A DNA stretch of 64,000 bases, taken from contig JAFSCK010000088.1 in the NCBI GenBank assembly GCA_017436785.1, positions 46,359 through 110,358 on the forward strand, written 5' to 3'. The notes beneath the pieces are model-generated. The model saw nothing but the letters and a program-made list of their open reading frames with translations, was not told the DNA's origin and did not search any database. Shown here piece by piece: positions 1 to 64,000 of the stretch. Origin of the DNA: Oscillospiraceae bacterium. Lineage in GTDB: Bacteria > Bacillota > Clostridia > Oscillospirales > Oscillospiraceae. The translations under genes were made by a program, and so were the position numbers. Every line of letters begins with the position of its first letter. Position 1 is the stretch's first letter.

Positions 1-289
1 CGTAGTGCTTCAGGGTGTTGATGAGCACCTCCACCGCACCGGGGACCTCCCGCTTGGCATCGGTATCCTCAACACGCAGGAACAGAACGCCGCCGGACTG
101 ATGGGCCATCCGCTCTGCGGTCAGGCCCTGCACCAGATTGCCCAGATGGACAAAGCCAGTGGGAGAGGGGGCCATACGGGTGACCACAGCGCCCTCCGGC
201 AGGCTTCTTGCGGGGAATTTTTCTTCTAATGCCTCTGCCGTCTCGGTCACATTGGGAAACAGCAGCGCAGCAAGTGCTTGATAATCCAT
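1..289 (-). CDS. gltX: Glutamyl-tRNA synthetase, N-terminal part (3' end outside window)
   Basis: Class I aminoacyl-tRNA synthetase that charges tRNA with glutamate in the cytosol. The visible 96 residues read MDYQALAALLFPN and carry the signature PSPTGFVHLGN near residue 43, the HIGH-motif equivalent of Glu/Gln-tRNA synthetases, followed by RVEDTD, another family hallmark. The ATG at 287-289 follows an AGAGG ribosome binding site on the minus strand. The rest of the gene, including KMSKS, lies beyond base 1. It is divergent from trpS with about 400 bases between them. Whether it is a discriminating GluRS or also charges tRNA-Gln cannot be judged from this fragment. Confidence 0.93.
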   Translation of the reverse strand, partial: MDYQALAALLFPNVTETAEALEEKFPARSLPEGAVVTRMAPSPTGFVHLGNLVQGLTAERMAHQSGGVLFLRVEDTDAKREVPGAVEVLINTLKHY

Positions 290-387
290 AGTATCTACCT
301 CTTTGTCATAATATTCTAGCATAAAGTATAGCATAGGGCAGAAAGGAAATCAAGTGCGTAGAGAGGGTTGGGAGAGAGCGGAGAGGG

Positions 388-613
388 TTGGGAGTGTGGA
401 GTGTGGAGAGTGGAGTTAGTGGTTAGGAGTGCGGAATGAGGAGTTGTCATCCTGAGCGAAGGGCGTAAGCCCGCAGCCGAAGGATCTTCGCACTTACAAG
501 CCTGTACGCAGACTGATAATGCGTAGATCCTTCGACTCGCTGCGCTCGCTCAGGATGACAGGCAGGAGGACTTCCGAAAAACTCCACTCTCCACTCTCCA
601 CACTCCACACTCA
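388..613. repeat. Nested inverted-repeat intergenic element
   Basis: The outer arms (about 388-417 and 580-613) are GA/GT-rich and complementary (GAGTGTGGAGTGTGGAGAG on the left). The inner arms (445-460 and 546-560) form TGTCATCCTGAGCG / CGCTCAGGATGACA. No coding potential is visible. Elements starting GTCATCCTGAGCGAAG are a familiar dispersed repeat in gut Clostridia. A single outer arm recurs at 31995-32026 in this window. It fills most of the 290-687 gap. Confidence 0.8.
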
Positions 614-622
614 AATAAACTC

Positions 623-651
623 TTGCACGAACACAAATCCTGTGCTACAAT
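623..651 (+). promoter_or_regulatory. Sigma-A promoter of trpS
   Basis: TTGCAC (623-628) and TACAAT (646-651) are separated by 17 bases. The start codon of trpS lies 36 bases further on. No T-box leader is visible in the short 5' region. Confidence 0.65.
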
Positions 652-687
652 AAACCATTATTACAAGAAAAAGGAACGTGACGCAAC

Positions 688-1704
688 ATGAGCGAAGTCA
701 TTACCACCGAACCTAAGAAGAGAATGCTTTCCGGCATCCAGCCCTCCGGCGACCTGCATCTGGGCAACTACCTTGGTGCCATCAAGAACTGGGGTGCCCG
801 GTCTGATAAATACGAGTGCTTCTATTTCATGGCAGACCTGCACACCATCACCGTCCGCCAGACCCCTGCGGACCTGCGCCGCCGCACGCTGGAGCAGCTG
901 GCCCAGTACATTGCCTGCGGCCTCGACCCGGAGAAAAACACCCTGTTCATCCAGTCCCATGTCCACCAGCATGCGGAGCTGGGCTGGGTCCTGAACTGCT
1001 ACACCATGTTCGGTGAGCTTTCCCGCATGACCCAGTTCAAGGACAAGTCCGCCAAGCACGCCGAGAACGTCAACGGCGGCCTGTTTACCTATCCTGCCCT
1101 GATGGCTGCGGATATTTTGCTGTATCAGCCGGACCTTGTTCCCGTGGGCCACGACCAGAAGCAGCACTGCGAGCTGACCCGTGACGTTGCCCGCCGCTTC
1201 AACGGCATCTACGGCGATGTCTTCAAGGTCCCCGAGCCCTTCATTCCCGAGACCGGTGCCCGGATCATGAGCCTGAACGCCCCCGAGAGCAAAATGTCTA
1301 AGTCCATGCCCGAGGGCTGCGTCTTCCTGATGGAGCGGCCTGAGGATATCCAGCGGAAGTTTAAGCGAGCCATCACCGATTCCGATACCGAGAATTGTGT
1401 CCGCTTCGACCCCGAGAACAAGCCCGGTGTGGCCAACCTTATGAGCATCTACTCTGCTGTTACCGGCAAGACTTTCGAGGAGATCGAAAGCGAGTTCTCC
1501 GGTCAGGGCTACGGCAAGTTCAAGCCCGTGGTGGGCGATGCCGTCATCGAGCACTTGCGGCCCATCCGGGAGGAATCCCAGCGGCTGCTGAAGGATAAGG
1601 CTTACCTTGAGAATGTCTACCGCGACGGTGCCCAGCGGGCCTCCTACGTTGCCGAGAAGACTCTGCGCAAGGTCTACAAGAAGGTAGGCTTCGTACAGAA
1701 GTGA
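688..1704 (+). CDS. trpS: Tryptophanyl-tRNA synthetase
   Basis: Class I synthetase (338 residues, normal for the family) that attaches tryptophan to tRNA-Trp. The ATP-binding HIGH-type motif appears as GIQPSGDLHLGNYLGA near residue 16, and the second signature as KMSKS near residue 204. Substrate-pocket residues such as GHDQKQH are present. The ATG at 688 follows GAACGTGACGCAAC without a strong Shine-Dalgarno, but the N-terminus leads directly into the Rossmann fold. The stop TGA overlaps the ATG of the next small membrane gene by one base, so the two are probably co-transcribed and translationally coupled. Confidence 0.97.
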   Translation: MSEVITTEPKKRMLSGIQPSGDLHLGNYLGAIKNWGARSDKYECFYFMADLHTITVRQTPADLRRRTLEQLAQYIACGLDPEKNTLFIQSHVHQHAELGWVLNCYTMFGELSRMTQFKDKSAKHAENVNGGLFTYPALMAADILLYQPDLVPVGHDQKQHCELTRDVARRFNGIYGDVFKVPEPFIPETGARIMSLNAPESKMSKSMPEGCVFLMERPEDIQRKFKRAITDSDTENCVRFDPENKPGVANLMSIYSAVTGKTFEEIESEFSGQGYGKFKPVVGDAVIEHLRPIREESQRLLKDKAYLENVYRDGAQRASYVAEKTLRKVYKKVGFVQK

Positions 1705-1988
1705 TGGAAAACGAGAATCTGACCCCGGAAGCGCCGGAGCTGGACAGCTGGCAGCGGGAGGAACGGTGCCGCAGGGCGCTGAAAACCGTATCGAAGGCCA
1801 TGTTTATGCGCCTGTTCGTCACGGCGCTGCTGATTTGGGCGGCCTTTCAGACCAGTATGGAGCTGTGGATCTTGGGCCTGATTGCCTTGGTTCTGGTCAT
1901 CAACCTCGCCGGGCTCCTGCCGCTGTGGACCGAATGGAAAAAACAGCGCATGATCCTCAAAGCGATCATCGCCGAGGATGAAGCATAA
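1704..1988 (+). CDS. Small two-helix membrane protein of unknown function
   Basis: 94 residues. An acidic, proline-containing N-terminus (MENENLTPEAPELDS) and a basic stretch precede two hydrophobic segments at about residues 34-50 and 53-72, ending in a charged tail with KKQR. The chosen ATG overlaps the trpS stop (TGATG). A GTG one codon earlier (1701) is a possible alternative. A strong terminator follows, so this closes the trpS operon. No family was recognised; an inner-membrane location is inferred from the helices only. Confidence 0.75.
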   Translation: MENENLTPEAPELDSWQREERCRRALKTVSKAMFMRLFVTALLIWAAFQTSMELWILGLIALVLVINLAGLLPLWTEWKKQRMILKAIIAEDEA

Positions 1989-1993
1989 GGGAT

Positions 1994-2026
1994 ATGCCGC
2001 AGGAGAGTTTCCTGCGGCATTTTTTC
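1994..2026. terminator. Intrinsic terminator after trpS operon
   Basis: A ten-base stem ATGCCGCAGG / CCTGCGGCAT (1994-2003, 2011-2020) is followed by TTTTTT. It lies between convergent genes and may serve the minus-strand gene as well. Confidence 0.85.
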
Positions 2027-2033
2027 CTTTTTG

Positions 2034-2651
2034 TTATTCGATAAGGCCTGCGTAATCCGGCACCCCATAGCCCCGGATGCGCATATCTCCCAGCCTGAGA
2101 ATGCGGTAGGAAACGGCATCGTCCTTATTTCCTTCGATTACCTTCACAAAGGGCCACTTGGTGCCCACCACGATGCCCACATGATCTGCCCAGCCGGTGC
2201 TCTCGCCCTGCCGTTTCACATCCCAGTCGTAGAAAATCAGATCGCCGGGCAGGGGAATGTGGCCGTCCTCCTCGATCCATCGTCCGATTTCCTGAAACAG
2301 GCCGATGTGCCGCTGGCAGCCGCATTCCATGGGAATGATCTCCGTCAAACCCGCTTCAATTGCCATGGCGCTGACAAAGGTGGAGCACCAGCTGTCCGTT
2401 TCCTGCACCGCGTACCCTACCGGCAGGACCTCCTGTGCGTTGTAGAGCGCCAGAATGGCCTTGTGGCTGCCGTCGGATTCCTTGCAGCCGAGATAGCCTT
2501 GGGCGGTTTCTACCAGAGACAGACGCAGCTGGCTCTCCTCCGGGGTGACCTTCCAATAGAAACCCCATGGGTCAAACAGATAATGGGCAGCAACAGCGCC
2601 GAGCGCCAGCAGCACTGCAGTCCATGCAAGGATTCTCTTTCTCGTATCCAT
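2034..2651 (-). CDS. Membrane-anchored CHAP/NlpC-type cysteine amidase-like protein
   Basis: 205 residues. An N-terminal hydrophobic segment (about 8-24) after MDTRKR looks like an uncleaved signal anchor, so the catalytic domain is probably extracytoplasmic. The papain-like core shows DSWCSTFVSAM with the likely nucleophile Cys near residue 89, PGDLIFYDWD, and WADHVGIVV with the likely catalytic His near 157. This order is typical of CHAP and NlpC/P60 peptidoglycan amidases or endopeptidases. It is expected to cut or remodel cell-wall peptides. It is the last gene before the convergent terminator. Substrate and family assignment (CHAP versus NlpC) are inferred from motifs only. Confidence 0.75.
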   Translation of the reverse strand: MDTRKRILAWTAVLLALGAVAAHYLFDPWGFYWKVTPEESQLRLSLVETAQGYLGCKESDGSHKAILALYNAQEVLPVGYAVQETDSWCSTFVSAMAIEAGLTEIIPMECGCQRHIGLFQEIGRWIEEDGHIPLPGDLIFYDWDVKRQGESTGWADHVGIVVGTKWPFVKVIEGNKDDAVSYRILRLGDMRIRGYGVPDYAGLIE

Positions 2652-2706
2652 GGGCCATCCTCCGCAGTCAGTATGCCCTTATTATAGCAAAACCATGGAC
2701 AAAAAG

Positions 2707-3057
2707 CTACAGGAAAAGATAGAGCACCAGTGTCAGCAGCGCCGTATTCTGGTCCTCCTGACAGTCACCCGCCATCAAAAGCAGCAGCAAGACGATCAGC
2801 AGGTCCTCCGTATCAAAGCTTTTGGGAAGCAGCTGCCGGAAAAATTGCACCACGCCCACAGGCGGATCGCTGGGCCGGGGACGCGGAGGCGGCGGAGGCG
2901 GTGGTGCCGGGTGATGAACACAATTCTGACAGGGAGGCGGAATGACCTCCTGCTTTTGTTCCGGCACGGCAGGCCGCGGCGGAGGCGGCGGTGCGGGCTC
3001 TGCCATCCGGTTTCTCCGGTAAGTACCATCGCTTTGGGGAACATATCGGTTATACAT
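2707..3057 (-). CDS. Proline-rich low-complexity protein with hydrophobic C-terminus
   Basis: 116 residues. It begins MYNRYVPQSDGTYRRNRM, followed by two runs of six to eight prolines flanking QEVIPPPCQNCVHH. The C-terminal third has two leucine-rich hydrophobic stretches (DLLIVLLLLLM and TALLTLVLYLFL) separated by GDCQEDQN. Short proteins of this build occur in spore-forming Clostridia, but I know of no proven function. It starts 4 bases after the stop of the upstream gene with GAGGTGAT as binding site, making it the third gene of a coupled trio (3627 to 2707). A spore or envelope role is a guess from composition. Confidence 0.65.
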   Translation of the reverse strand: MYNRYVPQSDGTYRRNRMAEPAPPPPPRPAVPEQKQEVIPPPCQNCVHHPAPPPPPPPRPRPSDPPVGVVQFFRQLLPKSFDTEDLLIVLLLLLMAGDCQEDQNTALLTLVLYLFL

Positions 3058-3061
3058 CCCA

Positions 3062-3415
3062 TCACCTCATCGTCAGAAGCTGCAGGCCTCCGGATTGAAA
3101 GAAGCTGGAGGCCATTCCCGCCATCCGGGCTGCCCGCATGGCCCGTTCCAGCTTTCCCACCCGGTCCCGGCTCAGGTAAGGGGACAGGGCCTTCAGCAGC
3201 GCCTGCTGGTTGGAATCCACGCCGTTCTGCTTCACCAGCCCCGCAAGACCTTGGAGCACTCTGGGATCCACGGCCGGCGGCTCCTCCTTTGGAGGCTGTG
3301 CTTGAGGCTGCTGCTGCGGCTGTGCAGCGCCCAAGCTCTGGGCCATGGACATGATCTGCTGCATCAGCTGGGGGTTATTCAGCACAGAACCCAGCTTTTC
3401 TTCCAGTTCACTCAT
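3062..3415 (-). CDS. Conserved small hypothetical protein, Q/P-rich middle
   Basis: 117 residues. The N-terminus MSELEEKLGSVLNNPQLMQQI is helical, then comes a Gln/Pro-rich linker (QPQQQPQAQPPKEEPP). The C-terminal half is helical, with SPYLSRDRVGKLERAMRAAR and SFFQSGGL. Its ATG overlaps the stop of the preceding gene (ATGA at 3412-3415), a sign of translational coupling. The helical pieces resemble those of the 71-residue neighbour (LLRMAQSSQGQQLLTLL), so the trio may encode interacting proteins. No enzymatic motif is seen and the function is unknown. Confidence 0.7.
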   Translation of the reverse strand: MSELEEKLGSVLNNPQLMQQIMSMAQSLGAAQPQQQPQAQPPKEEPPAVDPRVLQGLAGLVKQNGVDSNQQALLKALSPYLSRDRVGKLERAMRAARMAGMASSFFQSGGLQLLTMR

Positions 3416-3627
3416 GACTGCTCCTCCAATTGCTTCATCAGCGCCTTCGCCTCCGGTGTCTCCAGCAGCGAGGAGAGAATGGCCTTAGCGCCCTCGTAAT
3501 CTCCGCCGGACGCCCGGGAAATGGCGTTTTGCAGCTGCGCACCGCCTTTTTTCTGCAAAAGTGTCAGCAGCTGCTGCCCCTGAGAAGACTGGGCCATCCG
3601 CAGAAGCTGATCTCGGTCATATTGCAT
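3412..3627 (-). CDS. Small helical hypothetical protein, first gene of the trio
   Basis: 71 residues starting MQYDRDQLLRMAQSSQG. I chose the ATG at 3625-3627 because AGGAGGT lies seven bases upstream; a longer reading from 3675 has no such site. The sequence is predicted helical with KKGGAQLQNAISRASGGDYEGAK and a C-terminal EAKALMKQLEEQS. Its layout (short helical repeat, glycine-rich turn) is common in small proteins of Oscillospiraceae without assigned function. It is coupled to the next gene by an ATGA overlap. Confidence 0.75.
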   Translation of the reverse strand: MQYDRDQLLRMAQSSQGQQLLTLLQKKGGAQLQNAISRASGGDYEGAKAILSSLLETPEAKALMKQLEEQS

Positions 3628-3694
3628 TGCACTTACCTCCTGTGAGGAAATATCCATCTGACACAGTCTATGCACTGCGTAGGAGAAATGTACA

Positions 3695-3728
3695 CAAAAA
3701 AGCAGGCTGCTCCGAAAAGCAGCCTGCC
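3695..3728 (-). terminator. Terminator of the micro-peptide transcript
   Basis: The stem GCAGGCTGCT / AGCAGCCTGC (3702-3711, 3718-3727), read on the minus strand, is followed by TTTTTT (plus 3696-3701). It lies just after the third micro-peptide gene, closing a transcript of about 400 nt. Confidence 0.85.
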
Positions 3729-3737
3729 TGTTTCCTA

Positions 3738-3809
3738 TCAGCAGCCGATCCGTGCCAGCATTTCGCCGTACTCGGTCATGCCCTTAATGAGATTCTTTTT
3801 CATAGACAT
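3738..3809 (-). CDS. Micro-peptide A (23 aa), paralogue of micro-peptide C
   Basis: Minus-strand reading from ATG 3807-3809 to TGA 3738-3740. A perfect AGGAGG lies seven bases upstream, far stronger than chance for so short a frame. The product begins MSMKKNLIKGM and ends TEYGEMLARIGC. The C-terminal half matches micro-peptide C (SQYGELLTRIGR) at most positions, including YGE, L and RIG. No signal peptide is visible; it would be a short amphipathic helix with a basic start and, here, a C-terminal cysteine. Function unknown; expression would need ribosome profiling to confirm. Confidence 0.6.
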   Translation of the reverse strand: MSMKKNLIKGMTEYGEMLARIGC

Positions 3810-3829
3810 AGGGATTCCTCCTAAAAAAA

Positions 3830-3904
3830 TCAGTTGTTGATCTGCTTCAGATGCTCGCTGCTGCAATTCACAGCCAGCTGAATATTCTTACGATAGTTGA
3901 TCAT
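3830..3904 (-). CDS. Micro-peptide B (24 aa)
   Basis: Minus-strand reading from ATG 3902-3904 to TGA 3830-3832 with AGGAGGT eight bases upstream. The product starts MINYRKNIQLAVNC and ends SSEHLKQINN. It is not an obvious paralogue of peptides A and C, but shares the size, the basic N-terminal part and the strong ribosome binding site. It sits between A and C on the same presumed transcript. Function unknown. Confidence 0.55.
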   Translation of the reverse strand: MINYRKNIQLAVNCSSEHLKQINN

Positions 3905-3937
3905 GGTGATTACCTCCTGAATGTAAGATGAAAGGGT

Positions 3938-4003
3938 TTACCGGCCAATGCGGGTCAGCAGCTCGCCGTACTGGCTCATCATGATGAACAGGTTTCTTTT
4001 CAT
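3938..4003 (-). CDS. Micro-peptide C (21 aa), paralogue of micro-peptide A
   Basis: Minus-strand reading from ATG 4001-4003 to TAA 3938-3940, with GGAGGT nine bases upstream. The product starts MKRNLFIMM and ends SQYGELLTRIGR. It aligns with micro-peptide A through MK(K/R)NL, YGE(M/L)L and RIG, so the two arose by tandem duplication and are kept under coding constraint. It is the first cistron after the promoter that faces the AraC gene. Function unknown. Confidence 0.6.
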   Translation of the reverse strand: MKRNLFIMMSQYGELLTRIGR

Positions 4004-4110
4004 AGTATAGTACCTCCAAAATTGAGTGTCATGTTTCTATATTTAAAATGTGAAATTTCTTTGAATGAAACTTGCAGACAGCTGTTTGCACCGCCGACAA
4101 GCATGGCGGT

Positions 4111-4119
4111 ATTATAGCA
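4111..4119 (-). promoter_or_regulatory. Extended -10 promoter of micro-peptide transcript
   Basis: Read on the minus strand, TGCTATAAT is an extended -10 element (TGN plus TATAAT). It lies within 6 bases of the -35 box of the divergent AraC gene, so the two promoters overlap and could be co-regulated. Confidence 0.5.
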
Positions 4120-4121
4120 TC

Positions 4122-4149
4122 TTGACAGAACGGAAAAAAGTGGTATAAT
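4122..4149 (+). promoter_or_regulatory. Sigma-A promoter of the AraC-family gene
   Basis: A perfect TTGACA (4122-4127) and a perfect TATAAT (4144-4149) are 16 bases apart. The GTG start follows 75 bases downstream. Confidence 0.8.
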
Positions 4150-4223
4150 TGACTTCTGTATGGTGAATATTGACTTTTGTGAATGAAGTGTGAACTGAAA
4201 AAGTTCCTGAAAAGGAGTATTTT

Positions 4224-5102
4224 GTGGAAAACTATCAACATCGAATGCTGGTCGGTATGGAAGAATCCGGCTTCGGTATCAAATATGAAAATAAACTCAG
4301 CGCCTACACGCCGCCCCATTGGCACAAGGCTGTGGAGCTGCTGCTCTTTGTAAAAGGCAAGGTAACTTGCAATTTTGAAAACGCCCAGCGTCATTTTAAG
4401 GCTGGCGACATGTTTATCATCAACTCCCACGAGGTCCACGAGACCAAATGCAGCCGGGGCGCGGTCTATCTGGTGGTCCACATCGACCCCAATACCATGC
4501 TGCATTATGTTCCCACCTTTGACCAGCTTCGCTTTTCGCTGACCCATGACCCGGAGGATCAGGAGAAGGCTGCTGCCTATGACCAGCTCAAGGGCCACAT
4601 GCAGCAGATCCTTCGGCAGACTGCAGAGGAATCCGATCTGACCGGAAAGCTGGAGCGGCAGGGTAGGCTGTTTGCAGTGGCCGCTCTGCTGGTGAAGCAC
4701 TTTGCCCAGCCCTTGGCCGTGGAGGAGACCCGCCTTCAGCGCAGTGACATGACCCGGCTGGAGCCTTTGCTGGAATACATCCAGCTCCACCATGGCGAAG
4801 AGCTGCCGCTGGATGAAGCGGTGGACTTTATGGGCCTTAACAAGGAGTATTTCTGCCGCCTCTTTAAGAAAAATATGGGTGTCAGCTATTTGCAGTATGT
4901 CTATCAGATCCGCACCACGGCAGTCTGCCGGGATCTGGAGATCACCGAGGACCCCATTGGCGAGATCGCAGAACGCCACGGCTTCCGGGACCCGAAAATG
5001 CTGAACCAGTATTTCCGGGAGATCTACGGATGTACCCCTTCGGAAAAGCGGAAATTCTTCCGGGAAGTCACCATTGACGATCCGGATGGAGATTTTGAAT
5101 AA
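4224..5102 (+). CDS. AraC-family transcriptional regulator with cupin sensor domain
   Basis: 292 residues. The N-terminal half is a cupin-like sensory domain (PPHWHKAVELLLFVKGK near residues 29-46, HEVHETK near 70). The C-terminal hundred residues form the double helix-turn-helix DNA-binding domain (EYFCRLFKKNMGVSYLQYV and EIAERHGFRDPKMLNQYF, ending GCTPSEKRK). It starts at GTG 4224 with AAAGGAG six bases upstream. It faces the micro-peptide transcript with overlapping promoters, making that cluster a natural target. The ligand is unknown; sugar sensing is common in the family. The following phosphodiesterase starts 37 bases later. Confidence 0.9.
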   Translation: MENYQHRMLVGMEESGFGIKYENKLSAYTPPHWHKAVELLLFVKGKVTCNFENAQRHFKAGDMFIINSHEVHETKCSRGAVYLVVHIDPNTMLHYVPTFDQLRFSLTHDPEDQEKAAAYDQLKGHMQQILRQTAEESDLTGKLERQGRLFAVAALLVKHFAQPLAVEETRLQRSDMTRLEPLLEYIQLHHGEELPLDEAVDFMGLNKEYFCRLFKKNMGVSYLQYVYQIRTTAVCRDLEITEDPIGEIAERHGFRDPKMLNQYFREIYGCTPSEKRKFFREVTIDDPDGDFE

Positions 5103-5139
5103 ATCTGTCGAATATACACATACTGAAAGAGGAAAGCCT

Positions 5140-5634
5140 ATGCAGATCCTAGTCTTATCCGATTCCCACTCCACCTTAAGCTTTATGCGCCGCTGTATCG
5201 CTGCGGTAAAGCCGGATGCCATCATCCATCTGGGAGACCACTATGATGACGGGGAAGCCATGAAGGAGGAGTTCCCGTCTATTCCCATGTATCAGGTCCC
5301 GGGCAACTGCGACCGCTACCGCTGCCCGCCCGGTGTGCCGGAGATCCTGATCTACCGGATCTGCGGTGTAGACCTTTACATGACCCACGGCCATAAGCAT
5401 AGCGTCAAATCCTATCTGGGTGCCCTGCTTCGGGATGCCCGGGCAGCCGGTGTCAGCGCTGTCCTCTACGGCCATACCCATGTGCCGGACTGCCATCAGG
5501 AACCGGACGGTCTTTGGGTGCTGAACCCCGGCAGCTGCGGCTATTTTGGCGGCAGCGCAGGCCTGATCCAGTGCAAAGACGGCAGGATCAGCACCTGCCG
5601 CCTTCTCAGAGAGGAAGATATCAGCTCAATGTGA
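5140..5634 (+). CDS. YfcE/MJ0936-type metallophosphoesterase
   Basis: 164 residues, the usual length of the YfcE/YsnB phosphodiesterase family. Metal-binding motifs appear in order: SDSH near residue 8, HLGDHYDDG near 33, GNCD near 60, THGHKH near 89 and YGHTH near 115. The members are cytosolic, Mn-dependent phosphodiesterases of unclear natural substrate. The start ATG 5140 has AAGAGG eight bases upstream; a longer reading would overlap the AraC gene. It probably shares the AraC promoter. Its last 14 bases overlap the end of a convergent small gene. Confidence 0.88.
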   Translation: MQILVLSDSHSTLSFMRRCIAAVKPDAIIHLGDHYDDGEAMKEEFPSIPMYQVPGNCDRYRCPPGVPEILIYRICGVDLYMTHGHKHSVKSYLGALLRDARAAGVSAVLYGHTHVPDCHQEPDGLWVLNPGSCGYFGGSAGLIQCKDGRISTCRLLREEDISSM

Positions 5635-5797
5635 TCAGAAACAGCATGGCGCTGACAAAGCCCATGCAGGAGACCAGTCCGGTCATCACATCCAGTGCCT
5701 TCTGGGCAAAATAGTTCTGATCTGCTGCGTTGGGATAAATGGGCTGCTTGGTTTCTACGATCCTCAGGTGCTTGTACTGCTTCTTTGTATGCTTCAT
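5621..5797 (-). CDS. Small single-helix membrane protein, 58 aa
   Basis: Minus-strand frame from ATG 5795-5797 to TGA 5621-5623, with GGAGGACACACC just upstream. The basic N-terminus MKHTKKQYKHLR is followed by ETKQPIYPNAADQNYF. A hydrophobic segment (about residues 38-57, including GLVSCMGFVSAMLFLITLS) forms a C-terminal membrane anchor. The length, good ribosome binding site and clean hydrophobic segment argue that it is real. No function is known to me. Confidence 0.65.
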   Translation of the reverse strand: MKHTKKQYKHLRIVETKQPIYPNAADQNYFAQKALDVMTGLVSCMGFVSAMLFLITLS

Positions 5798-5896
5798 GGG
5801 TGTGTCCTCCTTTTGTTTTTCTTTCTGACATCAGTATACAGAAGGAAACGTACAATAAAATGGACTGAAAGGCACCTCGCAAGAAAAATCCCTGAC

Positions 5897-5925
5897 TTGA
5901 AACCCGTAAGCAACTATGCTATACT
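5897..5925 (+). promoter_or_regulatory. Sigma-A promoter of the 5955 membrane gene
   Basis: TTGAAA (5897-5902) and TATACT (5920-5925) are 17 bases apart. A second TATAAT overlaps at 5925-5930. Confidence 0.65.
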
Positions 5926-5954
5926 ATAATAAATACTCTCCCGGAGGAAGAAAT

Positions 5955-6341
5955 ATGGAACATTCCGGAACAGCCCCCACCGCTGCCCCCAAGGCCAAGA
6001 CGGTGATCCAGAAAATCAACCATTATATCAATCTCATCGGCACCCTCCTCTTCCGGCTGCGGAAGCTGGTTCTGGCGGCACCTGTGGTTTATTATGCGCT
6101 GAAGCTGGCAGCTTATAATATGGAGCATTTACCGGAGGAGGTGGGCATCAACCTCCAATCCAGCGGCATGTTTGCCATGACCATTGCCCGCTCCATGGCG
6201 GTGATGGGCCCCTTGGGCCTGACCATTGCCTGCCTGCTGCTGATGTTCTGCTCCCGCAAGGCGCTGTATCCCTGGGCTATCAGCATCTTTACGCTGGCCC
6301 TGCCCTTGCTGCTGCTTTTCAGCAATCTGTACCCTGCATAA
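5955..6341 (+). CDS. Hypothetical three-helix membrane protein
   Basis: 128 residues from ATG 5955, preceded by GGAGGAAG. The N-terminus is hydrophilic and Ala/Pro-rich (MEHSGTAPTAAPKAK). Hydrophobic segments lie at about residues 38-55 (LVLAAPVVYYALKLAAY), 74-93 and 100-120. It stands alone between its own promoter and a strong terminator. No conserved enzymatic motif was recognised. Location in the cytoplasmic membrane is inferred from the helices. Confidence 0.75.
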   Translation: MEHSGTAPTAAPKAKTVIQKINHYINLIGTLLFRLRKLVLAAPVVYYALKLAAYNMEHLPEEVGINLQSSGMFAMTIARSMAVMGPLGLTIACLLLMFCSRKALYPWAISIFTLALPLLLLFSNLYPA

Positions 6342-6357
6342 TATTGACGAATATGAC

Positions 6358-6391
6358 AAAACAGACGGCTTTTTCCGGCCGTCTGTTTTCT
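6358..6391 (+). terminator. Intrinsic terminator after 5955 gene
   Basis: The stem AAAACAGACGGC / GCCGTCTGTTTT is followed by a T-rich tail. It is almost symmetrical and could act in both directions. Confidence 0.8.
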
Positions 6392-6465
6392 GCTTTGTAC
6401 AAAGATTCTTTGCCCTTTGTTTAAGGAACGTTCACCATTTCTTCTCCTGCTTTGCTATACTATTG

Positions 6466-6606
6466 GTACAGAGCGGAAAGCAATGAGGAAAGCCGATGCC
6501 GTGGAAATATCTGCGGATGACCCGACGGCGGCCCTGTGACACTTTGCGGTTCCGAAAAGAGGATACATCACCAGCAGCGGCTTATGATAAGCCGCTGTGT
6601 TTTTTG
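6466..6606 (+). ncRNA. Candidate orphan small RNA
   Basis: TATACT at 6456-6461 (possible -35 TTCACC at 6431) precedes about 140 bases that end in a strong intrinsic terminator (CAGCGGCTTA / TAAGCCGCTG, 6575-6597, then T6). No convincing frame with a ribosome binding site fits between them, although an 18-codon reading starts at 6484. I could not match it to 6S, SRP, tmRNA or a known riboswitch. It may be a small RNA or a decayed leader. Confidence 0.35.
6575..6606 (+). terminator. Terminator of orphan transcript
   Basis: A ten-base perfect stem CAGCGGCTTA / TAAGCCGCTG with a TGA loop is followed by TGTTTTTT. Confidence 0.8.
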
Positions 6607-6616
6607 TTTCCTGCAG

Positions 6617-6651
6617 CATGAAAAACAGCGCCATCTATGGAGATGGCGCTG
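6617..6651 (-). terminator. Terminator after pgsA-like gene
   Basis: Read on the minus strand, CAGCGCCATC / GATGGCGCTG forms a stem followed by TTTTT. It lies 28 bases past the stop of the phosphatidyltransferase gene. Confidence 0.8.
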
Positions 6652-6678
6652 CGTTCAGGCAGGAAGGATATGTGGGGC

Positions 6679-7254
6679 TTACTCCATATTCTGCAGCTTT
6701 TTATTTTTGCCAAAGTAGGCCAGAACATAGCTGCCGAAGGCATACAGCAGAAAAACGGCATCTACCAAGATGATAATGTCCACTGTTACTTCATTCATAC
6801 GGGGAAACAGGACCAGCATGATCAGGCTGGAAAACAAGACCGTGGTGCAGACCTTTCCGGCCATCAGCGCACCGTCCAGCGCCTGCCCTTTCCGTAAATG
6901 GATAATGAAGACGATAAGTTGAAAAAACTCCTTTATCAGAAACAATGCCAGCACCGGATAGAGGAGGGGATACCGGTCAGACAGGCACAAGATCAGAGCA
7001 AGCTGGGTAAACTTATCTGCCAGAGGGTCTAAGACCTTTCCCACTTTGGAGATCATATTAAAATGACGGGCGATTTTTCCATCCACCAGATCCGTCAGGC
7101 AGGAAATTGCCAACACGATACCAGCCAGCAGATAGTCAGAATCCGTTTCCGCATGCAGGTATATGGAAACATATACCGGGATCAGCAGAAACCGAAAGAG
7201 GCTGAGGAAATTCGGTATGGTAAAAACTTCTTTTTTCCAGTCTTTGATAAACAT
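6679..7254 (-). CDS. CDP-alcohol phosphatidyltransferase (PgsA-like)
   Basis: 191 residues, integral membrane. The family signature D-x2-D-G-x2-A-R-x8-G-x3-D-x3-D is complete around residues 56-82 (DLVDGKIARH, then GKVLDPLADK). The enzyme moves a phosphatidyl group from CDP-diacylglycerol to an alcohol. The length and N-terminus (FTIPNFLSLFRFLLIPVY) fit phosphatidylglycerophosphate synthase best. A cardiolipin-synthase-type member of the same fold is the alternative. It is monocistronic, between its own sigma-A promoter and a terminator. Confidence 0.85.
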   Translation of the reverse strand: MFIKDWKKEVFTIPNFLSLFRFLLIPVYVSIYLHAETDSDYLLAGIVLAISCLTDLVDGKIARHFNMISKVGKVLDPLADKFTQLALILCLSDRYPLLYPVLALFLIKEFFQLIVFIIHLRKGQALDGALMAGKVCTTVLFSSLIMLVLFPRMNEVTVDIIILVDAVFLLYAFGSYVLAYFGKNKKLQNME

Positions 7255-7298
7255 TGGATAGATCCTCCGAAGCAGGTAAAGCCAAAAACAGTGATGTT

Positions 7299-7327
7299 AT
7301 TATAGACACTTTTGAAATGTTTATCAA
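7299..7327 (-). promoter_or_regulatory. Sigma-A promoter of the pgsA-like gene
   Basis: On the minus strand, TTGATA (plus 7322-7327) and TATAAT (plus 7299-7304) are 17 bases apart. Confidence 0.75.
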
Positions 7328-7392
7328 GAGAAACATTCAAAATCTGGAAAAATTCATAATTTATCAATATTTTCCGCAGATATCATGACGAT

Positions 7393-7926
7393 TCAATCAA
7401 AGGAAGCCTGCAAATTTGCGGCCAATGGATACTGCAGCGCCAGATGCTTCCATGTGTGCTTATCCAGATGCCCGGTCATAGGAAGACCGCTTAAGGCCTG
7501 AAAAGAGGCAAGGGCATCGGATGTGGCATCATCCAGAAGTCCCGTCATGCCGGGCTGACCGACGCTCTCATAAATTTCTGACAGATACATCAGCATGGCC
7601 TGCACCAGATACACATGAGGATGCCGTTCTCCCTTCCGGATCACCTGACCGGGGTTCAAAATAACGTGTAGGGGATGGGCTTCCTCCTGCTGTATCCGGG
7701 CATGGTCAAATACAGCAACGATGGCCTCCCATGTGCTCTGGTCAGTGACACCGGTAATGGGCAGCCCGTGCTTTCTCTGAAAATGGGAAACGGACTTCAT
7801 GGTTTCCGGGCCGTAAATTCCATCCGGTACCAGCGTGAGATAATTTGGGTCCCACTGCGCAATGGTTCGCAGCATGGTTTGCAGGCTTCGGATAGGCTGG
7901 CCGATAAAGGATTCCTTTGGTCTCAT
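7393..7926 (-). CDS. Protein with two peptidoglycan-binding (PG_binding_1) repeats
   Basis: 177 residues. Two helical PG-binding domains are visible. One has GIYGPETMKSVSHFQRKHGLP near residues 37-56 and ends TDQSTWEAI; the second has LLDDATSDALASFQALSGLP and ends LDKHTWKHLA. There is no signal peptide and no catalytic domain, so it is probably a wall-targeting partner rather than an enzyme. Its ATG overlaps the stop of the SpoIID-like gene (ATGA, 7923-7926), indicating translational coupling. Such pairs are seen in spore-forming Clostridia; a role in spore cortex or wall is inferred. Confidence 0.85.
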   Translation of the reverse strand: MRPKESFIGQPIRSLQTMLRTIAQWDPNYLTLVPDGIYGPETMKSVSHFQRKHGLPITGVTDQSTWEAIVAVFDHARIQQEEAHPLHVILNPGQVIRKGERHPHVYLVQAMLMYLSEIYESVGQPGMTGLLDDATSDALASFQALSGLPMTGHLDKHTWKHLALQYPLAANLQASFD

Positions 7927-9149
7927 CGCGGTGCCTCCTGTCGAACGGGGTCCTGATTCCCGGTGCGCAGGGCGGTTCCGGGAAACTGGGTGAGGGTGGT
8001 GGTTCTGGCATACCGGTTTCGGGGCGGGGTGCCGGTGATGATGGCGTTGGTATAGGGAAAATCCTCCGGATCCCGCCAGCTGGTGGTTTCAATGCCGGAA
8101 AACTGGTCATAGATCTCATCCCATGTCTGGAAATTGACGATCCCGGTTTGGGGCAGGCCGAACCGGCCCTGCGCTGCGATCACCGCATTTCGGGTCGCCG
8201 GCCCAAAGATTCCGTCTATGGCAATGGGCGGGATCTCGGGGATGTATTCCGCAAGGACGCGGAGCATATATTGCAGGTGCTCCACCTTGACACCCCGGTC
8301 GCCTTCGTTGATGGGATCCGTGAGGGCCCAAGAGTTGGTATAGAAACGCTGCCCCTGACTGTGCAGCTCCGCCATTCGGGTCACTGCGATGTAAATGCGC
8401 ACAAGTGCATACCATGTGGATTTTCCCACAACACCATCCGGCTCCAAATTGAAAACCTCCTGAAATTTCCGGACGGCTGCCTCTGTCTGGGCACCAAAGA
8501 TCCCATCCACAGAGGGGATTTTGGGAATGGCCGGATAGCTTTGGGAGATGCGGTTCAGCATGACCTGTGTTGTGACCACACCGGGACCGGAGGTGCCCCG
8601 GCGCAGGGGACGGCCCGGATAGGAAGAGGTGATCCCGGAGACTGGGGCGTCATTGACGATCTCCACATTTCCATAATAGCTGCGGATGATCTGTACGGAA
8701 TTATATCCCTGCTGGGCAAGATTTTCACTGCCCCATTGGCTCAGACCCTCACAGGTGACGGTGGTGCCGTTACAGAATTTGGCCGCCAGCGGTTCTACGA
8801 AGCCGGGTCTGCGCAGATAATCGTTGAAAAGTTCATCCACAAGCCGGGAGATGTTGGTGAAAAAGCTTCTGCCATTGACAAAATACTGATCGTAAGCCGT
8901 GGAATTGGTAATATCAAAATCATACCCCCGGCTTCGGTAAAACTCTGTGTATACCCGGTTCAGGGCAAAGGAAACGATGGCCAGTATATTGGCCCGCAGG
9001 GCGCTTTCGTCCCAAGTTGGATAGATTTCGCTGGAGGCAACATTTTTTACGTAATCCGAAAAGCTGACGGTAACATTCTCTGCATCCGAACGGGGCGTGC
9101 CCAGATGGACGGTGATCGTTTGGGGAATGTAGGGCGTGATGGGTGGCAA
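7923..9149 (-). CDS. SpoIID/LytB-like domain protein with two peptidoglycan-binding repeats
   Basis: 408 residues. The N-terminal region (about 25-180) resembles SpoIID/LytB lytic-transglycosylase proteins: FSDYVKNVASSEIYPTW, ALRANILAIVSFALNRV, then STAYDQYFV, and CEGLSQWGSENLAQQGYN, matching the family's S-Q-W-G motif. Two PG_binding_1 repeats follow (GIFGAQTEAAVRKFQEVFNL and GIFGPATRNAVIAAQGRFGL). No signal peptide is obvious. The family cuts glycan strands during engulfment or germination. This copy is probably a spore-wall protein, not the SpoIID of the engulfment complex. It is coupled to the next gene and starts 12 bases after the previous one. Confidence 0.8.
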   Translation of the reverse strand: MPPITPYIPQTITVHLGTPRSDAENVTVSFSDYVKNVASSEIYPTWDESALRANILAIVSFALNRVYTEFYRSRGYDFDITNSTAYDQYFVNGRSFFTNISRLVDELFNDYLRRPGFVEPLAAKFCNGTTVTCEGLSQWGSENLAQQGYNSVQIIRSYYGNVEIVNDAPVSGITSSYPGRPLRRGTSGPGVVTTQVMLNRISQSYPAIPKIPSVDGIFGAQTEAAVRKFQEVFNLEPDGVVGKSTWYALVRIYIAVTRMAELHSQGQRFYTNSWALTDPINEGDRGVKVEHLQYMLRVLAEYIPEIPPIAIDGIFGPATRNAVIAAQGRFGLPQTGIVNFQTWDEIYDQFSGIETTSWRDPEDFPYTNAIITGTPPRNRYARTTTLTQFPGTALRTGNQDPVRQEAPR

Positions 9150-9161
9150 GCAGACACCTCC

Positions 9162-9542
9162 TTATAGATTTTGCGGCGGCGTATCAAAAACGACCCTCTG
9201 ATCCCATGCGTTGGGCAGCTCTGACAGAGGGATCATCTCCAAATTCTGATACGTTGTAGTGCCTGCAAAGACCTGCAGATTTTCTGCCTCGATCTGCTCG
9301 TAGCCTCGAACTCTGGCATAGAGATTCACCACGGCAAAGGGCCTTTCAGAGGGATTTGGCTGAAGGCTTTCCGACCGGTCCGGGACGGGGATCTCAATAG
9401 GGGATATCAGGCCGTTGCGGTCGGTTAAGCGCATGGCGATGGCGGTCCCATCGGTGGCGGTCACGGTAATGGCCACATCCTCTAGGGGAAACTGCGCGGT
9501 GCTGGTATACGCCCGCACCTGTATGTAGCCGGTGGCTGGCAT
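9162..9542 (-). CDS. Beta-sandwich (carboxypeptidase-regulatory-like) protein
   Basis: 126 residues, led by a strong AAAGGAGGT site. The pattern GYIQVRAYTSTAQFPLEDVAITVTATDG, T-DRNGLISPIEIPVPD, then AVVNLYARVRGYEQIEAENLQVFAG is the alternating beta pattern of CarboxypepD_reg or transthyretin-like folds. These often serve as adhesive or wall-associated modules. It is the first gene of the SpoIID/PG-binding group, so it probably acts with those proteins on the spore or cell surface. There is no catalytic motif and the function is inferred from context. Confidence 0.7.
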   Translation of the reverse strand: MPATGYIQVRAYTSTAQFPLEDVAITVTATDGTAIAMRLTDRNGLISPIEIPVPDRSESLQPNPSERPFAVVNLYARVRGYEQIEAENLQVFAGTTTYQNLEMIPLSELPNAWDQRVVFDTPPQNL

Positions 9543-9624
9543 AAAATACCTCCTTTCGGTTCTCGGATATCCTATGCAGCCGGGGCGGAAAAAGTTCCCG
9601 CCCCATAGGGCTCTTGTGCAGTGC

Positions 9625-10053
9625 TTACAGAAAGGGCTTCATCTGCCGGATGTTGGCTGTCTCACAGTCCAGCAGCTTTCGGCTCAGGATCTGAAGCTGT
9701 TCATCCTGTCCGGCAAACTGATGGATGTTTTTCAGTCCCTTTATCATGCCCCGGGTATTGCCTTGGATCATCATGCCTGCGATTTTAGAGTCGGAGTTGC
9801 GTCCTGTTAATTTCATGCGGGTCATCCGGTCCGCCATAAACCGGATAGCCGGATCCAGTTCCTTGACCTCCCAGCCCCGTTGGGTCGCAATGGCATGGGC
9901 TTCTGTTTCGATAGAGTCATATTCCCGCAGCTGATCTTCCAGTGCCTTGCGCAGCCCGGGCCGCATGCTGGTGTCCAGCACGCTGCGGATGCCGATCTGA
10001 CCCATTTGCGTGGTCTTTAACACAGAGGATAATATTTCTTTGCTTTCTTTCAT
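9625..10053 (-). CDS. Ferritin-like/helical-bundle protein, probably sporulation-expressed
   Basis: 142 residues from ATG 10051-10053, preceded by GGTGATG. It is almost wholly helical: MKESKEILSSVLKTTQMGQIGI, LRKALEDQLREYDSIETEAHAIA, DSKIAGMMIQGNTRGMIKGLK, ending DCETANIRQMKPF. The pattern of long amphipathic helices with Glu/Tyr/His resembles DUF2383-type ferritin-like proteins, but a full metal site cannot be traced. A match to the forespore sigma-G type promoter lies upstream. A spore-coat or spore-core role is inferred. Confidence 0.65.
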   Translation of the reverse strand: MKESKEILSSVLKTTQMGQIGIRSVLDTSMRPGLRKALEDQLREYDSIETEAHAIATQRGWEVKELDPAIRFMADRMTRMKLTGRNSDSKIAGMMIQGNTRGMIKGLKNIHQFAGQDEQLQILSRKLLDCETANIRQMKPFL

Positions 10054-10070
10054 ATTGTCATCACCGACCT

Positions 10071-10099
10071 TATTATGCACATTTCGCGCATGGGCATAC
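10071..10099 (-). promoter_or_regulatory. Possible sigma-G/F-type promoter
   Basis: On the minus strand GTATG (plus 10095-10099) and CATAATA (plus 10071-10077) are 17 bases apart. This is close to the forespore sigma-G consensus (GHATR, 17-18 bases, CATNNTA). It sits 18 bases upstream of the ferritin-like gene start. Confidence 0.4.
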
Positions 10100-10131
10100 A
10101 TACAATAAAAGGCAGAAAGGATGTGATGGAT

Positions 10132-11946
10132 ATGTGTGCAATTTCTGGCATACTGGGCCTACCTTGGGAAGAAGCTGTCATGAAAAGCATGATCGAAACG
10201 ATGCACCGCCGGGGTCCCGATGAACGGGGCTGCTTTCACGAGGACGATACGCTTCTGCTGCACACCCGCTTGGCAATCGTCGATCCGGAGGGCGGAAAAC
10301 AGCCTATGGCGCTGACTTGGGATCAGGAAACCTATGTTCTGGTATATAATGGTGAATTATATAATACAGAAGAATTGCGCCGGCAGCTTACAGCAGCAGG
10401 CCACCGCTTCCGCAGCCATTCCGATACCGAAGTTTTGCTGCATGCCTATGCGGAATATGGGGAAGACTGCCTTCGCCGGCTCAATGGCATTTTTTCCTTT
10501 GCGGTCTGGGAAAAGAAACGGCGCAGGCTGTTTCTTGCAAGGGACCGGATCGGTGTAAAGCCCTTGTTTTACCTGCTTCATCAGCACGGCTTGCTGTTTG
10601 CGTCGGAGATCAAAACGATTTTGGCCTATCCCGGGGTAAAAGCACAGCTGGATCGGGAGGGCGCGTCTGAGCTGCTTTTGCTAGGCCCCGGCAGGATGCC
10701 GGGAAGCGGCGTGTTCCGCAATATCCGGGAGCTGGAGCCCGGCTGCTGCGGATATTTTGAAAATGCCCGGCTGGAGCTATCCCGCTATTGGAAATTGCGG
10801 GACCGGGAACACCGGGAAAGCTACGACGAAACCGTGGAATGCGTCCGCTATCTGGTGCAGGATGCAATCACCCGGCAAATGGTATCCGATGCTCCCATTG
10901 GCACCTTCCTGTCCGGCGGTCTGGATTCCAGCATTATCACCGCTGTTTGCGCAAAGGCCATGGAAAGCAGGGGAGAGACCTTAAAAACGTTTTCTGTGGA
11001 TTATCAGAATAACGATCAGTATTTTCAGGCAAATAAATTTCAGCCAAATTCCGATGGTGATTACATCCGTCTCATGCAGAAAAAACTGCATACGGACCAC
11101 CATTGGAGCATTTTGACACCGGAAGACCTGATAGACCGGCTGGAAGCTGCCACCATTGCACGGGATCTGCCGGGGATGGCAGATGTGGATTTTTCCCTGC
11201 TGGCATTCTGCGGTGATGTCCGCAGGGAGGTTAAGGTCGCGCTGTCCGGAGAATGTGCCGATGAGATCTTCGGAGGATACCCATGGTACCGGGACCCGGA
11301 GATCCGGCTGCAGGAGGGCTTCCCGTGGGCCCAGAATGTCCATCAGAGGGCGAAGCTGCTGAATCCGGGTATCGCAGACCAGCCGATCGCATTTGTCATG
11401 GACGCTTATACAGCGACCTGTCAGGCAAGCGATATCCTGCCGGGAACCGCTCCCACAGAGCGGCGGATTAAAGAACTGGTGAACCTGAATTTCAATTGGT
11501 TCATGCAGACCCTGCTGGACCGGAAGGACCGAATGAGTATGTACCATGGCTTGGAGGTCCGTGTCCCGTTCTGTGATTACCGGATCGCGGAATATTTGTA
11601 CGGCGTTCCATGGGCATTCAAGGAGCATAGGGGACAGGAAAAGGGACTTCTGCGCAATGCGGTAACGGACCTGCTCCCGGAGGAGGTCCTGTACCGCAAA
11701 AAAAGCCCCTATCCAAAGACGTTTGATCCGGCTTATGAAGAAATCGCAGCGAAAAAGGTAGAAAAACTGTTGCTGGAGGATTCTCCGGTTTGGCATGTGG
11801 TCTCAAAAAAGGAAGCTAGGAATCTTTTGACCATGGAATCCCCGTGGCCGTGGTATGGCCAGCTGATGCGCCGACCCCAGACGCTGGCCTATTTTCTCCA
11901 GCTGGATTTTTGGCTTCGCCATTATGAGATAGAAATGTGCTTTTAA
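10132..11946 (+). CDS. asnB: Asparagine synthase (glutamine-hydrolysing)
   Basis: 604 residues. The start at 10132 gives MCAISGI, placing the catalytic Cys directly after the initiator Met as the N-terminal nucleophile glutaminase requires. Upstream ATG 10126 would block it. Other glutaminase residues follow (RGPDERG, YNGELYNTEELR, HSDTEVLLHAY). The synthetase half has the ATP pyrophosphatase loop LSGGLDSS near residue 260 and GECADEIFGGYPWYRDP. It converts aspartate, ATP and glutamine into asparagine and glutamate. It is divergent from the ferritin-like gene. The closest relatives are the B-type amidotransferases; a role in modifying a peptide or wall precursor cannot be excluded. Confidence 0.92.
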   Translation: MCAISGILGLPWEEAVMKSMIETMHRRGPDERGCFHEDDTLLLHTRLAIVDPEGGKQPMALTWDQETYVLVYNGELYNTEELRRQLTAAGHRFRSHSDTEVLLHAYAEYGEDCLRRLNGIFSFAVWEKKRRRLFLARDRIGVKPLFYLLHQHGLLFASEIKTILAYPGVKAQLDREGASELLLLGPGRMPGSGVFRNIRELEPGCCGYFENARLELSRYWKLRDREHRESYDETVECVRYLVQDAITRQMVSDAPIGTFLSGGLDSSIITAVCAKAMESRGETLKTFSVDYQNNDQYFQANKFQPNSDGDYIRLMQKKLHTDHHWSILTPEDLIDRLEAATIARDLPGMADVDFSLLAFCGDVRREVKVALSGECADEIFGGYPWYRDPEIRLQEGFPWAQNVHQRAKLLNPGIADQPIAFVMDAYTATCQASDILPGTAPTERRIKELVNLNFNWFMQTLLDRKDRMSMYHGLEVRVPFCDYRIAEYLYGVPWAFKEHRGQEKGLLRNAVTDLLPEEVLYRKKSPYPKTFDPAYEEIAAKKVEKLLLEDSPVWHVVSKKEARNLLTMESPWPWYGQLMRRPQTLAYFLQLDFWLRHYEIEMCF

Positions 11947-11949
11947 CAA

Positions 11950-11978
11950 TTGACGAAGAAAAGCCCCCATGGTAAAAT
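11950..11978 (+). promoter_or_regulatory. Sigma-A promoter of pyk
   Basis: TTGACG (11950-11955) and TAAAAT (11973-11978) are 17 bases apart, immediately after asnB. Confidence 0.75.
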
Positions 11979-12030
11979 ATATTAGAAATAAAACCCTGCA
12001 AAGGATATACGATATACAGGAGGCATCGCT

Positions 12031-13443
12031 ATGCGCAAAACAAAGATCATCTGCACCATCGGTCCTGCCAGTGAAAATGAAGAGGTCCTGACCCAAATGT
12101 GTCTGGCTGGCATGAATGTCGCCCGCTTGAACTTCTCCCACGGCACCCACGAGGAGCATGCCCAGAAGGTTGCACTCATCAAGCGTGTTCGGGAAAAGCT
12201 GAACCTGCCTATCGCCATTCTGCTGGATACCAAGGGTCCTGAGTACCGGATCCGTACCTTTAAGGACGGGAAAGTGGAGATCAAGACCGGTGCTGCCTTC
12301 ACCTTTACGGTCGATGAGATCGAAGGCGACGAGAACATTGTTGCTGTCAACTATAAGCAGCTAAACAAGGATCTGAAACCCGGTGACATTGTGACTGTCA
12401 ACAATGGCATGGTGAAGTTCGAGGTCCAGAAGATCGAGGGGACCAATATCATCACCAAATGCCTTCTGGGCGGTACCTTAAGCAACCGCAAGAGCATGTC
12501 CTTCCCCAATAAGGTCATGTCCGGCCCCTACCTGTCTGAGCAGGATAAGGCGGATATCATTTTCGGTATCCAGCAGGGTGTTGACTTCGTGGCAGCATCC
12601 TTCGTATCCACTGCTCAGGACGTTATTGATATCCGCAACCTGCTGGATGCAAACGGCGGCAATGATATTGAAGTGGTGGCTAAGATCGAGAACCGTGCCG
12701 GTGTGGATAACGTAGTGGAGATCTGCCAGAACTGCGGCGGCATCATGATCGCCCGCGGCGATCTGGGTGTGGAAATCCCCTATGTGGAGGTGCCTGCCGT
12801 TCAGAAGAAGCTGACCCGGATCTGCCGTATGATGGGCAAGCGTGTTATTACCGCTACCGAAATGCTGGAATCCATGATCCAGAACCCCCGTCCCACCCGT
12901 GCAGAAATTTCTGACGTGGCCAATGCGGTCTACGATGGTACCTCCTGTGTCATGCTCTCCGGAGAATCCGCTGCCGGTAAGTATCCCGTAGAAGCCGTCA
13001 AGGCAATGGCAGAGATCGCCGCCTATACCGAGCAGCATACCGACTATAAGCAGCGCTTCCTCGCCACCGAATACATCGGCAAGGATAACTTGGACTGCAT
13101 TTCCCATGCCGTCTGCTCCATGGCAATGGATGTGAAGGCTAAGGCCATTGTGGTCTGCTCCGTTTCCGGTAAGACCGCTATGCTGGTCAGCCGCTTCCGT
13201 ACGCCTGTGAACATTATCGGCATGACCACCGATCCCAAGATCTGGCGCCGCCTGTCCATGAGCTGGGGTGTTACGCCCGTCATGGCAGAGCAGTTCCCCA
13301 GTATGGATGTCATGTTCTACTATGCCAAGAAGGCAACTATGGAGATCCTGAACCTCCAGCCCGGCGACAACATCGTCCTCACCGGCGGTGCCATCAATGG
13401 CCGCTCCGGCAATACCGATACCATCAAAATCGAAATGATTTAG
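12031..13443 (+). CDS. pyk: Pyruvate kinase
   Basis: 470 residues, the short form without the extra C-terminal PEP-utilising domain seen in Bacillus. It makes pyruvate and ATP from phosphoenolpyruvate and ADP. Characteristic stretches are KTKIICTIGPAS at the start, NFSHG, DTKGPEYRI, the active-site region EVVAKIENRAGVDN and MIARGDLGVEIP, and TATEMLESM with NPRPTRAEISDVANAVYDG. The ribosome binding site is AGGAGG at 12018. It is monocistronic. A hairpin with a T7 tail about 195 bases downstream (13638-13678) is the likely terminator. The stop codon is TAG. Confidence 0.98.
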   Translation: MRKTKIICTIGPASENEEVLTQMCLAGMNVARLNFSHGTHEEHAQKVALIKRVREKLNLPIAILLDTKGPEYRIRTFKDGKVEIKTGAAFTFTVDEIEGDENIVAVNYKQLNKDLKPGDIVTVNNGMVKFEVQKIEGTNIITKCLLGGTLSNRKSMSFPNKVMSGPYLSEQDKADIIFGIQQGVDFVAASFVSTAQDVIDIRNLLDANGGNDIEVVAKIENRAGVDNVVEICQNCGGIMIARGDLGVEIPYVEVPAVQKKLTRICRMMGKRVITATEMLESMIQNPRPTRAEISDVANAVYDGTSCVMLSGESAAGKYPVEAVKAMAEIAAYTEQHTDYKQRFLATEYIGKDNLDCISHAVCSMAMDVKAKAIVVCSVSGKTAMLVSRFRTPVNIIGMTTDPKIWRRLSMSWGVTPVMAEQFPSMDVMFYYAKKATMEILNLQPGDNIVLTGGAINGRSGNTDTIKIEMI

Positions 13444-13612
13444 TCAAAACCTCCGGCATATAACGGCTCAGCTTGCCACTAAGAAGCAAAACCGCGTACA
13501 GAAATGGATGGTATTCTTTGCTGTATCGCAAATGCTTCCATTCCCATCTTCCGATGAGCCGGGGACCTTTTTCACCCAAGGCTAGACTCGGGATGTAATA
13601 ATCTTCCTGCAA
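13424..13612 (-). pseudogene. TnpV-like transposon protein remnant
   Basis: 62 codons whose translation contains DYYIPSLALGEKGPRLIG, WEWKHLRYSKEYHPFLYA and LLLSGKLSRYMPEV. This is the pattern of TnpV, a small protein of Clostridia mobile elements (usual order Y-L-P-L-x-L, G-x-W-G-x-R-R-x-x-Y-L-x-E-H, L-Y-x-x-L-L-x-S-G-K-L). The frame continues upstream of the first Met (LFRKNGLWYK before QEDYY) without a good start codon, and the C-terminus stops early. The gene therefore looks decayed. It overlaps the end of pyk by 20 bases. No transposase, recombinase or terminal repeats were found nearby. Confidence 0.6.
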
Positions 13613-13637
13613 TTTATACCAAAGTCCATTTTTGCGG

Positions 13638-13678
13638 AATAGACCTTGAAGGATTTTTCCTTTGAGGTCTATTTTTTT
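13638..13678 (+). terminator. Hairpin terminator shared with a second site at 39.7 kb
   Basis: The stem AATAGACCTTGAAGGA / TCCTTTGAGGTCTATT (13638-13673) is followed by TTTTTTT on the plus strand, so it can end pyk transcription. The same hairpin and flanks recur, inverted, at 39723-39758. The rest of 13680-13950 is AT-rich and shows no gene. Confidence 0.7.
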
Positions 13679-13992
13679 ACGTAAAGCACTGGGATTCCTT
13701 GCGTTATTGTGAATAAAACCAGCTTTTTTATTCCTGATCTTGACCCTTTTCGGACGTTAAAAGGAACGAGAAATCGTTTTCCCCATCGCAATCAATTTTG
13801 TACCCCCATGAACCTCTAAACTGTTTTTCATACAGGCCTTGCAGGCTTTCGTTTCTTTCGGCTGATTTTACATAGAGGAGTTTTTTATTTTTATAACAAA
13901 TCTTTGATGCAGAACATAGGCGTTATTACCTCTGTTCTTTTTCTGTCTGATATGCTATGATATACATGAATTACAAAATATGGAGGGATCTC

Positions 13993-14904
13993 ATGCTGGA
14001 TTTTTTGAAAAACGAGGGTGTCAGTCATAGCATCATTGCAGAAGTAGAGCGGTTTCGGGCAAGCTTTCCTGTCGAAGAAGGTTTGAGCCATCGCATTCCG
14101 GTCCCTCGGTATCTGTATTACGGAAAAGACATCTGGGAAGAGGCCATCACCGCCCTTCTCTGCGGAGAAAACCTTTTGCTGGTAGGCCCGAAGGCCACGG
14201 GAAAAAACGTTTTGGCAGAGAATCTGGCTGCTGTTTTTGGACGTCCCAGCTGGGATGTTTCCTTCTACATTAACACAGATGCTGCTACTTTGCTGGGAAC
14301 AGATACCTTTGCTGATGGCGCAGTCACGCTGCGCAAGGGACCGATCTACCAATGTGCAGAAAAGGGCGGCTTTGGTATTCTGGACGAGATCAATATGGCC
14401 AAGAATGAATCGTTGGCGGTACTGCATGCCACGCTGGACTTCCGGCGCTGCATCGATATGCCCGGTTATGATCGTATCACCATGCACAATGCCACCCGGT
14501 TCATCGCCACCATGAATTACGGCTACGCCGGCACCAGAGAGTTGAACGAGGCGCTGGCTTCCCGCTTTGTGGTCATCGATATGCCTGCCATTACCACCGA
14601 TGGGATGATCAAGCTGCTTTGCCGCGAATATCCGAAGCTGCGCCACACTTATGCGGAGCAATTCGCCGGTCTGTTTCAGGATATTCAGAAGAAGTGTGAT
14701 GGTGGAGAACTGTCCACCAAACCTTTGGACTTGCGGGGTCTGGTGGCTGCAGTGCGTCTGATGCAGACGGGACTGGAAGGCAATCGTGCACTGGAGCTGG
14801 GTTTGGTCAACAAGTCCTTTGATGATTTTGAAAAGCAGTTGGTCAGAGACGTGATCCGAGCCCGCCTGCCGGGCGCTCTTACCTATGAGGATGTGTTTGT
14901 CTGA
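13993..14904 (+). CDS. MoxR-type AAA+ ATPase
   Basis: 303 residues. Walker A is GPKATGKNVLAE near residue 60, Walker B is GGFGILDEINMAK near 130, and sensor/arginine elements include ATMNYGYAGTRELNEALASRF. This is the MoxR/CbbQ/NorQ branch, whose members remodel or insert cofactors into partner proteins together with a von Willebrand A protein. The chosen ATG 13993 has GGAGGG 5-6 bases upstream and an extended -10 (TGCTATGAT, 13953-13961) further up. Its stop overlaps the ATG of the VWA gene (TGATG), so the pair is coupled. The client enzyme is not apparent in the window. Confidence 0.88.
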   Translation: MLDFLKNEGVSHSIIAEVERFRASFPVEEGLSHRIPVPRYLYYGKDIWEEAITALLCGENLLLVGPKATGKNVLAENLAAVFGRPSWDVSFYINTDAATLLGTDTFADGAVTLRKGPIYQCAEKGGFGILDEINMAKNESLAVLHATLDFRRCIDMPGYDRITMHNATRFIATMNYGYAGTRELNEALASRFVVIDMPAITTDGMIKLLCREYPKLRHTYAEQFAGLFQDIQKKCDGGELSTKPLDLRGLVAAVRLMQTGLEGNRALELGLVNKSFDDFEKQLVRDVIRARLPGALTYEDVFV

Positions 14905-16601
14905 TGGAGATTCAGGAACAGGAAAAACGCCGTGCCAGCAACCTGATCTGGAATGCAGCTCAAGACTATGACTTTGAACCGGACTTCAAGGCCTATGACG
15001 AAGAAGGTCAGGCAGATCTGTACTGGAACAGCATCATCGGTGCAGTCCGAAAAAATTACGGTGCACAGCCCATTGAAAAACTGTTTTCCGCCCTGCGCGG
15101 CAGTGAAAACGAAGTGTTATATGAGCAGCTGATCTGGTTGGGGCTGGAGAATGCGGTTTTCCAGCGGGAGGCTGCCCTGCGCCCTGCGCTGCCTGCCTTG
15201 CGCAGGAGCTATGCCCAGCGGGTCATTGCCAGTGTGCAGAGAGCCAACCTGCTGGAAATTATGGAAGAGGCACATTTTCGCCGTGCACTGGGTGAGGACC
15301 CCGCCCTGACACCATGGGACCGCAAAATGCTGGACGCGCTGGAATTTCCCGGTGACTGGGATGCGGATACCCTGAGCGCCCGCGCGTTGGAAATATTGCA
15401 GGATTGCTTCGGCTTTGTCCCCAATCAGGGACAGGGTAAACGGATAAAAAAGCACGGCCTCTTCCCCCGCAAACGGAAAGAGGAATTATTTGAACCGTCC
15501 GCTGTTCGCAGATTCGGCCGAGGATACAGCGAGCATGTCTCTGCCAGCGATAAGGATCAGATAGGGCCAGCGCGGCGGACGATAACGGATAAAAGCGAAG
15601 AGCAGACGGAAGCATTGCTGAAAAAGCACATTTCCGCTTACTTTGGCCAGGCATTATATGATGAGCGCACCACCGCTGAGCTGGAACGGAAGCTGTGTGT
15701 AGACAACCATAAGAACTGCCGATTGTATTATGCGGTGGGCAGTGCGGAATATGATCGCAAGCTGCGAGGACATTATGCCAAAAGACGCAAGGGCGCACTG
15801 AAGCAGATGGCCGCCAACCGTGCAGCCTATGAGGCCGATGCCCTGCGCCACCGCAATTCCATCCTGCGTCTTACTGCCCGCATTCGCAATGCTATGATGG
15901 CCTATCTTCAGCCTACGGTCAATCGCACTGCTTCCGGTATGTTGGATCCCAGCCGTGTATGGCGGGGCGTGTATCTGGATGACGATAAAGTCTTTACCCG
16001 TATCATGCAGAACGACCCCGGTACCCTGTGTGTAGACATCCTGCTGGACGCATCCTACTCTCAGGTAAATCGACAGGCAATGGTGTCTGCACAGGGTTAT
16101 ATGATTGCAGAAGCGCTGACCCGCTGCAATATTCCTGTGCGTGTAAGTTCTTTCTGCTCCATCAGCGGATATACGGTTTTGACCCGCTATCGGGATTATT
16201 TCGACCGGGATAGCAATGACCGTATCTTCCATTATTTTACCGCCGGATGCAACCGGGACGGATTGGCGCTGCGGGCCATCTGCCGGGAGATGGAAACGGC
16301 ACCTTTCGAGCATAAAATGCTGATCCTATTATCCGATGCCCGTCCCCATGACATCATTCAATTCAGTCAGAACGGCCAGTATGTGGATTATTCCGGAGAC
16401 AATGGCATCCTGAATACGGCTGCCGAGGTACGTTCGCTGCTGCACCGGGGGATCTCCGTTATCTGTGTTTTTACCGGCGATGACAACGATGTTCCTTCCG
16501 CGCATACCATCTATGGTAGAAATTTTGCCCGTATCCGCAATCTGGAGCAATTTGCCGATACCGTGGGCACGCTCATTCAGAATCAGATCCGCAGTCTTTG
16601 A
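14904..16601 (+). CDS. von Willebrand factor A domain protein, MoxR partner
   Basis: 565 residues. The first 340 are helical and of unknown fold, with many charged residues. The VWA domain begins near residue 370 with the MIDAS motif DILLDASYS (D-x-S-x-S), has a threonine site in IFHYFTAGCNRDG, and ends with MLILLSDARPHD and GISVICVFTGDDND. The architecture matches CobT/NorD-like partners of MoxR ATPases. Those complexes use ATP to activate or metallate a target enzyme. It is translationally coupled to the ATPase and followed by a strong terminator, so this is a self-contained two-gene operon. Target unknown. Confidence 0.85.
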   Translation: MEIQEQEKRRASNLIWNAAQDYDFEPDFKAYDEEGQADLYWNSIIGAVRKNYGAQPIEKLFSALRGSENEVLYEQLIWLGLENAVFQREAALRPALPALRRSYAQRVIASVQRANLLEIMEEAHFRRALGEDPALTPWDRKMLDALEFPGDWDADTLSARALEILQDCFGFVPNQGQGKRIKKHGLFPRKRKEELFEPSAVRRFGRGYSEHVSASDKDQIGPARRTITDKSEEQTEALLKKHISAYFGQALYDERTTAELERKLCVDNHKNCRLYYAVGSAEYDRKLRGHYAKRRKGALKQMAANRAAYEADALRHRNSILRLTARIRNAMMAYLQPTVNRTASGMLDPSRVWRGVYLDDDKVFTRIMQNDPGTLCVDILLDASYSQVNRQAMVSAQGYMIAEALTRCNIPVRVSSFCSISGYTVLTRYRDYFDRDSNDRIFHYFTAGCNRDGLALRAICREMETAPFEHKMLILLSDARPHDIIQFSQNGQYVDYSGDNGILNTAAEVRSLLHRGISVICVFTGDDNDVPSAHTIYGRNFARIRNLEQFADTVGTLIQNQIRSL

Positions 16602-16626
16602 ATGGCCACCATGATTGCAATAGAAC

Positions 16627-16664
16627 AAAAAAGCCTTGAGACTCGATGTGTCTCAAGGCTTTTT
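16627..16664 (+). terminator. Terminator of the MoxR-VWA operon
   Basis: The stem AAAAAGCCTTGAGAC / GTCTCAAGGCTTTTT has a seven-base loop. Confidence 0.9.
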
Positions 16665-16708
16665 CCCTTGGCCGGAGTGTAATTATAGGTTTTCAAGAAT
16701 TAAGCAAA

Positions 16709-16753
16709 CTTGATTGATATCCACATCCATATTGGATGCGTCTATCAATCAAG
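16709..16753. repeat. Compound hairpin downstream of tRNA-Pro
   Basis: The outer arms CTTGATTGATA / TATCAATCAAG (16709-16719, 16743-16753) enclose an inner CATCC / GGATG stem. It lies between the MoxR-VWA terminator and the tRNA gene. Nothing coding is seen here. Confidence 0.5.
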
Positions 16754-16823
16754 GGATTCTCCCACGGGCTAAACAAGTGAGCGCACTGGTGCAGCCCTTT
16801 CGAATACCTCTGTCCATCCAAAT

Positions 16824-16856
16824 AAGAAAGCCCACCCGTTGGGTGGACTTTCTTAT
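16824..16856 (-). terminator. Terminator of tRNA-Pro
   Basis: Read on the minus strand, AAGAAAGTCCACCC / GGGTGGGCTTTCTT forms a 14-base stem (with G-T pairs) right after the tRNA 3' end, followed by an AT-rich tail. Confidence 0.6.
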
Positions 16857-16857
16857 T

Positions 16858-16934
16858 TGGTCGGAGTATCGGGATTCGAACCCGAGGCCTCTTGGACCCG
16901 AACCAAGCGCGATACCAAACTTCGCCATACCCCG
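16858..16934 (-). tRNA. tRNA-Pro (anticodon CGG)
   Basis: Read on the minus strand, the acceptor arms CGGGGTA / TACTCCG pair fully (one G-T). The D arm is GCG/CGC. The anticodon arm is CTTGG-TTCGGGT-CCAAG with anticodon CGG. The T arm is TCGGG-TTCGAAT-CCCGA. A73 is followed by an encoded CCA. It decodes CCG proline codons. It stands alone with its own promoter and terminator. Confidence 0.95.
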
Positions 16935-16945
16935 TAATCTTGTAT

Positions 16946-16974
16946 ATTATAGCGGGAAATTCCCCGGATGTCAA
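16946..16974 (-). promoter_or_regulatory. Consensus promoter of tRNA-Pro
   Basis: On the minus strand a perfect TTGACA (plus 16969-16974) and a perfect TATAAT (plus 16946-16951) are 17 bases apart. Confidence 0.9.
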
Positions 16975-16991
16975 CCAGAATTATTGTCAAA

Positions 16992-17016
16992 ACAGGACTT
17001 CATTTGAAGTCCTGTC
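16992..17016. repeat. Palindrome, family shared with 23032-23055
   Basis: ACAGGACTTCA / TGAAGTCCTGT forms a near-perfect palindrome. The same ACAGGACTT / AAGTCCTGT stem recurs at 23032-23055. Both are followed downstream by a copy of the intergenic repeat with the CCTCCGGC hairpin. Confidence 0.7.
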
Positions 17017-17058
17017 AGAACGCAGCTTCCCTGTTTTGTGTTAAGTAAGACAGTGGGA

Positions 17059-17155
17059 GCAGTATCATGCATACCGCGCAGACATCTTTAGCTGTCTGCC
17101 GGTAAAATGTCCTTCTGGGGTATCATCAAGCCTCTGGCTTAGCCGGAGGTTTTGA
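17059..17155. repeat. Dispersed intergenic repeat, copy A
   Basis: It begins GCAGTATCATGCATA and ends in the hairpin CCTCTGGC-TTA-GCCGGAGG (17131-17149) and TTTTGATTA. Copy B at 23246-23413 shares the start, the TGCC-GTAAAATG-CCTTCT block and the hairpin. Each copy ends at the stop codon of a minus-strand gene. Subterminal hairpins of this type resemble the ends of IS200/IS605-derived elements, but no transposase is present. Confidence 0.65.
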
Positions 17156-17995
17156 TTATCGAAATCTGCGGGCATAGCCGCACTTGCGGCAAAGCTCCTC
17201 AGTGGCTTTTTTGTTCTGGAAGCCCTGATAGATGGCCACGGAGCGGGGCTTGGATAGAATGTCCTCCATGGATTCCAAATGGAGATTTCCCAAAGCAATA
17301 TCCCCCTCGTGATCCAGACAGCAGGGAACCACGGTGCCGTCGCATAGAACGCCGATCTGATCCCGAAGCCCGTAACAGAATACCTGATCCCCTTCGTCCT
17401 TTGCGGTCAGATCGGGCCAGTCGAATTTGTCACCGTATTCCAGATAGACCCGCTCTCCAATGCGGAGGCCCCTTCGTTCCTCCTGCCATGGATTATGGAA
17501 GGCTACTTTCATGGCGGCTAGGATTTCTCCATTTTTTTCATCGGCCCCGCCTTGATTCCACAGTCGGTAGACTACAAGCGTTTTCCCTTCTGCAGCCTGT
17601 CCGAAGGAAATGCACTGGTGGAGGTAATCTCCAAAGGGCACAGACAAGTCATTTGCCTCAAAAGCATGCAGAGAAATATTCACCTTGTGAAGGGCAGGGG
17701 AGTGGAGCAGCATCTGCTGATGACGCTGCAGCAGGCTGCCGTTGGTGGTCAGGATCACCCGGAAGCCGCTTTCTCCCGCCAGCTGCAAAAAACGTTCCAG
17801 CTGCGGATGGCACAGAGGTTCTCCCATGAGATGAAAATAAAGGTAATCGGTCCATGGCCGCAGCTTGGGAAGCAGGGTAGAAAACTCCTCCTCGGTCATC
17901 ACGTGAGGCTGCCGCTTTGTTCCGGGACAAAAGCTGCATTTCAGATTGCAGATGTTGGAGATTTCCAGATAGATTTTTTGAAAGCGTTTTTTCAT
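17156..17995 (-). CDS. Radical SAM/SPASM-type enzyme
   Basis: 279 residues. The radical-SAM cluster motif CNLKCSFC sits near residue 16 (C-x3-C-x2-C), followed by the GEP-like FHLMGEPLCHP and TTNGSLL. The C-terminal half carries further cysteines (VFCYGLR, DGTVVPCCLDHEGD, GNLHL, then CRKCGYARR) in the arrangement of a SPASM/twitch auxiliary cluster. Enzymes of this class modify peptides or small molecules. It is the second gene of a pair: its ATG overlaps the stop of the acyltransferase-like gene (ATGA, 17992-17995), so the two probably act on one product. No precursor peptide was found next to it. Substrate unknown. Confidence 0.88.
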   Translation of the reverse strand: MKKRFQKIYLEISNICNLKCSFCPGTKRQPHVMTEEEFSTLLPKLRPWTDYLYFHLMGEPLCHPQLERFLQLAGESGFRVILTTNGSLLQRHQQMLLHSPALHKVNISLHAFEANDLSVPFGDYLHQCISFGQAAEGKTLVVYRLWNQGGADEKNGEILAAMKVAFHNPWQEERRGLRIGERVYLEYGDKFDWPDLTAKDEGDQVFCYGLRDQIGVLCDGTVVPCCLDHEGDIALGNLHLESMEDILSKPRSVAIYQGFQNKKATEELCRKCGYARRFR

Positions 17996-19248
17996 ACAGG
18001 ATCTCCATGAAGGATACGGTCTAATTTGCGGAAGAAGACCTCTTCCAATTCTCCCTGTTGAGGGAAACGGCTTACGTTGATGGTAAGTGTTCCCTTGTAG
18101 GACAGTATGGCACAGCCGTAGGGAGAGAGCATTCTGGGTGTCAGCATTACGTCCATATGCTGGACATAGCGCTGCATTTCCTCCGGCAGAGACACATTTC
18201 CTAGGTTAGTGACGGTGACGCTGGAGGTAGGTTCGCCGAAAAAGCAGCAAACCAGACGCATCAAGGCGCGCTTGATGGGTAGGGGAATGACACGCATGTA
18301 CCATGCGTTTTGCAGCTTTACGTTATTGGAAATCACGGCACCCATATGCTCTTTTTGAAGCTGCGCCTGAATTTGTCCGCTGAAGCTGCGCAAAAGCGCG
18401 GACAGGGGTTTTCCTGTATCCTGCGGCTCCATGGTAGGCAGAATATAGTAAGAAAAGTTCCGTAAGGTCTCGCTTGGAAAGATCCGCCGCAGATCAACGG
18501 GGACCATGATGCGAACCGGCTGAAGCTTGCCTTCTCTATGCTGCTTTTGGATGTCCATTATAGAATCTGCCATCACGGTGCTGATGAGGGTGTTGATGGT
18601 CACATGATATCGGTGGGCGGCATCCAGAAGGTCGCTGGCAGGAACAGAATAAGAGGAGGTCCTGACAGTGCTTCTATCGCCGTTTCCACCGGGAAGCTGG
18701 TAAGCATACCGGCTGGGGATCCGTTTGGGTTTTTCCGTGTTGTAGCGAAGGAAGGCATCCTCCAATTCCTGCGGCAAAGGCGCCTGCTGCGTTTCCGGCA
18801 AAGTCTTGGATGCAGGAATCTGTGCACCGTATCGTAGGCGCAGATACGCAGCAACCAATGTGGTAAACGACCGGATGGCACCGTAGCCGTCCGTCAGCGC
18901 ATGGAAGGCTTCAATGGAGATCCTCTTTCCCTCGTAATAGACCCGGTAGGCACAGGTGCTCAGCTCCTTCCTGCCCATGGTGATCAAACAGCCGGGATCC
19001 CGCTGGACCTGAGGCGGCGCGGTAATAGGAATTTGATGAAAATGAAAGGCTCCAAAGCGGAATCTGGCAAAAATGGTAGGAAACCGCTTGTAAACCTGGT
19101 CTACAGCCCTTTGGAGAGTATCCGGACAAATATCCTCCGATAAAACCATGGAGAAGCGGAATGTATTGGTATGATCCTTCCGAGCCTGAGCCAGAAATAA
19201 AATAGATGCATTGTCAATGGCATACTGGGAGCATGTTGTGTTTTTCAT
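17992..19248 (-). CDS. Condensation-domain/alcohol acetyltransferase-like protein
   Basis: 418 residues. The motif EAFHALTDGYGAI near residue 114 is the HxxxDG catalytic motif of the CoA-dependent acyltransferase superfamily (NRPS condensation domains, PapA, alcohol acetyltransferases). A second typical stretch, TVTNLGNVSLP, lies near residue 350. The enzyme probably transfers an acyl group to an alcohol or amine. I chose ATG 19246-19248, five bases after AGAGG. It is coupled to the radical SAM gene and has its own TTGCGG-17-TATGCT promoter. The pair may make a small acylated metabolite; this is an inference. Confidence 0.78.
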   Translation of the reverse strand: MKNTTCSQYAIDNASILFLAQARKDHTNTFRFSMVLSEDICPDTLQRAVDQVYKRFPTIFARFRFGAFHFHQIPITAPPQVQRDPGCLITMGRKELSTCAYRVYYEGKRISIEAFHALTDGYGAIRSFTTLVAAYLRLRYGAQIPASKTLPETQQAPLPQELEDAFLRYNTEKPKRIPSRYAYQLPGGNGDRSTVRTSSYSVPASDLLDAAHRYHVTINTLISTVMADSIMDIQKQHREGKLQPVRIMVPVDLRRIFPSETLRNFSYYILPTMEPQDTGKPLSALLRSFSGQIQAQLQKEHMGAVISNNVKLQNAWYMRVIPLPIKRALMRLVCCFFGEPTSSVTVTNLGNVSLPEEMQRYVQHMDVMLTPRMLSPYGCAILSYKGTLTINVSRFPQQGELEEVFFRKLDRILHGDPV

Positions 19249-19285
19249 AAGCACCTCTGCAAGCTGTCATTTTCGGAACGCTTAA

Positions 19286-19314
19286 AGCATATCATATTTT
19301 TCCAGGTTCCGCAA
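19286..19314 (-). promoter_or_regulatory. Promoter of the acyltransferase-radical SAM pair
   Basis: On the minus strand TTGCGG (plus 19309-19314) and TATGCT (plus 19286-19291) are 17 bases apart. Confidence 0.5.
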
Positions 19315-19415
19315 TAAGGGCCTATCTGAAAAAATGGAAATATGTCCAACAGCGGAAAAAGAGCTGTTGTGTGGGCCTGTTGCTTAGTATATGTCTAAAT
19401 TCAAAAAGAACGGAT

Positions 19416-19444
19416 TTACACAGGAAAATATCCATGATAAAATA
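19416..19444 (+). promoter_or_regulatory. Promoter of the methyltransferase gene
   Basis: TTTACA (19416-19421) and TAAAAT (19439-19444) are 17 bases apart. The start codon lies 17 bases downstream, preceded by GGGGGG. Confidence 0.5.
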
Positions 19445-19461
19445 AAAAAAGGGGGGATATT

Positions 19462-20235
19462 ATGAACGGTGTAAACAAAACAATGTATATTCCGCTGTAT
19501 GGTAAGGCCTATGTCAGCCGAAGGGGGATCCTGCTGCAGGATACCAAAGCTGAGCAGATTTGGCACGCAGAGGGGTTTCCACTGAAGGGAAAAGCAAGCT
19601 CCAAATGGCTTGCCTTTTATATGGGAATGCGTTCTGCCGTATTTGATAACTGGCTTCTTGCCCAGCTGAGGGAAGCTCCGGATGCGGTGGTTGTACATTT
19701 GGGCTGCGGCATGGACAGCCGGATCGAAAGGATCGGGTCGGGCTTTCAGCAGTGGTATGATATTGACTTTCCGGAAGTTATTGCGGAGAGAAGGCGGTAT
19801 TTTACCGAAACAGAAGCGTATAAAATGCTGCCTGCCGATATACGGGAATCCAGCTGGCTGGAGGGAATACCGGAACATGTACCGGCAATCGTTTTGCTGG
19901 AAGGTGTCAGCATGTATCTGACCACGCAGGAACGAAACCGTTTGATGGAGCAGCTTACATCCCATTTTTCAAGTGTAAAGGTTCTGATGGACTGCTATAC
20001 CATTATGGCAGCAAAGGCTTCCCGGTATAAAAATCCCATCAATGAGGTGGGGGTTACGCAGGTCTATGGCCTGGATTCCCCGGACGAGATCAATTTGACC
20101 TTTGTGAGGGAGCATGCGTTAACGCCCCAATCTCTGATCGATCAGCTTTCAGGAATGGAAAAGCATATTTTTAAATCCGTATTTGCAGGAAGCTTTTCTA
20201 GAAAGCTATACCGCCTGTATGAATATGAAGCATAA
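19462..20235 (+). CDS. LCM-family SAM-dependent O-methyltransferase
   Basis: 257 residues. SAM-binding motif I reads VVVHLGCGMDSRIERI near residue 75, followed by WYDIDFPEVIAERR. The acidic loop with DFPEVI, and LLEGVSMYLT near 147, are hallmarks of the PPM1/LCMT and Tcm-type (polyketide) methyltransferases, which methylate carboxylates or hydroxyls. Substrate unknown. It has its own promoter and shares a bidirectional terminator with the convergent aldo/keto reductase. It is divergent from the acyltransferase-radical SAM pair with about 210 bases between, so a joint pathway is possible but not shown. Confidence 0.85.
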   Translation: MNGVNKTMYIPLYGKAYVSRRGILLQDTKAEQIWHAEGFPLKGKASSKWLAFYMGMRSAVFDNWLLAQLREAPDAVVVHLGCGMDSRIERIGSGFQQWYDIDFPEVIAERRRYFTETEAYKMLPADIRESSWLEGIPEHVPAIVLLEGVSMYLTTQERNRLMEQLTSHFSSVKVLMDCYTIMAAKASRYKNPINEVGVTQVYGLDSPDEINLTFVREHALTPQSLIDQLSGMEKHIFKSVFAGSFSRKLYRLYEYEA

Positions 20236-20268
20236 AAACTGCCTCCCAGTCATTTGGGAGGCAGTTTT
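20235..20268. terminator. Bidirectional terminator between convergent genes
   Basis: The stem AAAACTGCCTCCCA / TGGGAGGCAGTTTT has A and T runs on both sides and serves both converging genes. Confidence 0.9.
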
Positions 20269-20270
20269 GC

Positions 20271-21350
20271 TTACAATTCTTCCGCAGCTACAGTCAGCAG
20301 CTCCCGAATCTTCAGATTCTGGGGACAGGCAGTTTCGCATTGACCGCACTTGACGCAGTCGGAGGCCGTTCCGCCGGTGATCTGCGGGACCGGCTGGTCC
20401 TGCCGCAGGGCATTCAGCCCGGCAAAGATCTCCGGGATAGCGATTCCCTGCGGACAGACCTCGGTACAATACCGGCAATTGGTACAGGGGATCAGCTCCT
20501 GATTTCGGAAAATAGCACAGACTTTCTCGATTGCATCCCGTTCCGTACCGGTTAGCGGCTGGAAATCCTTCATGAAGGATACATTGTCCAGCATCTGCTC
20601 CATATTGCTCATGCCGGACAGCACCATCATCATACCGTCGAAGCCAGCGGCAAACCGGATGGCGTAACTGGCGTTGGAGCCGCCTTCCAGCCGGTCAAGG
20701 ATCTTCTGCGCAGCGGAGGACAGATTCACCAGAGAACCACCCTTTACCGGCTCCATCACGATTACAGGCTTGCCGTGCTTGCGGCAGATCTCATAGCATT
20801 CCCGGGACTGTACCTTATCATCTTCAAAATCAACATAATTGAACTGGATCTGAACGACTTCGATCTGGGGATACTCTGTCAGGATCTGATCCAGCGCGGC
20901 AGCGGTATCATGGAAGGAGATGCCCATGTGGCGGATCTTACCCTCGGCCTTCAGCTCCATGGCAGTCTCATAAGCCCGGGCCTTTTTGTAATGCTCCAAA
21001 CGGCTCAAACTCTGGGCGTGCATGAGATAAAAGTCGAAATAATCAACACCGCAGGCCTCCAGCTGCTGCTCCAGAAGGGGACGGATATCCTCCTGTTTTT
21101 CAAAGAAGTTTGGGGACAGCTTGTTGGTCAGAATATACCGGTCCCGGGGATACCGGGAGGTCAGACATTCCCGAATGGCCAGTTCACTTTTTCCATTGAT
21201 ATAGCCATGGGCGGTATCAAAATAATTGAAGCCATTTTCCAAAAAAGTGTCCACCATTTGAGAGGTCTGGGCAATGTCAACATCGTCGCCGATCATAGGC
21301 AGACGCATAAAGCCGAAGCCGAAATTTTTCTTTATCAGTTCAAAAGACAT
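20271..21350 (-). CDS. Aldo/keto reductase with C-terminal 2x[4Fe-4S] ferredoxin domain
   Basis: 359 residues. The TIM-barrel AKR part shows the catalytic Asp/Tyr (FDTAHGY), Lys (ILTNKLS) and His-type (HMGISFHD) regions. The C-terminus adds a ferredoxin module, CTNCRYCTEVCP and CVKCGQCETACP, as in the YhdN/COG1453 group of clostridial oxidoreductases. It probably reduces carbonyls with electrons routed through Fe-S clusters. ATG 21348-21350 follows GGAGG by six bases. It is monocistronic. Substrate unknown. Confidence 0.92.
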   Translation of the reverse strand: MSFELIKKNFGFGFMRLPMIGDDVDIAQTSQMVDTFLENGFNYFDTAHGYINGKSELAIRECLTSRYPRDRYILTNKLSPNFFEKQEDIRPLLEQQLEACGVDYFDFYLMHAQSLSRLEHYKKARAYETAMELKAEGKIRHMGISFHDTAAALDQILTEYPQIEVVQIQFNYVDFEDDKVQSRECYEICRKHGKPVIVMEPVKGGSLVNLSSAAQKILDRLEGGSNASYAIRFAAGFDGMMMVLSGMSNMEQMLDNVSFMKDFQPLTGTERDAIEKVCAIFRNQELIPCTNCRYCTEVCPQGIAIPEIFAGLNALRQDQPVPQITGGTASDCVKCGQCETACPQNLKIRELLTVAAEEL

Positions 21351-21447
21351 AAGCAACCTCCAATAATTTTTCTAACAGTATATCATTCCAGACAGTATGG
21401 GGGCAATCGATAAAATACCTAAAAATCTTTGCCATGATTTGTCAGGA

Positions 21448-21476
21448 TTGACATTGATTTACGCCGGTGCTATACT
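21448..21476 (+). promoter_or_regulatory. Sigma-A promoter of the GyrI-EamA operon
   Basis: A perfect TTGACA (21448-21453) and TATACT (21471-21476) are 17 bases apart. Confidence 0.85.
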
Positions 21477-21504
21477 GAAACAAATGAGCGCATGGAGGGC
21501 ATAT

Positions 21505-22137
21505 ATGGCGTTTGACCTAAAAAAGGAATATAAGGAATTTTATATGCCGAAAAACAGCCCGGAATTGGTGAACGTTCCGAAAATGAACTACATCGCAGTC
21601 CGGGGCGAAGGGGATCCCAATGAAGAAGGCGGTGCGTATCAGGCTGCGATTGCTACTGTTTATGCGGTAGCCTATACTATTAAAATGAGCAAAAAAGGAG
21701 ACCATAGGATCGAAGGTTATTTTGACTTTGTGGTTCCTCCGTTGGAGGGCTTTTGGTGGCAGGACGGCAGGGAAGGTGTCGACTGTTCCCAAAAGGATCG
21801 ATTCCAATGGATAACGGTGATTCGTCTGCCGGATTTTGTGACAGCAGCGGATTTTCAGTGGGCGGTAGCAGAGGCATCCCGAAAGAAGAAGCTGGACTGC
21901 TCCTGCGCGGAGTTTCTGACGGTAGAGGAGGGGCTGTGCATTCAGTGCCTCCATCTGGGATCTTTTGATGAAGAAGCGGCAACCGTAGCCCGAATGGATG
22001 GCTGGCTGAAAGAAAATGGCTACTGCAATGATTTTTCTGCGACACGGCTGCACCACGAGATCTACCTGTCTGATGCCCGAAAGGTAGCACCGGAAAAATG
22101 GAAGACTGTGATCCGCCATCCGATCCGAAAGGTATGA
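21505..22137 (+). CDS. GyrI-like small-molecule-binding protein
   Basis: 210 residues from ATG 21505 with GGAGGG upstream. The sequence KMNYIAVRGEGDPNEEGGAYQ, FDFVVPPLEGFWW, the CLHLGSFDEEAATVARM stretch and LHHEIYLSDARK follow the GyrI-like (COG4832) SHS2-type domain. In other proteins that domain binds drugs or other hydrophobic ligands, or inhibits gyrase. There is no DNA-binding domain. The EamA transporter begins four bases after its stop, so the two may form a binding and export unit. The ligand is not known. Confidence 0.85.
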   Translation: MAFDLKKEYKEFYMPKNSPELVNVPKMNYIAVRGEGDPNEEGGAYQAAIATVYAVAYTIKMSKKGDHRIEGYFDFVVPPLEGFWWQDGREGVDCSQKDRFQWITVIRLPDFVTAADFQWAVAEASRKKKLDCSCAEFLTVEEGLCIQCLHLGSFDEEAATVARMDGWLKENGYCNDFSATRLHHEIYLSDARKVAPEKWKTVIRHPIRKV

Positions 22138-22141
22138 ATCC

Positions 22142-23026
22142 ATGAAATATGTAGAAAAGCATCCCATGATCATGATCGTGATCGGTGTGATTGGAATCTC
22201 TCTGTCATCGATCTTCGTAAAATATTCCACCGCACCATCGGGAGTGACCGCAGCTTACCGGCTGCTGTGGACAGTCCTCCTCATGTCTCCGGTTGTCTGG
22301 GGAAGGCGGGAGGTCCGCAAAGAGCTGGCACAGGTCAGCGGCAAAACGGCGTTGTTAAGCTGTGTCAGCGGCATATTCTTGGCGGTTCATTTTGTTTTGT
22401 GGTTTGAATCTCTTCAACATACCTCTGTTGCCAGCTCGACCACCATTGTCTGCACCGAAGTGATTTGGGTTTCTCTGGGATATTGCCTTTTTATGAAGGG
22501 AAGACTTTCCCTGAAGGCACTGCTTACCATTTCGGTAACGCTTATGGGCAGCGTCATGATCGCCCTTGCAGACTCCTCTGCGGGCGGGCAGCATTTATAT
22601 GGAGACATCCTATCCTTATTTGCTGCAATTGCCGTTGCGATTTATGTCCTTCTGGGCAGAGCTGTCCGGAAGACGGTATCTACGACGGTATATACATATA
22701 TTGTTTACAGCGCCTGTGCATTGGTGCTGGTTTGCTTTTGCGTGATACAGAATATGAGCCTGCTTGACTATGGCCCCAGTGCGATGATCGTAGGCTTGCT
22801 GCTGGCAGTTTTCTCCACCATTTTGGGACACAGCATTTTCAGCTGGTGCTTGAAATTTTTTTCGCCGTCCTTTGTATCCGCATCCAAGCTGTGTGAACCG
22901 GTAGCAGCGGCAGTTTTGGCTGCATTCCTGTTTGGTGAGATCCCCTCTGCGCTTCAGCTTCTTGGCGGCATTCTGATTCTGGCAGGTGTGGCCTATTACT
23001 CAAAGCTGGAACGGCAGAAGGAATGA
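22142..23026 (+). CDS. EamA/DMT-superfamily transporter
   Basis: 294 residues with ten predicted membrane helices in two EamA repeats. The first repeat holds GISLSSIFVKYSTAPSG and FESLQHTSVASSTTIVCTEV; the second holds GHSIFSWCLKFFSPSFVSAS, EPVAAAVLAAFLFGE and GGILILAGVAYYS. The family exports amino acids, nucleobases or other metabolites through the cytoplasmic membrane. It follows the GyrI-like gene by four bases in the same operon. A palindrome at 23032-23055 directly after the stop may end the transcript. Substrate unknown. Confidence 0.92.
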   Translation: MKYVEKHPMIMIVIGVIGISLSSIFVKYSTAPSGVTAAYRLLWTVLLMSPVVWGRREVRKELAQVSGKTALLSCVSGIFLAVHFVLWFESLQHTSVASSTTIVCTEVIWVSLGYCLFMKGRLSLKALLTISVTLMGSVMIALADSSAGGQHLYGDILSLFAAIAVAIYVLLGRAVRKTVSTTVYTYIVYSACALVLVCFCVIQNMSLLDYGPSAMIVGLLLAVFSTILGHSIFSWCLKFFSPSFVSASKLCEPVAAAVLAAFLFGEIPSALQLLGGILILAGVAYYSKLERQKE

Positions 23027-23031
23027 GTCAA

Positions 23032-23055
23032 ACAGGACTTTAAATGAAGTCCTGT
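23032..23055. repeat. Palindrome, second copy of the ACAGGACTT family
   Basis: ACAGGACTT-TAAATG-AAGTCCTGT lies six bases after the EamA stop; compare 16992-17016. It could act as a weak terminator. Confidence 0.65.
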
Positions 23056-23115
23056 CGGCCTGTCGAAGAAGTCCAGTGAAAGCTGGGCTTTTTCTTTTGG
23101 TTGTACCAAAGAGAA

Positions 23116-23134
23116 CCCCCGGCTATGCCGGGGG
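23116..23134. repeat. GC hairpin in decayed element
   Basis: CCCCCGGC-TAT-GCCGGGGG is a perfect stem within the 23056-23410 gap. Together with copy B of the intergenic repeat it suggests a worn-out IS200/IS605-type element. No transposase frame remains, and no gene is supported in this gap. Confidence 0.5.
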
Positions 23135-23245
23135 AGAATAAGCATTAGCGGACAACAAAGAAGTAGAAAGAATCCCCCAATAGAGCAGAAGTGGTTTGCC
23201 GACCACACATCTGCAGTAGAGAGGGATTCCAACTGACAATTTAGG

Positions 23246-23413
23246 GCAGTATCATCCATAAAAAGGGTAGAATAGAACGATAGATTGCCTCTTTAGCGCC
23301 GGCAGGGCCTTTGATGCAGATGCCAGATAATGCAATACATCTTAGATGTTTGCCAGTAAAATGCCCTTCTAGGGCATAATCAAGCCTCCGGCTTAGCCGG
23401 AGGCTTTGACTTA
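23246..23413. repeat. Dispersed intergenic repeat, copy B
   Basis: It starts GCAGTATCATCCATA, then diverges from copy A for about 70 bases. It rejoins at ACATCTTAGATGTTTGCC, GTAAAATGCCCTTCT and ends in the hairpin CCTCCGGC-TTA-GCCGGAGG (23385-23403). The last bases include the glyA stop codon, so the hairpin may terminate glyA transcripts. Confidence 0.65.
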
Positions 23414-24664
23414 CTTATACATGGGGAACTGTTCGCAGATCTCGGCAACAGTTGCATGGACCTGTGCCTGTGTACCTTCAAAGTCACGGGCAGTCAAGGC
23501 GATGCAGTGTGCAATCTTCTTCATTTCCTCCTCACCCAGACCGCGGGTAGTAACAGCGGCAGTACCGATACGGACACCGCTGGTAACGGCAGGCTTCTCG
23601 GGATCATTGGGAATGGCGTTCTTATTCAAGGTGATATGGTTGGCATCGCAGCGGGCCTGCAATTCCTTGCCGGTGATGTGCATGGGACGCAGGTCTGCCA
23701 GCATCAGGTGGTTATCGGTGCCGCCGGTGACCAGATCAAAGCCTTCCTCCAGCAGGGAAGATGCCAGAACCTTGGCATTCTTGACAACATTCTGTGCGTA
23801 GGTCTTAAACTCGGGCTGCATGGCTTCCTTCAGGCAGACAGCCTTGGCTGCAATGACATGCTCCAGCGGGCCGCCCTGGGTGCCGGGGAAAACGGCAGAA
23901 TTGAGCTTCTTGGCATATTCTTCCTTGGCTAGGATCAGGCCGCCGCGGGGACCACGGAGGGTCTTGTGGGTGGTGGTGGTGACGATGTCGGCATAGGGAA
24001 CGGGGCTCATATGGGCACCGCCGGCGACCAGACCGGCAATGTGGGCCATATCTACCATCAAAATTGCACCGACCTCATGGGCAATATCTGCAAAAACCTT
24101 GAAATCAATAGCACGGGGATAAGCAGAGGCACCGGCAATGATGAGCTTAGGCTGGCACTTTTTTGCCATATCCCGGATCTGGTCGTAATCGATTAGACCG
24201 GTATCGTGGTTGACATCATAGGAAACAACATTATAGTACTTGCCGGAAATGTTGGCAGGGCTGCCATGGGACAGGTGACCGCCGTTGGCAAGGCTCATGC
24301 CCATCATAGTGTCACCGGGCTGCAGCAGGGCAAGCTGGACTGCCATATTAGCCTGTGCGCCGGAATGGGGCTGGACATTGGCAAATTCTGCGCCAAACAG
24401 TGCTTTTGCACGGTCAATGCACAGCTGTTCAATTTCATCAACATACTGGCAGCCGCCATAGTAGCGCTTTCCGGGCAGGCCTTCTGCATATTTGTTGGTC
24501 AAAATAGAGCCCATAGCGGCAATAACGGCAGGAGAAGCAAAGTTTTCAGAAGCGATCAGTTCCAGACCGTCCTTCTGACGGGAAAATTCCCGGTCCATCA
24601 TGGCCGCCAGTTCGGGATCATAATTGGACACAAATCCAATGGAATCGATAGGTTTGGTCAACAT
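23411..24664 (-). CDS. glyA: Serine hydroxymethyltransferase
   Basis: 417 residues, standard for bacterial SHMT. It is a PLP enzyme that interconverts serine and glycine with tetrahydrofolate, feeding one-carbon metabolism. Typical stretches are [38 protein letters not shown], the Asp of [12 protein letters not shown], and the PLP-lysine motif [15 protein letters not shown] near residue 228. The ATG follows AAAGAGGT. The 5' leader holds a glycine riboswitch and a terminator, so expression responds to glycine, the product or substrate of the enzyme. The 3' end merges with an intergenic repeat. Confidence 0.98.
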
Positions 24665-24696
24665 TATCGTGTACCTCTTTCAATTTTTCTGAAAAA

Positions 24697-24725
24697 CAAA
24701 AAAATGCAGCCCAGAAAAGGACTGC
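24697..24725 (-). terminator. Riboswitch expression-platform terminator
   Basis: On the minus strand GCAGTCC / GGGCTGC forms a stem with a TTTTCT loop, followed by an uninterrupted T run (plus 24697-24704). It lies between the glycine aptamer and the glyA start. Confidence 0.75.
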
Positions 24726-24734
24726 TCTGCGTAA

Positions 24735-24836
24735 ACGGCGTTTTCGCTTCTCTGTCCATTTGCCTGAGAGATTCGGCTTTTTGCCTTGCACCTTCGGCAC
24801 ACAACTGAATGTGTTCTCCAGAGAGTCCTCCGCTTT
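24735..24836 (-). promoter_or_regulatory. Glycine riboswitch
   Basis: The minus strand carries the hallmark aptamer sequence: CTCTGGAG at the 5' side, GTGTGCCGAAGGTGCAAG, CTCTCAGGCAAATGGACAG, ending AGAG. This fits one full glycine aptamer ahead of a terminator hairpin and glyA. Glycine binding is expected to change terminator formation. Confidence 0.93.
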
Positions 24837-24889
24837 CCGGTCTTTTCATTCCGAAAAGCTTCTTAGGGGTATTTTGTTTTTATGTATAC

Positions 24890-24917
24890 AGTATACCTTC
24901 TTTTTCAAAAAAGTCAA
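24890..24917 (-). promoter_or_regulatory. Sigma-A promoter of the glyA leader
   Basis: On the minus strand TTGACT (plus 24912-24917) and TATACT (plus 24890-24895) are 16 bases apart, about 55 bases upstream of the riboswitch. Confidence 0.75.
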
Positions 24918-24935
24918 CTTATCGTTTTTCACAGA

Positions 24936-24964
24936 TTGCATTGGCAAAAAAACTGTGTTATTAT
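24936..24964 (+). promoter_or_regulatory. Promoter of the GNAT-amidohydrolase-MBL operon
   Basis: TTGCAT (24936-24941) and TATTAT (24959-24964) are 17 bases apart, back to back with the glyA promoter. Confidence 0.6.
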
Positions 24965-24986
24965 GCACATGAACGGAGGAATTGGT

Positions 24987-25484
24987 ATGTTTGTGTATCG
25001 CAAGGCAACTTTGGAAGATATGGAAACCCTTTGGGACCGTCAGATAGCGGAGAATCCGGACGATCCCCGCTATCTTCGCTGGAAGCAGGAGTTTATCTTG
25101 CGCAACAGAAGTCAGCAGGCCGTCACCTTTGTAGTTGTGGCAGATGGCGACCCCGTAGGAGAAGTTACACTGGATTTCTTTGCCAGCGGTTATTCCGGTA
25201 ACCGGCAGCGTCTTGCTGACGGAAAGCACACTGCCTATGTCACCGCCCTGCGTATTCGGGAGGAATTGGAAGGTCAGGGATATGCTTCCAAGCTGATGCG
25301 GGTAATGGAAGCTCACGCCGCAAAGGAGGGTTTCTCTCGGCTGACCATTGGGGTAGAAGCTGCGGAAACACAAAATTTGGGCATTTATCTGCATTGGGGC
25401 TACGATCAGTTTGTTATGTCCGAAATCGACGGCGGCGAGCTCGTTCTCTTTTATGCCAAGGCACTTCCTTCTGACACACTGTAA
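24987..25484 (+). CDS. GNAT-family N-acetyltransferase
   Basis: 165 residues from ATG 24987 with CGGAGGA upstream. The acetyl-CoA pyrophosphate loop is visible as ALRIREELEGQGYASKLM near residue 85 (R/Q-x2-G-x-G/A type), preceded by VGEVTLDF and followed by LTIGVEAAETQNLGIYLHWGY. The enzyme acetylates an amine on a small molecule or peptide. It is the first of three closely spaced genes (24- and 3-base gaps) with an amidohydrolase and a metallo-beta-lactamase-fold hydrolase. Substrate unknown. Confidence 0.88.
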   Translation: MFVYRKATLEDMETLWDRQIAENPDDPRYLRWKQEFILRNRSQQAVTFVVVADGDPVGEVTLDFFASGYSGNRQRLADGKHTAYVTALRIREELEGQGYASKLMRVMEAHAAKEGFSRLTIGVEAAETQNLGIYLHWGYDQFVMSEIDGGELVLFYAKALPSDTL

Positions 25485-25508
25485 ATCATTTTATAAGGAG
25501 AAATAGAT

Positions 25509-26660
25509 ATGCTTTTGATCAAAAACGGTTATGTAAAAACCATGGCCGGACCCGATATTCCCGGTGGTAGTGTTCTGATCGGCAATGATGGAAAAATCCT
25601 GTCTGTTGGGCAGGAACTGGCAGCACCGGAAGGCGCGCAGGTCATTGATGCCGGTGGCCGTCTGGTGACACCCGGTTGTGTGGATGCCCATTGCCATATC
25701 GGCCTGCACAATGAAGCTGTGGGCTGGGAAGGCATGGATTACAATGAGATCGTCGATCCCGTCACACCGCAGATGCGGGCCATCGATTCCATCAATCCTA
25801 TGGACGAGTCCTTCCCTCTGGCGCTGAAGGGCGGCGTCACCACCGCCTGTACCGGTCCCGGCAGCGCCAATGTGGTGGGCGGAACCTTTGTTGCCATCAA
25901 GCTGTATGGCAAACGGGTGGATAAGATGATCGTAAAGGATCCCATCGCCATGAAGTGTGCTTTCGGCGAAAATCCCAAGCGGTGCTACGGTCAGCAGGGC
26001 AAGCGGGCACCTATGACCCGTATGGGTACGGCTGCTGTACTGCGGGAGCTTCTGTTTAAGACGCGGCGGTATCTGGCAGATCAGGAGGCAGGAAAGAACC
26101 CTCCCTTTGACATGAAGCTGGAGGCCATGATCCCGGTCATCAAGGGTGAGCTGCCTCTGAAAGCCCATGCCCACCGGGCCGACGACATTTTGACCTCCAT
26201 TCGCATTGCCAAGGAATTTGGTGTCAAGCTGACACTGGACCACTGCACCGACGGAAGCCTCATCGCCGACGAGCTGGCTGAGGAAGGCTATCCTGCCTTT
26301 GTGGGTCCTTCTCTTGGCAGCAAGAGCAAAATTGAGCTGATCAACAAGAGCTTTACGACCCCCAGCGTTTTGACGAAGGCTGGCGTAAAGGTCAGCATCA
26401 TCACCGATGCCCCCGTGATTCCGCTGCAATACCTGCCCATGTGCGCCGCACTGGCAGCAAATTCCGGCCTGGATACGGAAGACGCATGGAAGGCCATCAC
26501 CATCAATCCTGCCGAATCCATCGGTATCGCCGACCGGGTTGGCAGTCTGGAAGCAGGCAAGGATGGAGATATCGTCATCTGGACCGCGGATCCCATGCAG
26601 ACCGTGGGTGCGGGAAGCTATGTGACGGTTGTGGATGGTAAGGTTGTATATCAGGCTTAA
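25509..26660 (+). CDS. Amidohydrolase (imidazolonepropionase/hydantoinase-like)
   Basis: 383 residues. The metal site is complete: VDAHCHIG near residue 60, KAHAHRADD near 220, DHCTDG near 245 and ITDAPV near 300, all typical of cytosolic, metal-dependent amidohydrolases with a TIM barrel. The C-terminus GKDGDIVIWTADPM is the usual end of the family's beta-sandwich. It probably opens a cyclic amide or removes an acyl or amino group. The ribosome binding site is AAGGAG. The neighbouring GNAT and MBL genes suggest a small scavenging or detoxification pathway. Substrate cannot be named. Confidence 0.9.
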   Translation: MLLIKNGYVKTMAGPDIPGGSVLIGNDGKILSVGQELAAPEGAQVIDAGGRLVTPGCVDAHCHIGLHNEAVGWEGMDYNEIVDPVTPQMRAIDSINPMDESFPLALKGGVTTACTGPGSANVVGGTFVAIKLYGKRVDKMIVKDPIAMKCAFGENPKRCYGQQGKRAPMTRMGTAAVLRELLFKTRRYLADQEAGKNPPFDMKLEAMIPVIKGELPLKAHAHRADDILTSIRIAKEFGVKLTLDHCTDGSLIADELAEEGYPAFVGPSLGSKSKIELINKSFTTPSVLTKAGVKVSIITDAPVIPLQYLPMCAALAANSGLDTEDAWKAITINPAESIGIADRVGSLEAGKDGDIVIWTADPMQTVGAGSYVTVVDGKVVYQA

Positions 26661-26663
26661 TCC

Positions 26664-27428
26664 ATGGCAGATTGGTTTCAAGTTGACAAAATAGATCGCA
26701 ATACCTACGCAATCAGTGAACCTGCCCACTGGGAAGAACCCCACTGCTATCTTCTGTTGGGAAAGGCGCGTGCCGTCCTGATCGATACTGGTCTTGGGGT
26801 TTCTAATATCCGCAAGATTATTGACACGCTAACCTCCCTGCCTGTCTTGGTCGTCACGACCCATGTCCACTGGGACCACATCGGCGGTCATGGGCTGTTT
26901 GAGCGCTTTGCAATCCATGAATCGGAACAGGAATGGATCTCCGACCGCTTTCCCCTTCCACTGGATACGGTAAGGCACAGCCTGACATGTCAGCCCTGCT
27001 ATTTTCCCGTGGGCTTTGACCCGATGCGCTATCAAATCTTTCAGGGTGATCCGGTACGGTTCTTGCGGGATGGCGATATTCTGGATCTGGGCGGCAGAAG
27101 GCTGCAGGTCCTCCACACACCGGGACATTCTCCGGGACATTGCTGCTTCTATGAACCGGAGCAGGGTTTCCTATACTCCGGAGATTTGATCTACCGCGGT
27201 TGTCTGGATGTGTTCTATCCCACTACGGATCCGGTTCTGTTTTATCAGTCAGTGAAAAAGGTCCGCAGATTGGACATTCGGCGTATTTTCCCCGGACACC
27301 ATTCCCTGAATGTTCCTCCTGATATCATTGGGAGAATGGAAGCAGCCTTGGAGGCAATATATTCTTCCGGGCATTTGCACCATGGAAGCGGTATTTATGA
27401 TTTTGGAGATTTCCAAATACACCTTTAG
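26664..27428 (+). CDS. Metallo-beta-lactamase-fold hydrolase
   Basis: 254 residues. The zinc motif HVHWDHIGGH near residue 68, the third histidine in LHTPGHSPGHCC, the bridging Asp in YSGDLIY and a final histidine in IFPGHHSL make a full MBL di-metal site. It starts four bases after the amidohydrolase stop with no strong ribosome binding site, so translation is probably coupled. The family hydrolyses thioesters, lactones, phosphodiesters or similar. The operon context hints at sequential hydrolysis with the amidohydrolase. It ends at a strong terminator. Confidence 0.9.
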   Translation: MADWFQVDKIDRNTYAISEPAHWEEPHCYLLLGKARAVLIDTGLGVSNIRKIIDTLTSLPVLVVTTHVHWDHIGGHGLFERFAIHESEQEWISDRFPLPLDTVRHSLTCQPCYFPVGFDPMRYQIFQGDPVRFLRDGDILDLGGRRLQVLHTPGHSPGHCCFYEPEQGFLYSGDLIYRGCLDVFYPTTDPVLFYQSVKKVRRLDIRRIFPGHHSLNVPPDIIGRMEAALEAIYSSGHLHHGSGIYDFGDFQIHL

Positions 27429-27436
27429 ACGCACTT

Positions 27437-27470
27437 CGGGCGGGGTTTTCACCCCGCCCGATCATTTTTT
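27437..27470. terminator. Terminator between convergent operons
   Basis: The stem CGGGCGGGGT / ACCCCGCCCG (27437-27446, 27451-27460) is followed by TTTTTT. It overlaps the end of the convergent hydrolase gene. Confidence 0.9.
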
Positions 27471-28320
27471 ATCGATCCAAGCTGATGCCAAGCTCTTTCA
27501 GATACTTGACCATCTTGCTGTTGTCCTTATCCTCGTACTTCAGTTCGCCGAAGATCTTGTGCAGCCATGCCACGCTGAGCTCATGCCAGTGGGCGAAGGC
27601 GGCGTTCATATAGCGGCTGGAGCCGTCGGAGCTGGCTTCGTTGGCCAGCGAATAGCCATGGGGACCGTGGTTGAAGATATGAAGCTCATAGTCAAGCCCC
27701 AAGGCACAATACTTCTGAGCAATGGGCAGTGCGCCAAAGCTGGTCAGCATATCCTGCGCCGTAGCGGCAAGGAATACCGGCGGTGCCTCCTTGGTGATCT
27801 GAGGAACCAGATCAAAGGGCGCTGCATCCTCTTGCGTAACCTCCTGCTTGCCTGTCAGAAGCTTCAGCATAAAGTTGGCACCGGGGAAATGGGGTGCGGA
27901 AGCAGCCGGATAGCCAAGGATCATGGCATTGGGCTTATTCTCTGCCAGAAGACCGGAGGATAGGGCCAGATGGCCGCCTGCGGAAAAACCGCAGCTAACG
28001 ATCTTGTCGGGATCGATGGACCATTCCTCCGCGTGCTCTCGGATGTAGCCGATGACCCAAGAGATCTCCTGCAGCGGTGCAAAGCCGACAGCATCGTGTC
28101 CGGTGGAGTAACGCAGCACAAAGGTATGGAAGCCCCGGGCTGCATAGGCCATAGCCACCGGTTCTCCCTCTGCCCGGGAGCAGTAGACATATCCGCCGCC
28201 GGGACAGACCACGATGGCAGGACGGCGAGCATACTGGCCCAAAGTCAAATCGCAGTCCAGAATGTAGCCGTCCAGTGTGGCTTCTTCATGGCCCGGCAGG
28301 GTCATATGGAACATTTTCAT
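27469..28320 (-). CDS. Alpha/beta hydrolase, acetyl-esterase-like
   Basis: 283 residues. The oxyanion loop VVCPGGGYVYCS near residue 38, the nucleophile elbow GFSAGGHLA near 115, an Asp in TAQDML near 195 and the His in HGPHGYS near 225 give a full catalytic triad. This layout matches the BD-FAE/Axe-type esterases that remove acetyl groups from glycans. It is the last gene of a three-gene minus-strand group with a HAD phosphatase and a GH3 glycosidase, so a role in deacetylating imported or surface glycans is likely. There is no signal peptide, so it is cytosolic. Confidence 0.88.
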   Translation of the reverse strand: MKMFHMTLPGHEEATLDGYILDCDLTLGQYARRPAIVVCPGGGYVYCSRAEGEPVAMAYAARGFHTFVLRYSTGHDAVGFAPLQEISWVIGYIREHAEEWSIDPDKIVSCGFSAGGHLALSSGLLAENKPNAMILGYPAASAPHFPGANFMLKLLTGKQEVTQEDAAPFDLVPQITKEAPPVFLAATAQDMLTSFGALPIAQKYCALGLDYELHIFNHGPHGYSLANEASSDGSSRYMNAAFAHWHELSVAWLHKIFGELKYEDKDNSKMVKYLKELGISLDR

Positions 28321-28343
28321 GGAAAACTCCTCCTATCGGCAAA

Positions 28344-28372
28344 GAGGCTGCTGCATTGCGCAGCAGCCCCTC
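28344..28372 (-). terminator. Hairpin between HAD and esterase genes
   Basis: GGCTGCTGC / GCAGCAGCC forms a strong stem without a long T run. It may attenuate rather than end transcription. Confidence 0.45.
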
Positions 28373-28383
28373 AAAGTTAGTTA

Positions 28384-29235
28384 TCAGCCGCCCAGATTCC
28401 GCAGGAATTCCTGCTTCTTCTCAGCGCCGTATGCGGCATACTCGCCGGACTGGAGCTTGCCAAAGCCTACAGCAATGGCTTCGTCCCAGCTTTCCTTCTC
28501 GTGGTTTACGAGGATGGGATAGTAGTGAACGCCGTTCTTCTCTGCGGCATCGCAGTCGCCGGGAGCGTCGCCCACCATGACCACCTTATCAAGGTCATAG
28601 CCGAACTTCAGCATTTCCTTGATGCAGGCTGCCTTGGAGCCCACGTCCTGTGCCAGAACAATATCGGTGTGCTCCAGCAGACCAAACTTGCCCCATTCTT
28701 CCTCCACGGCATCCCGGTTAGCAGAGGAGACCATGGCAACGTCGGCGAACTGATGGGCAGCAGCCAGACCTTCCTTGGCACCATTGTAGGGAACCTTCAG
28801 GCTTTCGTCCAGCTCCATGATGGCAGCATTGACAGCCTTGGACCAGCTGAGTGCCTTCTCCAGAACCAGCTTGGCATCGGGGTCGGTTGCTTCGGCAGCA
28901 GCCTTGGCGGCACCGTCGTTACTCAGTGCGGGAGCCGTGTCAGCCCAGTGCTGCAGTGCCTTGACACCGGTAATGGGCTTATACTTCTGGTCGATCTCGC
29001 CCAGAGCCATGGCCAGACCCTTGAAGCGGTTGATGCCGCGGGTCATGGAGAACAGGTTAATGACATTCCAGCGGTCGAGGATCTCGTCCTTCCACGCCTC
29101 TAAGCCCCATTCTGCGACCATACAGGGACCGAAGCAATGGAAGTGCTTGCAGTTCATGGTATCCATGACGCAGCCATCGGAGTCCACGCAAACCAGATAG
29201 TCATGCTTTCTTTCGAAAGTATCAAAAATAGACAT
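28384..29235 (-). CDS. HAD-superfamily hydrolase
   Basis: 283 residues. Motif I is CVDSDGCVMDTMN near residue 16 (D-x-D-G), motif II is MVSSANRD near 168, and motif IV is VVMVGDAPGDCDAA near 218. The large insert between motifs I and II is a helical cap, as in beta-phosphoglucomutase-like or phosphoglycolate phosphatases. It is expected to dephosphorylate a sugar phosphate. It starts 20 bases after the GH3 gene and so belongs to its operon, fitting glycan catabolism. Exact substrate unknown. Confidence 0.88.
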   Translation of the reverse strand: MSIFDTFERKHDYLVCVDSDGCVMDTMNCKHFHCFGPCMVAEWGLEAWKDEILDRWNVINLFSMTRGINRFKGLAMALGEIDQKYKPITGVKALQHWADTAPALSNDGAAKAAAEATDPDAKLVLEKALSWSKAVNAAIMELDESLKVPYNGAKEGLAAAHQFADVAMVSSANRDAVEEEWGKFGLLEHTDIVLAQDVGSKAACIKEMLKFGYDLDKVVMVGDAPGDCDAAEKNGVHYYPILVNHEKESWDEAIAVGFGKLQSGEYAAYGAEKKQEFLRNLGG

Positions 29236-29255
29236 CTATACTACCTTTCCAGCCA

Positions 29256-31031
29256 TTACATGTGGGTATCGAACATGCCGCAGTAGGAGTCGATGGGGTC
29301 GGTGCCCTTGAAGGCCTCGGGGCCGGTCAGCAGAGCATCCACCAGTGCATCCAGAGTATCCTCATTGGAGTCGTAGGTGTTGATGTAGGTGCGCAGCATG
29401 GGAGCGTCAGCCAGCATGGTGGGCTTGTTCACAGAGATACCGACAACGGGGACCTCGTGGACATACCAGGGGATCTCACCGCCGCCCTTGGACATACCGA
29501 AGACAGGATGGCCGTTGGCAACATTGAAGAAGGTGATGACGATATCCATACCGGAGGTGAATTCGGAAATGGCGTTCTTGCCTGCGAAGTACAGGTTCAG
29601 ATTGAAGGGCTTGCCGGCGGCAACCTCCTTCATCATCTTGTCCAGAGGAGACTCATAAATGAATGCGTCGAAGCCCTTCTCGTTCAGTTTGTCGCAGAAC
29701 TTCTCAACAGGAGTCTTCTTAGCAGCGCCGCCGCCCATGGCCATGGCAGCCAGCTTGCCCATGGGGCTCTCGGGGCCCTTGACGTTAACGATCATAACGC
29801 GCTTGGTCTTCTCGGGAGACAGGGGCAGGATGCCTTCGTCCTTATACTTGACCAGAGTCAGAGCGTCCTTGGAGACAGCGGGAGCGACAGCCTTGAACTC
29901 GGGGTTCTGTAGGGCAGCTACCAGCTCCTCATCGGTGCCGCACAGGGCTTCCTTAGCCATCTTGTGCATACCCTTGGCAGCCTTCAGGCCCAGAATACGG
30001 GTCAGAGCTTCCACCATGCGCTCCTCGCTGATGATGCCGGTCTTGTAGGCATTCAGCATGGTAGCAAAGTCTTCCTCGGGATCGTTGAAGAACAGGAACA
30101 TGTCGCAGCCGGCGTTGATGGCAGCGGGCAGCATGTCCACGCGCTTCATGCGGTTGGTCATACCGACCATGTGAGAAGCATCGGTCACGACCATGCCGTT
30201 GAAGCCCAGCTCGCCGCGGAGCAGGTCGGTCATGATCTCCTTGCACAGGGTGCCGGGCATGATGGTATCGGCAGTGATGTCAGGGTTGATCTCAGCCATG
30301 TACTCGGGCATCAGGATGTGACCGCCCATAATGGCATCCAGACCGCCGTCGATCAGGGTCTTGTAAACATGGCCATAGGTAGCCATCCACTTGTCATGGG
30401 TGAAGTGGTTGACATTATTGGACATATGGGCATCACGGTAGTCCTGACCGTTGCCGGGGAAGTGCTTGGCGCAGGCATAAACACCCTCGGCCTCATGGAT
30501 ACCGTCCATGTAGGCCTTGGACATGGTAGCGACCAGCTCATGGTCATTGCCATAGGCACGGGCCAGAACCTCTTCGCATTCCCAGTTATAGGTAATGTCA
30601 GCAACAGGAGCAAATGCCATGTTGCAGCCGGTAGCCTTGATCTGGGCACCGGAAACACGGCCCATAGCCTGTGCATACTCAGGCTTTCTGGTAGCACCGA
30701 TCTTCACCTGAGAAGAAACGAAGGTACCGTCGGGGCATACGCCGTTGCCGCCCTGCTCGGGGTTGCAGGCGATGAAAACGGGGACCTTGGCATACTTCTG
30801 CAGCAGGCGGTTCTGATTCAGGACCATCTGACCGGGCATGCCATTGTAGCGGCAGCCACCCAGATGATACTTCTCCATCAGCTCCTGCAGGTACTCTTCA
30901 GAATTGCCTGCAGTCAGCTGCCAGAACAGCTGGCCGACCTTCTCCTCATCGGTCATGCCGGCGATGGTGCTCTCGACCCATGCGATATCCTCATCGGACA
31001 GATAATAGGGCTTTGCTCTTAAATCAACCAT
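29256..31031 (-). CDS. Glycoside hydrolase family 3 (beta-N-acetylhexosaminidase-like)
   Basis: 591 residues from ATG 31029-31031; an ATG nine bases earlier lies directly against the AAAGGA site. GH3 signatures are CNPEQGGNG, KHFPGNGQDYRDAH near residue 200 (the Lys-His and Asp-His dyad region of NagZ-type enzymes) and the nucleophile motif MVVTDASHMVGM near 285. A second alpha/beta domain follows. It releases terminal sugars, perhaps N-acetylglucosamine, from glycans or muropeptides. There is no signal peptide, so it is cytosolic. It is the first gene of the operon with the HAD phosphatase and the esterase. Confidence 0.92.
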   Translation of the reverse strand: MVDLRAKPYYLSDEDIAWVESTIAGMTDEEKVGQLFWQLTAGNSEEYLQELMEKYHLGGCRYNGMPGQMVLNQNRLLQKYAKVPVFIACNPEQGGNGVCPDGTFVSSQVKIGATRKPEYAQAMGRVSGAQIKATGCNMAFAPVADITYNWECEEVLARAYGNDHELVATMSKAYMDGIHEAEGVYACAKHFPGNGQDYRDAHMSNNVNHFTHDKWMATYGHVYKTLIDGGLDAIMGGHILMPEYMAEINPDITADTIMPGTLCKEIMTDLLRGELGFNGMVVTDASHMVGMTNRMKRVDMLPAAINAGCDMFLFFNDPEEDFATMLNAYKTGIISEERMVEALTRILGLKAAKGMHKMAKEALCGTDEELVAALQNPEFKAVAPAVSKDALTLVKYKDEGILPLSPEKTKRVMIVNVKGPESPMGKLAAMAMGGGAAKKTPVEKFCDKLNEKGFDAFIYESPLDKMMKEVAAGKPFNLNLYFAGKNAISEFTSGMDIVITFFNVANGHPVFGMSKGGGEIPWYVHEVPVVGISVNKPTMLADAPMLRTYINTYDSNEDTLDALVDALLTGPEAFKGTDPIDSYCGMFDTHM

Positions 31032-31100
31032 TGGTATCATTTCCTTTCTTGTTGTGCTTATCCCGCAAAAAATGCGCGCAATAAGCTCATAATCATGAAT

Positions 31101-31129
31101 AATATATCAAATCAGCCGACTTTTTGCAA
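31101..31129 (-). promoter_or_regulatory. Promoter of the GH3 operon
   Basis: On the minus strand TTGCAA (31124-31129) and TATATT (31101-31106) are 17 bases apart. Confidence 0.6.
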
Positions 31130-31187
31130 TGGATTTCCTTCTCAATTCCTTTGCTTATTGTTAATTTTGTACAAGTGAACAAAAACA

Positions 31188-31216
31188 TTGCATCCCTTCA
31201 CTGCATATGATACAAT
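31188..31216 (+). promoter_or_regulatory. Promoter of the ZIP transporter gene
   Basis: TTGCAT (31188-31193) and TACAAT (31211-31216) are 17 bases apart. AAGGAGG and ATG follow. Confidence 0.7.
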
Positions 31217-31249
31217 GAAAAAAAGCGAAAACAAGGAGGTTTGTTCAAA

Positions 31250-31993
31250 ATGAAACTTGTTTTATTGACTGCTCTGGGCGTTGGCGGAGCAACGATCCTT
31301 GGCAGCGTCATTGGATTTGCCTTTCGGAAAATGACCCATAAATTCAGCGATCTGGTATTATCCTTTGCCGCTGGTGTCATGCTGGCTGCTGCGGTATTGG
31401 GCCTGGTTCTCCCTTCCGTGGAATACGGTAATCTTTTTATTACGATCGCCGGCATTTTTACCGGAGCCTTTTCCCTGAACCTGATCGACCGGCTGGTTCC
31501 CCACATGCACCATCTGGTAGGCCCTGATAGCGAAAGCCATCATGGAAATGCAAATCTTGACAAGGTTTTGCTGTTTGTCAGTGCCATTGCCATCCACAAT
31601 CTGCCCGAGGGTATTGCCGCAGGTGTCAGCTTTGGATCCGGAAACAATGCAGAAGCCCTGCTGATCGCCGGTGGTATCGCACTGCAGAATATTCCCGAAG
31701 GCATGGTCATCATTGCCCCCATGCTGGCAGCGGGTATCAGTCCGAAGAAGACCTTCCTGTGCGGCATGGCCACCGGGTTGGTGGAAGTCGTAGGCACTCT
31801 GCTGGGCTATTTCGCGGTCACGGCCGCCACTGCCATTCTGCCCTTTGCGCTGGCCTTTGCCGGCGGCACCATGCTGTATGTCATCAGTGATGAGATGATC
31901 CCGGAGACCCACCACAACAATGAAAGCGGCGCTACCTATGCCCTGCTGGTGGGCTTCTGCGTGATGCTGGTTTCGGATGTGCTTCTGGGGTGA
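31250..31993 (+). CDS. ZIP-family metal transporter (ZupT-like)
   Basis: 247 residues, about eight membrane helices. The two metal-binding helices are explicit: AIHNLPEGIAAGVSFGSG near residue 120 and ALQNIPEGMVIIAPM near 147. A histidine-rich loop (PHMHHLVGPDSESHHGN) precedes them, as in ZIP carriers. It imports zinc, and possibly Mn or Fe, across the cytoplasmic membrane. ATG 31250 is ten bases after AAGGAGG; a TTG at 31241 is too close to the site. A fragment of the intergenic repeat follows its stop. Confidence 0.92.
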   Translation: MKLVLLTALGVGGATILGSVIGFAFRKMTHKFSDLVLSFAAGVMLAAAVLGLVLPSVEYGNLFITIAGIFTGAFSLNLIDRLVPHMHHLVGPDSESHHGNANLDKVLLFVSAIAIHNLPEGIAAGVSFGSGNNAEALLIAGGIALQNIPEGMVIIAPMLAAGISPKKTFLCGMATGLVEVVGTLLGYFAVTAATAILPFALAFAGGTMLYVISDEMIPETHHNNESGATYALLVGFCVMLVSDVLLG

Positions 31994-31994
31994 T

Positions 31995-32026
31995 GGGAGT
32001 GTGAAGTGTGGAGAGTGGAGTGCGGA
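31995..32026. repeat. Solitary arm of the 388-613 repeat
   Basis: GGGAGTGTGAAGTGTGGAGA and the following TGGAGTGCGGA match the outer arm of the element at 388-417. No partner arm is seen here. Confidence 0.6.
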
Positions 32027-32062
32027 GCTTTCCACATTCCTCTGTTTGAAAGGAAGGAAGAT

Positions 32063-32695
32063 ATGCTGGTATTGTGTTCAAACGGTCTTTCCAGTCCGGA
32101 ATTGATCGAACGGATCCTCCCAGCCGCAAAGGGCTGCACAACCGCAGCGCTGGTTGTGACTGCTGATCCCGTTTACAAGGAACAAAACTACCATGTGCCC
32201 AGATGCCGCCAAACGCTGGAGGCTCTGGGGTTGGAGGTTACGGTATTTGATCTGGACATACAACCAGCATCGGAGCTTTTGTCTTTTGATGTTGTGGAGT
32301 TTATCGGAGGAAATCCCTTCTATCTTCTCGATGCCCTTCGGAAGCAAAACGCACGGCCAATTTTAGAAGTGCTTGCACAGCAAAAACTCCTGATCGGATG
32401 GAGTGCAGCCGCTTTCGTCTTTGGCCCCTCTTTGAAACTGGTCAACCAGTATTCGCCGGAAATGAATTACTTAAACCTGACTGATTTGAATGGATTATCC
32501 TTAAGTGATCTGGAAGTTTTGCCTCATTACAGCAGATTCCTCGCCAAATTTGAGGCTTTTGAGGAAATTTGCAGGCGTTATGAAAACGAGCATCAGCTAA
32601 TGGTACTCCGCTTGAATGATGGTGATGGAATTATGATCGAAGGTAACAAAACAGTAATATGCCGAGGTTTTCAATCAGAAGGGAGTTCTCTATGA
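32063..32695 (+). CDS. Peptidase S51 (dipeptidase E)-like protein
   Basis: 210 residues from ATG 32063 with AAAGGAAGGAAG upstream. The class I glutamine-amidotransferase-like fold of dipeptidase E is indicated by VEFIGGNPFYLLDALR near residue 75 and the nucleophile region LLIGWSAAAFVFG near 112 (serine in G-x-S-A). The late PHYSR may supply the histidine. Members cleave Asp-X dipeptides in the cytosol. The ATG of the next small membrane gene overlaps its stop, so the two are coupled. The nearby PepV-like dipeptidase suggests peptide scavenging. Confidence 0.82.
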   Translation: MLVLCSNGLSSPELIERILPAAKGCTTAALVVTADPVYKEQNYHVPRCRQTLEALGLEVTVFDLDIQPASELLSFDVVEFIGGNPFYLLDALRKQNARPILEVLAQQKLLIGWSAAAFVFGPSLKLVNQYSPEMNYLNLTDLNGLSLSDLEVLPHYSRFLAKFEAFEEICRRYENEHQLMVLRLNDGDGIMIEGNKTVICRGFQSEGSSL

Positions 32696-33000
32696 AAAAG
32701 CAACTGGGATATGGATCTATTTCACTTCTGCTGGCTATGTTTGCTTTGCTTTGGGGCTGCACCTTCAAGGGCTTCTGTTTGGGCGATCAGGTTTTGGCGC
32801 TGTTTGGAATATCCGGATGGTCCAGCGGTGCTTTCCGGATCCATTATTCTGTTTTTCACGGCCTACTGCTTTATATTCCGGCATTTTACTTTGGTTGGAA
32901 ATTTGATCACCACCTGTTCGCGCAGTCCGGAAAATGGATATCCGGATGTCTTGGCGGCTGCCTGCTGGTCATGCTTTGCGCGATCCTGCTTTGGACATAA
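32692..33000 (+). CDS. Small three-helix membrane protein
   Basis: 102 residues, beginning MKKQLGYGSISLL; GAAGGGA lies upstream and the ATG overlaps the previous stop (ATGA). Hydrophobic stretches at about residues 8-25, 52-68 and 82-100 suggest three membrane helices, with conserved-looking WGCTFKGFCLGDQVL in the first loop. No family was recognised. It sits between a dipeptidase and a HAD phosphatase in the same direction. Confidence 0.75.
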   Translation: MKKQLGYGSISLLLAMFALLWGCTFKGFCLGDQVLALFGISGWSSGAFRIHYSVFHGLLLYIPAFYFGWKFDHHLFAQSGKWISGCLGGCLLVMLCAILLWT

Positions 33001-33018
33001 TACGAAAGGATCCTAGCT

Positions 33019-33663
33019 ATGACGAAAAAGACCATTCTTTTTGATCTTGACGGTACTTTGACGGATTCCGGAGAGGGTATCATCAACTGTGTGATCTATG
33101 CGCTGGAGCGGTTCGGACTGCCCATTCCGGAACGGGATGCACTGCGCTATTTTGTTGGTCCTCCACTGCATGAATCCTTTATCAAGCAGGGTGTTCCCGC
33201 TGACCGGGCAGAGGAGGCAGTTGCTGTCTACCGGGAGCGGTATATCCCCATCGGAAAATTTGAAAACACCCCCTACCCCGGGGTCCGGGAGCTGCTGGAA
33301 GCGTTGAAATCTGAAGGAAATATCCTATATGTGGCCACCTCCAAGCCGGAGCAGATGAGCATCGATATTTTGGAGCACTTTGACCTTGCAAAATACTTCG
33401 ACCGAATCTGCGGCGCCACCATGGACACTTCCCGGACCAACAAGGAAGCGGTCATTGCCTATCTCCTGCAGCAAAATGACTGCACAGACCACATCGTTAT
33501 GGTTGGTGATACCAAATTCGATGTGATCGGAGCAAAAGCCCATGGGATTCCTTGCGTTGGTGTTAGCTGGGGATATGGTACGGTTTCCGAAATGCAGGAA
33601 GCCGGTGCTGTCAGTATCGCCGATACCATGCAATCCCTGCTGGAAATTTTGGAAAAAATTTAA
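33019..33663 (+). CDS. HAD hydrolase, phosphoglycolate phosphatase-like
   Basis: 214 residues. Motif I is ILFDLDGTLTDSGEGI near residue 6, motif II is YVATSKPEQM near 108, the lysine follows in TNKEAV, and motif IV is VMVGDTKFDVIGAKAHGI near 162. The length and cap match the Gph/PhnX-type group that removes phosphate from phosphoglycolate or other small phosphate esters. AAAGGA lies upstream. It is preceded by the small membrane gene (18-base gap) and followed by the PepV-like dipeptidase (20-base gap), likely one operon. Confidence 0.92.
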   Translation: MTKKTILFDLDGTLTDSGEGIINCVIYALERFGLPIPERDALRYFVGPPLHESFIKQGVPADRAEEAVAVYRERYIPIGKFENTPYPGVRELLEALKSEGNILYVATSKPEQMSIDILEHFDLAKYFDRICGATMDTSRTNKEAVIAYLLQQNDCTDHIVMVGDTKFDVIGAKAHGIPCVGVSWGYGTVSEMQEAGAVSIADTMQSLLEILEKI

Positions 33664-33683
33664 GTTTTGTGGGAGGTCCCTTT

Positions 33684-35054
33684 ATGAATTTAAATGAACG
33701 CGTTCTATCCATGGAGGCACAGCTTCTTACCTGTTTACAGGAAAATCTCCGCATTCCCAGTGTTCAGGGGGAAGCTGCAGAGGATGCACCTTACGGCGTG
33801 GAGGTTCGGAAAAGTCTGGAGCATGTTCTGTCTGCGGCACAGGCGCTGGGCTTCCGCACTGAAAATGTGGATAACCATTTGGGCTGGTGCGAATACGGCG
33901 AGGGCGAGGAAATGGTGGCAGTATTGGGCCATCTGGATGTGGTCCCTGCCGGGGACGGCTGGAGCTTTGATCCTTGGGGCGGTGAGATTCGGGATGGACG
34001 GATCTGGGGCCGGGGTACCATGGATGACAAGGGACCTTCCATTGCTGCCCTGTTTGCGCTGGCAGCCCTGCGGGATTCCGGGCTCCCCATCCGCCGGCGG
34101 ATCCGGCTGCTGTTCGGCTGCAATGAGGAGACCGGTTCTCAGGATGTGAAATACTACCTTGCCAAGGGTGGTGAGGTGCCTGTCATGGGTTTTACCCCCG
34201 ACGCAGAATATCCTGTCATCAATGGCGAAAAAGGCATCATAAACGTTACTTTCTCTCGTAATTACCAGCAGAGCGGTGACCTGCAGGTATTGGAGATCCA
34301 TGGCGGAACTGCCCCCAATGTGGTCCCTGCTGCCGCATGGGCAAAGCTCGCCTGTTCTCAAGCCCTTGCACAGCACATCACCCAGCTTTCCGCTCCGAAG
34401 GTCTGCTTCACCGCTACGGAGTATGGCGTATTGGTGGAAGCAGAAGGCATCAGTGCCCACGGCAGTACCCCCGAACAGGGTGAAAATGCCATCGGCCGGC
34501 TGATCCTTGCGCTGGACATGCTGCCCTTTGAGGGCGAGATGGCAGCTGTGGTTCATTTCCTTGCTTCCACGCTGGGTATGGAAAGCGATGGCCGCTCTGC
34601 CGGAATTTATCTGCATGACGAGGTATCCGGCGGTGTCACCCTGAACTGGGGCACCTTGGATGGCGATGAAAAGCGCCTCTCCATGAAGATCAACTACCGC
34701 TATCCGGTCACAAAATCCTACGAAGACTGCGCGCCCACACTGGATGCCGCATTTGCGGCTGCAGGCTTTGTGAAGGACACGGAGCAGCATAAGGCCAAGC
34801 TCTACATTCCGGAAGACAGCCAGCTTGTAACAACGCTGCTGAAGGTCTATGCCCAGCATACCGGACTGGAGGGCAAGGCAAAGTGCATCGGCGGCGGTAC
34901 CTACGCCAAAATGCTGCCCAACATTCTGGCTTTCGGCCCCATCTTCCCCGGTGATGAGGTACGGGAACACAAGCCCGATGAATTTATTGAGATCCCGAAG
35001 CTGATGAAAAACGCACAAATCATTGCCTCCGCCATGTATGAGATGGCAAAATAG
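33684..35054 (+). CDS. pepV: M20 dipeptidase, PepV-like
   Basis: 456 residues from ATG 33684 with GGGAGGT. Metal-binding and catalytic motifs of the PepV/Sapep group are present: VLGHLDVVPAGDGW near residue 85, GRGTMDDKGPS near 113 and GCNEETGSQD near 150, with TPDAEYPVINGEKG following. The HGSTPEQGENAI stretch is the dimer/lid domain. PepV cleaves dipeptides, including unusual ones, in the cytosol with zinc. With the upstream S51 peptidase it suggests that peptides are a nutrient source. A hairpin terminator follows. Confidence 0.92.
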   Translation: MNLNERVLSMEAQLLTCLQENLRIPSVQGEAAEDAPYGVEVRKSLEHVLSAAQALGFRTENVDNHLGWCEYGEGEEMVAVLGHLDVVPAGDGWSFDPWGGEIRDGRIWGRGTMDDKGPSIAALFALAALRDSGLPIRRRIRLLFGCNEETGSQDVKYYLAKGGEVPVMGFTPDAEYPVINGEKGIINVTFSRNYQQSGDLQVLEIHGGTAPNVVPAAAWAKLACSQALAQHITQLSAPKVCFTATEYGVLVEAEGISAHGSTPEQGENAIGRLILALDMLPFEGEMAAVVHFLASTLGMESDGRSAGIYLHDEVSGGVTLNWGTLDGDEKRLSMKINYRYPVTKSYEDCAPTLDAAFAAAGFVKDTEQHKAKLYIPEDSQLVTTLLKVYAQHTGLEGKAKCIGGGTYAKMLPNILAFGPIFPGDEVREHKPDEFIEIPKLMKNAQIIASAMYEMAK

Positions 35055-35065
35055 GTTACTATAGC

Positions 35066-35092
35066 AAAAGAGGACGCATCACGCGTCCTCTT
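35066..35092. terminator. Bidirectional terminator, pepV / carD
   Basis: The stem AAAGAGGACGC / GCGTCCTCTTT has a short loop. The convergent carD-like gene ends inside it. Confidence 0.85.
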
Positions 35093-35585
35093 TCAGCCTA
35101 TTGCGAAGATATTGCTTGACCTGCTCCGGTTCCATGTTTAGCACGATGGAAAATTCCCCTGTCAAAAGCCGCTCTGCATCCCGGAGAAAGTTTTCATCAC
35201 ATAGGTGAAATTTCTTTCCTGCCTCTGCTTGCTCTTTTTTGTGGTGATAGAGGGAACGCACCATTTGCATCAACCTGACCCGGTCGCCGCTGCCGATCAA
35301 TTCCCGGTAGGCCTGCTTACGGAGGTTTTCGTCCCTGATCCAGCTGTCTGTCAGCACCTCCTGAGAGGCTATCAATGCTTCCAGTTCTTCCCGCGTCAGC
35401 ATCCTGCGCACCTTTGCCATAGCCGCCTGATTGTGCGTTGGCACCAGATAGCGGGAGCCGCTCTGACCAAGAGGCTCCAGAACCATATAGGTCACGTTCC
35501 TCCGATCGATCGTTTTTTGCTCCATGTCTATTACATTGCAGACACCGTGCATACCGTAAACAACCTGCTGTCCAACCTGATACAT
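35079..35585 (-). CDS. CarD/CdnL-family transcriptional regulator
   Basis: 168 residues from ATG 35583-35585 with AAGGGAG upstream. The N-terminal RNA-polymerase-interacting domain reads YQVGQQVVYGMHGVCNVIDME, then YMVLEPLG and SRYLVPTHN. The helical C-terminal half includes MVRSLYHHKKEQAEAGKKF and DENFLRDAERLLTGEFS, the classic CdnL pattern. The protein binds the RNA polymerase beta subunit and stabilises open promoter complexes. It is monocistronic; a -10 TATAAT lies at plus 35629-35634 on the minus strand. Confidence 0.9.
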   Translation of the reverse strand: MYQVGQQVVYGMHGVCNVIDMEQKTIDRRNVTYMVLEPLGQSGSRYLVPTHNQAAMAKVRRMLTREELEALIASQEVLTDSWIRDENLRKQAYRELIGSGDRVRLMQMVRSLYHHKKEQAEAGKKFHLCDENFLRDAERLLTGEFSIVLNMEPEQVKQYLRNRLKEDA

Positions 35586-35880
35586 GATAACTCCCTTCCC
35601 CATATGTGCCGATCCCTGTGTACCATCATTATAACACAGCACCTCAAATATTTCATGTGGGGATAGTGACGAATTTTTGCCCTGCTTTTTCCCGTAAAAA
35701 ATAGCAAAAATGCTGCCTCGGTCAAATTAACCGGGGCAGTCCACTTTTGTAGAAGAGGGCATATCATTTCCGTGATTTATCAAAAATCTTTACACAATCT
35801 TTATACCGCCCCTTGCACTCTTAACACTCTTTTTTATACGCCATTTCGTATGATAATACCAAAGAAAAGGGGGGATCACC

Positions 35881-36072
35881 ATGTGGGCGCTGTTTCATAA
35901 AAGAAAGATCACATCCTCACAGATCATTCTTTATGCTCCTTGGCAGAGTTGGTGGCTTGACTTTGATCTTTTCTACTCTGCCCGCAATATAAAATACTCT
36001 CTCCAGATTGCCTCTGGAGAAGATCACAGCCGGATAAACATTGTCATTGCGAGGAGCGAAGCGACGTGGTGA
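35881..36072 (+). CDS. Possible small protein ending in an inserted repeat
   Basis: 63 codons after a very strong AAGGGGGG site eight bases upstream of ATG. The product starts MWALFHKRKITSSQIIL and contains WQSWWLDFDLFY. Its last ten codons (VIARSEATW) are encoded by the GTCATTGCGAGGAGCG repeat, so the original C-terminus was probably lost to insertion of that element. No family was recognised. A -10-like TATGAT precedes it at 35849. It may be a dead fragment. Confidence 0.35.
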   Translation: MWALFHKRKITSSQIILYAPWQSWWLDFDLFYSARNIKYSLQIASGEDHSRINIVIARSEATW

Positions 36073-36150
36073 CCGCAGGGAATGCCCTTGGTGCAATCCC
36101 TAAAATCAAAGGTGATCGCCACACCAGTGTGCGCTGCTCTTCGCAATGAC
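36043..36150. repeat. Inverted-repeat element of the GTCATTGCGAGGAGCG type
   Basis: The left arm GTCATTGCGAGGAGCG (36043-36058) and the right arm CGCTGCTCTTCGCAATGAC (36132-36150) are inverted repeats. This is a well-known dispersed element of Oscillospiraceae and other bacteria, often near gene ends. The rest of the 35586-36177 gap holds a hairpin (35711-35738) and the small frame at 35881. Confidence 0.8.
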
Positions 36151-36177
36151 ATGATGTGTAAAGGAAGGAACGAAGAA

Positions 36178-37521
36178 TTAGGTTGTTTGCAGTCGCTGCT
36201 TCAAATAGTGCCGTACCAGAATGGCACAGTAGACCAAAGCAAGAGTCCAGGCCAGAGGGGTTGCAACGCAGATACCCCAGAAGCCGAACCAGTTGACGGC
36301 AAGAAAACCGCCGAAAGATCTGCCGATCAGCTCGCAGATACCGCTGAATACGGCGTGGGTGCTGTAGCCCATGCCGGTCAGTGTGTTGCGGAAGGCGAAC
36401 ATGGTGCCGTTGACCCAGAACAGACAGCTCATCACCGTCAGATATTGCGTTGCGTAGATTCCCGGCTGACCGGAATCCGGGCCCAGAATCAAAGAAATGA
36501 AGCTGCCCTTACCCAGATTGATCACCAGACAGGCCAAGAGGCTGTAACACAGCTGCAAGATAATGGCACTTTTCAGTCCCGCTTTCAGCCGGTCATAGCG
36601 TTTGGCGCCGTCGTTCTGACCGGTGTAGGTAGCCATGCCGGTACCGATCGAGCTCATGGGAATGGTGAACATCTGCCGAACCTTTTCACCAGCCACCTGA
36701 CCGGTTACGGCAGCGGTGCCCAGAGTATTGATGGCGCTCTGCATGGCAACAGAACCAAGACCAACGATGCAGCTGTCAAAGCCCAGAGGAAAACCGGTCT
36801 TACATAGCTGCTTCAAATGGTAAGAAGAAGGTTTGCGCGTTCCTTTACTTCCTTCCAGAAGATCGGTTTTGAATATGATCCACCGCAGATTCAGCAGGCC
36901 GCTGAGGATTTGGCTGGACACGGTAGCCAGAGCAGCACCGGCAACACCCATGGATAGATAGACGATACAGATATAATCCAACACAATGTTGACGCAACTG
37001 GAGATCAACAGGTGATTGGTAGGCCGCTGGGAATCTCCTGAGGCCCGGAGAATGCCGGATGTATAATTATAAAGCACGGTTACCGGGATAGCGGAAAACA
37101 GGATGCGGATATACCGAGCTGCATCATCATAGATATCCGCCGGGGTGTTGATCAGCTTCAGCAAAACGTGGATCAGGCTGTTGGTCAGCAGTGCCATCAC
37201 TGAAGCCAAGATCAGGCAGATCCAGCAGCCGTTCCAGAGAAATCTCTGGAATTCCTCCTTGTTTTTGGCACCCATGGCTTTTGCCAGCGGAATGGAAAAA
37301 CCGGAGCAGGTGCCTGCCACAAAGCCTAGTACCAGAAAATTTAGTGATGATACACTGCCCACCGCTGCCAAAGCATCATTGCTGATAAGCCGTCCCACCA
37401 TGATGGTATCCACAAAGGAATATAGCTGCTGAAACAGGGATCCTACCACCAAGGGAAGGGAAAACAGAAGGATCTGTTTCATGGGATTTCCTGTGGTCAG
37501 ATCCAGTCGTTTGGTTGCCAT
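36178..37521 (-). CDS. MATE-family efflux transporter 1
   Basis: 447 residues, twelve predicted membrane helices in two homologous halves, the MATE architecture. Typical stretches are LFSLPLVVGSLFQQLYSFVDTIMVG at the start, AVGSVSSLNFLVLGFVAGTCSGFSIPLAKAMGAKN, and GIGMATYTGQNDGAKRYDR in the second half. It exports cationic drugs or metabolites with Na+ or H+. It starts 45 bases after the end of MATE 2, with AGGAGGT before the ATG, so the two share a transcript. Substrate unknown. Confidence 0.93.
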   Translation of the reverse strand: MATKRLDLTTGNPMKQILLFSLPLVVGSLFQQLYSFVDTIMVGRLISNDALAAVGSVSSLNFLVLGFVAGTCSGFSIPLAKAMGAKNKEEFQRFLWNGCWICLILASVMALLTNSLIHVLLKLINTPADIYDDAARYIRILFSAIPVTVLYNYTSGILRASGDSQRPTNHLLISSCVNIVLDYICIVYLSMGVAGAALATVSSQILSGLLNLRWIIFKTDLLEGSKGTRKPSSYHLKQLCKTGFPLGFDSCIVGLGSVAMQSAINTLGTAAVTGQVAGEKVRQMFTIPMSSIGTGMATYTGQNDGAKRYDRLKAGLKSAIILQLCYSLLACLVINLGKGSFISLILGPDSGQPGIYATQYLTVMSCLFWVNGTMFAFRNTLTGMGYSTHAVFSGICELIGRSFGGFLAVNWFGFWGICVATPLAWTLALVYCAILVRHYLKQRLQTT

Positions 37522-37566
37522 GGGACTACCTCCTGAACATTTTCCGATTTAACTCAACTTATTGTA

Positions 37567-38919
37567 TCATAAAGCCTTTTTCACATCAAGCTTCTTCCAA
37601 ATCTGCTTTCTTACCAGAACTGCAGCAATACCAGCACTGATCAGGTCGGTGACTGCCTGAGCGGCAATGACACCATAGTAACCGAACAGCGCATTTGCCA
37701 CAACAATGACAGAAATAAACACCACGCCTTGCCGTCCCAGGGAAAGGATGGTGGCACCCTTGGCATTGCCAGTGGACTGCATCAGGCAGGAGCTGACCAT
37801 AAAGACCGCCGAGAAGGGCATGTTGATCAGATGCCAGCGAAGGTATTCTGTACCAATCGAAACAATGGAGGCATCCTCCATGAAGGAGCGAACCAGCTGC
37901 GGTGCCATAATCATCAGCACCAAAGCCACCATGGAGGAGGCCAGAATCTGGAAGGAATAGAAGAAGCGGATGATTTTCTTTACACGCTCGCCATTACCCT
38001 GTCCGTAGTTGTAACCCACCAGCGGGCCTGCACTGAAGGCAAAGCCCACGATCATCATGGTGGGGATCATGCTGATCTTGGAGGAGATGCCCGCTGCAGC
38101 CAGCACGGTGCTGCCGTACAGCAGCAGAAACCGGTTGGATACAATCTGACCGAAGGTGTTCATCAGCTGGTTTGCAGAGGCCGGAAGGCCGATGGAGAAC
38201 ACCGGCAGGAACTCGTCTTTCTTTCCGGTCAGCAGCTTGGGAGAAACGCTGAGGATCTGGGCCTTATTCCGAATGAAATACACATATACCAGCAGGGCGA
38301 TGCCATTGCTCAGAACTGTTGCGATGGCAGCACCGGCAGCGCCCATGTGGAAACCAAAGATAAAAATGGGATCCAGAATCATATTGGCAACACTGCCCAC
38401 GGAGGAACCCAGCATACTGGCCTTGGACATACCCTCACTGCGCAGCAGGTTCAGGGGAACACTCTGGGTGATCATCAGCGGCGCGCCCAGAGCCATCCAG
38501 AAGAAATACTGCCTCGCAAAGGGCATGGTACCGCTGTCCGCACCCAGCAGGGTCAGAATGGGTGTTTGGAAGGTCAAAAGTAGGATAGAGGTCAGAATGC
38601 CACCCAGCATGGCACCGTAGAAGCAGAACACGCTGACCCGTCTGGCACGGTCGATCTCGCCCTTGCCGAAGAGCCGGGAAATGACACTGCTGCCGCCCAT
38701 GCCAAAGATATCGCCAATGGCCAGCATCAGGGTAAAGGCCGGGCCGCAGAGGGCTACACCTGCCACCAGATTGGTATCTCCGGTGGCGGCAATGAACCAG
38801 GTGTCTGCCATGTTGTAAAGCAGCATGATGATTTTGCCCAGCACGGAAGGAATCGTAAGAGTAAAGTATGCCTTGGGGATGGAAGCGCTTTCAAAAAGCT
38901 GTTGTCTGTCGGTTTTCAT
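37567..38919 (-). CDS. MATE-family efflux transporter 2
   Basis: 450 residues, twelve helices, beginning MKTDRQQLFESASIPKAYFT. Signatures include YNMADTWFIAATGDTNLVAG, GMGGSSVISRLFGKGE and AFSAGPLVGYNYGQGNGERV. It is only distantly similar to MATE 1, so the tandem arose from separate subfamilies. It is divergent from the Crp-like regulator at 39011. A perfect 12-base palindrome sits in the shared region, making that protein its likely controller. An export role in drug or toxic-metabolite resistance is inferred from the family. Confidence 0.93.
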   Translation of the reverse strand: MKTDRQQLFESASIPKAYFTLTIPSVLGKIIMLLYNMADTWFIAATGDTNLVAGVALCGPAFTLMLAIGDIFGMGGSSVISRLFGKGEIDRARRVSVFCFYGAMLGGILTSILLLTFQTPILTLLGADSGTMPFARQYFFWMALGAPLMITQSVPLNLLRSEGMSKASMLGSSVGSVANMILDPIFIFGFHMGAAGAAIATVLSNGIALLVYVYFIRNKAQILSVSPKLLTGKKDEFLPVFSIGLPASANQLMNTFGQIVSNRFLLLYGSTVLAAAGISSKISMIPTMMIVGFAFSAGPLVGYNYGQGNGERVKKIIRFFYSFQILASSMVALVLMIMAPQLVRSFMEDASIVSIGTEYLRWHLINMPFSAVFMVSSCLMQSTGNAKGATILSLGRQGVVFISVIVVANALFGYYGVIAAQAVTDLISAGIAAVLVRKQIWKKLDVKKAL

Positions 38920-38959
38920 GGAATCTCCTACCTTTCTTTCTGTATTTTAACAAAAGAAC

Positions 38960-38988
38960 TTGCATTTGAATATGCCATATGGCACAAT
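38960..38988 (+). promoter_or_regulatory. Promoter of the Crp-like gene with palindromic operator
   Basis: TTGCAT (38960-38965) and CACAAT (38983-38988) are 17 bases apart. The spacer contains the perfect palindrome TGCCATATGGCA (38973-38984). The palindrome also lies upstream of the divergent MATE promoter. Confidence 0.55.
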
Positions 38989-39010
38989 GGAGAAAAGGAA
39001 GTGACGCATA

Positions 39011-39637
39011 ATGCAGGAGATTCGGGATTTACAAAAACTGGAAACCTATTTAGAAAGATTCCATATCCGGGAGTTGTTCGACACCCGGGATCTGCCTTTC
39101 CGCCTGTATCGGTATGAGGTGGGCGAAATGCTGAATATCCTCCGGCCCACAAGGGATTATTTAAAGTTTGTATTGGAAGGTAGTTTCGACCTGTATTCCA
39201 TCCGGGAAGACGGAGGCCGGCACTTAGTGTGGCACTGCGAAGGATTTACTTTTTTGGGGGATCTGGAATTCTGTGGTAAGACTGCAGGCATGCGCTATCA
39301 GGAGGTTACCCGGACAGTGTACTCCATAGAACTTCCTTTGGAAGTCCTGCGCCCAACACTGCAGAAGGATGTACGTTTTTTGAACTTTTTGCTGGATACC
39401 ATGTCCATCAAGTTTGCCGGAACCTCTATGGACTTGGTTGGCTTTTCTGATTTGCAGGAAAGGCTGCTGTACCACATCCGATACGAATGTCCGGATCAGA
39501 CCATCACCAGTGTCAGCCAGACGGCTTTCCGTTTAAATTACAGTCTGCGCCAGACCCAGCGAGTCCTGCAGGAACTGACCCGGGAGGGGATACTGAAACG
39601 GAAAAGGAAAGGGCACTATGCACTGACAGAAGGCTGA
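39011..39637 (+). CDS. Crp/Fnr-family transcriptional regulator
   Basis: 208 residues. The N-terminal cyclic-nucleotide-binding-like beta barrel covers about residues 20-125 (YLKFVLEGSFDLYSIREDGG, FTFLGDLEFCG). The C-terminal winged helix includes SVSQTAFRLNYSLRQTQRVLQELTREGILKR. It lacks the cysteines of Fnr, so it is not an Fe-S oxygen sensor of that kind. It is divergent from the two MATE pumps with a 12-base palindrome between, which suggests local control of drug or metabolite export. ATG follows AAAAGGAAG. Confidence 0.88.
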   Translation: MQEIRDLQKLETYLERFHIRELFDTRDLPFRLYRYEVGEMLNILRPTRDYLKFVLEGSFDLYSIREDGGRHLVWHCEGFTFLGDLEFCGKTAGMRYQEVTRTVYSIELPLEVLRPTLQKDVRFLNFLLDTMSIKFAGTSMDLVGFSDLQERLLYHIRYECPDQTITSVSQTAFRLNYSLRQTQRVLQELTREGILKRKRKGHYALTEG

Positions 39638-39722
39638 AAAAGGGTAGGGAAGACGTGTATTAAACGTGTATTTCATAACATATGGTCTCAACAACTCAAG
39701 TGTTTACTGTGCTTTGCGAAAA

Positions 39723-39758
39723 AATAGACCTCAAAGGAAAACTCCTTCAAGGTCTATT
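39723..39758 (-). repeat. Second copy of the TnpV-associated hairpin
   Basis: AATAGACCTCAAAGGA / TCCTTCAAGGTCTATT plus flanking A-rich bases matches 13638-13673 in inverted orientation. The A run before it would be a T tail for minus-strand transcription. No TnpV frame is left in the surrounding 39638-40034 gap, where I see no gene. Confidence 0.65.
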
Positions 39759-40034
39759 CAGCGAAAAAATTTAGGCAAAATCAGCGAAAATCAGTTTTAC
39801 AAGCACAACAACAAAAAGGGATTATTCCCACTCGCTTAAGTTGGGTTTTCTGTCAGTCCTGTCAGCTGATTCTGGGCAGATCCCATGGGTAAAATAGGGG
39901 AGTAATCTTCCACGTCCACAGGATTTGCTGATTTTTCGTATCAAAATCGTATCAGCGAGGTACTGCGAAAAAATATAGCGTTTCTGCTGTTATTATAGCA
40001 TATTTCTCAGATAATTCAATACTGTTTTTTCTTT

Positions 40035-41201
40035 CTATTGAAGCTGGATATTTTGCTTACACTTTTCAGATTCTCTCTTTTGGGTAGCTTCTCTTATTAA
40101 GGCATACGCAGCTGAAGCAGCCGGTACACCCAACAGCATACCGATAGGGCCTGCCAGATTGCCGCCCACGGTAATGGCTGCCAGCACCCACATGGCAGGC
40201 AGATTGATCTTGGCACCAACCACTCTGGGATAGATCAGATTGCCTTCCACCTGCTGTAATGCCAGCAGATAGATCACAAACACCAGAGCCTTAAATGGAT
40301 TAACGGTCAGAATCATAAATGCACCCACAATGGTTGCAAGGAAGGCACCTACATAAGGAATCAGTGCCGTGACACCCACCAGTGCACCTACCATGGGAGC
40401 ATAAGGAATCCGCAGGATGGCCATGCCGACACCGCAGAGGGTTCCCAGGATTACGGCTTCTGTTGTCTGCCCTACAATGAACTGCTGAAAAACATCTCCG
40501 CAGACAGCAAAAATATGAGATATTGAATCGGTAAAACGATCAGGAAGCCAGGCTCGCGCCAAACGTCCGAACTGTCTGTTAAGTGTTTCCTTATTGGCAA
40601 GGACGTAAATGCAGAACACAAACGCCACAATGCCATCGATTAAAGAGGTAGCAATACTGCCAAGTGCACTGGCTGTGGAATCCAGAATGGTGGAACTTAG
40701 CTTCTGCATCCAGTTCTCCAACTGCGCTTTCAGCGTTATCCAGTCAATATCAACTTTTTCAAGATAGGCTGCATAGGGGAGCTTTGCAAAATCGTCAGAG
40801 CTTTCCAGAGCGGCTAGCTGATCCAGGCCATTGGTTATGGAGGAAATCACGATGGAGACAGCTCCCGTCAGTTCCGGAATCACCAGGACGGCAATACCCG
40901 CAAAGATACCGATAACCAGAATCAGAGAGAGCAGGATGGCCAGAGGGCGTCTTGCTTTCTTTTTTCTTGGGGTCGGATTTTTACGGAAAAGATGCTTTTC
41001 AATATAACCCATAGGAACGCTGAGAACCATTGCAAGCATGGCACCAATCAGCAGCGGTTTGACTAGTCCGATTAGCCATTCAATGGCCAGAGCAATCGAG
41101 GACACATATCGAACGCCAAGGAAAATGAGAATGCAGACTGCCACGGTTCCGACAGCCCATTGGGTTAAGGCTTTTCTTGTTTTGGGATCATCTAAAAACA
41201 T
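40035..41201 (-). CDS. AI-2E-family transporter
   Basis: 388 residues with about eight helices: VRYVSSIALAIEWLIGLVKPLLIG near the start, PLAILLSLILVIGIFAGIAVLVIPEL, and the conserved C-terminal block GVTALIPYVGAFLATIVGAF, LQQVEGNLIYPRVVG and GPIGMLLGVPAASAAYALI. The family (PF01594) includes the TqsA AI-2 exporter and Na+/H+ antiporters, so the substrate is open. It follows cardiolipin synthase by 12 bases, the third gene of an operon with TVP38 and Cls, which hints at an envelope role. Confidence 0.92.
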   Translation of the reverse strand: MFLDDPKTRKALTQWAVGTVAVCILIFLGVRYVSSIALAIEWLIGLVKPLLIGAMLAMVLSVPMGYIEKHLFRKNPTPRKKKARRPLAILLSLILVIGIFAGIAVLVIPELTGAVSIVISSITNGLDQLAALESSDDFAKLPYAAYLEKVDIDWITLKAQLENWMQKLSSTILDSTASALGSIATSLIDGIVAFVFCIYVLANKETLNRQFGRLARAWLPDRFTDSISHIFAVCGDVFQQFIVGQTTEAVILGTLCGVGMAILRIPYAPMVGALVGVTALIPYVGAFLATIVGAFMILTVNPFKALVFVIYLLALQQVEGNLIYPRVVGAKINLPAMWVLAAITVGGNLAGPIGMLLGVPAASAAYALIREATQKRESEKCKQNIQLQ

Positions 41202-41213
41202 GGTATTTCCTTT

Positions 41214-42761
41214 CTACATAAGGGGAGCAAACAGACGAAGGATTTCCTGGAACAGTTTGGAGGACAGATATCTGGCGCAGTCTTTCTCTTCGATTCTCTG
41301 GCAAACAGGAAGCGTATTCAGAAAGTCCTGCTTGACCTGCATAACTGCCCGGCTTCCGTACATCCAGGTGCCGCATTCAAAATGCAGATACAGGCTGCGG
41401 AAGTCCAGATTGGTTGTTCCCACTGTTGCAATCACATCATCACTGACAAAGCTTTTAGCATGGATGAAGCCGTTGGAGTATTCATATACCTTTACACCGG
41501 CCCGGATCAGTTCCCGGTAGTAAGAGCGGGTGGTCATATGTACGAACCGTTTGTCCCACCGGTGGGGTGTAACGATCCGAACATCCACACCACGCTTTGC
41601 GGCAAGGCACAGGGCAGAAACCATGCTGTCATCCACGATCAGATAGGGTGTATTGATATATACATAGTCCTTCGCTTCATTCAGGATCTGCAGATAAACA
41701 TGTTCGCCAACATTTTCGTTGTCCATGGGACTGTCTGCATAGGGCTGTACCAATCCGTCCGGCTCCATCGTGCAGGGAGCGAGCTGCCAGGGGTAAAAGG
41801 ATGCAATATCCTCGCCGCATTTTTTGCACAGCTCCCACATTTCCAGAAACATCAGTGAAAAGCTCCATGCGGCCTTGCCCTCCAGCATGATGGCGGAATC
41901 TTTCCAGTGGCCGTATTTTTCTCTGGCATTGATGTACTCGTCCGCAATGTTGATACCGCCGGTGAAGGCTACCTTCCCGTCAATGACCACGATTTTCCGG
42001 TGGTCCCGGTTGTTCTGCTTAACGGTTAAGAAGGGGCGGAAGGGATTGAAAATGGCGCATTCAATACCACCGTTTTCCATTTGCCTGACAAAATCCGTTG
42101 GTAGCAGGAAGAAGCAACCAAGATCATCATAGAGGATCCGCACCTTGACTCCCTGGGCAGCCTTCCGTTTCAGAGTTTCATAGATGGACTCCCAGAAAAC
42201 ACCGTCCTGAATGATAAAGAACTCCAGAAAGATGTAATGCTCTGCCTTTTCAAGCTGCTGAAGTAGATGTTCTTGAAATGCTTCTCCAGGGCAAAGATAG
42301 GTAGTGCGGGTATTGGAATAAACGGGGTACCCAACGTAGTCCTGCAAATAACGAACCTGCGGAAAGTGACTGCCAGTTATTTCTTTGGCAGAATCATATC
42401 CGTCACCGGGCAGGAAATAAAGCTGTTTCGTCTGTTCCTGAACGGTCCGGATCTCTTTGCACATGATTCTTGTGGCGGTCTGAAAAGTGACAAGCAGGTA
42501 CAGAAGCCCGCCGAAAATCGGAAAGCACAGGATCAGAAACACCCATAATGTTTTGTAAGCGCCCTTATCCCGTTTCGATACGATATAGAGAACTACCAGA
42601 ATGCTGATGATCTGCAGAAGTCGGCTGAGTCGTTGAGAGAGCATGCTTCTGCTCGCAACCAGATAAATGATAAATACGGCCTGCAAAACGATCAGAAAGG
42701 CGATCAGCATCCTTCGCCGGAATAATTTCCGCAGCCATTTTGGAAAACGTCCGGGCTTCAC
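41214..42761 (-). CDS. cls: Cardiolipin synthase (phospholipase D type)
   Basis: 515 residues from GTG 42759-42761. GTG is chosen because AAGGAGG lies seven bases upstream and it overlaps the stop of the TVP38 gene (GTGA); longer readings would run through that gene. Two N-terminal membrane helices are followed by two PLD catalytic motifs, NNRDHRKIVVIDGKVAFTGG near residue 255 and FIHAKSFVSDDVIATVGTTN near 430 (H-x-K-x4-D). It condenses two phosphatidylglycerols into cardiolipin and glycerol in the membrane. It is the middle gene of the TVP38-Cls-AI-2E operon, with a promoter related to the 51-60 kb regulon. Confidence 0.94.
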   Translation of the reverse strand: MKPGRFPKWLRKLFRRRMLIAFLIVLQAVFIIYLVASRSMLSQRLSRLLQIISILVVLYIVSKRDKGAYKTLWVFLILCFPIFGGLLYLLVTFQTATRIMCKEIRTVQEQTKQLYFLPGDGYDSAKEITGSHFPQVRYLQDYVGYPVYSNTRTTYLCPGEAFQEHLLQQLEKAEHYIFLEFFIIQDGVFWESIYETLKRKAAQGVKVRILYDDLGCFFLLPTDFVRQMENGGIECAIFNPFRPFLTVKQNNRDHRKIVVIDGKVAFTGGINIADEYINAREKYGHWKDSAIMLEGKAAWSFSLMFLEMWELCKKCGEDIASFYPWQLAPCTMEPDGLVQPYADSPMDNENVGEHVYLQILNEAKDYVYINTPYLIVDDSMVSALCLAAKRGVDVRIVTPHRWDKRFVHMTTRSYYRELIRAGVKVYEYSNGFIHAKSFVSDDVIATVGTTNLDFRSLYLHFECGTWMYGSRAVMQVKQDFLNTLPVCQRIEEKDCARYLSSKLFQEILRLFAPLM

Positions 42762-43417
42762 TGATTTACCTCCTTCCCGGAATGCACTTTTTTGAAAAGG
42801 TAAAAGCCAAGGCCGGATAAGACGATCCATGCAATATTTAGAATCAGCGCCTGCCAAAAGGCAGGGGATTCCGGATTGCGGATGTTGGCACCAAGAAACG
42901 TGGTCAATAACATACTGGGAAAAGATCCAAGAACACCGCCAATCACATTGGTGACAAAGGGCATTCCTGTGGCTCCCAAATACATAGTCACGATATCGGC
43001 AGGAGGAACCGCACAGGCCCGGAGTATAAAGCAAACCGCCATTTGGTTATCGTCCTGGGCGGTCAGGATTTTTTGAATCTTGGGATATTTTTGAATCAGC
43101 TGCTCCATTTTTGCAGACCCTAGTTTTTTTCCAATCCAGTAGGGAGTCGCCATCACCACCGCAAGGCCCAGCACATTCAAAAAGATGGCCATGTCCCGTG
43201 GATACAGATGGCCCACAAGAATCTGCGGCAGCATGATAGGAATAAACACAAGTGTGGATTTTACGGCAAAGAGAAGCAGCAAAAGCATGGCAGTCAAGAA
43301 TAGGTTTTCAGGCTGCCAGGCGAGAAATGCATCTACTGTGAGGTGATAGTGTCTATGTAAGTAAAACAACACACAGGCCAACAGGAGAAGGCATAGGATT
43401 TTCCACCGCTTTTTCAT
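42758..43417 (-). CDS. TVP38/TMEM64 (DedA-like) membrane protein
   Basis: 219 residues from ATG 43415-43417 with CGGAGG six bases upstream. The SNARE-associated/VTT domain is visible in IPIMLPQILVGHLYPRDMAIFLNVLGLAVVMATPYWIGKKLG, ILRACAVPPADIVTMYLGATGMPF and GGVLGSFPSMLLTTFLGANI. VTT/DedA proteins are linked to lipid scrambling, undecaprenyl phosphate recycling and membrane homeostasis. It is the first gene of the operon with cls, consistent with a phospholipid role. The cls GTG overlaps its stop. Confidence 0.88.
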   Translation of the reverse strand: MKKRWKILCLLLLACVLFYLHRHYHLTVDAFLAWQPENLFLTAMLLLLLFAVKSTLVFIPIMLPQILVGHLYPRDMAIFLNVLGLAVVMATPYWIGKKLGSAKMEQLIQKYPKIQKILTAQDDNQMAVCFILRACAVPPADIVTMYLGATGMPFVTNVIGGVLGSFPSMLLTTFLGANIRNPESPAFWQALILNIAWIVLSGLGFYLFKKVHSGKEVNQ

Positions 43418-43450
43418 GTTTTTCCTCCGAAAAATGATTCGTTGCAAATC

Positions 43451-43486
43451 ATTATATTTTCTTTAGGCCATTCATTCACCGGTCAA
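43451..43486 (-). promoter_or_regulatory. Promoter of the TVP38-cls operon, regulon type
   Basis: On the minus strand TTTGACC, one base, GTGAAT (-35, plus 43474-43479), 17 bases, TATAAT (plus 43451-43456). The half-site position and spacing equal those of the four promoters at 51.1, 51.2, 58.3 and 60.7 kb. The left half-site is degenerate here, but a full copy of the operator lies 20 bases further up. Confidence 0.6.
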
Positions 43487-43504
43487 AGGACAATAAACGC
43501 CGCA

Positions 43505-43531
43505 TTTTGGGACACTTTTCATTTTTTGTCC
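43505..43531. promoter_or_regulatory. Regulon operator, copy 1
   Basis: TTTTGGGACACT (43505-43516), a spacer, then TTTTGTCC (43524-43531). The half-sites form an imperfect inverted repeat (TTGGGACA / TTGTCCAA). It lies between the TVP38 operon and the TetR gene and could serve both. Confidence 0.65.
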
Positions 43532-43543
43532 AAAAACCGGATG

Positions 43544-43572
43544 TTGAAATGTTCATAATTTCCCGATATAAT
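43544..43572 (+). promoter_or_regulatory. Promoter of the Mn-riboswitch leader
   Basis: TTGAAA (43544-43549) and a perfect TATAAT (43567-43572) are 17 bases apart. The predicted start falls at the 5' edge of the riboswitch. Confidence 0.75.
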
Positions 43573-43578
43573 AACCTT

Positions 43579-43668
43579 AAATAAGGGAGTAGTCGGCACA
43601 TTCGGTGCGGCGATGCCAACAAACTGGAGTATTCCTGGTATCACCTTAATTGACGAGACTTATCTGCC
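43579..43668 (+). promoter_or_regulatory. Probable yybP-ykoY (manganese) riboswitch
   Basis: It shows the L1 core ATAAGGGAGTAG and the closing strand GACGAGACTTAT, which pair through ATAAG / CTTAT as P1. Inside are a small GCAC/GTGC hairpin and a longer arm GGCGATGCC / GGTATCACC (43609-43617, 43637-43645; 8 of 9 pairs). This fits RF00080-type Mn2+ sensors. The usual targets are Mn exporters, but the next gene is a TetR regulator. Confidence 0.65.
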
Positions 43669-43684
43669 TTGGAACCGCTGATTC

Positions 43685-43713
43685 ATTCGTCTTCGGTGGT
43701 TGACGAATCTTTT
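43685..43713 (+). terminator. Possible expression-platform terminator
   Basis: The stem ATTCGTC / GACGAAT (43685-43691, 43702-43708) with a ten-base loop is followed by CTTTT. It lies 17 bases after the riboswitch and ahead of the TetR gene. Confidence 0.55.
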
Positions 43714-43727
43714 CCCACAACTGTGCA

Positions 43728-43773
43728 GAATATAAAACTTGAAATACATACAGTATTTCTGCGCTTTATATTC
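43728..43773. promoter_or_regulatory. Long interrupted dyad upstream of the TetR gene
   Basis: Nested inverted repeats: GAATATAAA (43728-43736) with TTTATATTC (43765-43773), and inside them GAAATAC (43741-43747) with GTATTTC (43753-43759). Nested dyads of this size are typical operator material for a dimeric repressor, or could form a long RNA hairpin. Confidence 0.5.
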
Positions 43774-43871
43774 TTTCATTTGTGAAAAAATCTTTCGCCA
43801 TCCGCACTTGCCGAATGGACCATCGTTTCCTGAGCGGGTGGGCCTCGCTTTTTTATTATGAGGAGAGAAAA

Positions 43872-44462
43872 ATGGCAGATTCCAATATTACCAAACTGGC
43901 CCTTTCCAATGCATTGAAGGAATTGCTGGAGGAACAGTCTTTTGAAAAAATCAGCGTATCCGATATCTGTGAACGCTGCCATATGAACCGCAAGAGTTTT
44001 TACTATCACTTCAAGGACAAATATGATCTGGTCAACTGGATTTTCGATACAGAGTTCGTGGAAGTGAATCAGGCAAATGCACGGTATATACAGCCTGGAG
44101 GCTATAGCTTTGATGAACGATGGAAAAATATCGAGATCATGTGCGACTACTTCTATGAAAACAGAACCTTTTATCGCCGTGTGCTTAAGGTGGATGGACA
44201 GAATTCCTTTGCCTCTCATTTCCGGGAGTTCGTCCGTCCGTTGTTCCGCCTGCGGGTAGAAAACTTGCTGGGAATGGAAGATGTTCCTGAGATGGTGTAT
44301 GATTTCGTTGTGGATGGCGTGATCTGCGCTATCGAACGCTGGCTTATGGATAAGAACTGTGTCAGCGCAGAAGAGTTCATGTACAATCTGAAGAAGATGA
44401 TCCAGATTCTGTATCTTGGCCTTGACAGAAGGGTTTCGGAAGATCCGAAATGGCTTGAATAA
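43872..44462 (+). CDS. TetR-family transcriptional regulator
   Basis: 196 residues from ATG 43872 with AGGAGAG upstream. The TetR helix-turn-helix is clear: ALKELLEEQSFEKISVSDICERCHMNRKSFYYHFKDKYDLVNWIF, residues 9-54. The C-terminal ligand domain (TFYRRVLKVDGQNSF, the long last helices) resembles the DhaS-type group. It is led by a probable Mn riboswitch and a long dyad. Its neighbourhood carries five or six related operator-promoter modules next to lipid genes. I infer that this protein controls them; it could equally control only itself and the TVP38 operon. A strong terminator follows. Confidence 0.88.
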   Translation: MADSNITKLALSNALKELLEEQSFEKISVSDICERCHMNRKSFYYHFKDKYDLVNWIFDTEFVEVNQANARYIQPGGYSFDERWKNIEIMCDYFYENRTFYRRVLKVDGQNSFASHFREFVRPLFRLRVENLLGMEDVPEMVYDFVVDGVICAIERWLMDKNCVSAEEFMYNLKKMIQILYLGLDRRVSEDPKWLE

Positions 44463-44473
44463 CATACAGACAT

Positions 44474-44512
44474 AAAATCAGCAGACTGGAAAATTCCGGT
44501 CTGCTGATTTTT
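44474..44512 (+). terminator. Terminator of the TetR gene
   Basis: AAAATCAGCAGAC / GTCTGCTGATTTTT forms a 13-base stem. Confidence 0.9.
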
Positions 44513-44528
44513 CTTATACTGATATTCA

Positions 44529-44677
44529 ATTAAAAGCTTTAAGCCGAAGGATTATAGCTTTTAATATGAAGATCATAATGAGACGGAATTCTGATATTTT
44601 CAATCCCGAAAATATCAGAATTGGTAACGCCTGCAAGGCGGTGCCTTTCAAATTGGAATTAAAGATTTCAATTTGAA
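44529..44677. repeat. Cluster of three hairpins
   Basis: Three perfect stems in a row: ATTAAAAGCT / AGCTTTTAAT (44529-44565), AATTCTGATATTTTC / GAAAATATCAGAATT (44587-44622) and TTCAAATTG / CAATTTGAA (44647-44677). They separate the TetR gene from the end of the activase gene and may protect RNA 3' ends or act as terminators. No gene is seen. Confidence 0.6.
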
Positions 44678-44684
44678 AACAGTA

Positions 44685-46025
44685 TTACATATTTTCCTTT
44701 GCCGATGAGAGCATCAGCTTGATGCGGTTAAGCTGATTGACTTCACTTGCGCCGGGGTCATAGTCCACAGCGGCAATGTTTGCCTGGGGGAATTCCGTTT
44801 TTAGCCGCTTGATGACACCCTTGCCCACCACATGGTTGGGAAGGCAGGCAAAGGGCTGGATGCAGACGATGTTGGGCACACCCATTTTGATCAGTTCAAT
44901 CATTTCGCCGGTCAGGAACCAGCCTTCGCCGTACTGATTGCCGATGGACAGGAAGGGTTTGGTCTGCTCTGCGATTTCTTCGATGGGCATCGGTGCATCA
45001 AAGCGTGTGCTGCCTGCAAGTGCTTCCAGCGCGGGTTTTCGAATCTGACGGATGGCCTTGACCAGTATTTTGGAAACCATGTCGCTGGATTTTGTTCCGC
45101 CAAGGAATTCGGCCAGATACTGATCGCTGTAGACGCAGTAATTCAGAAAATCCATCAGATCAGGAACCACGGCTTCCGCACCCTCTTTTTCCAGCAGCTC
45201 CACCAGATGATTATTGGCCAGGGGCATATATTTCACCAGAATCTCACCCACGATGCCTACACGGGGCTTTTTCAGATCCTCATGGATAGGAAGATTGTCA
45301 AAGTCTGAAACAATGTTACGGCAAATTTGCTTGTACCGTTTTACACTGTGTTTAGAAGTCAGTGCTTCGATACACTTTGTTCTCCAATGGCTGTGCAAGG
45401 CATCGGCGCTGCCGGGAAGCTTCTCATAAGGGCGCACCCGGTACAGACAGCGCATCAGAAGATCGCCATAGACTACAGCCTGCAGCATCTGTGTCATGAG
45501 CAGGGGCGAAAGCTTGAAGCCCTCGTTCTGCTCCATGCCGTTGGTATTCAGGGAAATTACCGGGATATGGGATAGGCCTACTTTTTCCAATGCACGGCGG
45601 ATAAAGGCCACATAGTTGCTGGCCCGGCAGCAGCCACCTGTCTGGGTCATAATGATCGCCAGTTTATCAGTATCGTATTTCCCAGACAGCACCGCCTGCA
45701 TGATCTGACCGACTACCGTGATGGAAGGGAAGCAGGCATCGTTGTTGACGAATTTCAGTCCCACATCCACAGCACGACGGTCATCATTGTCCAGCACTAC
45801 GATGTGATAGCCATGCTTTTGAAATACCGGCTCCAGCAGGTCAAAATGAATGGGACTCATCTGAGGTGCCAGAATGGTATAGCCCTCGTCATACATCTGC
45901 TGGGTGAATTCTGTTCGCACATAAGGGTTGTTGTCCGGTATGGAGAGAATCTGCTTTTCCCGGCGCATATCCATGGCGGCTAGCAAAGACCGTACACGAA
46001 TGCGGATAGCTCCTAGATTGTTCAC
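44685..46025 (-). CDS. Fragment 3 of the giant gene: HgdB-like dehydratase domain
   Basis: 446 codons open after the TAA at 46053-46055. The first possible start, GTG 46023-46025, has no ribosome binding site and lies inside the conserved stretch IDEVNNLGAIRIRVRSL, so independent translation is doubtful. Cysteine motifs of the 2-hydroxyacyl-CoA dehydratase/COG3581 family are kept: FVNNDACFPS near residue 95, QTGGCCRASNY near 130 and IQPFACLPNH near 395, which would hold a [4Fe-4S] cluster. The sequence shows no further damage, so the loss, if real, is recent. Confidence 0.6.
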   Translation of the reverse strand: MNNLGAIRIRVRSLLAAMDMRREKQILSIPDNNPYVRTEFTQQMYDEGYTILAPQMSPIHFDLLEPVFQKHGYHIVVLDNDDRRAVDVGLKFVNNDACFPSITVVGQIMQAVLSGKYDTDKLAIIMTQTGGCCRASNYVAFIRRALEKVGLSHIPVISLNTNGMEQNEGFKLSPLLMTQMLQAVVYGDLLMRCLYRVRPYEKLPGSADALHSHWRTKCIEALTSKHSVKRYKQICRNIVSDFDNLPIHEDLKKPRVGIVGEILVKYMPLANNHLVELLEKEGAEAVVPDLMDFLNYCVYSDQYLAEFLGGTKSSDMVSKILVKAIRQIRKPALEALAGSTRFDAPMPIEEIAEQTKPFLSIGNQYGEGWFLTGEMIELIKMGVPNIVCIQPFACLPNHVVGKGVIKRLKTEFPQANIAAVDYDPGASEVNQLNRIKLMLSSAKENM

Positions 46026-46052
46026 CTCATCGATTTTCAGAAGGGTGTAGAG

Positions 46053-48332
46053 TTAATTGTGCTTTTCCAGAATTTCGGCAACCTGGTCGGTGGTGACAGC
46101 ATCCAGACCGCAGCCGAAGGAATTCAGCTGGATCAGTTCCAGATCATCCCGCTGGGCAACAAACTGGGCTGCTTTGTACAGTCTCGAATGGTATACCCAC
46201 TGATCGACTACACGCAGAGGGGGAAGCGTATCCTCCACGGGCAGACAGTCTTCCGTAAAAACAGTCAGACCATAGGAAGCGATCAGCTCCGGAATGCCGT
46301 GGTTGATTTCCGGATCGATGTGGTAAGGCCGTCCAGCCAGAACGATGCCACGACCACCCCGGGTTTTCATGGACTCAAATACCCGGCGACCTTCCTCACG
46401 AATGACGGCTTTTGCATTTTGCTGCTCTTCCCATGCGGCATGAACAGCGGCGCGGACTTCCTTTTCAGGAATATTCCACTCCTCCGCAGCGGTTTTTACC
46501 AGCCGGTCTGCAGCAGTCTTTTCATTGGTAAAGGCAATAAAGGGGCGGATGTAGCGAACATCCCCATGGGTGATGGCCTCTACGTTGTTTTTCAGATTCT
46601 CTGCATAGGACACCACGATCGGGCAATTGTAGTGATTCTGGGCATTTTCCGTTTCCTGATGCTCGTAGAACACGCAGGGATGGAAAATGGTTTTGATACC
46701 TTGATCAACAAGCCACTGCACATGGCCGTGGGCCAGTTTTGCAGGATAACACTCGGATTCAGAGGGAATGGATTCCATACCCAACTCGTAGATTTTTCGG
46801 TCAGACCAGGGGGACAGTACCACCCGGAAGCCCAGTTCCTTGAAGAAGGTGGCCCAGAAGGGATAGTTTTCGTACATATTCAGCACTCTGGGGATACCAA
46901 TGGTTCCTCGGGGTGCGTTTTCTTCTGTCAAAGGCCGATAGGGATTAAAGAGCCGCTTGCGCTTGAAATCGACCATATTGCGGCCCTTTTCGCCCGTTAC
47001 TGTGTTGCCTGCGCCTTTTTCGCATCGGTTGCCACTGACATGCTTTCTGCCACCAAAATTGTTGACGGTCAGCATACAATGGTTACTGCAGCCGCCGCAG
47101 CGGACGGAGGTGGATTTGTAGGAAAGGCGAAGCATCGCGTCCAGGGAAAGCATGGTACTTTTCTCGTCGGTGTAATGGTTCTTAGCCACCAGAGCCGCAC
47201 CGAAGGCACCCATCAGGCCGGAAATGTCCGGGCAGGTGGCATCCACACCTGCAATCTTCTCAAAGGCTCGGAGCACTGCCTGGTTGTAGAAGGTACCGCC
47301 CTGAACAACAATGTGCCTGCCCAGATCCTCGGCATTTGCCAGCTTGATGACCTTATACAGGGCATTTTTGATGACGGAGTAGGCAAGACCGGCAGAAATA
47401 TCGGAAACGGATGCACCTTCCTTCTGGGCCTGCTTCACATTGGAATTCATGAACACGGTGCAGCGGGTGCCAAGATCAACAGGATCCTTGGCAAACAAGG
47501 CTTCCCGGGCAAAGCTTTCTGCTGTATAGCCCAGAGAAGTGGCGAAATTCTCAATGAAAGAGCCGCAGCCGGAGGAACAGGCTTCGTTCAGCATTATGGA
47601 ATCCACGGTGCCGTTCTTTAATTTGATGCACTTCATATCCTGACCACCGATATCCAAAACGCAGTCCACTTGGCTGTCAAAGAAGGAGGCGGCGGTGCAG
47701 TGGGCGATGGTCTCCACCACACCCTCGTCCAGATTAAAGGCGGATTTCAGCAGCGCTTCGCCGTAGCCCGTGGAGCAGCCACGGACGATCTTTGCACTTT
47801 CCGGCAGCACCTTTTTCAGTTCGCCAATGGCAAACTGGCTGGTCTGGATGGGATTGCCCTGGTTATTGGCATAGAACTTCCACAGCAGTTCACCTGCTTC
47901 ACCGATCAGAACCAGCTTTGTAGTGGTAGAGCCTGCGTCGATGCCGAGGAAACAATTGCCTGTGTATATAGAGACATCTGCTTTTCTCACCACTGCCTTA
48001 CTGTGACGGTTGCAGAAATCCTGATATTCCGCTTCATCCCGGAACAGAGGTTCCAGCCGGGACATTTCAAAGCTTGCCTGCACGCCTTTCTCTAACCGTT
48101 CAATCAATTGGGAAAGTTCTACGCTTTGTGCATCCTCTGCCTCTAATGCCGCACCCATAGCGGCAAACAGGTGGGAGTTCTCAGGATCAACGGTTGTTTC
48201 GTTGGTCAGTTTCAGAGTGCGGACAAAGGCAGACTTCAGCTCGGTAAGAAAATGGAGAGGACCACCTAAGAATGCTACGGTACCCCGGATGGGCTTGCCA
48301 CAAGCCAGGCCGGAAATGGTTTGGTTTACCAC
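46053..48332 (-). CDS. Fragment 2 of the giant gene: second activase ATPase plus DUF2229
   Basis: 759 codons open after the TAG. The ASKHA ATPase shows CFLGIDAGSTTTKLVLIGE near residue 127, CVLDIGGQDMKCIKL near 230, and the cluster cysteines NEACSSGCGSF and LGTRCTVFM, as in BcrA/HgdC activases that drive low-potential electrons with ATP. A cysteine-rich link (CGGCSNHCML, NRCEKGAGN) precedes DUF2229 (IGIPRVLNMYENYPFWATFF, SESECYPAKLAHGH). There is no good ribosome binding site at the GTG 48330-48332. It stops at TAA, two codons before which homologous sequence would simply continue. Confidence 0.6.
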   Translation of the reverse strand: MVNQTISGLACGKPIRGTVAFLGGPLHFLTELKSAFVRTLKLTNETTVDPENSHLFAAMGAALEAEDAQSVELSQLIERLEKGVQASFEMSRLEPLFRDEAEYQDFCNRHSKAVVRKADVSIYTGNCFLGIDAGSTTTKLVLIGEAGELLWKFYANNQGNPIQTSQFAIGELKKVLPESAKIVRGCSTGYGEALLKSAFNLDEGVVETIAHCTAASFFDSQVDCVLDIGGQDMKCIKLKNGTVDSIMLNEACSSGCGSFIENFATSLGYTAESFAREALFAKDPVDLGTRCTVFMNSNVKQAQKEGASVSDISAGLAYSVIKNALYKVIKLANAEDLGRHIVVQGGTFYNQAVLRAFEKIAGVDATCPDISGLMGAFGAALVAKNHYTDEKSTMLSLDAMLRLSYKSTSVRCGGCSNHCMLTVNNFGGRKHVSGNRCEKGAGNTVTGEKGRNMVDFKRKRLFNPYRPLTEENAPRGTIGIPRVLNMYENYPFWATFFKELGFRVVLSPWSDRKIYELGMESIPSESECYPAKLAHGHVQWLVDQGIKTIFHPCVFYEHQETENAQNHYNCPIVVSYAENLKNNVEAITHGDVRYIRPFIAFTNEKTAADRLVKTAAEEWNIPEKEVRAAVHAAWEEQQNAKAVIREEGRRVFESMKTRGGRGIVLAGRPYHIDPEINHGIPELIASYGLTVFTEDCLPVEDTLPPLRVVDQWVYHSRLYKAAQFVAQRDDLELIQLNSFGCGLDAVTTDQVAEILEKHN

Positions 48333-48335
48333 CGC

Positions 48336-48905
48336 CTAGAAGATGGAGGCGGCAAGATCGGCTTTTGTCGCACCCTCATTGATCAGGGGCTGAATATCCG
48401 TCTTGGCAAAGACACCGCAGCGGGCGGCGATGGGGTAGAGCTGCTGATAGCTTTTTGCAGCTTCGTTAAGTCCTTCTGCATCTGTCTGCAGCAGGGATGC
48501 CATCTGGTCAATGAAAGAACCGGTGCCACCGGCGCAGACACCGTTCATCCGTTCCTCAAGACCGCCCTTAAAATAAATGATATTGGCATCCTCGCCGCCG
48601 AGCTCAATGGCCACATCGGTCTGGGGCGCTGCTTCTTTCAGTGCCGTTGCCACTGCCACGACTTCCTGAACAAAGCCGATATCCAGGGCTTTTCCAAGAT
48701 TGATGGAGCCGGAGCCAGTGATTTTCAATTGCAGGCTGCATTCGCCCAGCTCCTTGCGAACAGATTTTAGCAAAGAATTCAAGGTTTCCTGGGTATGGGC
48801 ATGGTGCCGTCTGTAGTCACCAAAAAGGATTTCGTTATGTTCATTCAGAACCACCAGCTTTACGGTGGTGGAGCCGATATCAATACCGGCACGATATGCT
48901 TTCAT
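48336..48905 (-). CDS. Fragment 1 of the giant gene: first activase ATPase
   Basis: 189 codons from ATG 48903-48905 (AGAAAG upstream, weak) to TAG. It is an activase-type ATPase: AGIDIGSTTVKLVVLNE at the start, ITGSGSINL, VAIELGGEDANIIYF, the cluster motif NGVCAGGTGSFIDQMA, and AARCGVFAKTDIQPL near the end. The domain is cut off at SIF, where relatives continue QAVVNQT; a single C-to-T change of CAG would give the TAG seen. A -10 like TATGAT lies at about plus 48929 on the minus strand. Confidence 0.6.
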   Translation of the reverse strand: MKAYRAGIDIGSTTVKLVVLNEHNEILFGDYRRHHAHTQETLNSLLKSVRKELGECSLQLKITGSGSINLGKALDIGFVQEVVAVATALKEAAPQTDVAIELGGEDANIIYFKGGLEERMNGVCAGGTGSFIDQMASLLQTDAEGLNEAAKSYQQLYPIAARCGVFAKTDIQPLINEGATKADLAASIF

Positions 48906-48998
48906 AGATTCGCTTCTTTCTAAAAATATCATAATTTACCAACCAGAAATTTTACATCCTGCTTTTTGACATAGGAATGAATGGAATGTAAACAAAAT

Positions 48999-49025
48999 AA
49001 GGACGGAACGTAAAATTCCGCCCTT
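48999..49025 (-). terminator. Terminator after the patatin gene
   Basis: On the minus strand GGGCGGAAT / ATTCCGTCC-type pairing (GGGCGGAATTTTACGTTCCG) is followed by TTATTTTG, separating the patatin operon from the giant gene. Confidence 0.65.
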
Positions 49026-49168
49026 ATCGTATGGAAACCGGTACGATCGGGAAAAGAGGATGTCAAATGGGTGCAAAAGAGAAATGAGAGGAGATCGTAC
49101 TGCGGCTTCTTCTGTTTGGAACAGGTGATGACGGGCGGAGCATCACCTGCCCGCTGTATCAGCACACT

Positions 49169-50017
49169 TCAGCCCAAAAAGAAAGGGGTGATCTTTTCAG
49201 CGTCGGTGTAGCCTTTTCCATAAAGGAGCTTCATTTTATAAGAATCCCTGCAAAGGGTATGAACACCGCAGGTATCGTCCGGTGCAATGATCAGCAGTCT
49301 TCCTTCTGCAGCATATTGGCGGGCAAGTGTGACACCGTAGTTATACTTGTTGGCTCGGTTCATAAGTGCCTGTGCTGCTTCCGGAAATTCTTTGCGGATC
49401 CTACGTGCAAGCTTTTTATCTTTATCGGTCGTGCGGACCGTGTTCTCCGGCAATGTCAGGATCAGAACCACTTTATCGCAACCCAGCTGAAAGGCTTTTT
49501 CCACAGGGACTGGGTCACCCAAAGCACCGTCATAGCAGGGTGTTCCATCCAGCATAACGGGAGGGCAAATTCCGGGAATCGCCGAGGAAGCCATAAAAGG
49601 GGTGTAGCTGTCGTATATCAACTCTGATTTTGGAATATATCTGGGTTTACCGGTCAAGGCATCTGTGACAACGGTGAGAAATTCCATGGAATTCTCCATC
49701 AGCGTATCATAGTCGATGGGGTATTCTCCGTCTGAGTTTGTCAGCGTTCCATAGATGTATTGCAGATTGATATAGGACCGGTCACGCAGGTAATTACGCA
49801 TTCCTGCATATTCCTTCCGCAAACCGTATTCTGTATAGAAGGTCCGGTTTCTCATGGGCTGTCTGGCGCAATAGGACGCGATATTGGCACTGCCAGCACT
49901 GACTCCGATGCCGAGATCAAACCAGATCCCCGTGTGCATACAGTAATCCAGCACGCCTGCGGCATAAACGCCTCGGTAGCCGCCGCCTACATCCACCACA
50001 CCAATTTTGGGGTTCAT
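49169..50017 (-). CDS. Patatin-like phospholipase
   Basis: 282 residues. The glycine-rich oxyanion motif GVVDVGGGYRGVYAAGVLD, the nucleophile elbow GVSAGSAN near residue 40 and the Asp of the dyad in YDGALGDPVPV near 165 make a complete patatin Ser-Asp site. There is no signal peptide, so it acts in the cytosol or on the inner membrane leaflet. It releases fatty acids from phospholipids. Its ATG lies next to the stop of the cluster-less radical SAM-like gene (50019), so the two share the 51.1 kb promoter. DegV fatty-acid binders nearby would handle its products. Confidence 0.9.
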   Translation of the reverse strand: MNPKIGVVDVGGGYRGVYAAGVLDYCMHTGIWFDLGIGVSAGSANIASYCARQPMRNRTFYTEYGLRKEYAGMRNYLRDRSYINLQYIYGTLTNSDGEYPIDYDTLMENSMEFLTVVTDALTGKPRYIPKSELIYDSYTPFMASSAIPGICPPVMLDGTPCYDGALGDPVPVEKAFQLGCDKVVLILTLPENTVRTTDKDKKLARRIRKEFPEAAQALMNRANKYNYGVTLARQYAAEGRLLIIAPDDTCGVHTLCRDSYKMKLLYGKGYTDAEKITPFFLG

Positions 50018-50018
50018 A

Positions 50019-51029
50019 TCAGTAATTCGTTCCTTTCTGCTTGGGGAATGCCTGCTTCAGAACAGTGGGCAGATCATTGACAAAGATGTTCAGACCGTAT
50101 GTCCGGTCGACTCCCTGATCGGTATTCAGCTGACCGTATTCATCGAAGCCAACCCAATGAGGAGTTACAGAGATTACGCTGTCTACTAATAGCATATCTC
50201 CATACATTTCCCAGGGAATTGTTTTGAATTCCTGCTCCAGACGGGCTCTGGTGATCCAGCGATAGACCCGATCCCGCAGTGCTTTCTGGCAGGGAAACTG
50301 GGGCTTCAATACAGAGAACGCAGGATGGAGCTGCTCCATTTCATGCATCAGCTCGCCGCTTTCAATGGAAGGAACATCTTTCTCGGTGTAGGTATAGTAA
50401 AGTCCATAGAGGATTCCGGATACCCGAAGCATATCGCAGGCCACATCCGCATCCTTATCAAAGGGAAGCATGATGGCAATATTTCGGATTTCATCGGCAC
50501 AATCCAGAACACTCCAGCTGATTTCATTACAGCCGCAGAAAATCACAAACGCGCTGTCCGGATGCTTTTGTGCCAGTGTCAGGCAATCATAAATACCGTG
50601 ATTGGAAAACAGATGCCAAGTATGGATTCCTAATTTCTCACCCTGGTCAATGGCCTGATGGTGCTGCTCGAACAGTTTTCCCTCGTTGATGGACAGAGAA
50701 ACAGTCCATGGGATGCTGTGCTGCGTCATACTGCGAATCTTTTTGGATCCTTCGTAAAGGCCGTTATATCCTACATTCATACCAAAGGTCAGCAAGGTTT
50801 CTTCGCTTACTTGGGTGAAGGTATCCTTGACCAGTGCGTAATAGGCACTGCTTTCGTTGGTAAGCAGACTTTGTGCGCCGGAATAGAATTCCTGCTGAAA
50901 ACGGCTGTCAGCAAATTTCAGAGCGATGTCCACCAGATTTCGGACTGTCCGATCCGGATCCGCTTTCAAATCGTGAATTGCTTTCTTAACAATGGTGTTT
51001 ACCATGACCCGATTGACACTGTTTTCCAT
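50019..51029 (-). CDS. Radical SAM-like protein lacking the cluster motif
   Basis: 336 residues from ATG 51027-51029; GCAGGAGG lies upstream. It looks like a relative of the divergent radical SAM enzyme at 51249: LVDIALKF vs LMDLVDKF, IPWTVSLSIN vs IPWAILLDP, QGEKLGIHTWHLFS vs QGKELGTYMYIYTG, and KHPDSAFVIF vs MHPDCMFLAF, in the same order and spacing. The C-x3-C-x2-C segment of the enzyme (residues 118-125) is replaced by EGKLFEQHH. It thus cannot bind a radical-SAM cluster in the usual way and may be a structural or regulatory partner. It is driven by regulon promoter copy 2 and followed by the patatin gene. No described family was recognised. Confidence 0.7.
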   Translation of the reverse strand: MENSVNRVMVNTIVKKAIHDLKADPDRTVRNLVDIALKFADSRFQQEFYSGAQSLLTNESSAYYALVKDTFTQVSEETLLTFGMNVGYNGLYEGSKKIRSMTQHSIPWTVSLSINEGKLFEQHHQAIDQGEKLGIHTWHLFSNHGIYDCLTLAQKHPDSAFVIFCGCNEISWSVLDCADEIRNIAIMLPFDKDADVACDMLRVSGILYGLYYTYTEKDVPSIESGELMHEMEQLHPAFSVLKPQFPCQKALRDRVYRWITRARLEQEFKTIPWEMYGDMLLVDSVISVTPHWVGFDEYGQLNTDQGVDRTYGLNIFVNDLPTVLKQAFPKQKGTNY

Positions 51030-51063
51030 TGCATCATCCTCCTGCCGTTTAGCATTTGGATTC

Positions 51064-51120
51064 AGTATAAGGAAATCTTTCCTATCTCTCAACGGACAAA
51101 AAGTTGGGAGTGTCCCAAAA
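51064..51120 (-). promoter_or_regulatory. Regulon promoter-operator, copy 2
   Basis: Minus strand: TTTTGGGACACT (plus 51109-51120), 11 bases, GTCC ending TTTTTGTCC (plus 51094-51099 for TTGTCC), one base, TTGAGA (-35, plus 51087-51092), 17 bases, TATACT (-10, plus 51064-51069). It drives the cluster-less radical SAM-like gene and the patatin gene. Confidence 0.75.
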
Positions 51121-51147
51121 GGTAACCGGTTTGCGGGATTGTCGAAA

Positions 51148-51204
51148 TTTGGGACACTGGTGATGTGTTTGTCCAATGACAAAGGGAAGTTACTGTCTTA
51201 TATT
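51148..51204 (+). promoter_or_regulatory. Regulon promoter-operator, copy 3
   Basis: TTTGGGACACT (51148-51158), 12 bases, GTCC ending TTTGTCC (51168-51174), one base, ATGACA (-35, 51176-51181), 17 bases, TATATT (-10, 51199-51204). It drives the radical SAM and degV genes and lies back to back with copy 2. Confidence 0.75.
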
Positions 51205-51248
51205 GGGCTCAAATCGGTCTTGAGACCAAAAGAAAGGCGGAAATAAAA

Positions 51249-52604
51249 ATGAGCTCCCTTAAAGAAACCATGCAGACCTTCGCTGTAAATCAGGCACTGA
51301 AGTATATTGAAGGTGATCCCAACGAGAATCTGCCCAAGTTGATGGACTTGGTGGACAAGTTCTCTCCCGACGGCTGGTACGAATCCCAGCGCACTGCAAT
51401 TCGCCATGCCATTGAGGATAAGAACAACTGGTATCAGCTGGTTATGCGCTTGTACGAACTGGATCCCGGTGTTCGCAAGGCATTCTTCCAGAATTTCCTG
51501 TTCAATGCCAGCTTTAAGGGCAGCGCGACCCAGCATGAAAACCGAGAGAAGTATGGCTGCAACATTCCCTGGGCCATTCTGCTGGATCCTACCTCTGCCT
51601 GCAACCTGCACTGCACCGGCTGCTGGGCAGCGGAATACGGCAACCGTCTGAACCTTTCCCTGGAAACCATTGATTCCATCATCCGCCAGGGCAAGGAACT
51701 GGGTACCTATATGTACATCTACACCGGCGGTGAGCCTACCGTCCGGAAAGCAGACCTGTTCAAGATCTGTGAGATGCATCCTGACTGCATGTTCCTGGCC
51801 TTCACCAACGGTACCCTCATCGATGAGGAATTCTGTAAGGAAATGCTTCGGGTGAAGAACTTTGTGCCCGCCATCTCTCTGGAGGGTTTCGAGGATGCCA
51901 ACGATTCCCGCCGTGGCAAGGGAATTTATGATAAGGTTGCAAACGCCATGCGGCTGCTGAAGGAGCATGGCCTGGCTTTCGGTATCTCCACCTGCTATAC
52001 CTCTGTCAACTACAAGGATATCACCAGCGAGGAATTCTTCGATTACATGATCGATTCTGGCGCTCTGTTTGCCTGGTTCTTCCACTATATGCCCGTTGGC
52101 AACGGTGCAGCCACCCAGCTGCTGCCGACTCCTGAGCAGCGTACCCATATTTACAATAAGATCCGGGAATACCGTTCCACCAAAGCGCTGTTTACCATCG
52201 ATTTCCAGAACGATGCAGAGTATGTAGGTGGCTGCATCGCCGGTGGCCGGAATTACCTGCATATTAACGCCAAGGGTGATGTGGAGCCCTGCGTGTTCAT
52301 CCACTATTCAAACTGCAATATCCACGATACCAGCCTGCTGGATGCTCTGAGAAGCCCCCTGTTCATGGCTTACCATGACAACCAGCCCTTCAACGACAAT
52401 ATGCTCCGTCCCTGTCCCATGCTGGAAAATCCTGAAGCTTTGCGTTCTATGGTCAAGGCTACCGGTGCGGTAAATACCGACTACCAGAGCCCCGAATCCG
52501 TTGACCACCTGTGTGATAAAACCACTCCTTATGCCGAAAACTGGAAGGGTACAGCAGACAAGCTCTGGAGCACCACCTGCGCCCAGTGCGGAAAGTGCAA
52601 ATAA
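51249..52604 (+). CDS. Radical SAM/SPASM enzyme with N-terminal helical extension
   Basis: 451 residues. An N-terminal helical part of about 100 residues (FAVNQALKYIEGDPNENLPKL) precedes the radical SAM core with SACNLHCTGCW near residue 118, IYTGGEPTVRKADL (GEP-type motif) and AISLEGFED. A cysteine-rich C-terminal region holds GGCIAGGRNYLHINAKGDV, PCVFIHYSNC, RPCPML and a last CAQCGKCK, as in SPASM domains with auxiliary clusters. It is expected to do radical chemistry on an unknown substrate. It is divergent from a relative without the cluster. degV follows within 5 bases and metK about 1 kb further on. Both divergent promoters carry the regulon operator. Confidence 0.9.
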   Translation: MSSLKETMQTFAVNQALKYIEGDPNENLPKLMDLVDKFSPDGWYESQRTAIRHAIEDKNNWYQLVMRLYELDPGVRKAFFQNFLFNASFKGSATQHENREKYGCNIPWAILLDPTSACNLHCTGCWAAEYGNRLNLSLETIDSIIRQGKELGTYMYIYTGGEPTVRKADLFKICEMHPDCMFLAFTNGTLIDEEFCKEMLRVKNFVPAISLEGFEDANDSRRGKGIYDKVANAMRLLKEHGLAFGISTCYTSVNYKDITSEEFFDYMIDSGALFAWFFHYMPVGNGAATQLLPTPEQRTHIYNKIREYRSTKALFTIDFQNDAEYVGGCIAGGRNYLHINAKGDVEPCVFIHYSNCNIHDTSLLDALRSPLFMAYHDNQPFNDNMLRPCPMLENPEALRSMVKATGAVNTDYQSPESVDHLCDKTTPYAENWKGTADKLWSTTCAQCGKCK

Positions 52605-52608
52605 TAGA

Positions 52609-52932
52609 ATGGCTTTTCAGATTTTTGCAGATGCCACTGCTGATTTGACAGGCAGCTTTGCGGAAGAATTATCCGCCGTTAAGGTAATTCCCATGCAGGT
52701 GGAGATCTGCGGCAGAAATTATACCTATGGTCCCGGTGGAGACTTGAGCATCTCTGAATTCTATAAAATGCAGAGGGAGGGCAATTTTGCATCCACCTCT
52801 CAAATCAATCCCGCGATCTATGCAGATTATTTTCGTCATGTGTTTCTGGAGGGGAAGGATGTGCTGTATTTATCCTTTTCTTCCGGAATGTCTGCGACCT
52901 TTCAGTCAGCCCAAATTGCTGCTCAGGAATAG
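52609..52932 (+). CDS. DegV N-terminal fragment
   Basis: 107 codons up to the in-frame TAG. It holds the N-terminal lobe of DegV with the fatty-acid carboxylate region (ADATADL) and STSQINP. It would be unstable alone. It is listed separately because a stop-aware annotation would report it. Confidence 0.5.
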   Translation: MAFQIFADATADLTGSFAEELSAVKVIPMQVEICGRNYTYGPGGDLSISEFYKMQREGNFASTSQINPAIYADYFRHVFLEGKDVLYLSFSSGMSATFQSAQIAAQE

Positions 52933-52956
52933 CAGGAGCAATTCCCGGAGCGAAAA

Positions 52957-53478
52957 GTGATTTGCGTGGATACCCTTGGTGCAACCTTAAGCGAGATGCT
53001 GCTGCTTCGGGAAGCTATTGACATGCAAAGAAAAGGCACAGATATAGAAACGGTTGCGGCATGGATCGAAGAGAACAGGCTGAAGGTATGTGTATGGTTT
53101 GTGGTGGATACCTTTGACCATCTGCATCACGGTGGCAGAGTATCTGCCGCAACAGCTGCTGTAGGTACCATGCTGAATATCAAACCCATGCTGCATATTG
53201 ACGCCAATGGCAAGCTGGAAAACACATCCAAGCCCCGGGGTAGAAAAAGGGCTATGTTGACTCTGCTTTCCAAAATGGAACAGGGCTGGAACTCAGACTT
53301 TTCCAAAACCGTGACCATCGTTCATGCTGACGATTCTCAAGGAGCGGAGGAACTGAAAAGACTGGTTGCCCAAAAGTTTCCGAAAGCAGAAATTGAGATA
53401 GGGGATCTCGGCCCGGTGATCGGTGCTCATACCGGTCCTGGATTGCTGGCTCTGATCTACTGGGGAAATAATCGATAA
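52957..53478 (+). CDS. DegV C-terminal fragment
   Basis: Open frame after the TAG, with first start at 52957 (ATT/GTG-type region before CVDTLGATLSEM) and no ribosome binding site. It contains VDTFDHLHHGGRVS and the C-terminal IGAHTGPGLLALIYWG. It belongs to the same frame as the N-terminal part. Confidence 0.45.
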   Translation: MICVDTLGATLSEMLLLREAIDMQRKGTDIETVAAWIEENRLKVCVWFVVDTFDHLHHGGRVSAATAAVGTMLNIKPMLHIDANGKLENTSKPRGRKRAMLTLLSKMEQGWNSDFSKTVTIVHADDSQGAEELKRLVAQKFPKAEIEIGDLGPVIGAHTGPGLLALIYWGNNR

Positions 53479-53514
53479 TACTATTTCTTAAAAAATGATT
53501 TGAAATTATTTTTA

Positions 53515-53631
53515 GTGTACCATTGCATGGTACACCGCTTTCAGCGGTAAGAAATGTATTGACTTCGCTTTTAGCGGCTTCTCCGCTGGCTGCAGGAGCT
53601 GCAGCCAGATAAAACGCTTTCATAGCGTTTT
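53515..53631. repeat. Cluster of five hairpins upstream of metK
   Basis: Successive stems: GTGTACCAT / ATGGTACAC (53515-53535), ACCGCT / AGCGGT, AGCGG / CCGCT, GGCTGCAG / CTGCAGCC (53588-53606) and AAAACGCT / AGCGTTTT (53611-53631). No SAM riboswitch signature was found. The cluster may be a processed or attenuating leader for metK. Confidence 0.6.
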
Positions 53632-53659
53632 ATAAAAACTAGTATGAGGAACTTAAATT

Positions 53660-54817
53660 ATGAGTAAGAAATATTATTTTACATCGGAATCCATCACAGA
53701 AGGCCATCCGGATAAAGTATGTGACCAGATTTCTGACCGCGTTCTGGATGCCTTGTTAGAAGCAGATCCTATGAGTCGCTGCGCCTGCGAAGTCACAGCA
53801 GAACCCGGTGCGGTTCATATCATGGGTGAGATCACTACTAATGCAGAGGTAAATTACGAAGAATGTGCCCGCCAGGTGATCCGCAGAATTGGCTATACCA
53901 AGGACGAGTATGGCTTTACAGATAAATGCCGGATTACCTGTTCTCTGCACAAACAGTCCGCAGACATTGCCATGGGTGTGGATAATGCCATGGACGATGA
54001 AAAGGCACTTGGCGCAGGGGATCAGGGCATGATGTTCGGTTATGCCTGCAACGAAACCCTAAGCTATATGCCCCTGGCGATCCAGCTGGCCAACGAACTG
54101 ACACGGCGGCTGACCTATGTCCGTCGAGCAGGCATTCTGACCTATCTCCGTCCTGACGGAAAATCCCAGGTCACGGTGGAATACATGGACGGTAAACCCC
54201 ACCGGATCGAAGCTGTGGTGATCTCTGCCCAGCATGATCCCAGTGTGCACATCGGTCAGCTCCGGGAGGATATTCTGGATCAGGTGATCCTACCAGTGAT
54301 CCCGGATGCCATGTGGGATGCAGACACAAAAATCTATATCAATCCCACCGGACGTTTCGTTCTGGGAGGTCCCGCAGCAGATACAGGTCTCACCGGACGG
54401 AAGATCATTGCGGACACCTACGGCGGATACGCCCGTCATGGCGGCGGTGCCTTCTCCGGTAAGGACCCAACCAAGGTTGACCGCAGCGCAGCTTATATGG
54501 CCCGCTATGTTGCCAAGCACATCGTTGCAGCCGGACTTGCTGATAAATGTGAGATCCAGTTAAGCTATGCCATCGGTGTTGCCCAGCCGGTTTCTGTGAT
54601 GGTAGATACTTTCGGCACCGGCAAAGTACCGGAGGAAATCATTCAGAGCTGGGTGATGGTTCATATTGATCTTCGCCCCGGTGCGATCATTGAAAGATTG
54701 AAGCTCCGCCGTCCGATCTATGAAAAGACTGCCGCCTACGGTCACTTTGGCCGGGAAGAATTCCCATGGGAGAAGCTGGATGAGACACTTTTGGCAGAAT
54801 TGAAAAAACTTCTGTAA
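53660..54817 (+). CDS. metK: S-adenosylmethionine synthetase
   Basis: 385 residues, standard for bacterial MetK. It makes SAM from methionine and ATP. Signatures are [20 protein letters not shown] at the N-terminus, [12 protein letters not shown] near residue 118, the P-loop-like [18 protein letters not shown] near 235 and [19 protein letters not shown] near 260. ATGAGGAAC precedes the start. Its place after a radical SAM gene may help supply SAM, though the hairpin cluster between suggests separate control. A good terminator follows. Confidence 0.97.
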
Positions 54818-54823
54818 GGACAA

Positions 54824-54856
54824 GCACCGTATTCATTCCTGAGTACGGTGCTTTTT
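54824..54856 (+). terminator. Terminator of metK
   Basis: The stem AGCACCGTA / TACGGTGCT is followed by TTTTT. Confidence 0.9.
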
Positions 54857-54896
54857 GAAAAATTCATGTTTCCGAAATCCATTGGTATATGGATTA

Positions 54897-54905
54897 TGCT
54901 ATAAT
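54897..54905 (+). promoter_or_regulatory. Extended -10 promoter of the Lon-like gene
   Basis: TGC directly upstream of TATAAT (54900-54905). The -35 region is poor, as often seen with extended -10 elements. No CtsR- or CIRCE-type repeat is visible. Confidence 0.55.
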
Positions 54906-54957
54906 ATAATTACAAAGAAACCACTCATTGGAATACCGATGCAAAGGAGGTCTTGCT

Positions 54958-57354
54958 ATGAAAAAGCCATATGAGCTGCAGTATACTCAGCTGAAAAACG
55001 GGTGTGCTCCGGAAGAATTTTCATTTCAGACAACAGCAGAATTGGAACCCTTGGAAGGCATCATTGGTCAGGAGCGGGCTGTAAAAGCCTTTGATTTTGG
55101 TCTTGCCGTGAAGATCCGGGGCTATAACATCTATATGTCCGGACCCTCCGGCACCGGCAAGACCACCTATGCCCGGCGAAGCACCGAGGCTCTGGCGGTC
55201 ACGGAGCCGGTTCCTGCTGACTGGTGCTATGTACATAACTTCCAGGATCCCAAGCGCCCCATGGCATTATCATTCCCCGCAGGTAAGGGCCGAACATTCC
55301 GGGATGATATGGGGAAACTGGTGGCAGCTTTCAAACGGGAATTGAGTAAGGCATTTCAATCTGAGGACTATGAAAAGCAGAAGCGTACCCTTCAAAGGGG
55401 CTTTGACCTGCGGCAGAATGCCCTGATCGATCAGATGAGCGCCGCGGCAGAGGAATATCAGTTCCATATCGAGCGTACCGATGCTGGAATTTATTTTGTT
55501 CCTCTGGTGAATGGTGAAACCGTGGACGATGAAGCCTACGAAAAGCTGCCCCAGGAGGTTCGGGATCGTATTGATGAAAACTCTCAGCTGATCCAGGAAA
55601 AGGCCGGAGCCATTCTCCGGGAAATTCAGGCGCTGGAAAAGGAAAACGAGGAACAACTTGATCAGCTGGACAAAAACATCGGCCTGTATGCCATTGGGCA
55701 CCATGTAGAGCAGCTGTTGGAACACTACAAAGACAATGACCGGGCAATCTCTTACATCCAGTCTGTTCAGGCTGATGTATTGAATCATCTGAATCAGTTT
55801 ATGGAAGCGGAAGAAGCTCAGGAGGATGCCATTTCCGCACTGATCCCTGCAATGTACAAAAAGCAGGAGGAAGATATAACCCTGCTCTATCGGGTAAACC
55901 TCATTGTAGACCATTCTGAAAGCAAAGGTGCCCCTGTGGTGGTTACTTTCAATCCTACTTACAGCAATCTTATGGGCGAGATCGAGTATGACAGTGAGTT
56001 CGGCAATCTCACCACGGACTTTATGAAGATCAAAGGCGGCCTGTTCCATCAGGCCAACGGCGGCTATCTGATTGTGCAGGCTCAGGATGTGCTGACAGCA
56101 CCCAACGCATGGGCGGCACTGCGCCGGGTCATCAAGACCCGGGAAATCAATATGGATTCCCTCCGGGAGCTGATAAACACCACGGTACTGCCGGTTCTGC
56201 AGCCGGAACCGATTCCGGCGCAGATCAAGGTCATCATGGTTGGCAGTGACTACTATTACGCCCTTCTGAGCCAGTATGATGAGGAGTTTGATAAGTTCTT
56301 TAAGATCCGGGCGGATTTTGATTATGAGATGCCCAGAAACCACGAGAATATCCATAAAATCGCTCAGTTTATCAAGGGTTTTGTAGACCGGGAACGGACG
56401 CTTGAATTCGATGTCAGCGCTGTATGCGCCATCGTGGAGTATTCCTCCCGCTCTGTATCCCGGCAGGATAAACTGTCCACCCGCTTCAATCAGCTGTCGG
56501 AAATTCTGGGAGAAGCCCATACCTGGGCAACTTTGGAAAAAGCACCCATCATTACAGGAGTACATATCCGCAAAGCTATTTCTGAAAAAGTTCAGCGGCT
56601 GACCCTTTACAAAGAAAAGCTGGATGCAATGCTGGAGGATGGCACCATTATGATCGACACTGAGGGCGCAAAGATCGGACAGATCAATGGCCTCGCAGTG
56701 CTGGATATGGGCAGTTACGCCTTTGGCACGCCCACGCGAATCACAGCGACGACCTATATGGGAAAATCCGGTATCGTCAACATCGAAAAAGAAGCCCGTA
56801 TGAGCGGCCAGACCCATGACAAAGGCGTGCAGATCATTACCGGCTTCCTAGGCCAGACTTACGCACAGAAATTCCCCATGAGCCTTTCCTGCCGGGTCTG
56901 CTTTGAGCAGAGCTACAACGGAATCGACGGCGACAGCGCATCCAGTACGGAGCTTTACTGCATCCTGTCCTCTTTGGCAGAGCTGCCAATCCGGCAGGAC
57001 TTGGCGGTGACCGGTTCCGTAAACCAGCGCGGCGAGATCCAGGCCATCGGCGGTGTAACGCATAAAATCGAAGGCTTCTTTGAACTGTGCAAAAAACGGG
57101 GCCTGACAGGCACTCAGGGTGTTTTGATCCCCATGTCCAATGTGAAGGAACTGGTGCTCAGCGAGGAAGTGGTGGATGCTGTAAAGAATGGTCAGTTCCA
57201 TATTTACCCCATTACCCATATCCATGAGGGTATGGAGATCCTGATGCAGACTCCAGCTGGAGAAAGGAATGAAGAAGGTGAATTCCAAGAGAATACCATC
57301 CATGGGAAGGTATTTGCAAAGCTGAAAACCTTTGCTGAGTTGTCCAGCGGCTAA
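54958..57354 (+). CDS. Lon-family ATP-dependent protease (LonC/LonB-like)
   Basis: 798 residues from ATG 54958 with AAAGGAGG. It lacks the N-terminal substrate domain of classical Lon. Walker A is MSGPSGTGKTTYARR near residue 62, followed by a long helical insert. After FLPGGLFHQANGGY-like Walker B (KGGLFHQANGGYLIVQAQD) comes the S16 protease domain, with the catalytic Ser in GIDGDSASSTEL near 660 and the Lys in IGGVTHKIEGFF near 700. It degrades misfolded or specific proteins in the cytosol. The gene stands alone. The insert layout fits the AAA_32-type Lon proteins of Clostridia. Confidence 0.92.
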   Translation: MKKPYELQYTQLKNGCAPEEFSFQTTAELEPLEGIIGQERAVKAFDFGLAVKIRGYNIYMSGPSGTGKTTYARRSTEALAVTEPVPADWCYVHNFQDPKRPMALSFPAGKGRTFRDDMGKLVAAFKRELSKAFQSEDYEKQKRTLQRGFDLRQNALIDQMSAAAEEYQFHIERTDAGIYFVPLVNGETVDDEAYEKLPQEVRDRIDENSQLIQEKAGAILREIQALEKENEEQLDQLDKNIGLYAIGHHVEQLLEHYKDNDRAISYIQSVQADVLNHLNQFMEAEEAQEDAISALIPAMYKKQEEDITLLYRVNLIVDHSESKGAPVVVTFNPTYSNLMGEIEYDSEFGNLTTDFMKIKGGLFHQANGGYLIVQAQDVLTAPNAWAALRRVIKTREINMDSLRELINTTVLPVLQPEPIPAQIKVIMVGSDYYYALLSQYDEEFDKFFKIRADFDYEMPRNHENIHKIAQFIKGFVDRERTLEFDVSAVCAIVEYSSRSVSRQDKLSTRFNQLSEILGEAHTWATLEKAPIITGVHIRKAISEKVQRLTLYKEKLDAMLEDGTIMIDTEGAKIGQINGLAVLDMGSYAFGTPTRITATTYMGKSGIVNIEKEARMSGQTHDKGVQIITGFLGQTYAQKFPMSLSCRVCFEQSYNGIDGDSASSTELYCILSSLAELPIRQDLAVTGSVNQRGEIQAIGGVTHKIEGFFELCKKRGLTGTQGVLIPMSNVKELVLSEEVVDAVKNGQFHIYPITHIHEGMEILMQTPAGERNEEGEFQENTIHGKVFAKLKTFAELSSG

Positions 57355-57424
57355 AGATATACCCCTATAAATTTCATATTTTTTGTGTTATAATAAAATT
57401 ATGAAGAGAGAAGGGGAAAATGAG

Positions 57425-58204
57425 ATGAAATTCTATGAGTTTGGCGATCCTGGTAATCCTGCAATTATGTGCCTGCCCGGCAACTTCATGACCCATCGCC
57501 AGTTTGAGAACATCGTTCCCATGCTGGAGCAGGAATATCATGTCATTACCGTATCCTTTGATGGCTATGATGAAACAGGGAAAACGACTTACACCACTGG
57601 TGAAGAGCAGGCCAGGAAACTTGCTGCTTTTATCCGGGAAAGACTTGATAGTAGAATTGATTTGGTCTATGCGGAATCACTTGGAAGCATTCCTGCGGTA
57701 TTCCTGACTCGGTTCGCCGACTTGCAGATTGGTGGAATCATCCTCAGTGGTGCGGAATACATGAATTACGGTATCTTCAACGGTCTGGCAATCAACCTCT
57801 TTGCACCTATGACCCATAAGATGATGACAAAAATACTCAGCAGCGGCGATGTGAAATTCCCGGCATTTTTGAAAATCAAAATGGGGATCACCGATGATGT
57901 GTTCCAGCCCATGCTGAAGCAAGCCTGTCAAAACCTGACGCTGGAAACAACAAAAGCCACCTTTTGGGAAGCGGTAAGGCTGTATCCGGAGTATATGAGC
58001 AAATGGGAGCCCAATCCTAATATCCGCATTTCCTGCTGGTACGGTGAAAAAGAAATGAACATGAAAAAGGCAATCCAGCATTTGAAGCGGGCATTTCCGA
58101 ATCTGGAGGTAAATCCCTTCAAGGGGCTGGGGCATGGTGAGATCACGGCACATCCCCAAAAGTTGGTTGCAGAACTGAAGTCTTTTCTCCAAAAGAATCA
58201 TTGA
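57425..58204 (+). CDS. Alpha/beta hydrolase
   Basis: 259 residues from ATG 57425, with AAGGGGA upstream and TATAAT at 57389-57394. The oxyanion region is IMCLPGNFMTHRQF near residue 17, the nucleophile elbow is VYAESLGSIPAVF near 84 (Ser in E-S-L-G-S), and the last His is in FKGLGHGEIT near 240. The acid residue is not certain. Members are esterases, lipases or thioesterases. In this lipid-rich stretch an acyl-ester substrate is plausible. It is monocistronic, ending at a perfect terminator. Confidence 0.85.
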   Translation: MKFYEFGDPGNPAIMCLPGNFMTHRQFENIVPMLEQEYHVITVSFDGYDETGKTTYTTGEEQARKLAAFIRERLDSRIDLVYAESLGSIPAVFLTRFADLQIGGIILSGAEYMNYGIFNGLAINLFAPMTHKMMTKILSSGDVKFPAFLKIKMGITDDVFQPMLKQACQNLTLETTKATFWEAVRLYPEYMSKWEPNPNIRISCWYGEKEMNMKKAIQHLKRAFPNLEVNPFKGLGHGEITAHPQKLVAELKSFLQKNH

Positions 58205-58210
58205 ATCCAG

Positions 58211-58240
58211 AGCATCGGAGCGAAAACTCCGATGCTTTTC
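58211..58240 (+). terminator. Terminator of the alpha/beta hydrolase gene
   Basis: The stem AGCATCGGAG / CTCCGATGCT is followed by TTTTCC, directly upstream of regulon operator copy 4. Confidence 0.9.
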
Positions 58241-58241
58241 C

Positions 58242-58298
58242 TTTTGGGACACTCAAACTGTTTTGCCCAATGACTTTGGAAGATGGCTGAAGTACAAT
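58242..58298 (+). promoter_or_regulatory. Regulon promoter-operator, copy 4
   Basis: TTTTGGGACACT (58242-58253), 11 bases, then the TTTTGCCC half-site (58261-58268), one base, ATGACT (-35, 58270-58275), 17 bases, TACAAT (-10, 58293-58298). It drives the Ltp-domain protein gene. Confidence 0.75.
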
Positions 58299-58342
58299 TT
58301 AAGCTGTACAAATATTGTTTGGCCCATGGCGGGAGGAAGCAT

Positions 58343-59377
58343 ATGAAAGAGAAACTTAAAAAATGCAAGACCTGTGATCAGGAAATCGCTAAGAAGGCTG
58401 CGGTTTGTCCCCATTGTGGTGCAAAGAATAAAAAGCCCTTTTTTAAGCGGTGGTGGTTTTGGCTGCCCGTATGTTTGATACTGATTGCTATCATTCTGTG
58501 TGTCATTTTTGGAATCAATCAAGATAGTATTAATTCACATCTTTTGCAAAATGAAAATGGCAGCGCAATCTCGGAAACAACGGATGTTACTGAAACCCAG
58601 GAGGAAACAGAGACAACGACAATAGAACCTAGCGAAACAGTAGAAGTGACAGAAACAGAAGAAACTGTTCCTGCAGAGGCGGAAGAGCCCGTTTCCACAG
58701 AAACTGTAACGGAAGAATCTGTCCCCGAGGAAACAATTCCCGAAGAAACTGTTTTGGAAGAGACAGTACCGACTGAAACAGAAGCGGAACCATCTGAACA
58801 GCCTGCCACACTGGGTGAGAACAATGCACTGAGTTCCGCCCGGCTGCATCTTTCCAAAGGGATTCTTTCTTATGGTGCCTTGGCAGAACTTCTTGAGCAG
58901 GAGAAATTTACTGAGGAAGAAATTGCGTTTGCGCTCCGGAACTGCGGCGTGGATTGGAATGAAAATGCTGTTAAGGCAGTAAGAACTGCTCTCAGCTTCC
59001 GTCCGTTTTCTCTCGTTGGATTGCAGCGCTATCTGATTGCTGAAGGATATACTCCGGAGCAGGCAGAATACGGTGCGGAGCACTGCTGTGCTGACTGGAA
59101 GCTGCAGGCTGAGAAGGCTGCTGTTCTGTATCTGGATATCCTGGCCTTTTCAGAGCATTCTCTGAAGGAACAGTTGGAATATGACGGATTCACCTCTGAA
59201 GAAGCAATGCATGCCGTAAGCAACTGTGGTGCGGACTGGCAGGAACAAGCTGTCAAGGCAGCAGCGTTGTATTTGGAGAATAAGCCGCTGTCCCGGCAAG
59301 GACTACTGGATCAACTCCTAAGCGACGGATTTACAGAAGAACAGGCGGCTTTCGGCGTGAGGAAAAGTGGATATTGA
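58343..59377 (+). CDS. Zinc-ribbon, membrane-anchored Ltp-domain protein
   Basis: 344 residues from ATG 58343 with GGGAGG. A zinc ribbon (CKTCDQEIAKKAAVCPHC, residues 8-25) precedes one membrane helix (RWWFWLPVCLILIAIILCVIF). A Thr/Glu-rich stalk of about 100 residues (repeats of ETVPEET type) leads to three and a half Ltp repeats, each with Y/L-L-x-x-G-F/Y-T-x-E-x-A and C-x-A/V-D-W (for example ALRNCGVDWNENAVKAVR). Ltp modules occur in surface proteins and in phage superinfection-exclusion lipoproteins. The stalk and repeats should face outward, the zinc ribbon inward. It belongs to the regulon through copy 4. Confidence 0.85.
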   Translation: MKEKLKKCKTCDQEIAKKAAVCPHCGAKNKKPFFKRWWFWLPVCLILIAIILCVIFGINQDSINSHLLQNENGSAISETTDVTETQEETETTTIEPSETVEVTETEETVPAEAEEPVSTETVTEESVPEETIPEETVLEETVPTETEAEPSEQPATLGENNALSSARLHLSKGILSYGALAELLEQEKFTEEEIAFALRNCGVDWNENAVKAVRTALSFRPFSLVGLQRYLIAEGYTPEQAEYGAEHCCADWKLQAEKAAVLYLDILAFSEHSLKEQLEYDGFTSEEAMHAVSNCGADWQEQAVKAAALYLENKPLSRQGLLDQLLSDGFTEEQAAFGVRKSGY

Positions 59378-59381
59378 ATTT

Positions 59382-59415
59382 CAGAAATGGCCGTCGAGAT
59401 TTAAGCGGCCATTTC
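59382..59415 (+). terminator. Hairpin after the Ltp gene
   Basis: AGAAATGGCCG / CGGCCATTTCT forms an 11-base stem without a long T run. It may terminate partly and let BrkB be co-expressed. Confidence 0.55.
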
Positions 59416-59439
59416 TCTGTGTAAGGACTGTCTATAAGC

Positions 59440-60321
59440 ATGCTGAAAGAAATGAAACGAAATAAAAAACATAGAGTTGTGATGCCGGTGTTTCAACTGG
59501 TGATTCAAAACTTTTTTGAACACAATGTGGGAAAGAACGCAGCGGCTCTGGCGTATTATCTGCTATTTGCGCTGTTTCCAATGTTGATTTTCCTGAGCAA
59601 CCTTCTGGGTTTGCTGGATCTGAATATCTCTGAGATCATTCAGATACTACAGCAGTTCTTGCCTAAGGATGTTGTGGGGATCGTGGAGAGCTATCTGGAT
59701 CATGTATCCCACACGTCAAGCCCGTCAATGCTTTGGTTTGCACTGGTGTTTACAGTATGGTTTCCCATGCGGGCGGCCAAAGGCTTGATGGATGATGTAA
59801 GGCTTGCCTACCATCTGGGCAAACCGGCTCACCCGGTATCCTATACCATTCGCCAGTTGGTTTACACAGTGGTGCTATTGATCGTTGTGGGATTGACGCT
59901 GCTTTTTTCTACATTGGGAAAGCAGGTCCTGGGATATCTGAACCACCTGATTCCGGAGAAGACTCTGAGAATATCGGATTATTTACTGACGATTTGGCAG
60001 TATCTTCGATTCATTCCTGTTGGCGCACTGATGTTTGCGGCATTGGGAACTTTGTATGCGGCCTCTCTTGACAAGCGGCAGCCATGGGAAGAAATGCTTC
60101 CGGGAATTACGGCTGCACTGCTCTCTTGGATCGTTGTCAGTATTGGGTTTTCTGTTTATGTGGAGAATTTTGCGAATTATTCTGTGATCTACGGCACCCT
60201 GGGTGCGGTGATCGTACTATTGATGTGGCTGTACATGACGGCGGTTATTCTGATCCTTGGTGCAGAGCTGAATGCGGCGTTGCGGACAGTACGACAAACG
60301 AATCGTGAGGAAAGAACATGA
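59440..60321 (+). CDS. YihY/BrkB-family membrane protein
   Basis: 293 residues, six predicted helices. The family pattern is clear: FFEHNVGKNAAALAYYLLFALFPMLIF near residue 25, MLWFALVFTVWFPMRAAKGLMDDV near 105, and the C-terminal FANYSVIYGTLGAVIVLLMWLYMTAVILILGAELNAAL. The molecular function of YihY/BrkB proteins is unsettled; it is not RNase BN. The stop overlaps the ATG of the DUF1232 gene (ATGA, 60318-60321), so the two are coupled. It has the same direction as the Ltp gene and probably belongs to the regulon operon. Confidence 0.9.
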   Translation: MLKEMKRNKKHRVVMPVFQLVIQNFFEHNVGKNAAALAYYLLFALFPMLIFLSNLLGLLDLNISEIIQILQQFLPKDVVGIVESYLDHVSHTSSPSMLWFALVFTVWFPMRAAKGLMDDVRLAYHLGKPAHPVSYTIRQLVYTVVLLIVVGLTLLFSTLGKQVLGYLNHLIPEKTLRISDYLLTIWQYLRFIPVGALMFAALGTLYAASLDKRQPWEEMLPGITAALLSWIVVSIGFSVYVENFANYSVIYGTLGAVIVLLMWLYMTAVILILGAELNAALRTVRQTNREERT

Positions 60322-60685
60322 ATCTGAAGAAGTGGGGAAAAAACTGAAAAGGGACATTCCGGCGATTTTCCTGTCTTTGAAGGATAAAGATACTCCGTTG
60401 CCTGCGAAAATTGCGGGATGCATCACGGTTGCCTATGCGTTGTCGCCTGTGGATCTGATCCCGGATTTTATTCCCGTGCTGGGATACCTGGACGATGTGA
60501 TCCTATTGCCGGTGTTGGCAGCTATCACAATCAAGCTGCTGCCCGCACAGATCCTGGAAAGAAACAGGCACCGGGCCCAGGGACTTTGGGAAAATGGAAA
60601 ACCGAAAAAATGGTACTACGGGCTGCCTGTGGTATTATTTTGGGGATTCGTTGTTCTATGTGTGGTTCGGAAAATACTTCGCTGA
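60318..60685 (+). CDS. DUF1232 (YkvA-type) membrane protein with apparent frameshift
   Basis: ATG 60318 overlaps the BrkB stop and follows AGGAAAG, but its frame ends after nine codons (MNLKKWGKN, TGA). The DUF1232 body (AYALSPVDLIPDFIPVLGYLDDV, then ILERNRHRAQGLW and a C-terminal helix) lies in the neighbouring frame, which can be opened only from poor starts such as ATG 60272. Adding one A to the A6 run at 60338-60343 joins them as MNLKKWGKKLKRDIPAIF, a natural N-terminus. So this is either a one-base deletion or a sequencing error, or a slippery site. About 122 codons when joined. Function unknown; two helices. Confidence 0.75.
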
Positions 60686-60691
60686 ACGCTC

Positions 60692-60747
60692 TTTGGGACA
60701 CTGAAACAGTTTTGACCGGCGACTTTTTACTAGAAACCGAATATAAT
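60692..60747 (+). promoter_or_regulatory. Regulon promoter-operator, copy 5
   Basis: TTTGGGACACT (60692-60702), 11 bases, then the TTTTGACC half-site (60710-60717), one base, GCGACT (-35, 60719-60724), 17 bases, TATAAT (-10, 60742-60747). It drives the intact degV gene. Confidence 0.75.
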
Positions 60748-60779
60748 GGTTACCAGTAAAACAGAAAGGGATTCATTTC

Positions 60780-61649
60780 ATGTCATATCAAATTATCACA
60801 GATGCCACCGCTGACTTAAATGACGAGCTGCTCAACGGCCTTCCTGAAGTAAAGATCATTCCCATGCATGTTCAGGTTAACGGGCGGGAATATCTTTTTG
60901 GCCCCGGCGGTAACATAGAATGTGATGAATTTTACGCATTTTTACGAAACGGACAGTTTGCTTCCACCTCCCAGATCAATCCCGCAACCTACCGGGAGTA
61001 TTTTGAGGCAATCCTGAAGGAGGGCAGGGATGTGCTGTATCTGTGCTTTTCCTCCGGTATGTCCAAAACCATCCAGAGCGCAAATATGGCAATTGAAGAA
61101 CTGAAAGAAGAATATCCCGACCGGACGATTCTGTGCCTGGATACCCTCTGTGCCGCTGTTGGCGAAGGCCTGCTCGTAATGGAAGCTGCAAGAAAGCAAG
61201 CTCAGGGCATGGACATTCACAGTCTTTACAGCTGGCTGGAAGCGCACCGACTGAATCTGTGCCACTGGGTTACGGTGGATACATTTGACCATCTGAAGCA
61301 CGGTGGCCGTGTCAGCGCTACCTCTGCTGCTATGGGTACGTTGCTTGGTATCAAGCCCCTGATCCATGTGGATGAAAACGGCAAGCTGGTGGCCATGGGC
61401 AAGCCCAGAGGCAAGAAAAAAGCGCTGGAAGCACTGCTTTCCAATATGGAAAAAGGCTGGATGCCGGAAATCTCCAAGCAGGTCATCATCGGTCACGGTG
61501 ATAGCCTGGAAGTCGCCATAGAGCTTCGGGCCATGGTTGCAGCCCGGTTCCCGGATGCGGAAATCTATATCGCCCCCATCGGTCCCGTGATTGGTGCTCA
61601 TGCAGGCCCCGGTGTTATGACCGTGTTCTTCTGGGGCAATAATCATTAA
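60780..61649 (+). CDS. DegV-family fatty-acid-binding protein (FakB-like)
   Basis: 289 residues, full length. The bilobal DegV fold shows IITDATADLNDEL at the N-terminus, FASTSQINPATYREYF near residue 60, LCFSSGMSKTIQSA near 92, VDTFDHLKHGGRVSAT near 170 and IGPVIGAHAGPGVMTVFFWG at the end. FakB-type proteins hold a single fatty acid and present it to the kinase FakA, feeding exogenous or recycled fatty acids into phospholipids. No fakA is in the window. It is intact, unlike its paralogue at 52609, and has its own regulon promoter. AAAGGGA lies before the ATG. A terminator follows. Confidence 0.93.
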   Translation: MSYQIITDATADLNDELLNGLPEVKIIPMHVQVNGREYLFGPGGNIECDEFYAFLRNGQFASTSQINPATYREYFEAILKEGRDVLYLCFSSGMSKTIQSANMAIEELKEEYPDRTILCLDTLCAAVGEGLLVMEAARKQAQGMDIHSLYSWLEAHRLNLCHWVTVDTFDHLKHGGRVSATSAAMGTLLGIKPLIHVDENGKLVAMGKPRGKKKALEALLSNMEKGWMPEISKQVIIGHGDSLEVAIELRAMVAARFPDAEIYIAPIGPVIGAHAGPGVMTVFFWGNNH

Positions 61650-61666
61650 GTTACATCCTCCTCCAT

Positions 61667-61703
61667 AAAAATGCCTGCAAGAATGAACCATGCAGGCATT
61701 TTC
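61667..61703 (+). terminator. Terminator of degV
   Basis: AAAATGCCTGCA / TGCAGGCATTTT forms a 12-base stem ending in a T run. Confidence 0.9.
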
Positions 61704-61726
61704 TGTCGTTTCAGAAAGGTTTTCAA

Positions 61727-62500
61727 ATGGAAGAAAAGAAAACTTCATTGCTGTATAAAATCATTAAGGGCCTGGTATGGTTTTTCTATCCCAAGCTGAA
61801 AGTGGTGGGCGCGGAGAACCTGCCGAAAGAGGGGGCTATCCTTGTAGGCAACCATACCCAGATGAATGGACCCATCGCTGCGGAGTTATACTGTCCCGGA
61901 AAGCACTACACCTGGTGCGCCGGGCAGATGATGGAATTGAAAGAAGTGCCGGATTATGCTTTTCAGGATTTCTGGTCCCAGAAACCAAAGTGGACACACC
62001 CCTGGTACAAGCTGCTGTCCTATATGATTGCACCGCTGTCCGTCTGTGTATTCAACAATGCCAATACCATCGGTGTCTACCACGATACTCGCCTCATAGG
62101 AACCTTCAAAAACACCATCAAGCGGCTTCAGGAAGGAAACCATGTGGTGATCTTTCCGGAGCATGATGTGAAATACAATCACATCCTCTATGAATTCCAG
62201 GACCGGTTTATCGATGTGGCAAAACTGCACTACAAGAAAACCGGGAAGACGGTTTCCTTCGTGCCGCTGTACATTGCACCGAAGCTGAAAGCGATGTATT
62301 TCGGCAAACCCATCCAATTCAATCCGGATGTGCCCGTTGCGGAAGAACGCAGGCGGCTCTGTGACTATCTGATGAAGGAAATCACAGATATTGCGATTTC
62401 GCTGCCGGAGCATACGGTGGTCCCTTACCGCAATATCCCGAAGAAACTTTATCCCAGCAACATCCCCAAGGAGGAAACCCATGAAAGCCCCGGCAATTGA
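61727..62500 (+). CDS. PlsC-family (lysophospholipid) acyltransferase, variant motif
   Basis: 257 residues. The layout is that of 1-acylglycerol-3-phosphate acyltransferases: KVVGAENLPKEGAILVGNH near residue 35, then VVIFPEHDVKYN near 142 as the substrate motif and SFVPLYIAPKLKAMY. Motif I reads NHTQMNGP: the His is kept but the Asp of the standard H-x4-D is missing, so catalysis would need another acid or the protein has a changed role. There is a C-terminal amphipathic region but no clear membrane helix. The PAP2 gene overlaps its last 20 bases, so the two are coupled. Confidence 0.85.
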   Translation: MEEKKTSLLYKIIKGLVWFFYPKLKVVGAENLPKEGAILVGNHTQMNGPIAAELYCPGKHYTWCAGQMMELKEVPDYAFQDFWSQKPKWTHPWYKLLSYMIAPLSVCVFNNANTIGVYHDTRLIGTFKNTIKRLQEGNHVVIFPEHDVKYNHILYEFQDRFIDVAKLHYKKTGKTVSFVPLYIAPKLKAMYFGKPIQFNPDVPVAEERRRLCDYLMKEITDIAISLPEHTVVPYRNIPKKLYPSNIPKEETHESPGN

Positions 62501-63134
62501 TTACCGAAAACTGCGCTTAAATAACATAAACACACCGCAATTCCGCCATCTGCTCCTGCTTCTGGGCTGGGTTGGATATCTGACAATGTATGTGCTGACC
62601 GAGAATCTGATCCCGGTGGTAAAATGTGTTCCAGTGCATTGTAGGTTGGATGATCTGATCCCGTTCTGCGAATGGTTTATCATTCCCTATGTGAGCTGGT
62701 ATTTCCTGATTGCCGGTTCACTGCTGTATTTCCTGCTGAACAGCGTGGACATCTTCAAAAAGCTGCAGACCTATATCATCATCACCCAGATCATTGCCAT
62801 GGCGGTATATGTCATCTTTCCCAATCGGCAGGATCTTCGTCCGGAGGTGTTTCCAAGAGACAATATCCTGACCCAATTGATTGGATTCATTTATTCCGTA
62901 GATACCAACACGGGAGTCTGTCCGTCCCTCCATGTGGGCTATAGTTTGGGAATTGCATCCACATGGATTCGGGAAAAGAGTGTTCCCAAGTGGGTTCGGA
63001 TTGCCATTGCAGTCTGGTGCAGTGTGATCTGTATTTCCGTTGCCTTTGTCAAGCAGCATTCCGTGGTGGATATTTTCGCGGCCATCCCCATGTGTCTGTT
63101 CGCTGAGTGGTTCGTATTTTTCAGAAAGAAATAA
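62481..63134 (+). CDS. PAP2-superfamily membrane phosphatase
   Basis: 217 residues from ATG 62481 with AAGGAGG. Five to six helices. PAP2 motifs are CPSLHVGYSLG near residue 155 (P-S-x-H) and SVAFVKQHSVVDIFAAIP near 195 (H-x3-D type). The first motif (K-x6-R-P) is weak, as in the inositolphosphotransferase-like branch. It removes phosphate from lipid phosphates such as phosphatidate or undecaprenyl pyrophosphate, or moves a head group. It overlaps the acyltransferase gene and precedes a second acyltransferase, together a phospholipid or glycolipid pathway. Confidence 0.87.
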   Translation: MKAPAIDYRKLRLNNINTPQFRHLLLLLGWVGYLTMYVLTENLIPVVKCVPVHCRLDDLIPFCEWFIIPYVSWYFLIAGSLLYFLLNSVDIFKKLQTYIIITQIIAMAVYVIFPNRQDLRPEVFPRDNILTQLIGFIYSVDTNTGVCPSLHVGYSLGIASTWIREKSVPKWVRIAIAVWCSVICISVAFVKQHSVVDIFAAIPMCLFAEWFVFFRKK

Positions 63135-63155
63135 TAGGAAAGAGAGAAAGAGAAT

Positions 63156-64000
63156 ATGAAAAGAGAGCATCTGTATGTGGATTGGAATCATCCTTTAGTC
63201 ATACTGTCGGCATTTTGTATGCTGGCATCCGCTGTGACTGCAGCGTTTCTGATGTTACCCTATTGCGGCTGGTGGATCGCAGCCATTGCAGGATATCTGA
63301 TAGTTCTTCTGCTATTCGGTGATGAAATGCTGTACAAAACGTCAGTTCCAATCTGGATTTTGGGTTTATCCATTGCATTTGATCGTAATACGATCCTCGT
63401 ATGGGTTGGCTGTCTGGCTTTCTGTATCACCTATACTTTTATTGTGAGCGGACAGATGAAAAAGGTATGGCTGCTAATCTGTCAACTGGCAGTTCTTGGT
63501 TATGCGGGTTTCGTGTATAGCATTCCGGTTATTTTTGCAGCGACAAGCCTATTGCTGCTGTATCCGGCTATTCGGGTACATAACGACGGAAAATACCATC
63601 CCGCCTGGGGTGACCGCATCGAAGGACGCCGGGTTCGGACAGCGCAGGTGATGGAGCAGATTACGGCATACTTTATGCCCAATCGTACCGGTGCAAACAA
63701 TCTCTTCTCTGAGTCTGTAGAAATCACGGAACTGGAGCGGTACATCCGCAGAAAGCGCAGGGAAGGCCTCATGGGATTCAGCATCACCCATGTTGTGCTG
63801 GCAGCCTATGGCACTGTTGCAAAGTATCCTGGTCTGAACCGGTTTATCGCCGGACAGCGGATCTATTCCCGGGGCGAGGATATTGCGGTCTGCATGACAG
63901 TCAAAAAGGAACTGACAGCCCAGGCACCGGATTCTTTGATCAAGGTCCACCTTCATCCTTCTGACAGTGCAGCAGAGGTATACCGGAAGTTTAACGAAAA
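63156..64000 (+). CDS. Membrane protein fused to a CoA-dependent (E2-type) acyltransferase domain, 3' end outside window
   Basis: 281 codons visible from ATG 63156, preceded by purine-rich AGGAAAGAGAGAAAGAG. The first 140 residues hold about five hydrophobic segments (LVILSAFCMLASAVTAAFLM, WWIAAIAGYLIVLLLF and others). After RVRTAQVMEQITAYFMPNRT follows a domain like the catalytic part of 2-oxoacid dehydrogenase E2 or chloramphenicol acetyltransferase (ERYIRRKRREGLMGFSITHV, LNRFIAGQRIYSRGEDIAVC). There is no lipoyl domain. The protein probably transfers an acyl group at the membrane. It begins 21 bases after the PAP2 gene. The catalytic His motif would lie beyond base 64000. Confidence 0.75.
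   Translation, partial: MKREHLYVDWNHPLVILSAFCMLASAVTAAFLMLPYCGWWIAAIAGYLIVLLLFGDEMLYKTSVPIWILGLSIAFDRNTILVWVGCLAFCITYTFIVSGQMKKVWLLICQLAVLGYAGFVYSIPVIFAATSLLLLYPAIRVHNDGKYHPAWGDRIEGRRVRTAQVMEQITAYFMPNRTGANNLFSESVEITELERYIRRKRREGLMGFSITHVVLAAYGTVAKYPGLNRFIAGQRIYSRGEDIAVCMTVKKELTAQAPDSLIKVHLHPSDSAAEVYRKFNE

Follow-up and report, generated by a model that had tools for sequence, protein, structure and literature searches.

Several promoters of the DNA studied here adjoin copies of one short palindrome. Is this a single operator, which protein would read it, and to what effect? The DNA, called the window below, is the whole analysed stretch of 64,000 nucleotides from Oscillospiraceae bacterium (GCA_017436785.1, contig JAFSCK010000088.1, 46,359 to 110,358 of the forward strand). 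The operator consensus in the window and its relatives is GGACA-N12-TGTCC, with palindromic half-sites (Table 1). All five operator places claimed in an earlier, sequence-only reading were re-read in the window letters and match their description. The arrangement it proposed, with the half-site 1 bp ahead of a -35 box that lies 17 bp from the -10 box, holds at four promoters (TTGAGA/TATACT, ATGACA/TATATT, ATGACT/TACAAT and GCGACT/TATAAT). The promoter it assigned to TVP38-cls is not confirmed: TTGACC adjoins the half-site there without a fitting -10 at 17 bp, and the nearby TATAAT pairs only with a poor GTGAAT.

Table 1. Operators, promoters, genes and other features of the locus, in window coordinates.
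Feature	Position	Strand	Remarks
AI-2E-family transporter	40035..41201	-	PF01594; operator upstream of 2/9 homologues in relatives
Cardiolipin synthase (cls)	41214..42704	-	TIGR04265, 341.7 bits, cut-off 290
TVP38/VTT membrane protein	42758..43417	-	PF09335
Operator, tetR / TVP38-cls	43506..43531		TTTGGGACA-N12-TGTCC; scored at 43510, 27.2 bits, rank 1 of window
tetR promoter	43544..43572	+	TTGAAA 43544-43549, N17, TATAAT 43567-43572; 12 bp past half-site; absent from the sequence-only reading
Structured leader, Mn2+-riboswitch-like	43581..43700	+	3' end runs into palindromic repeat
MITE-like palindromic repeat	43671..43831		at least 12 matches per genome in several congeners
TetR regulator, DhaS-like (TetR_N + TetR_C_8), proposed regulator	43872..44462	+	domain and subfamily profiles
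Plasmalogen-synthase-like gene, two in-frame stops	44685..48905	-	BadF ATPase domains + DUF2229
Patatin-like phospholipase, downstream of X336	49169..50017	-	PF01734
X336, divergent rSAM paralogue without Cx3Cx2C cluster motif	50019..51029	-	hhalign to rSAM, 99.5 probability
X336 promoter	51064..51092	-	-10 TATACT 51064-51069, -35 TTGAGA 51087-51092
Operator unit 1, X336/rSAM array	51094..51115	serves minus	GGACA-N12-TGTCC; 25.9 bits, rank 2; kept in relatives
Operator unit 2, degenerate	51122..51145		GTAACC-N12-TGTCGA; 29 bp past unit 1; GTAACA half kept in relatives
Operator unit 3	51151..51174		GGGACA-N13-TGTCC; 25.9 bits at spacer 13 (scored at 51152)
rSAM promoter	51176..51204	+	ATGACA-N17-TATATT
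Radical SAM/SPASM protein (rSAM), 451 aa	51249..52604	+	PF04055, PF13186
DegV (FakB-like), in-frame stop near 52930	52612..53478	+	5' end approximate
Operator, Ltp-BrkB operon	58243..58268		TTTGGGACA-N12-TGCCC; scored at 58247, 23.5 bits, rank 3
Ltp promoter	58270..58298	+	ATGACT-N17-TACAAT; Ltp start then ~58343
Ltp-repeat surface protein	58343..59377	+	PF07553
BrkB/YihY membrane protein	59440..60321	+	PF03631
Weak operator, second degV	60692..60717		TTTGGGACA-N12-TGACC; 8.1 bits (60695), rank 6, alone not significant
degV promoter	60719..60747	+	GCGACT-N17-TATAAT
Second DegV (FakB-like)	60780..61649	+	TIGR00762

The window sites form one operator family. The scoring matrix, trained on 40 relatives with the window left out, was applied to ~64,000 window positions. 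The sites scored at 43510, 51094 and 58247 are the top three of these, all above 20.8, the highest maximum in 200 Markov-simulated windows. Below them the window shows no matrix excess (20 positions of at least 5 bits, 16.8 expected), and the half-site alone is not enriched over chance there (TTTGGGACA with up to one mismatch: 21 found, 19.3 expected). In the organism's own genome a two-mismatch search, blind to the N13 site and to the 60692 site, returned three operator sites on this contig, one of which matched on either strand, and a single degenerate match elsewhere. The right half joined to the -35 box (TGTCCMATGAC, one mismatch) is uninformative in this genome, with 102 matches against 83 for the control.

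Conservation in related genomes, which had been named as a check, is observed: the operator stands with the same spacing at the matching genes of many relatives. In related Clostridia it is found again in the gap that separates the divergent X336 and rSAM genes, frequently as units spaced by 29 bp. Among 80 rSAM loci, the best 80 of at least 539 relatives, 43 have a pair with no more than one mismatch and a spacer of 12 within 300 bp upstream, and other spacers from 5 to 19 reach at most 7. Distances from pair to pair in these best 80 are 58 bp (19 times), 29 bp (14 times) and 57 bp (6 times); unit 3 of the window array sits 58 bp past unit 1. Over 100 loci, 40 of which are the matrix training set and two of which (L042 and L185) are apparently the same record, counted twice here and in the gene-class, promoter-phasing and tetR-downstream counts, spacer 12 gives 118 matrix sites, spacers 9, 10, 11 and 13 give 0-4 and the reversed sequence gives 2. 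The relatives are not independent samples (L021, L026, L035, L040 and L043 are closely related), and gene starts in the compared loci are approximate. The likeness of the sites at 58243 and 60692, which agree in 23 of 26 letters with the spacer counted, could also come from unregulated copies of one ancestral promoter, their letters kept by recent duplication. This is extremely improbable, since the relatives keep the half-sites and not the 12-base spacers. Across whole genomes in the order, the strict pattern does not exceed chance (18 places, spread over 15 genomes; reversed control 14 in 12), and with two mismatches 61 genomes of the genus hold 94 places against 68 for the reversed control (summed by rows), mostly scattered.

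The regulator of this operator family is likely the TetR protein encoded at 43872. Its domains PF00440 (40.6 bits) and PF14278 (59.5 bits) exceed gathering and place it in the TetR family with TetR_C_8. Its score of 123.9 bits with TIGR02366, the DhaS equivalog, falls short of the curated cut-off of 129, so it is called DhaS-like and not DhaS. The nearest solved relatives by sequence are 4mk6 (DhaS-like, Listeria) and then 2iu5 (DhaS). The segment C-x-MNR-x-SFYYHF, which we take to be the recognition helix, is invariant across 27 aligned TetR sequences.

Operator and regulator are statistically associated. TetR of at least 130 bits is present at 24 of 26 operator-bearing rSAM loci against 9 of 18 without the operator (44 with enough flank; p=0.003). 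Among 295 genomes of the order, at a TetR cut-off of 170 bits selected after the scores were known, the strict pattern is present in 9 of the 24 genomes with TetR and in 6 of the 271 without (p=1e-7); with the own genome left out, 8 of 23 genomes with TetR carry it (p=9e-7). Taking all 33 genomes with TetR at E 1e-30 gives 10/33 against 5/262. The reversed control pattern is present in 12 genomes, 2 of which have TetR of at least 170 bits. A tetR homologue lies downstream of the operator at 18 of 100 loci. Strong sites are found in two congeners that have a TetR orthologue, in one before tetR (L221, 25.3 bits) and in the other at X336/rSAM (L222, 24.0 and 21.7 bits); in a third such congener (L223) the best site in 12 kb reaches at most 6.5 bits. 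The earlier suggestion of one regulator, perhaps this TetR, is supported: it is the best candidate by co-occurrence and by the sites upstream of tetR. Against it, a pair within 600 bp upstream is present at only 4 of the 30 TetR loci examined in the order, a count that includes the window, and the operator comes within 350 bp of only 24 of 72 TetR homologues. The 26 loci without a near site, together with 2 of the 26 operator-bearing rSAM loci that have no TetR in the stretch examined, would fit a different regulator encoded elsewhere, with tetR as merely one more target. The co-occurrence, the placement of a site for tetR autoregulation and the fact that dhaK-linked DhaS loci share this half-site with its spacing make this quite improbable.

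The position of the half-site bears on the mode of action. Its distance to the -35 box is mostly 1, 12 or 22-23 bp, that is, on one helix face. With distance classes picked after the data were seen, the -35 box lies 0-2, 11-13, 22-23 or 32-34 bp past the half-site at 103 of 125 promoters against 97 of 405 in the random control; for 1 bp alone the numbers are 68 of 125 and 7 of 405. This is the arrangement that an activator would need, and the regulator probably turns its genes on. TetR proteins are mostly repressors, and an operator touching the -35 box could occlude the polymerase, so that the same TetR and operator might block the adjoining promoters until ligand binding releases them. We hold repression to be unlikely: the sites lie ahead of the -35 box, mostly in helical phase, rather than covering the core promoter or start, and where the distance is 1 bp the -35 box is often weak (ATGACT). 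Activation is also the mode of DhaS, so listed in a PMC12647141 table, and of FasR, as that paper describes it.

Taken together, the sequence evidence makes it probable that the DhaS-branch TetR binds the palindromes just ahead of the -35 boxes of sigma-70 promoters and, working on a single helix face, aids RNA polymerase in starting transcription at the tetR, X336, rSAM and Ltp promoters. Its effector would be a lipid or acyl signal. One target would be the tetR gene itself, together with TVP38-cls in the opposite direction; through the three-unit array with its 29-bp period it would control the divergent X336-patatin and rSAM-degV operons; and it would also control the Ltp-BrkB operon, perhaps with the second degV.

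The membrane-lipid theme that had been seen in the targets is retained only partially. Lipid and envelope genes are present in the window, but cation exporters (a P-type cation ATPase, MntP and a cation-efflux protein) likewise have the operator upstream in relatives, and tetR stands behind a Mn-riboswitch-like leader. One further gene behind the operator in relatives has a weak glycosyl-hydrolase-79 match. Directly upstream of DegV (second DegV as query) the operator was found in 0 of 32 cases in relatives, and of Cls in 0 of 5, which contrasts with the weak 60695 site. The X336 AlphaFold model has a pLDDT of 86.8. Plasmalogen synthase PlsA/PlsR combines BadF ATPase, DUF2229 and HGD-D in one gene or pair. 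A part of this domain set is given in PMC13274423. The plasmalogen-synthase-like gene of the window has PF01869 and PF09989, with HGD-D under the cut-off and the frame interrupted twice; it might be co-transcribed with X336.

The MITE-like repeat was apparently inserted ahead of tetR. With RF00080, the yybP-ykoY Mn2+ riboswitch (gathering 45 bits), the tetR leader scores below gathering in the window (6.5 bits) and in L013 (24.4 bits); Rfam at gathering gives only tRNA and a glycine riboswitch in the whole window. A model of the leader retrieves RNAs of which 2 of the 18 tested pass gathering, one as RF00080 (47.4, L239) and one as SSRC10 (67.8, L226). DhaQ with dihydroxyacetone is the co-activator of DhaS. 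By analogy, the locus could be a lipid-sensing copy of DhaS-DhaQ, in which the FakB-type DegV of the TetR-controlled rSAM-degV operon would bring an acyl signal to TetR as co-activator, the Mn2+-riboswitch leader would set the TetR amount and the operator would equal the FasR site. As a whole this is speculative and distinctly unlikely; if true, the same operator code would supply the missing FasR site of streptococci.

Among known systems, DhaS of the Lactococcus lactis dha operon is the best-matching subfamily model and the second-best solved relative of TetR 43872. It is a TetR activator of that operon, and GGACA-N12-TGTCC is presumably its L. lactis operator. In Pediococcus an exact copy of the site separates dhaK from dhaQ-tetR; genome G595 has one in the gap from dhaS to dhaK-dhaL, and two near-identical lactobacillus plasmids carry the site with one mismatch. 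The dhaK-linked DhaS loci and the window share the half-site GGACA/TGTCC and the 12-base spacer, so the motif has a precedent, against the earlier statement that no such motif was known to be described for this group; for Clostridia, judged by titles and abstract openings with subscription journals thinly covered, no published description was found. The site is present at only 1 of 7 DhaS loci over the cut-off; six of these were taken with wider flanks, and among them the site-bearing locus alone has dhaK. With up to one mismatch allowed, five of the eight DhaS-like loci on plasmids lack a site beside the regulator. The window differs from DhaS in its lipid and envelope targets, its tandem 29-bp array and its score under the DhaS cut-off, and no dhaK/L/M/Q genes are among 20 window proteins scanned. 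The proposed regulon is new and the kind of regulator is known. It offers an exact, testable operator for a TetR branch little characterised beyond dha operons, with a tie to membrane lipids in gut Clostridia, and one switch would join the uncharacterised rSAM/pseudo-rSAM pair, the DegV proteins and the plasmalogen-type locus.

One of the five plasmid loci (L131, Listeria innocua) has a DhaS-like TetR (107.6 bits) beside oleate hydratase. Ahead of the hydratase two degenerate units, AGACA-N12-TGTCT and AGACA-N12-TGCCC, lie 29 bp apart; compared with the window, there is one neighbouring target gene and the half-sites are weaker. FasR (SPV_0647) of S. pneumoniae, likened here by its published description, is a positive regulator of fatty-acid genes with a DhaS-like predicted fold, and its gene adjoins, in opposite orientation, the DegV gene fakB3 (PMC12647141). 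That paper reports that no binding site was found, and GGACA-N12-TGTCC would be a direct prediction for this pneumococcal regulator.

The sequence-only reading had proposed five sites of a shared promoter-operator module before lipid genes, governed by one regulator, perhaps the TetR at 43872. Direct reading of the sequence finds all five in place. The TTTGGGACA half-site alone occurs 21 times in the window against 19.3 expected, i.e. without excess; as this count is uninformative, the paired signal GGACA-N12-TGTCC was tested with information from outside the window. The scoring matrix was built from 40 loci of relatives of the radical SAM/SPASM gene (rSAM), the window excluded. Its top three window positions (43510, 51094 and 58247) each score above the maximum of 200 simulated windows, and 51152 reaches 25.9 when the spacer is set to 13. 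The position 60695 scores 8.1, which by itself is not significant; what speaks for it is promoter spacing and likeness to 58243 (23/26 letters), nothing else. A two-mismatch search of the own genome gave five matches, four of which represent three operator sites of the window's contig (43506 on both strands, 51094 and 58243), and the fifth is degenerate and lies on another contig.

Features of the window and of one related locus
Feature	Position	Strand	Remark
Operator	43506		43510 by matrix
Operator	51094		
Operator	51122		
Operator	51151		51152 by matrix
Operator	58243		58247 by matrix
Operator	60692		60695 by matrix
Leader	43581-43700		between operator and tetR
Palindromic repeat	43671-43831		MITE-like
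tetR	43872-44462	+	
Plasmalogen-synthase-like gene	44685-48905	-	in-frame TAG 48336-48338, TAA 46053-46055
X336	50019-51029	-	pseudo-radical-SAM
rSAM	51249-52604	+	cluster motif retained
DegV gene behind rSAM	52612-53478	+	split by in-frame stop near 52930
NiCo riboswitch	5537-5620 of L007		operator on one side, cation-efflux gene on the other

Orthologous upstream regions were compared in Clostridia loci from an rSAM protein search (the best 80 of at least 539 relatives found, among them Fournierella, Pseudoflavonifractor, Negativibacillus, Anaerostipes, Roseburia and many MAGs), which are akin to one another and not independent. The pair with at most one mismatch precedes rSAM in 43/80 loci; other spacers from 5 to 19 occur in at most 7 of 80 each. 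The consensus of 40 anchored relatives between rSAM and the divergent X336 is CAA-N-GGACA-N12-TGTCCCAAAA-N-GTAACA-N12-TGTC-N2-AATTT-N-GGAC-N12/13-TGTCC-N-ATGAC...TATAAT, that is, three 29 bp units (units 2 and 3 looser than unit 1) flanked by two divergent promoters. Pairs lie 58 bp (19 cases), 29 bp (14) or 57 bp (6) apart, and the window array at 51094, 51122 and 51151 has the same layout. Against the proposal, the strict pattern is hardly enriched in whole genomes (18 places vs 14 for the control).

The promoters are phased with the operators. Among 125 distinct promoters (147 operators, 103 loci, both sides counted) the -35 element starts 1 bp after the half-site in 68, 11–12 bp in 5 and 22–23 bp in 27; 103/125 are in helical phase vs 97/405 at random places. 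Many of the 22–23 bp cases precede tetR or mntP (e.g. L012, L013, L019, L026 and L040), and the distance at the window tetR promoter is 12 bp. The DhaS-like TetR would activate in a class-II-like manner from sites abutting the -35 element; at tetR the sites lie one or two helical turns more upstream and would act in a class-I-like manner. We infer all three of TetR binding, the direction of regulation and the effector.

The regulator gene is associated with the signal. TetR orthologues (27 aligned, identity 42–55%) adjoin the cluster, and their segment C-x-MNR-x-SFYYHF, which we take to be the recognition helix, does not vary among them. By sequence, the nearest proteins of solved structure are a DhaS-like protein of Listeria and DhaS. 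With the DhaS model the window TetR scores 123 bits and the next TetR of the genome 50. TetR is found in 24/26 rSAM loci with the operator vs 9/18 without (p=0.003), and order-wide the operator is found in 9/24 genomes with TetR vs 6/271 without (p=1e-7). A tetR homologue lies 3' of an operator in 18/100 loci; of three congener regions holding the orthologue two have strong sites and the third none. An operator is near only 4/30 TetR loci of the order, 24/72 homologues and 1/7 over-cut-off DhaS loci. With hardly any genome-wide enrichment besides, this means that the regulon is seen in a set of lineages and not across the whole TetR branch.

The leader before tetR was aligned in 18 sequences (17 pattern matches in 104 loci and one found by eye). 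Its predicted structure has 31 pairs, 14 of them changed on both sides, and the covariation exceeds every shuffle and slide, the structure being derived from the same alignment. The leader model finds RNAs in 44/299 genomes of the phylum; MntP or a P-type ATPase adjoins 11/29 of its loci, the window's own excluded. Likeness to yybP-ykoY is weak (24.4 bits in L013, 6.5 in the window). At E ≤0.1, RF00080 matches 10 and SSRC10 2 of 18 leader-model loci tested, with one match of each above gathering. Conserved and structured, the leader stands before tetR or mntP and has kinship with both the Mn2+ riboswitch (yybP-ykoY) and Rfam SSRC10; the latter, at a guess, is a streptococcal Mn riboswitch. The palindromic repeat has at least 12 matches in the genome of each of several congeners; in the window it has apparently been inserted at the 3' end of the leader, ahead of tetR.

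Within 350 bp 5' of homologues in relatives the operator was found for X336 (40/53), rSAM (43/87), TVP38 (4/8, one record counted twice), patatin (4/11) and AI-2E (2/9), and was absent for DegV (0/32), Cls and SAM-synthetase (0/5 each), BrkB and the plasmalogen-synthase-like gene (0/1 each). DegV follows rSAM in 34/79 loci and may therefore be transcribed from the rSAM promoter. The operator also precedes genes of P-type cation ATPase, MntP and a cation-efflux protein, as well as genes that match glycosyl hydrolase 79 weakly. X336 is an rSAM paralogue lacking the cluster cysteines (hhalign 99.5%), has no Pfam or NCBIfam match and is divergent from rSAM in 35/80 loci. The in-frame stops of the plasmalogen-synthase-like gene may be real decay, recoding or an assembly/damage error; the DegV stop is the third within 7 kb.

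The operator fits that of L. lactis DhaS, GGACACAT-N6-ATTTGTCC. Exact GGACA-N12-TGTCC, as in the window, is present at two dhaK-neighboured loci (L130 of Pediococcus and L210), and with one mismatch at two more (L127 and L128, near-identical lactobacillus plasmids). In a strain with reduced lipopeptide susceptibility, which carries several other mutations too, an insertion is reported between fakB3 and the adjoining TetR gene (PMC11302323). The nearest functional parallel to the window TetR is FasR of S. pneumoniae, which is DhaS-like and positively regulates fabM and possibly fakB3; the study describing it found no binding site (PMC12647141).
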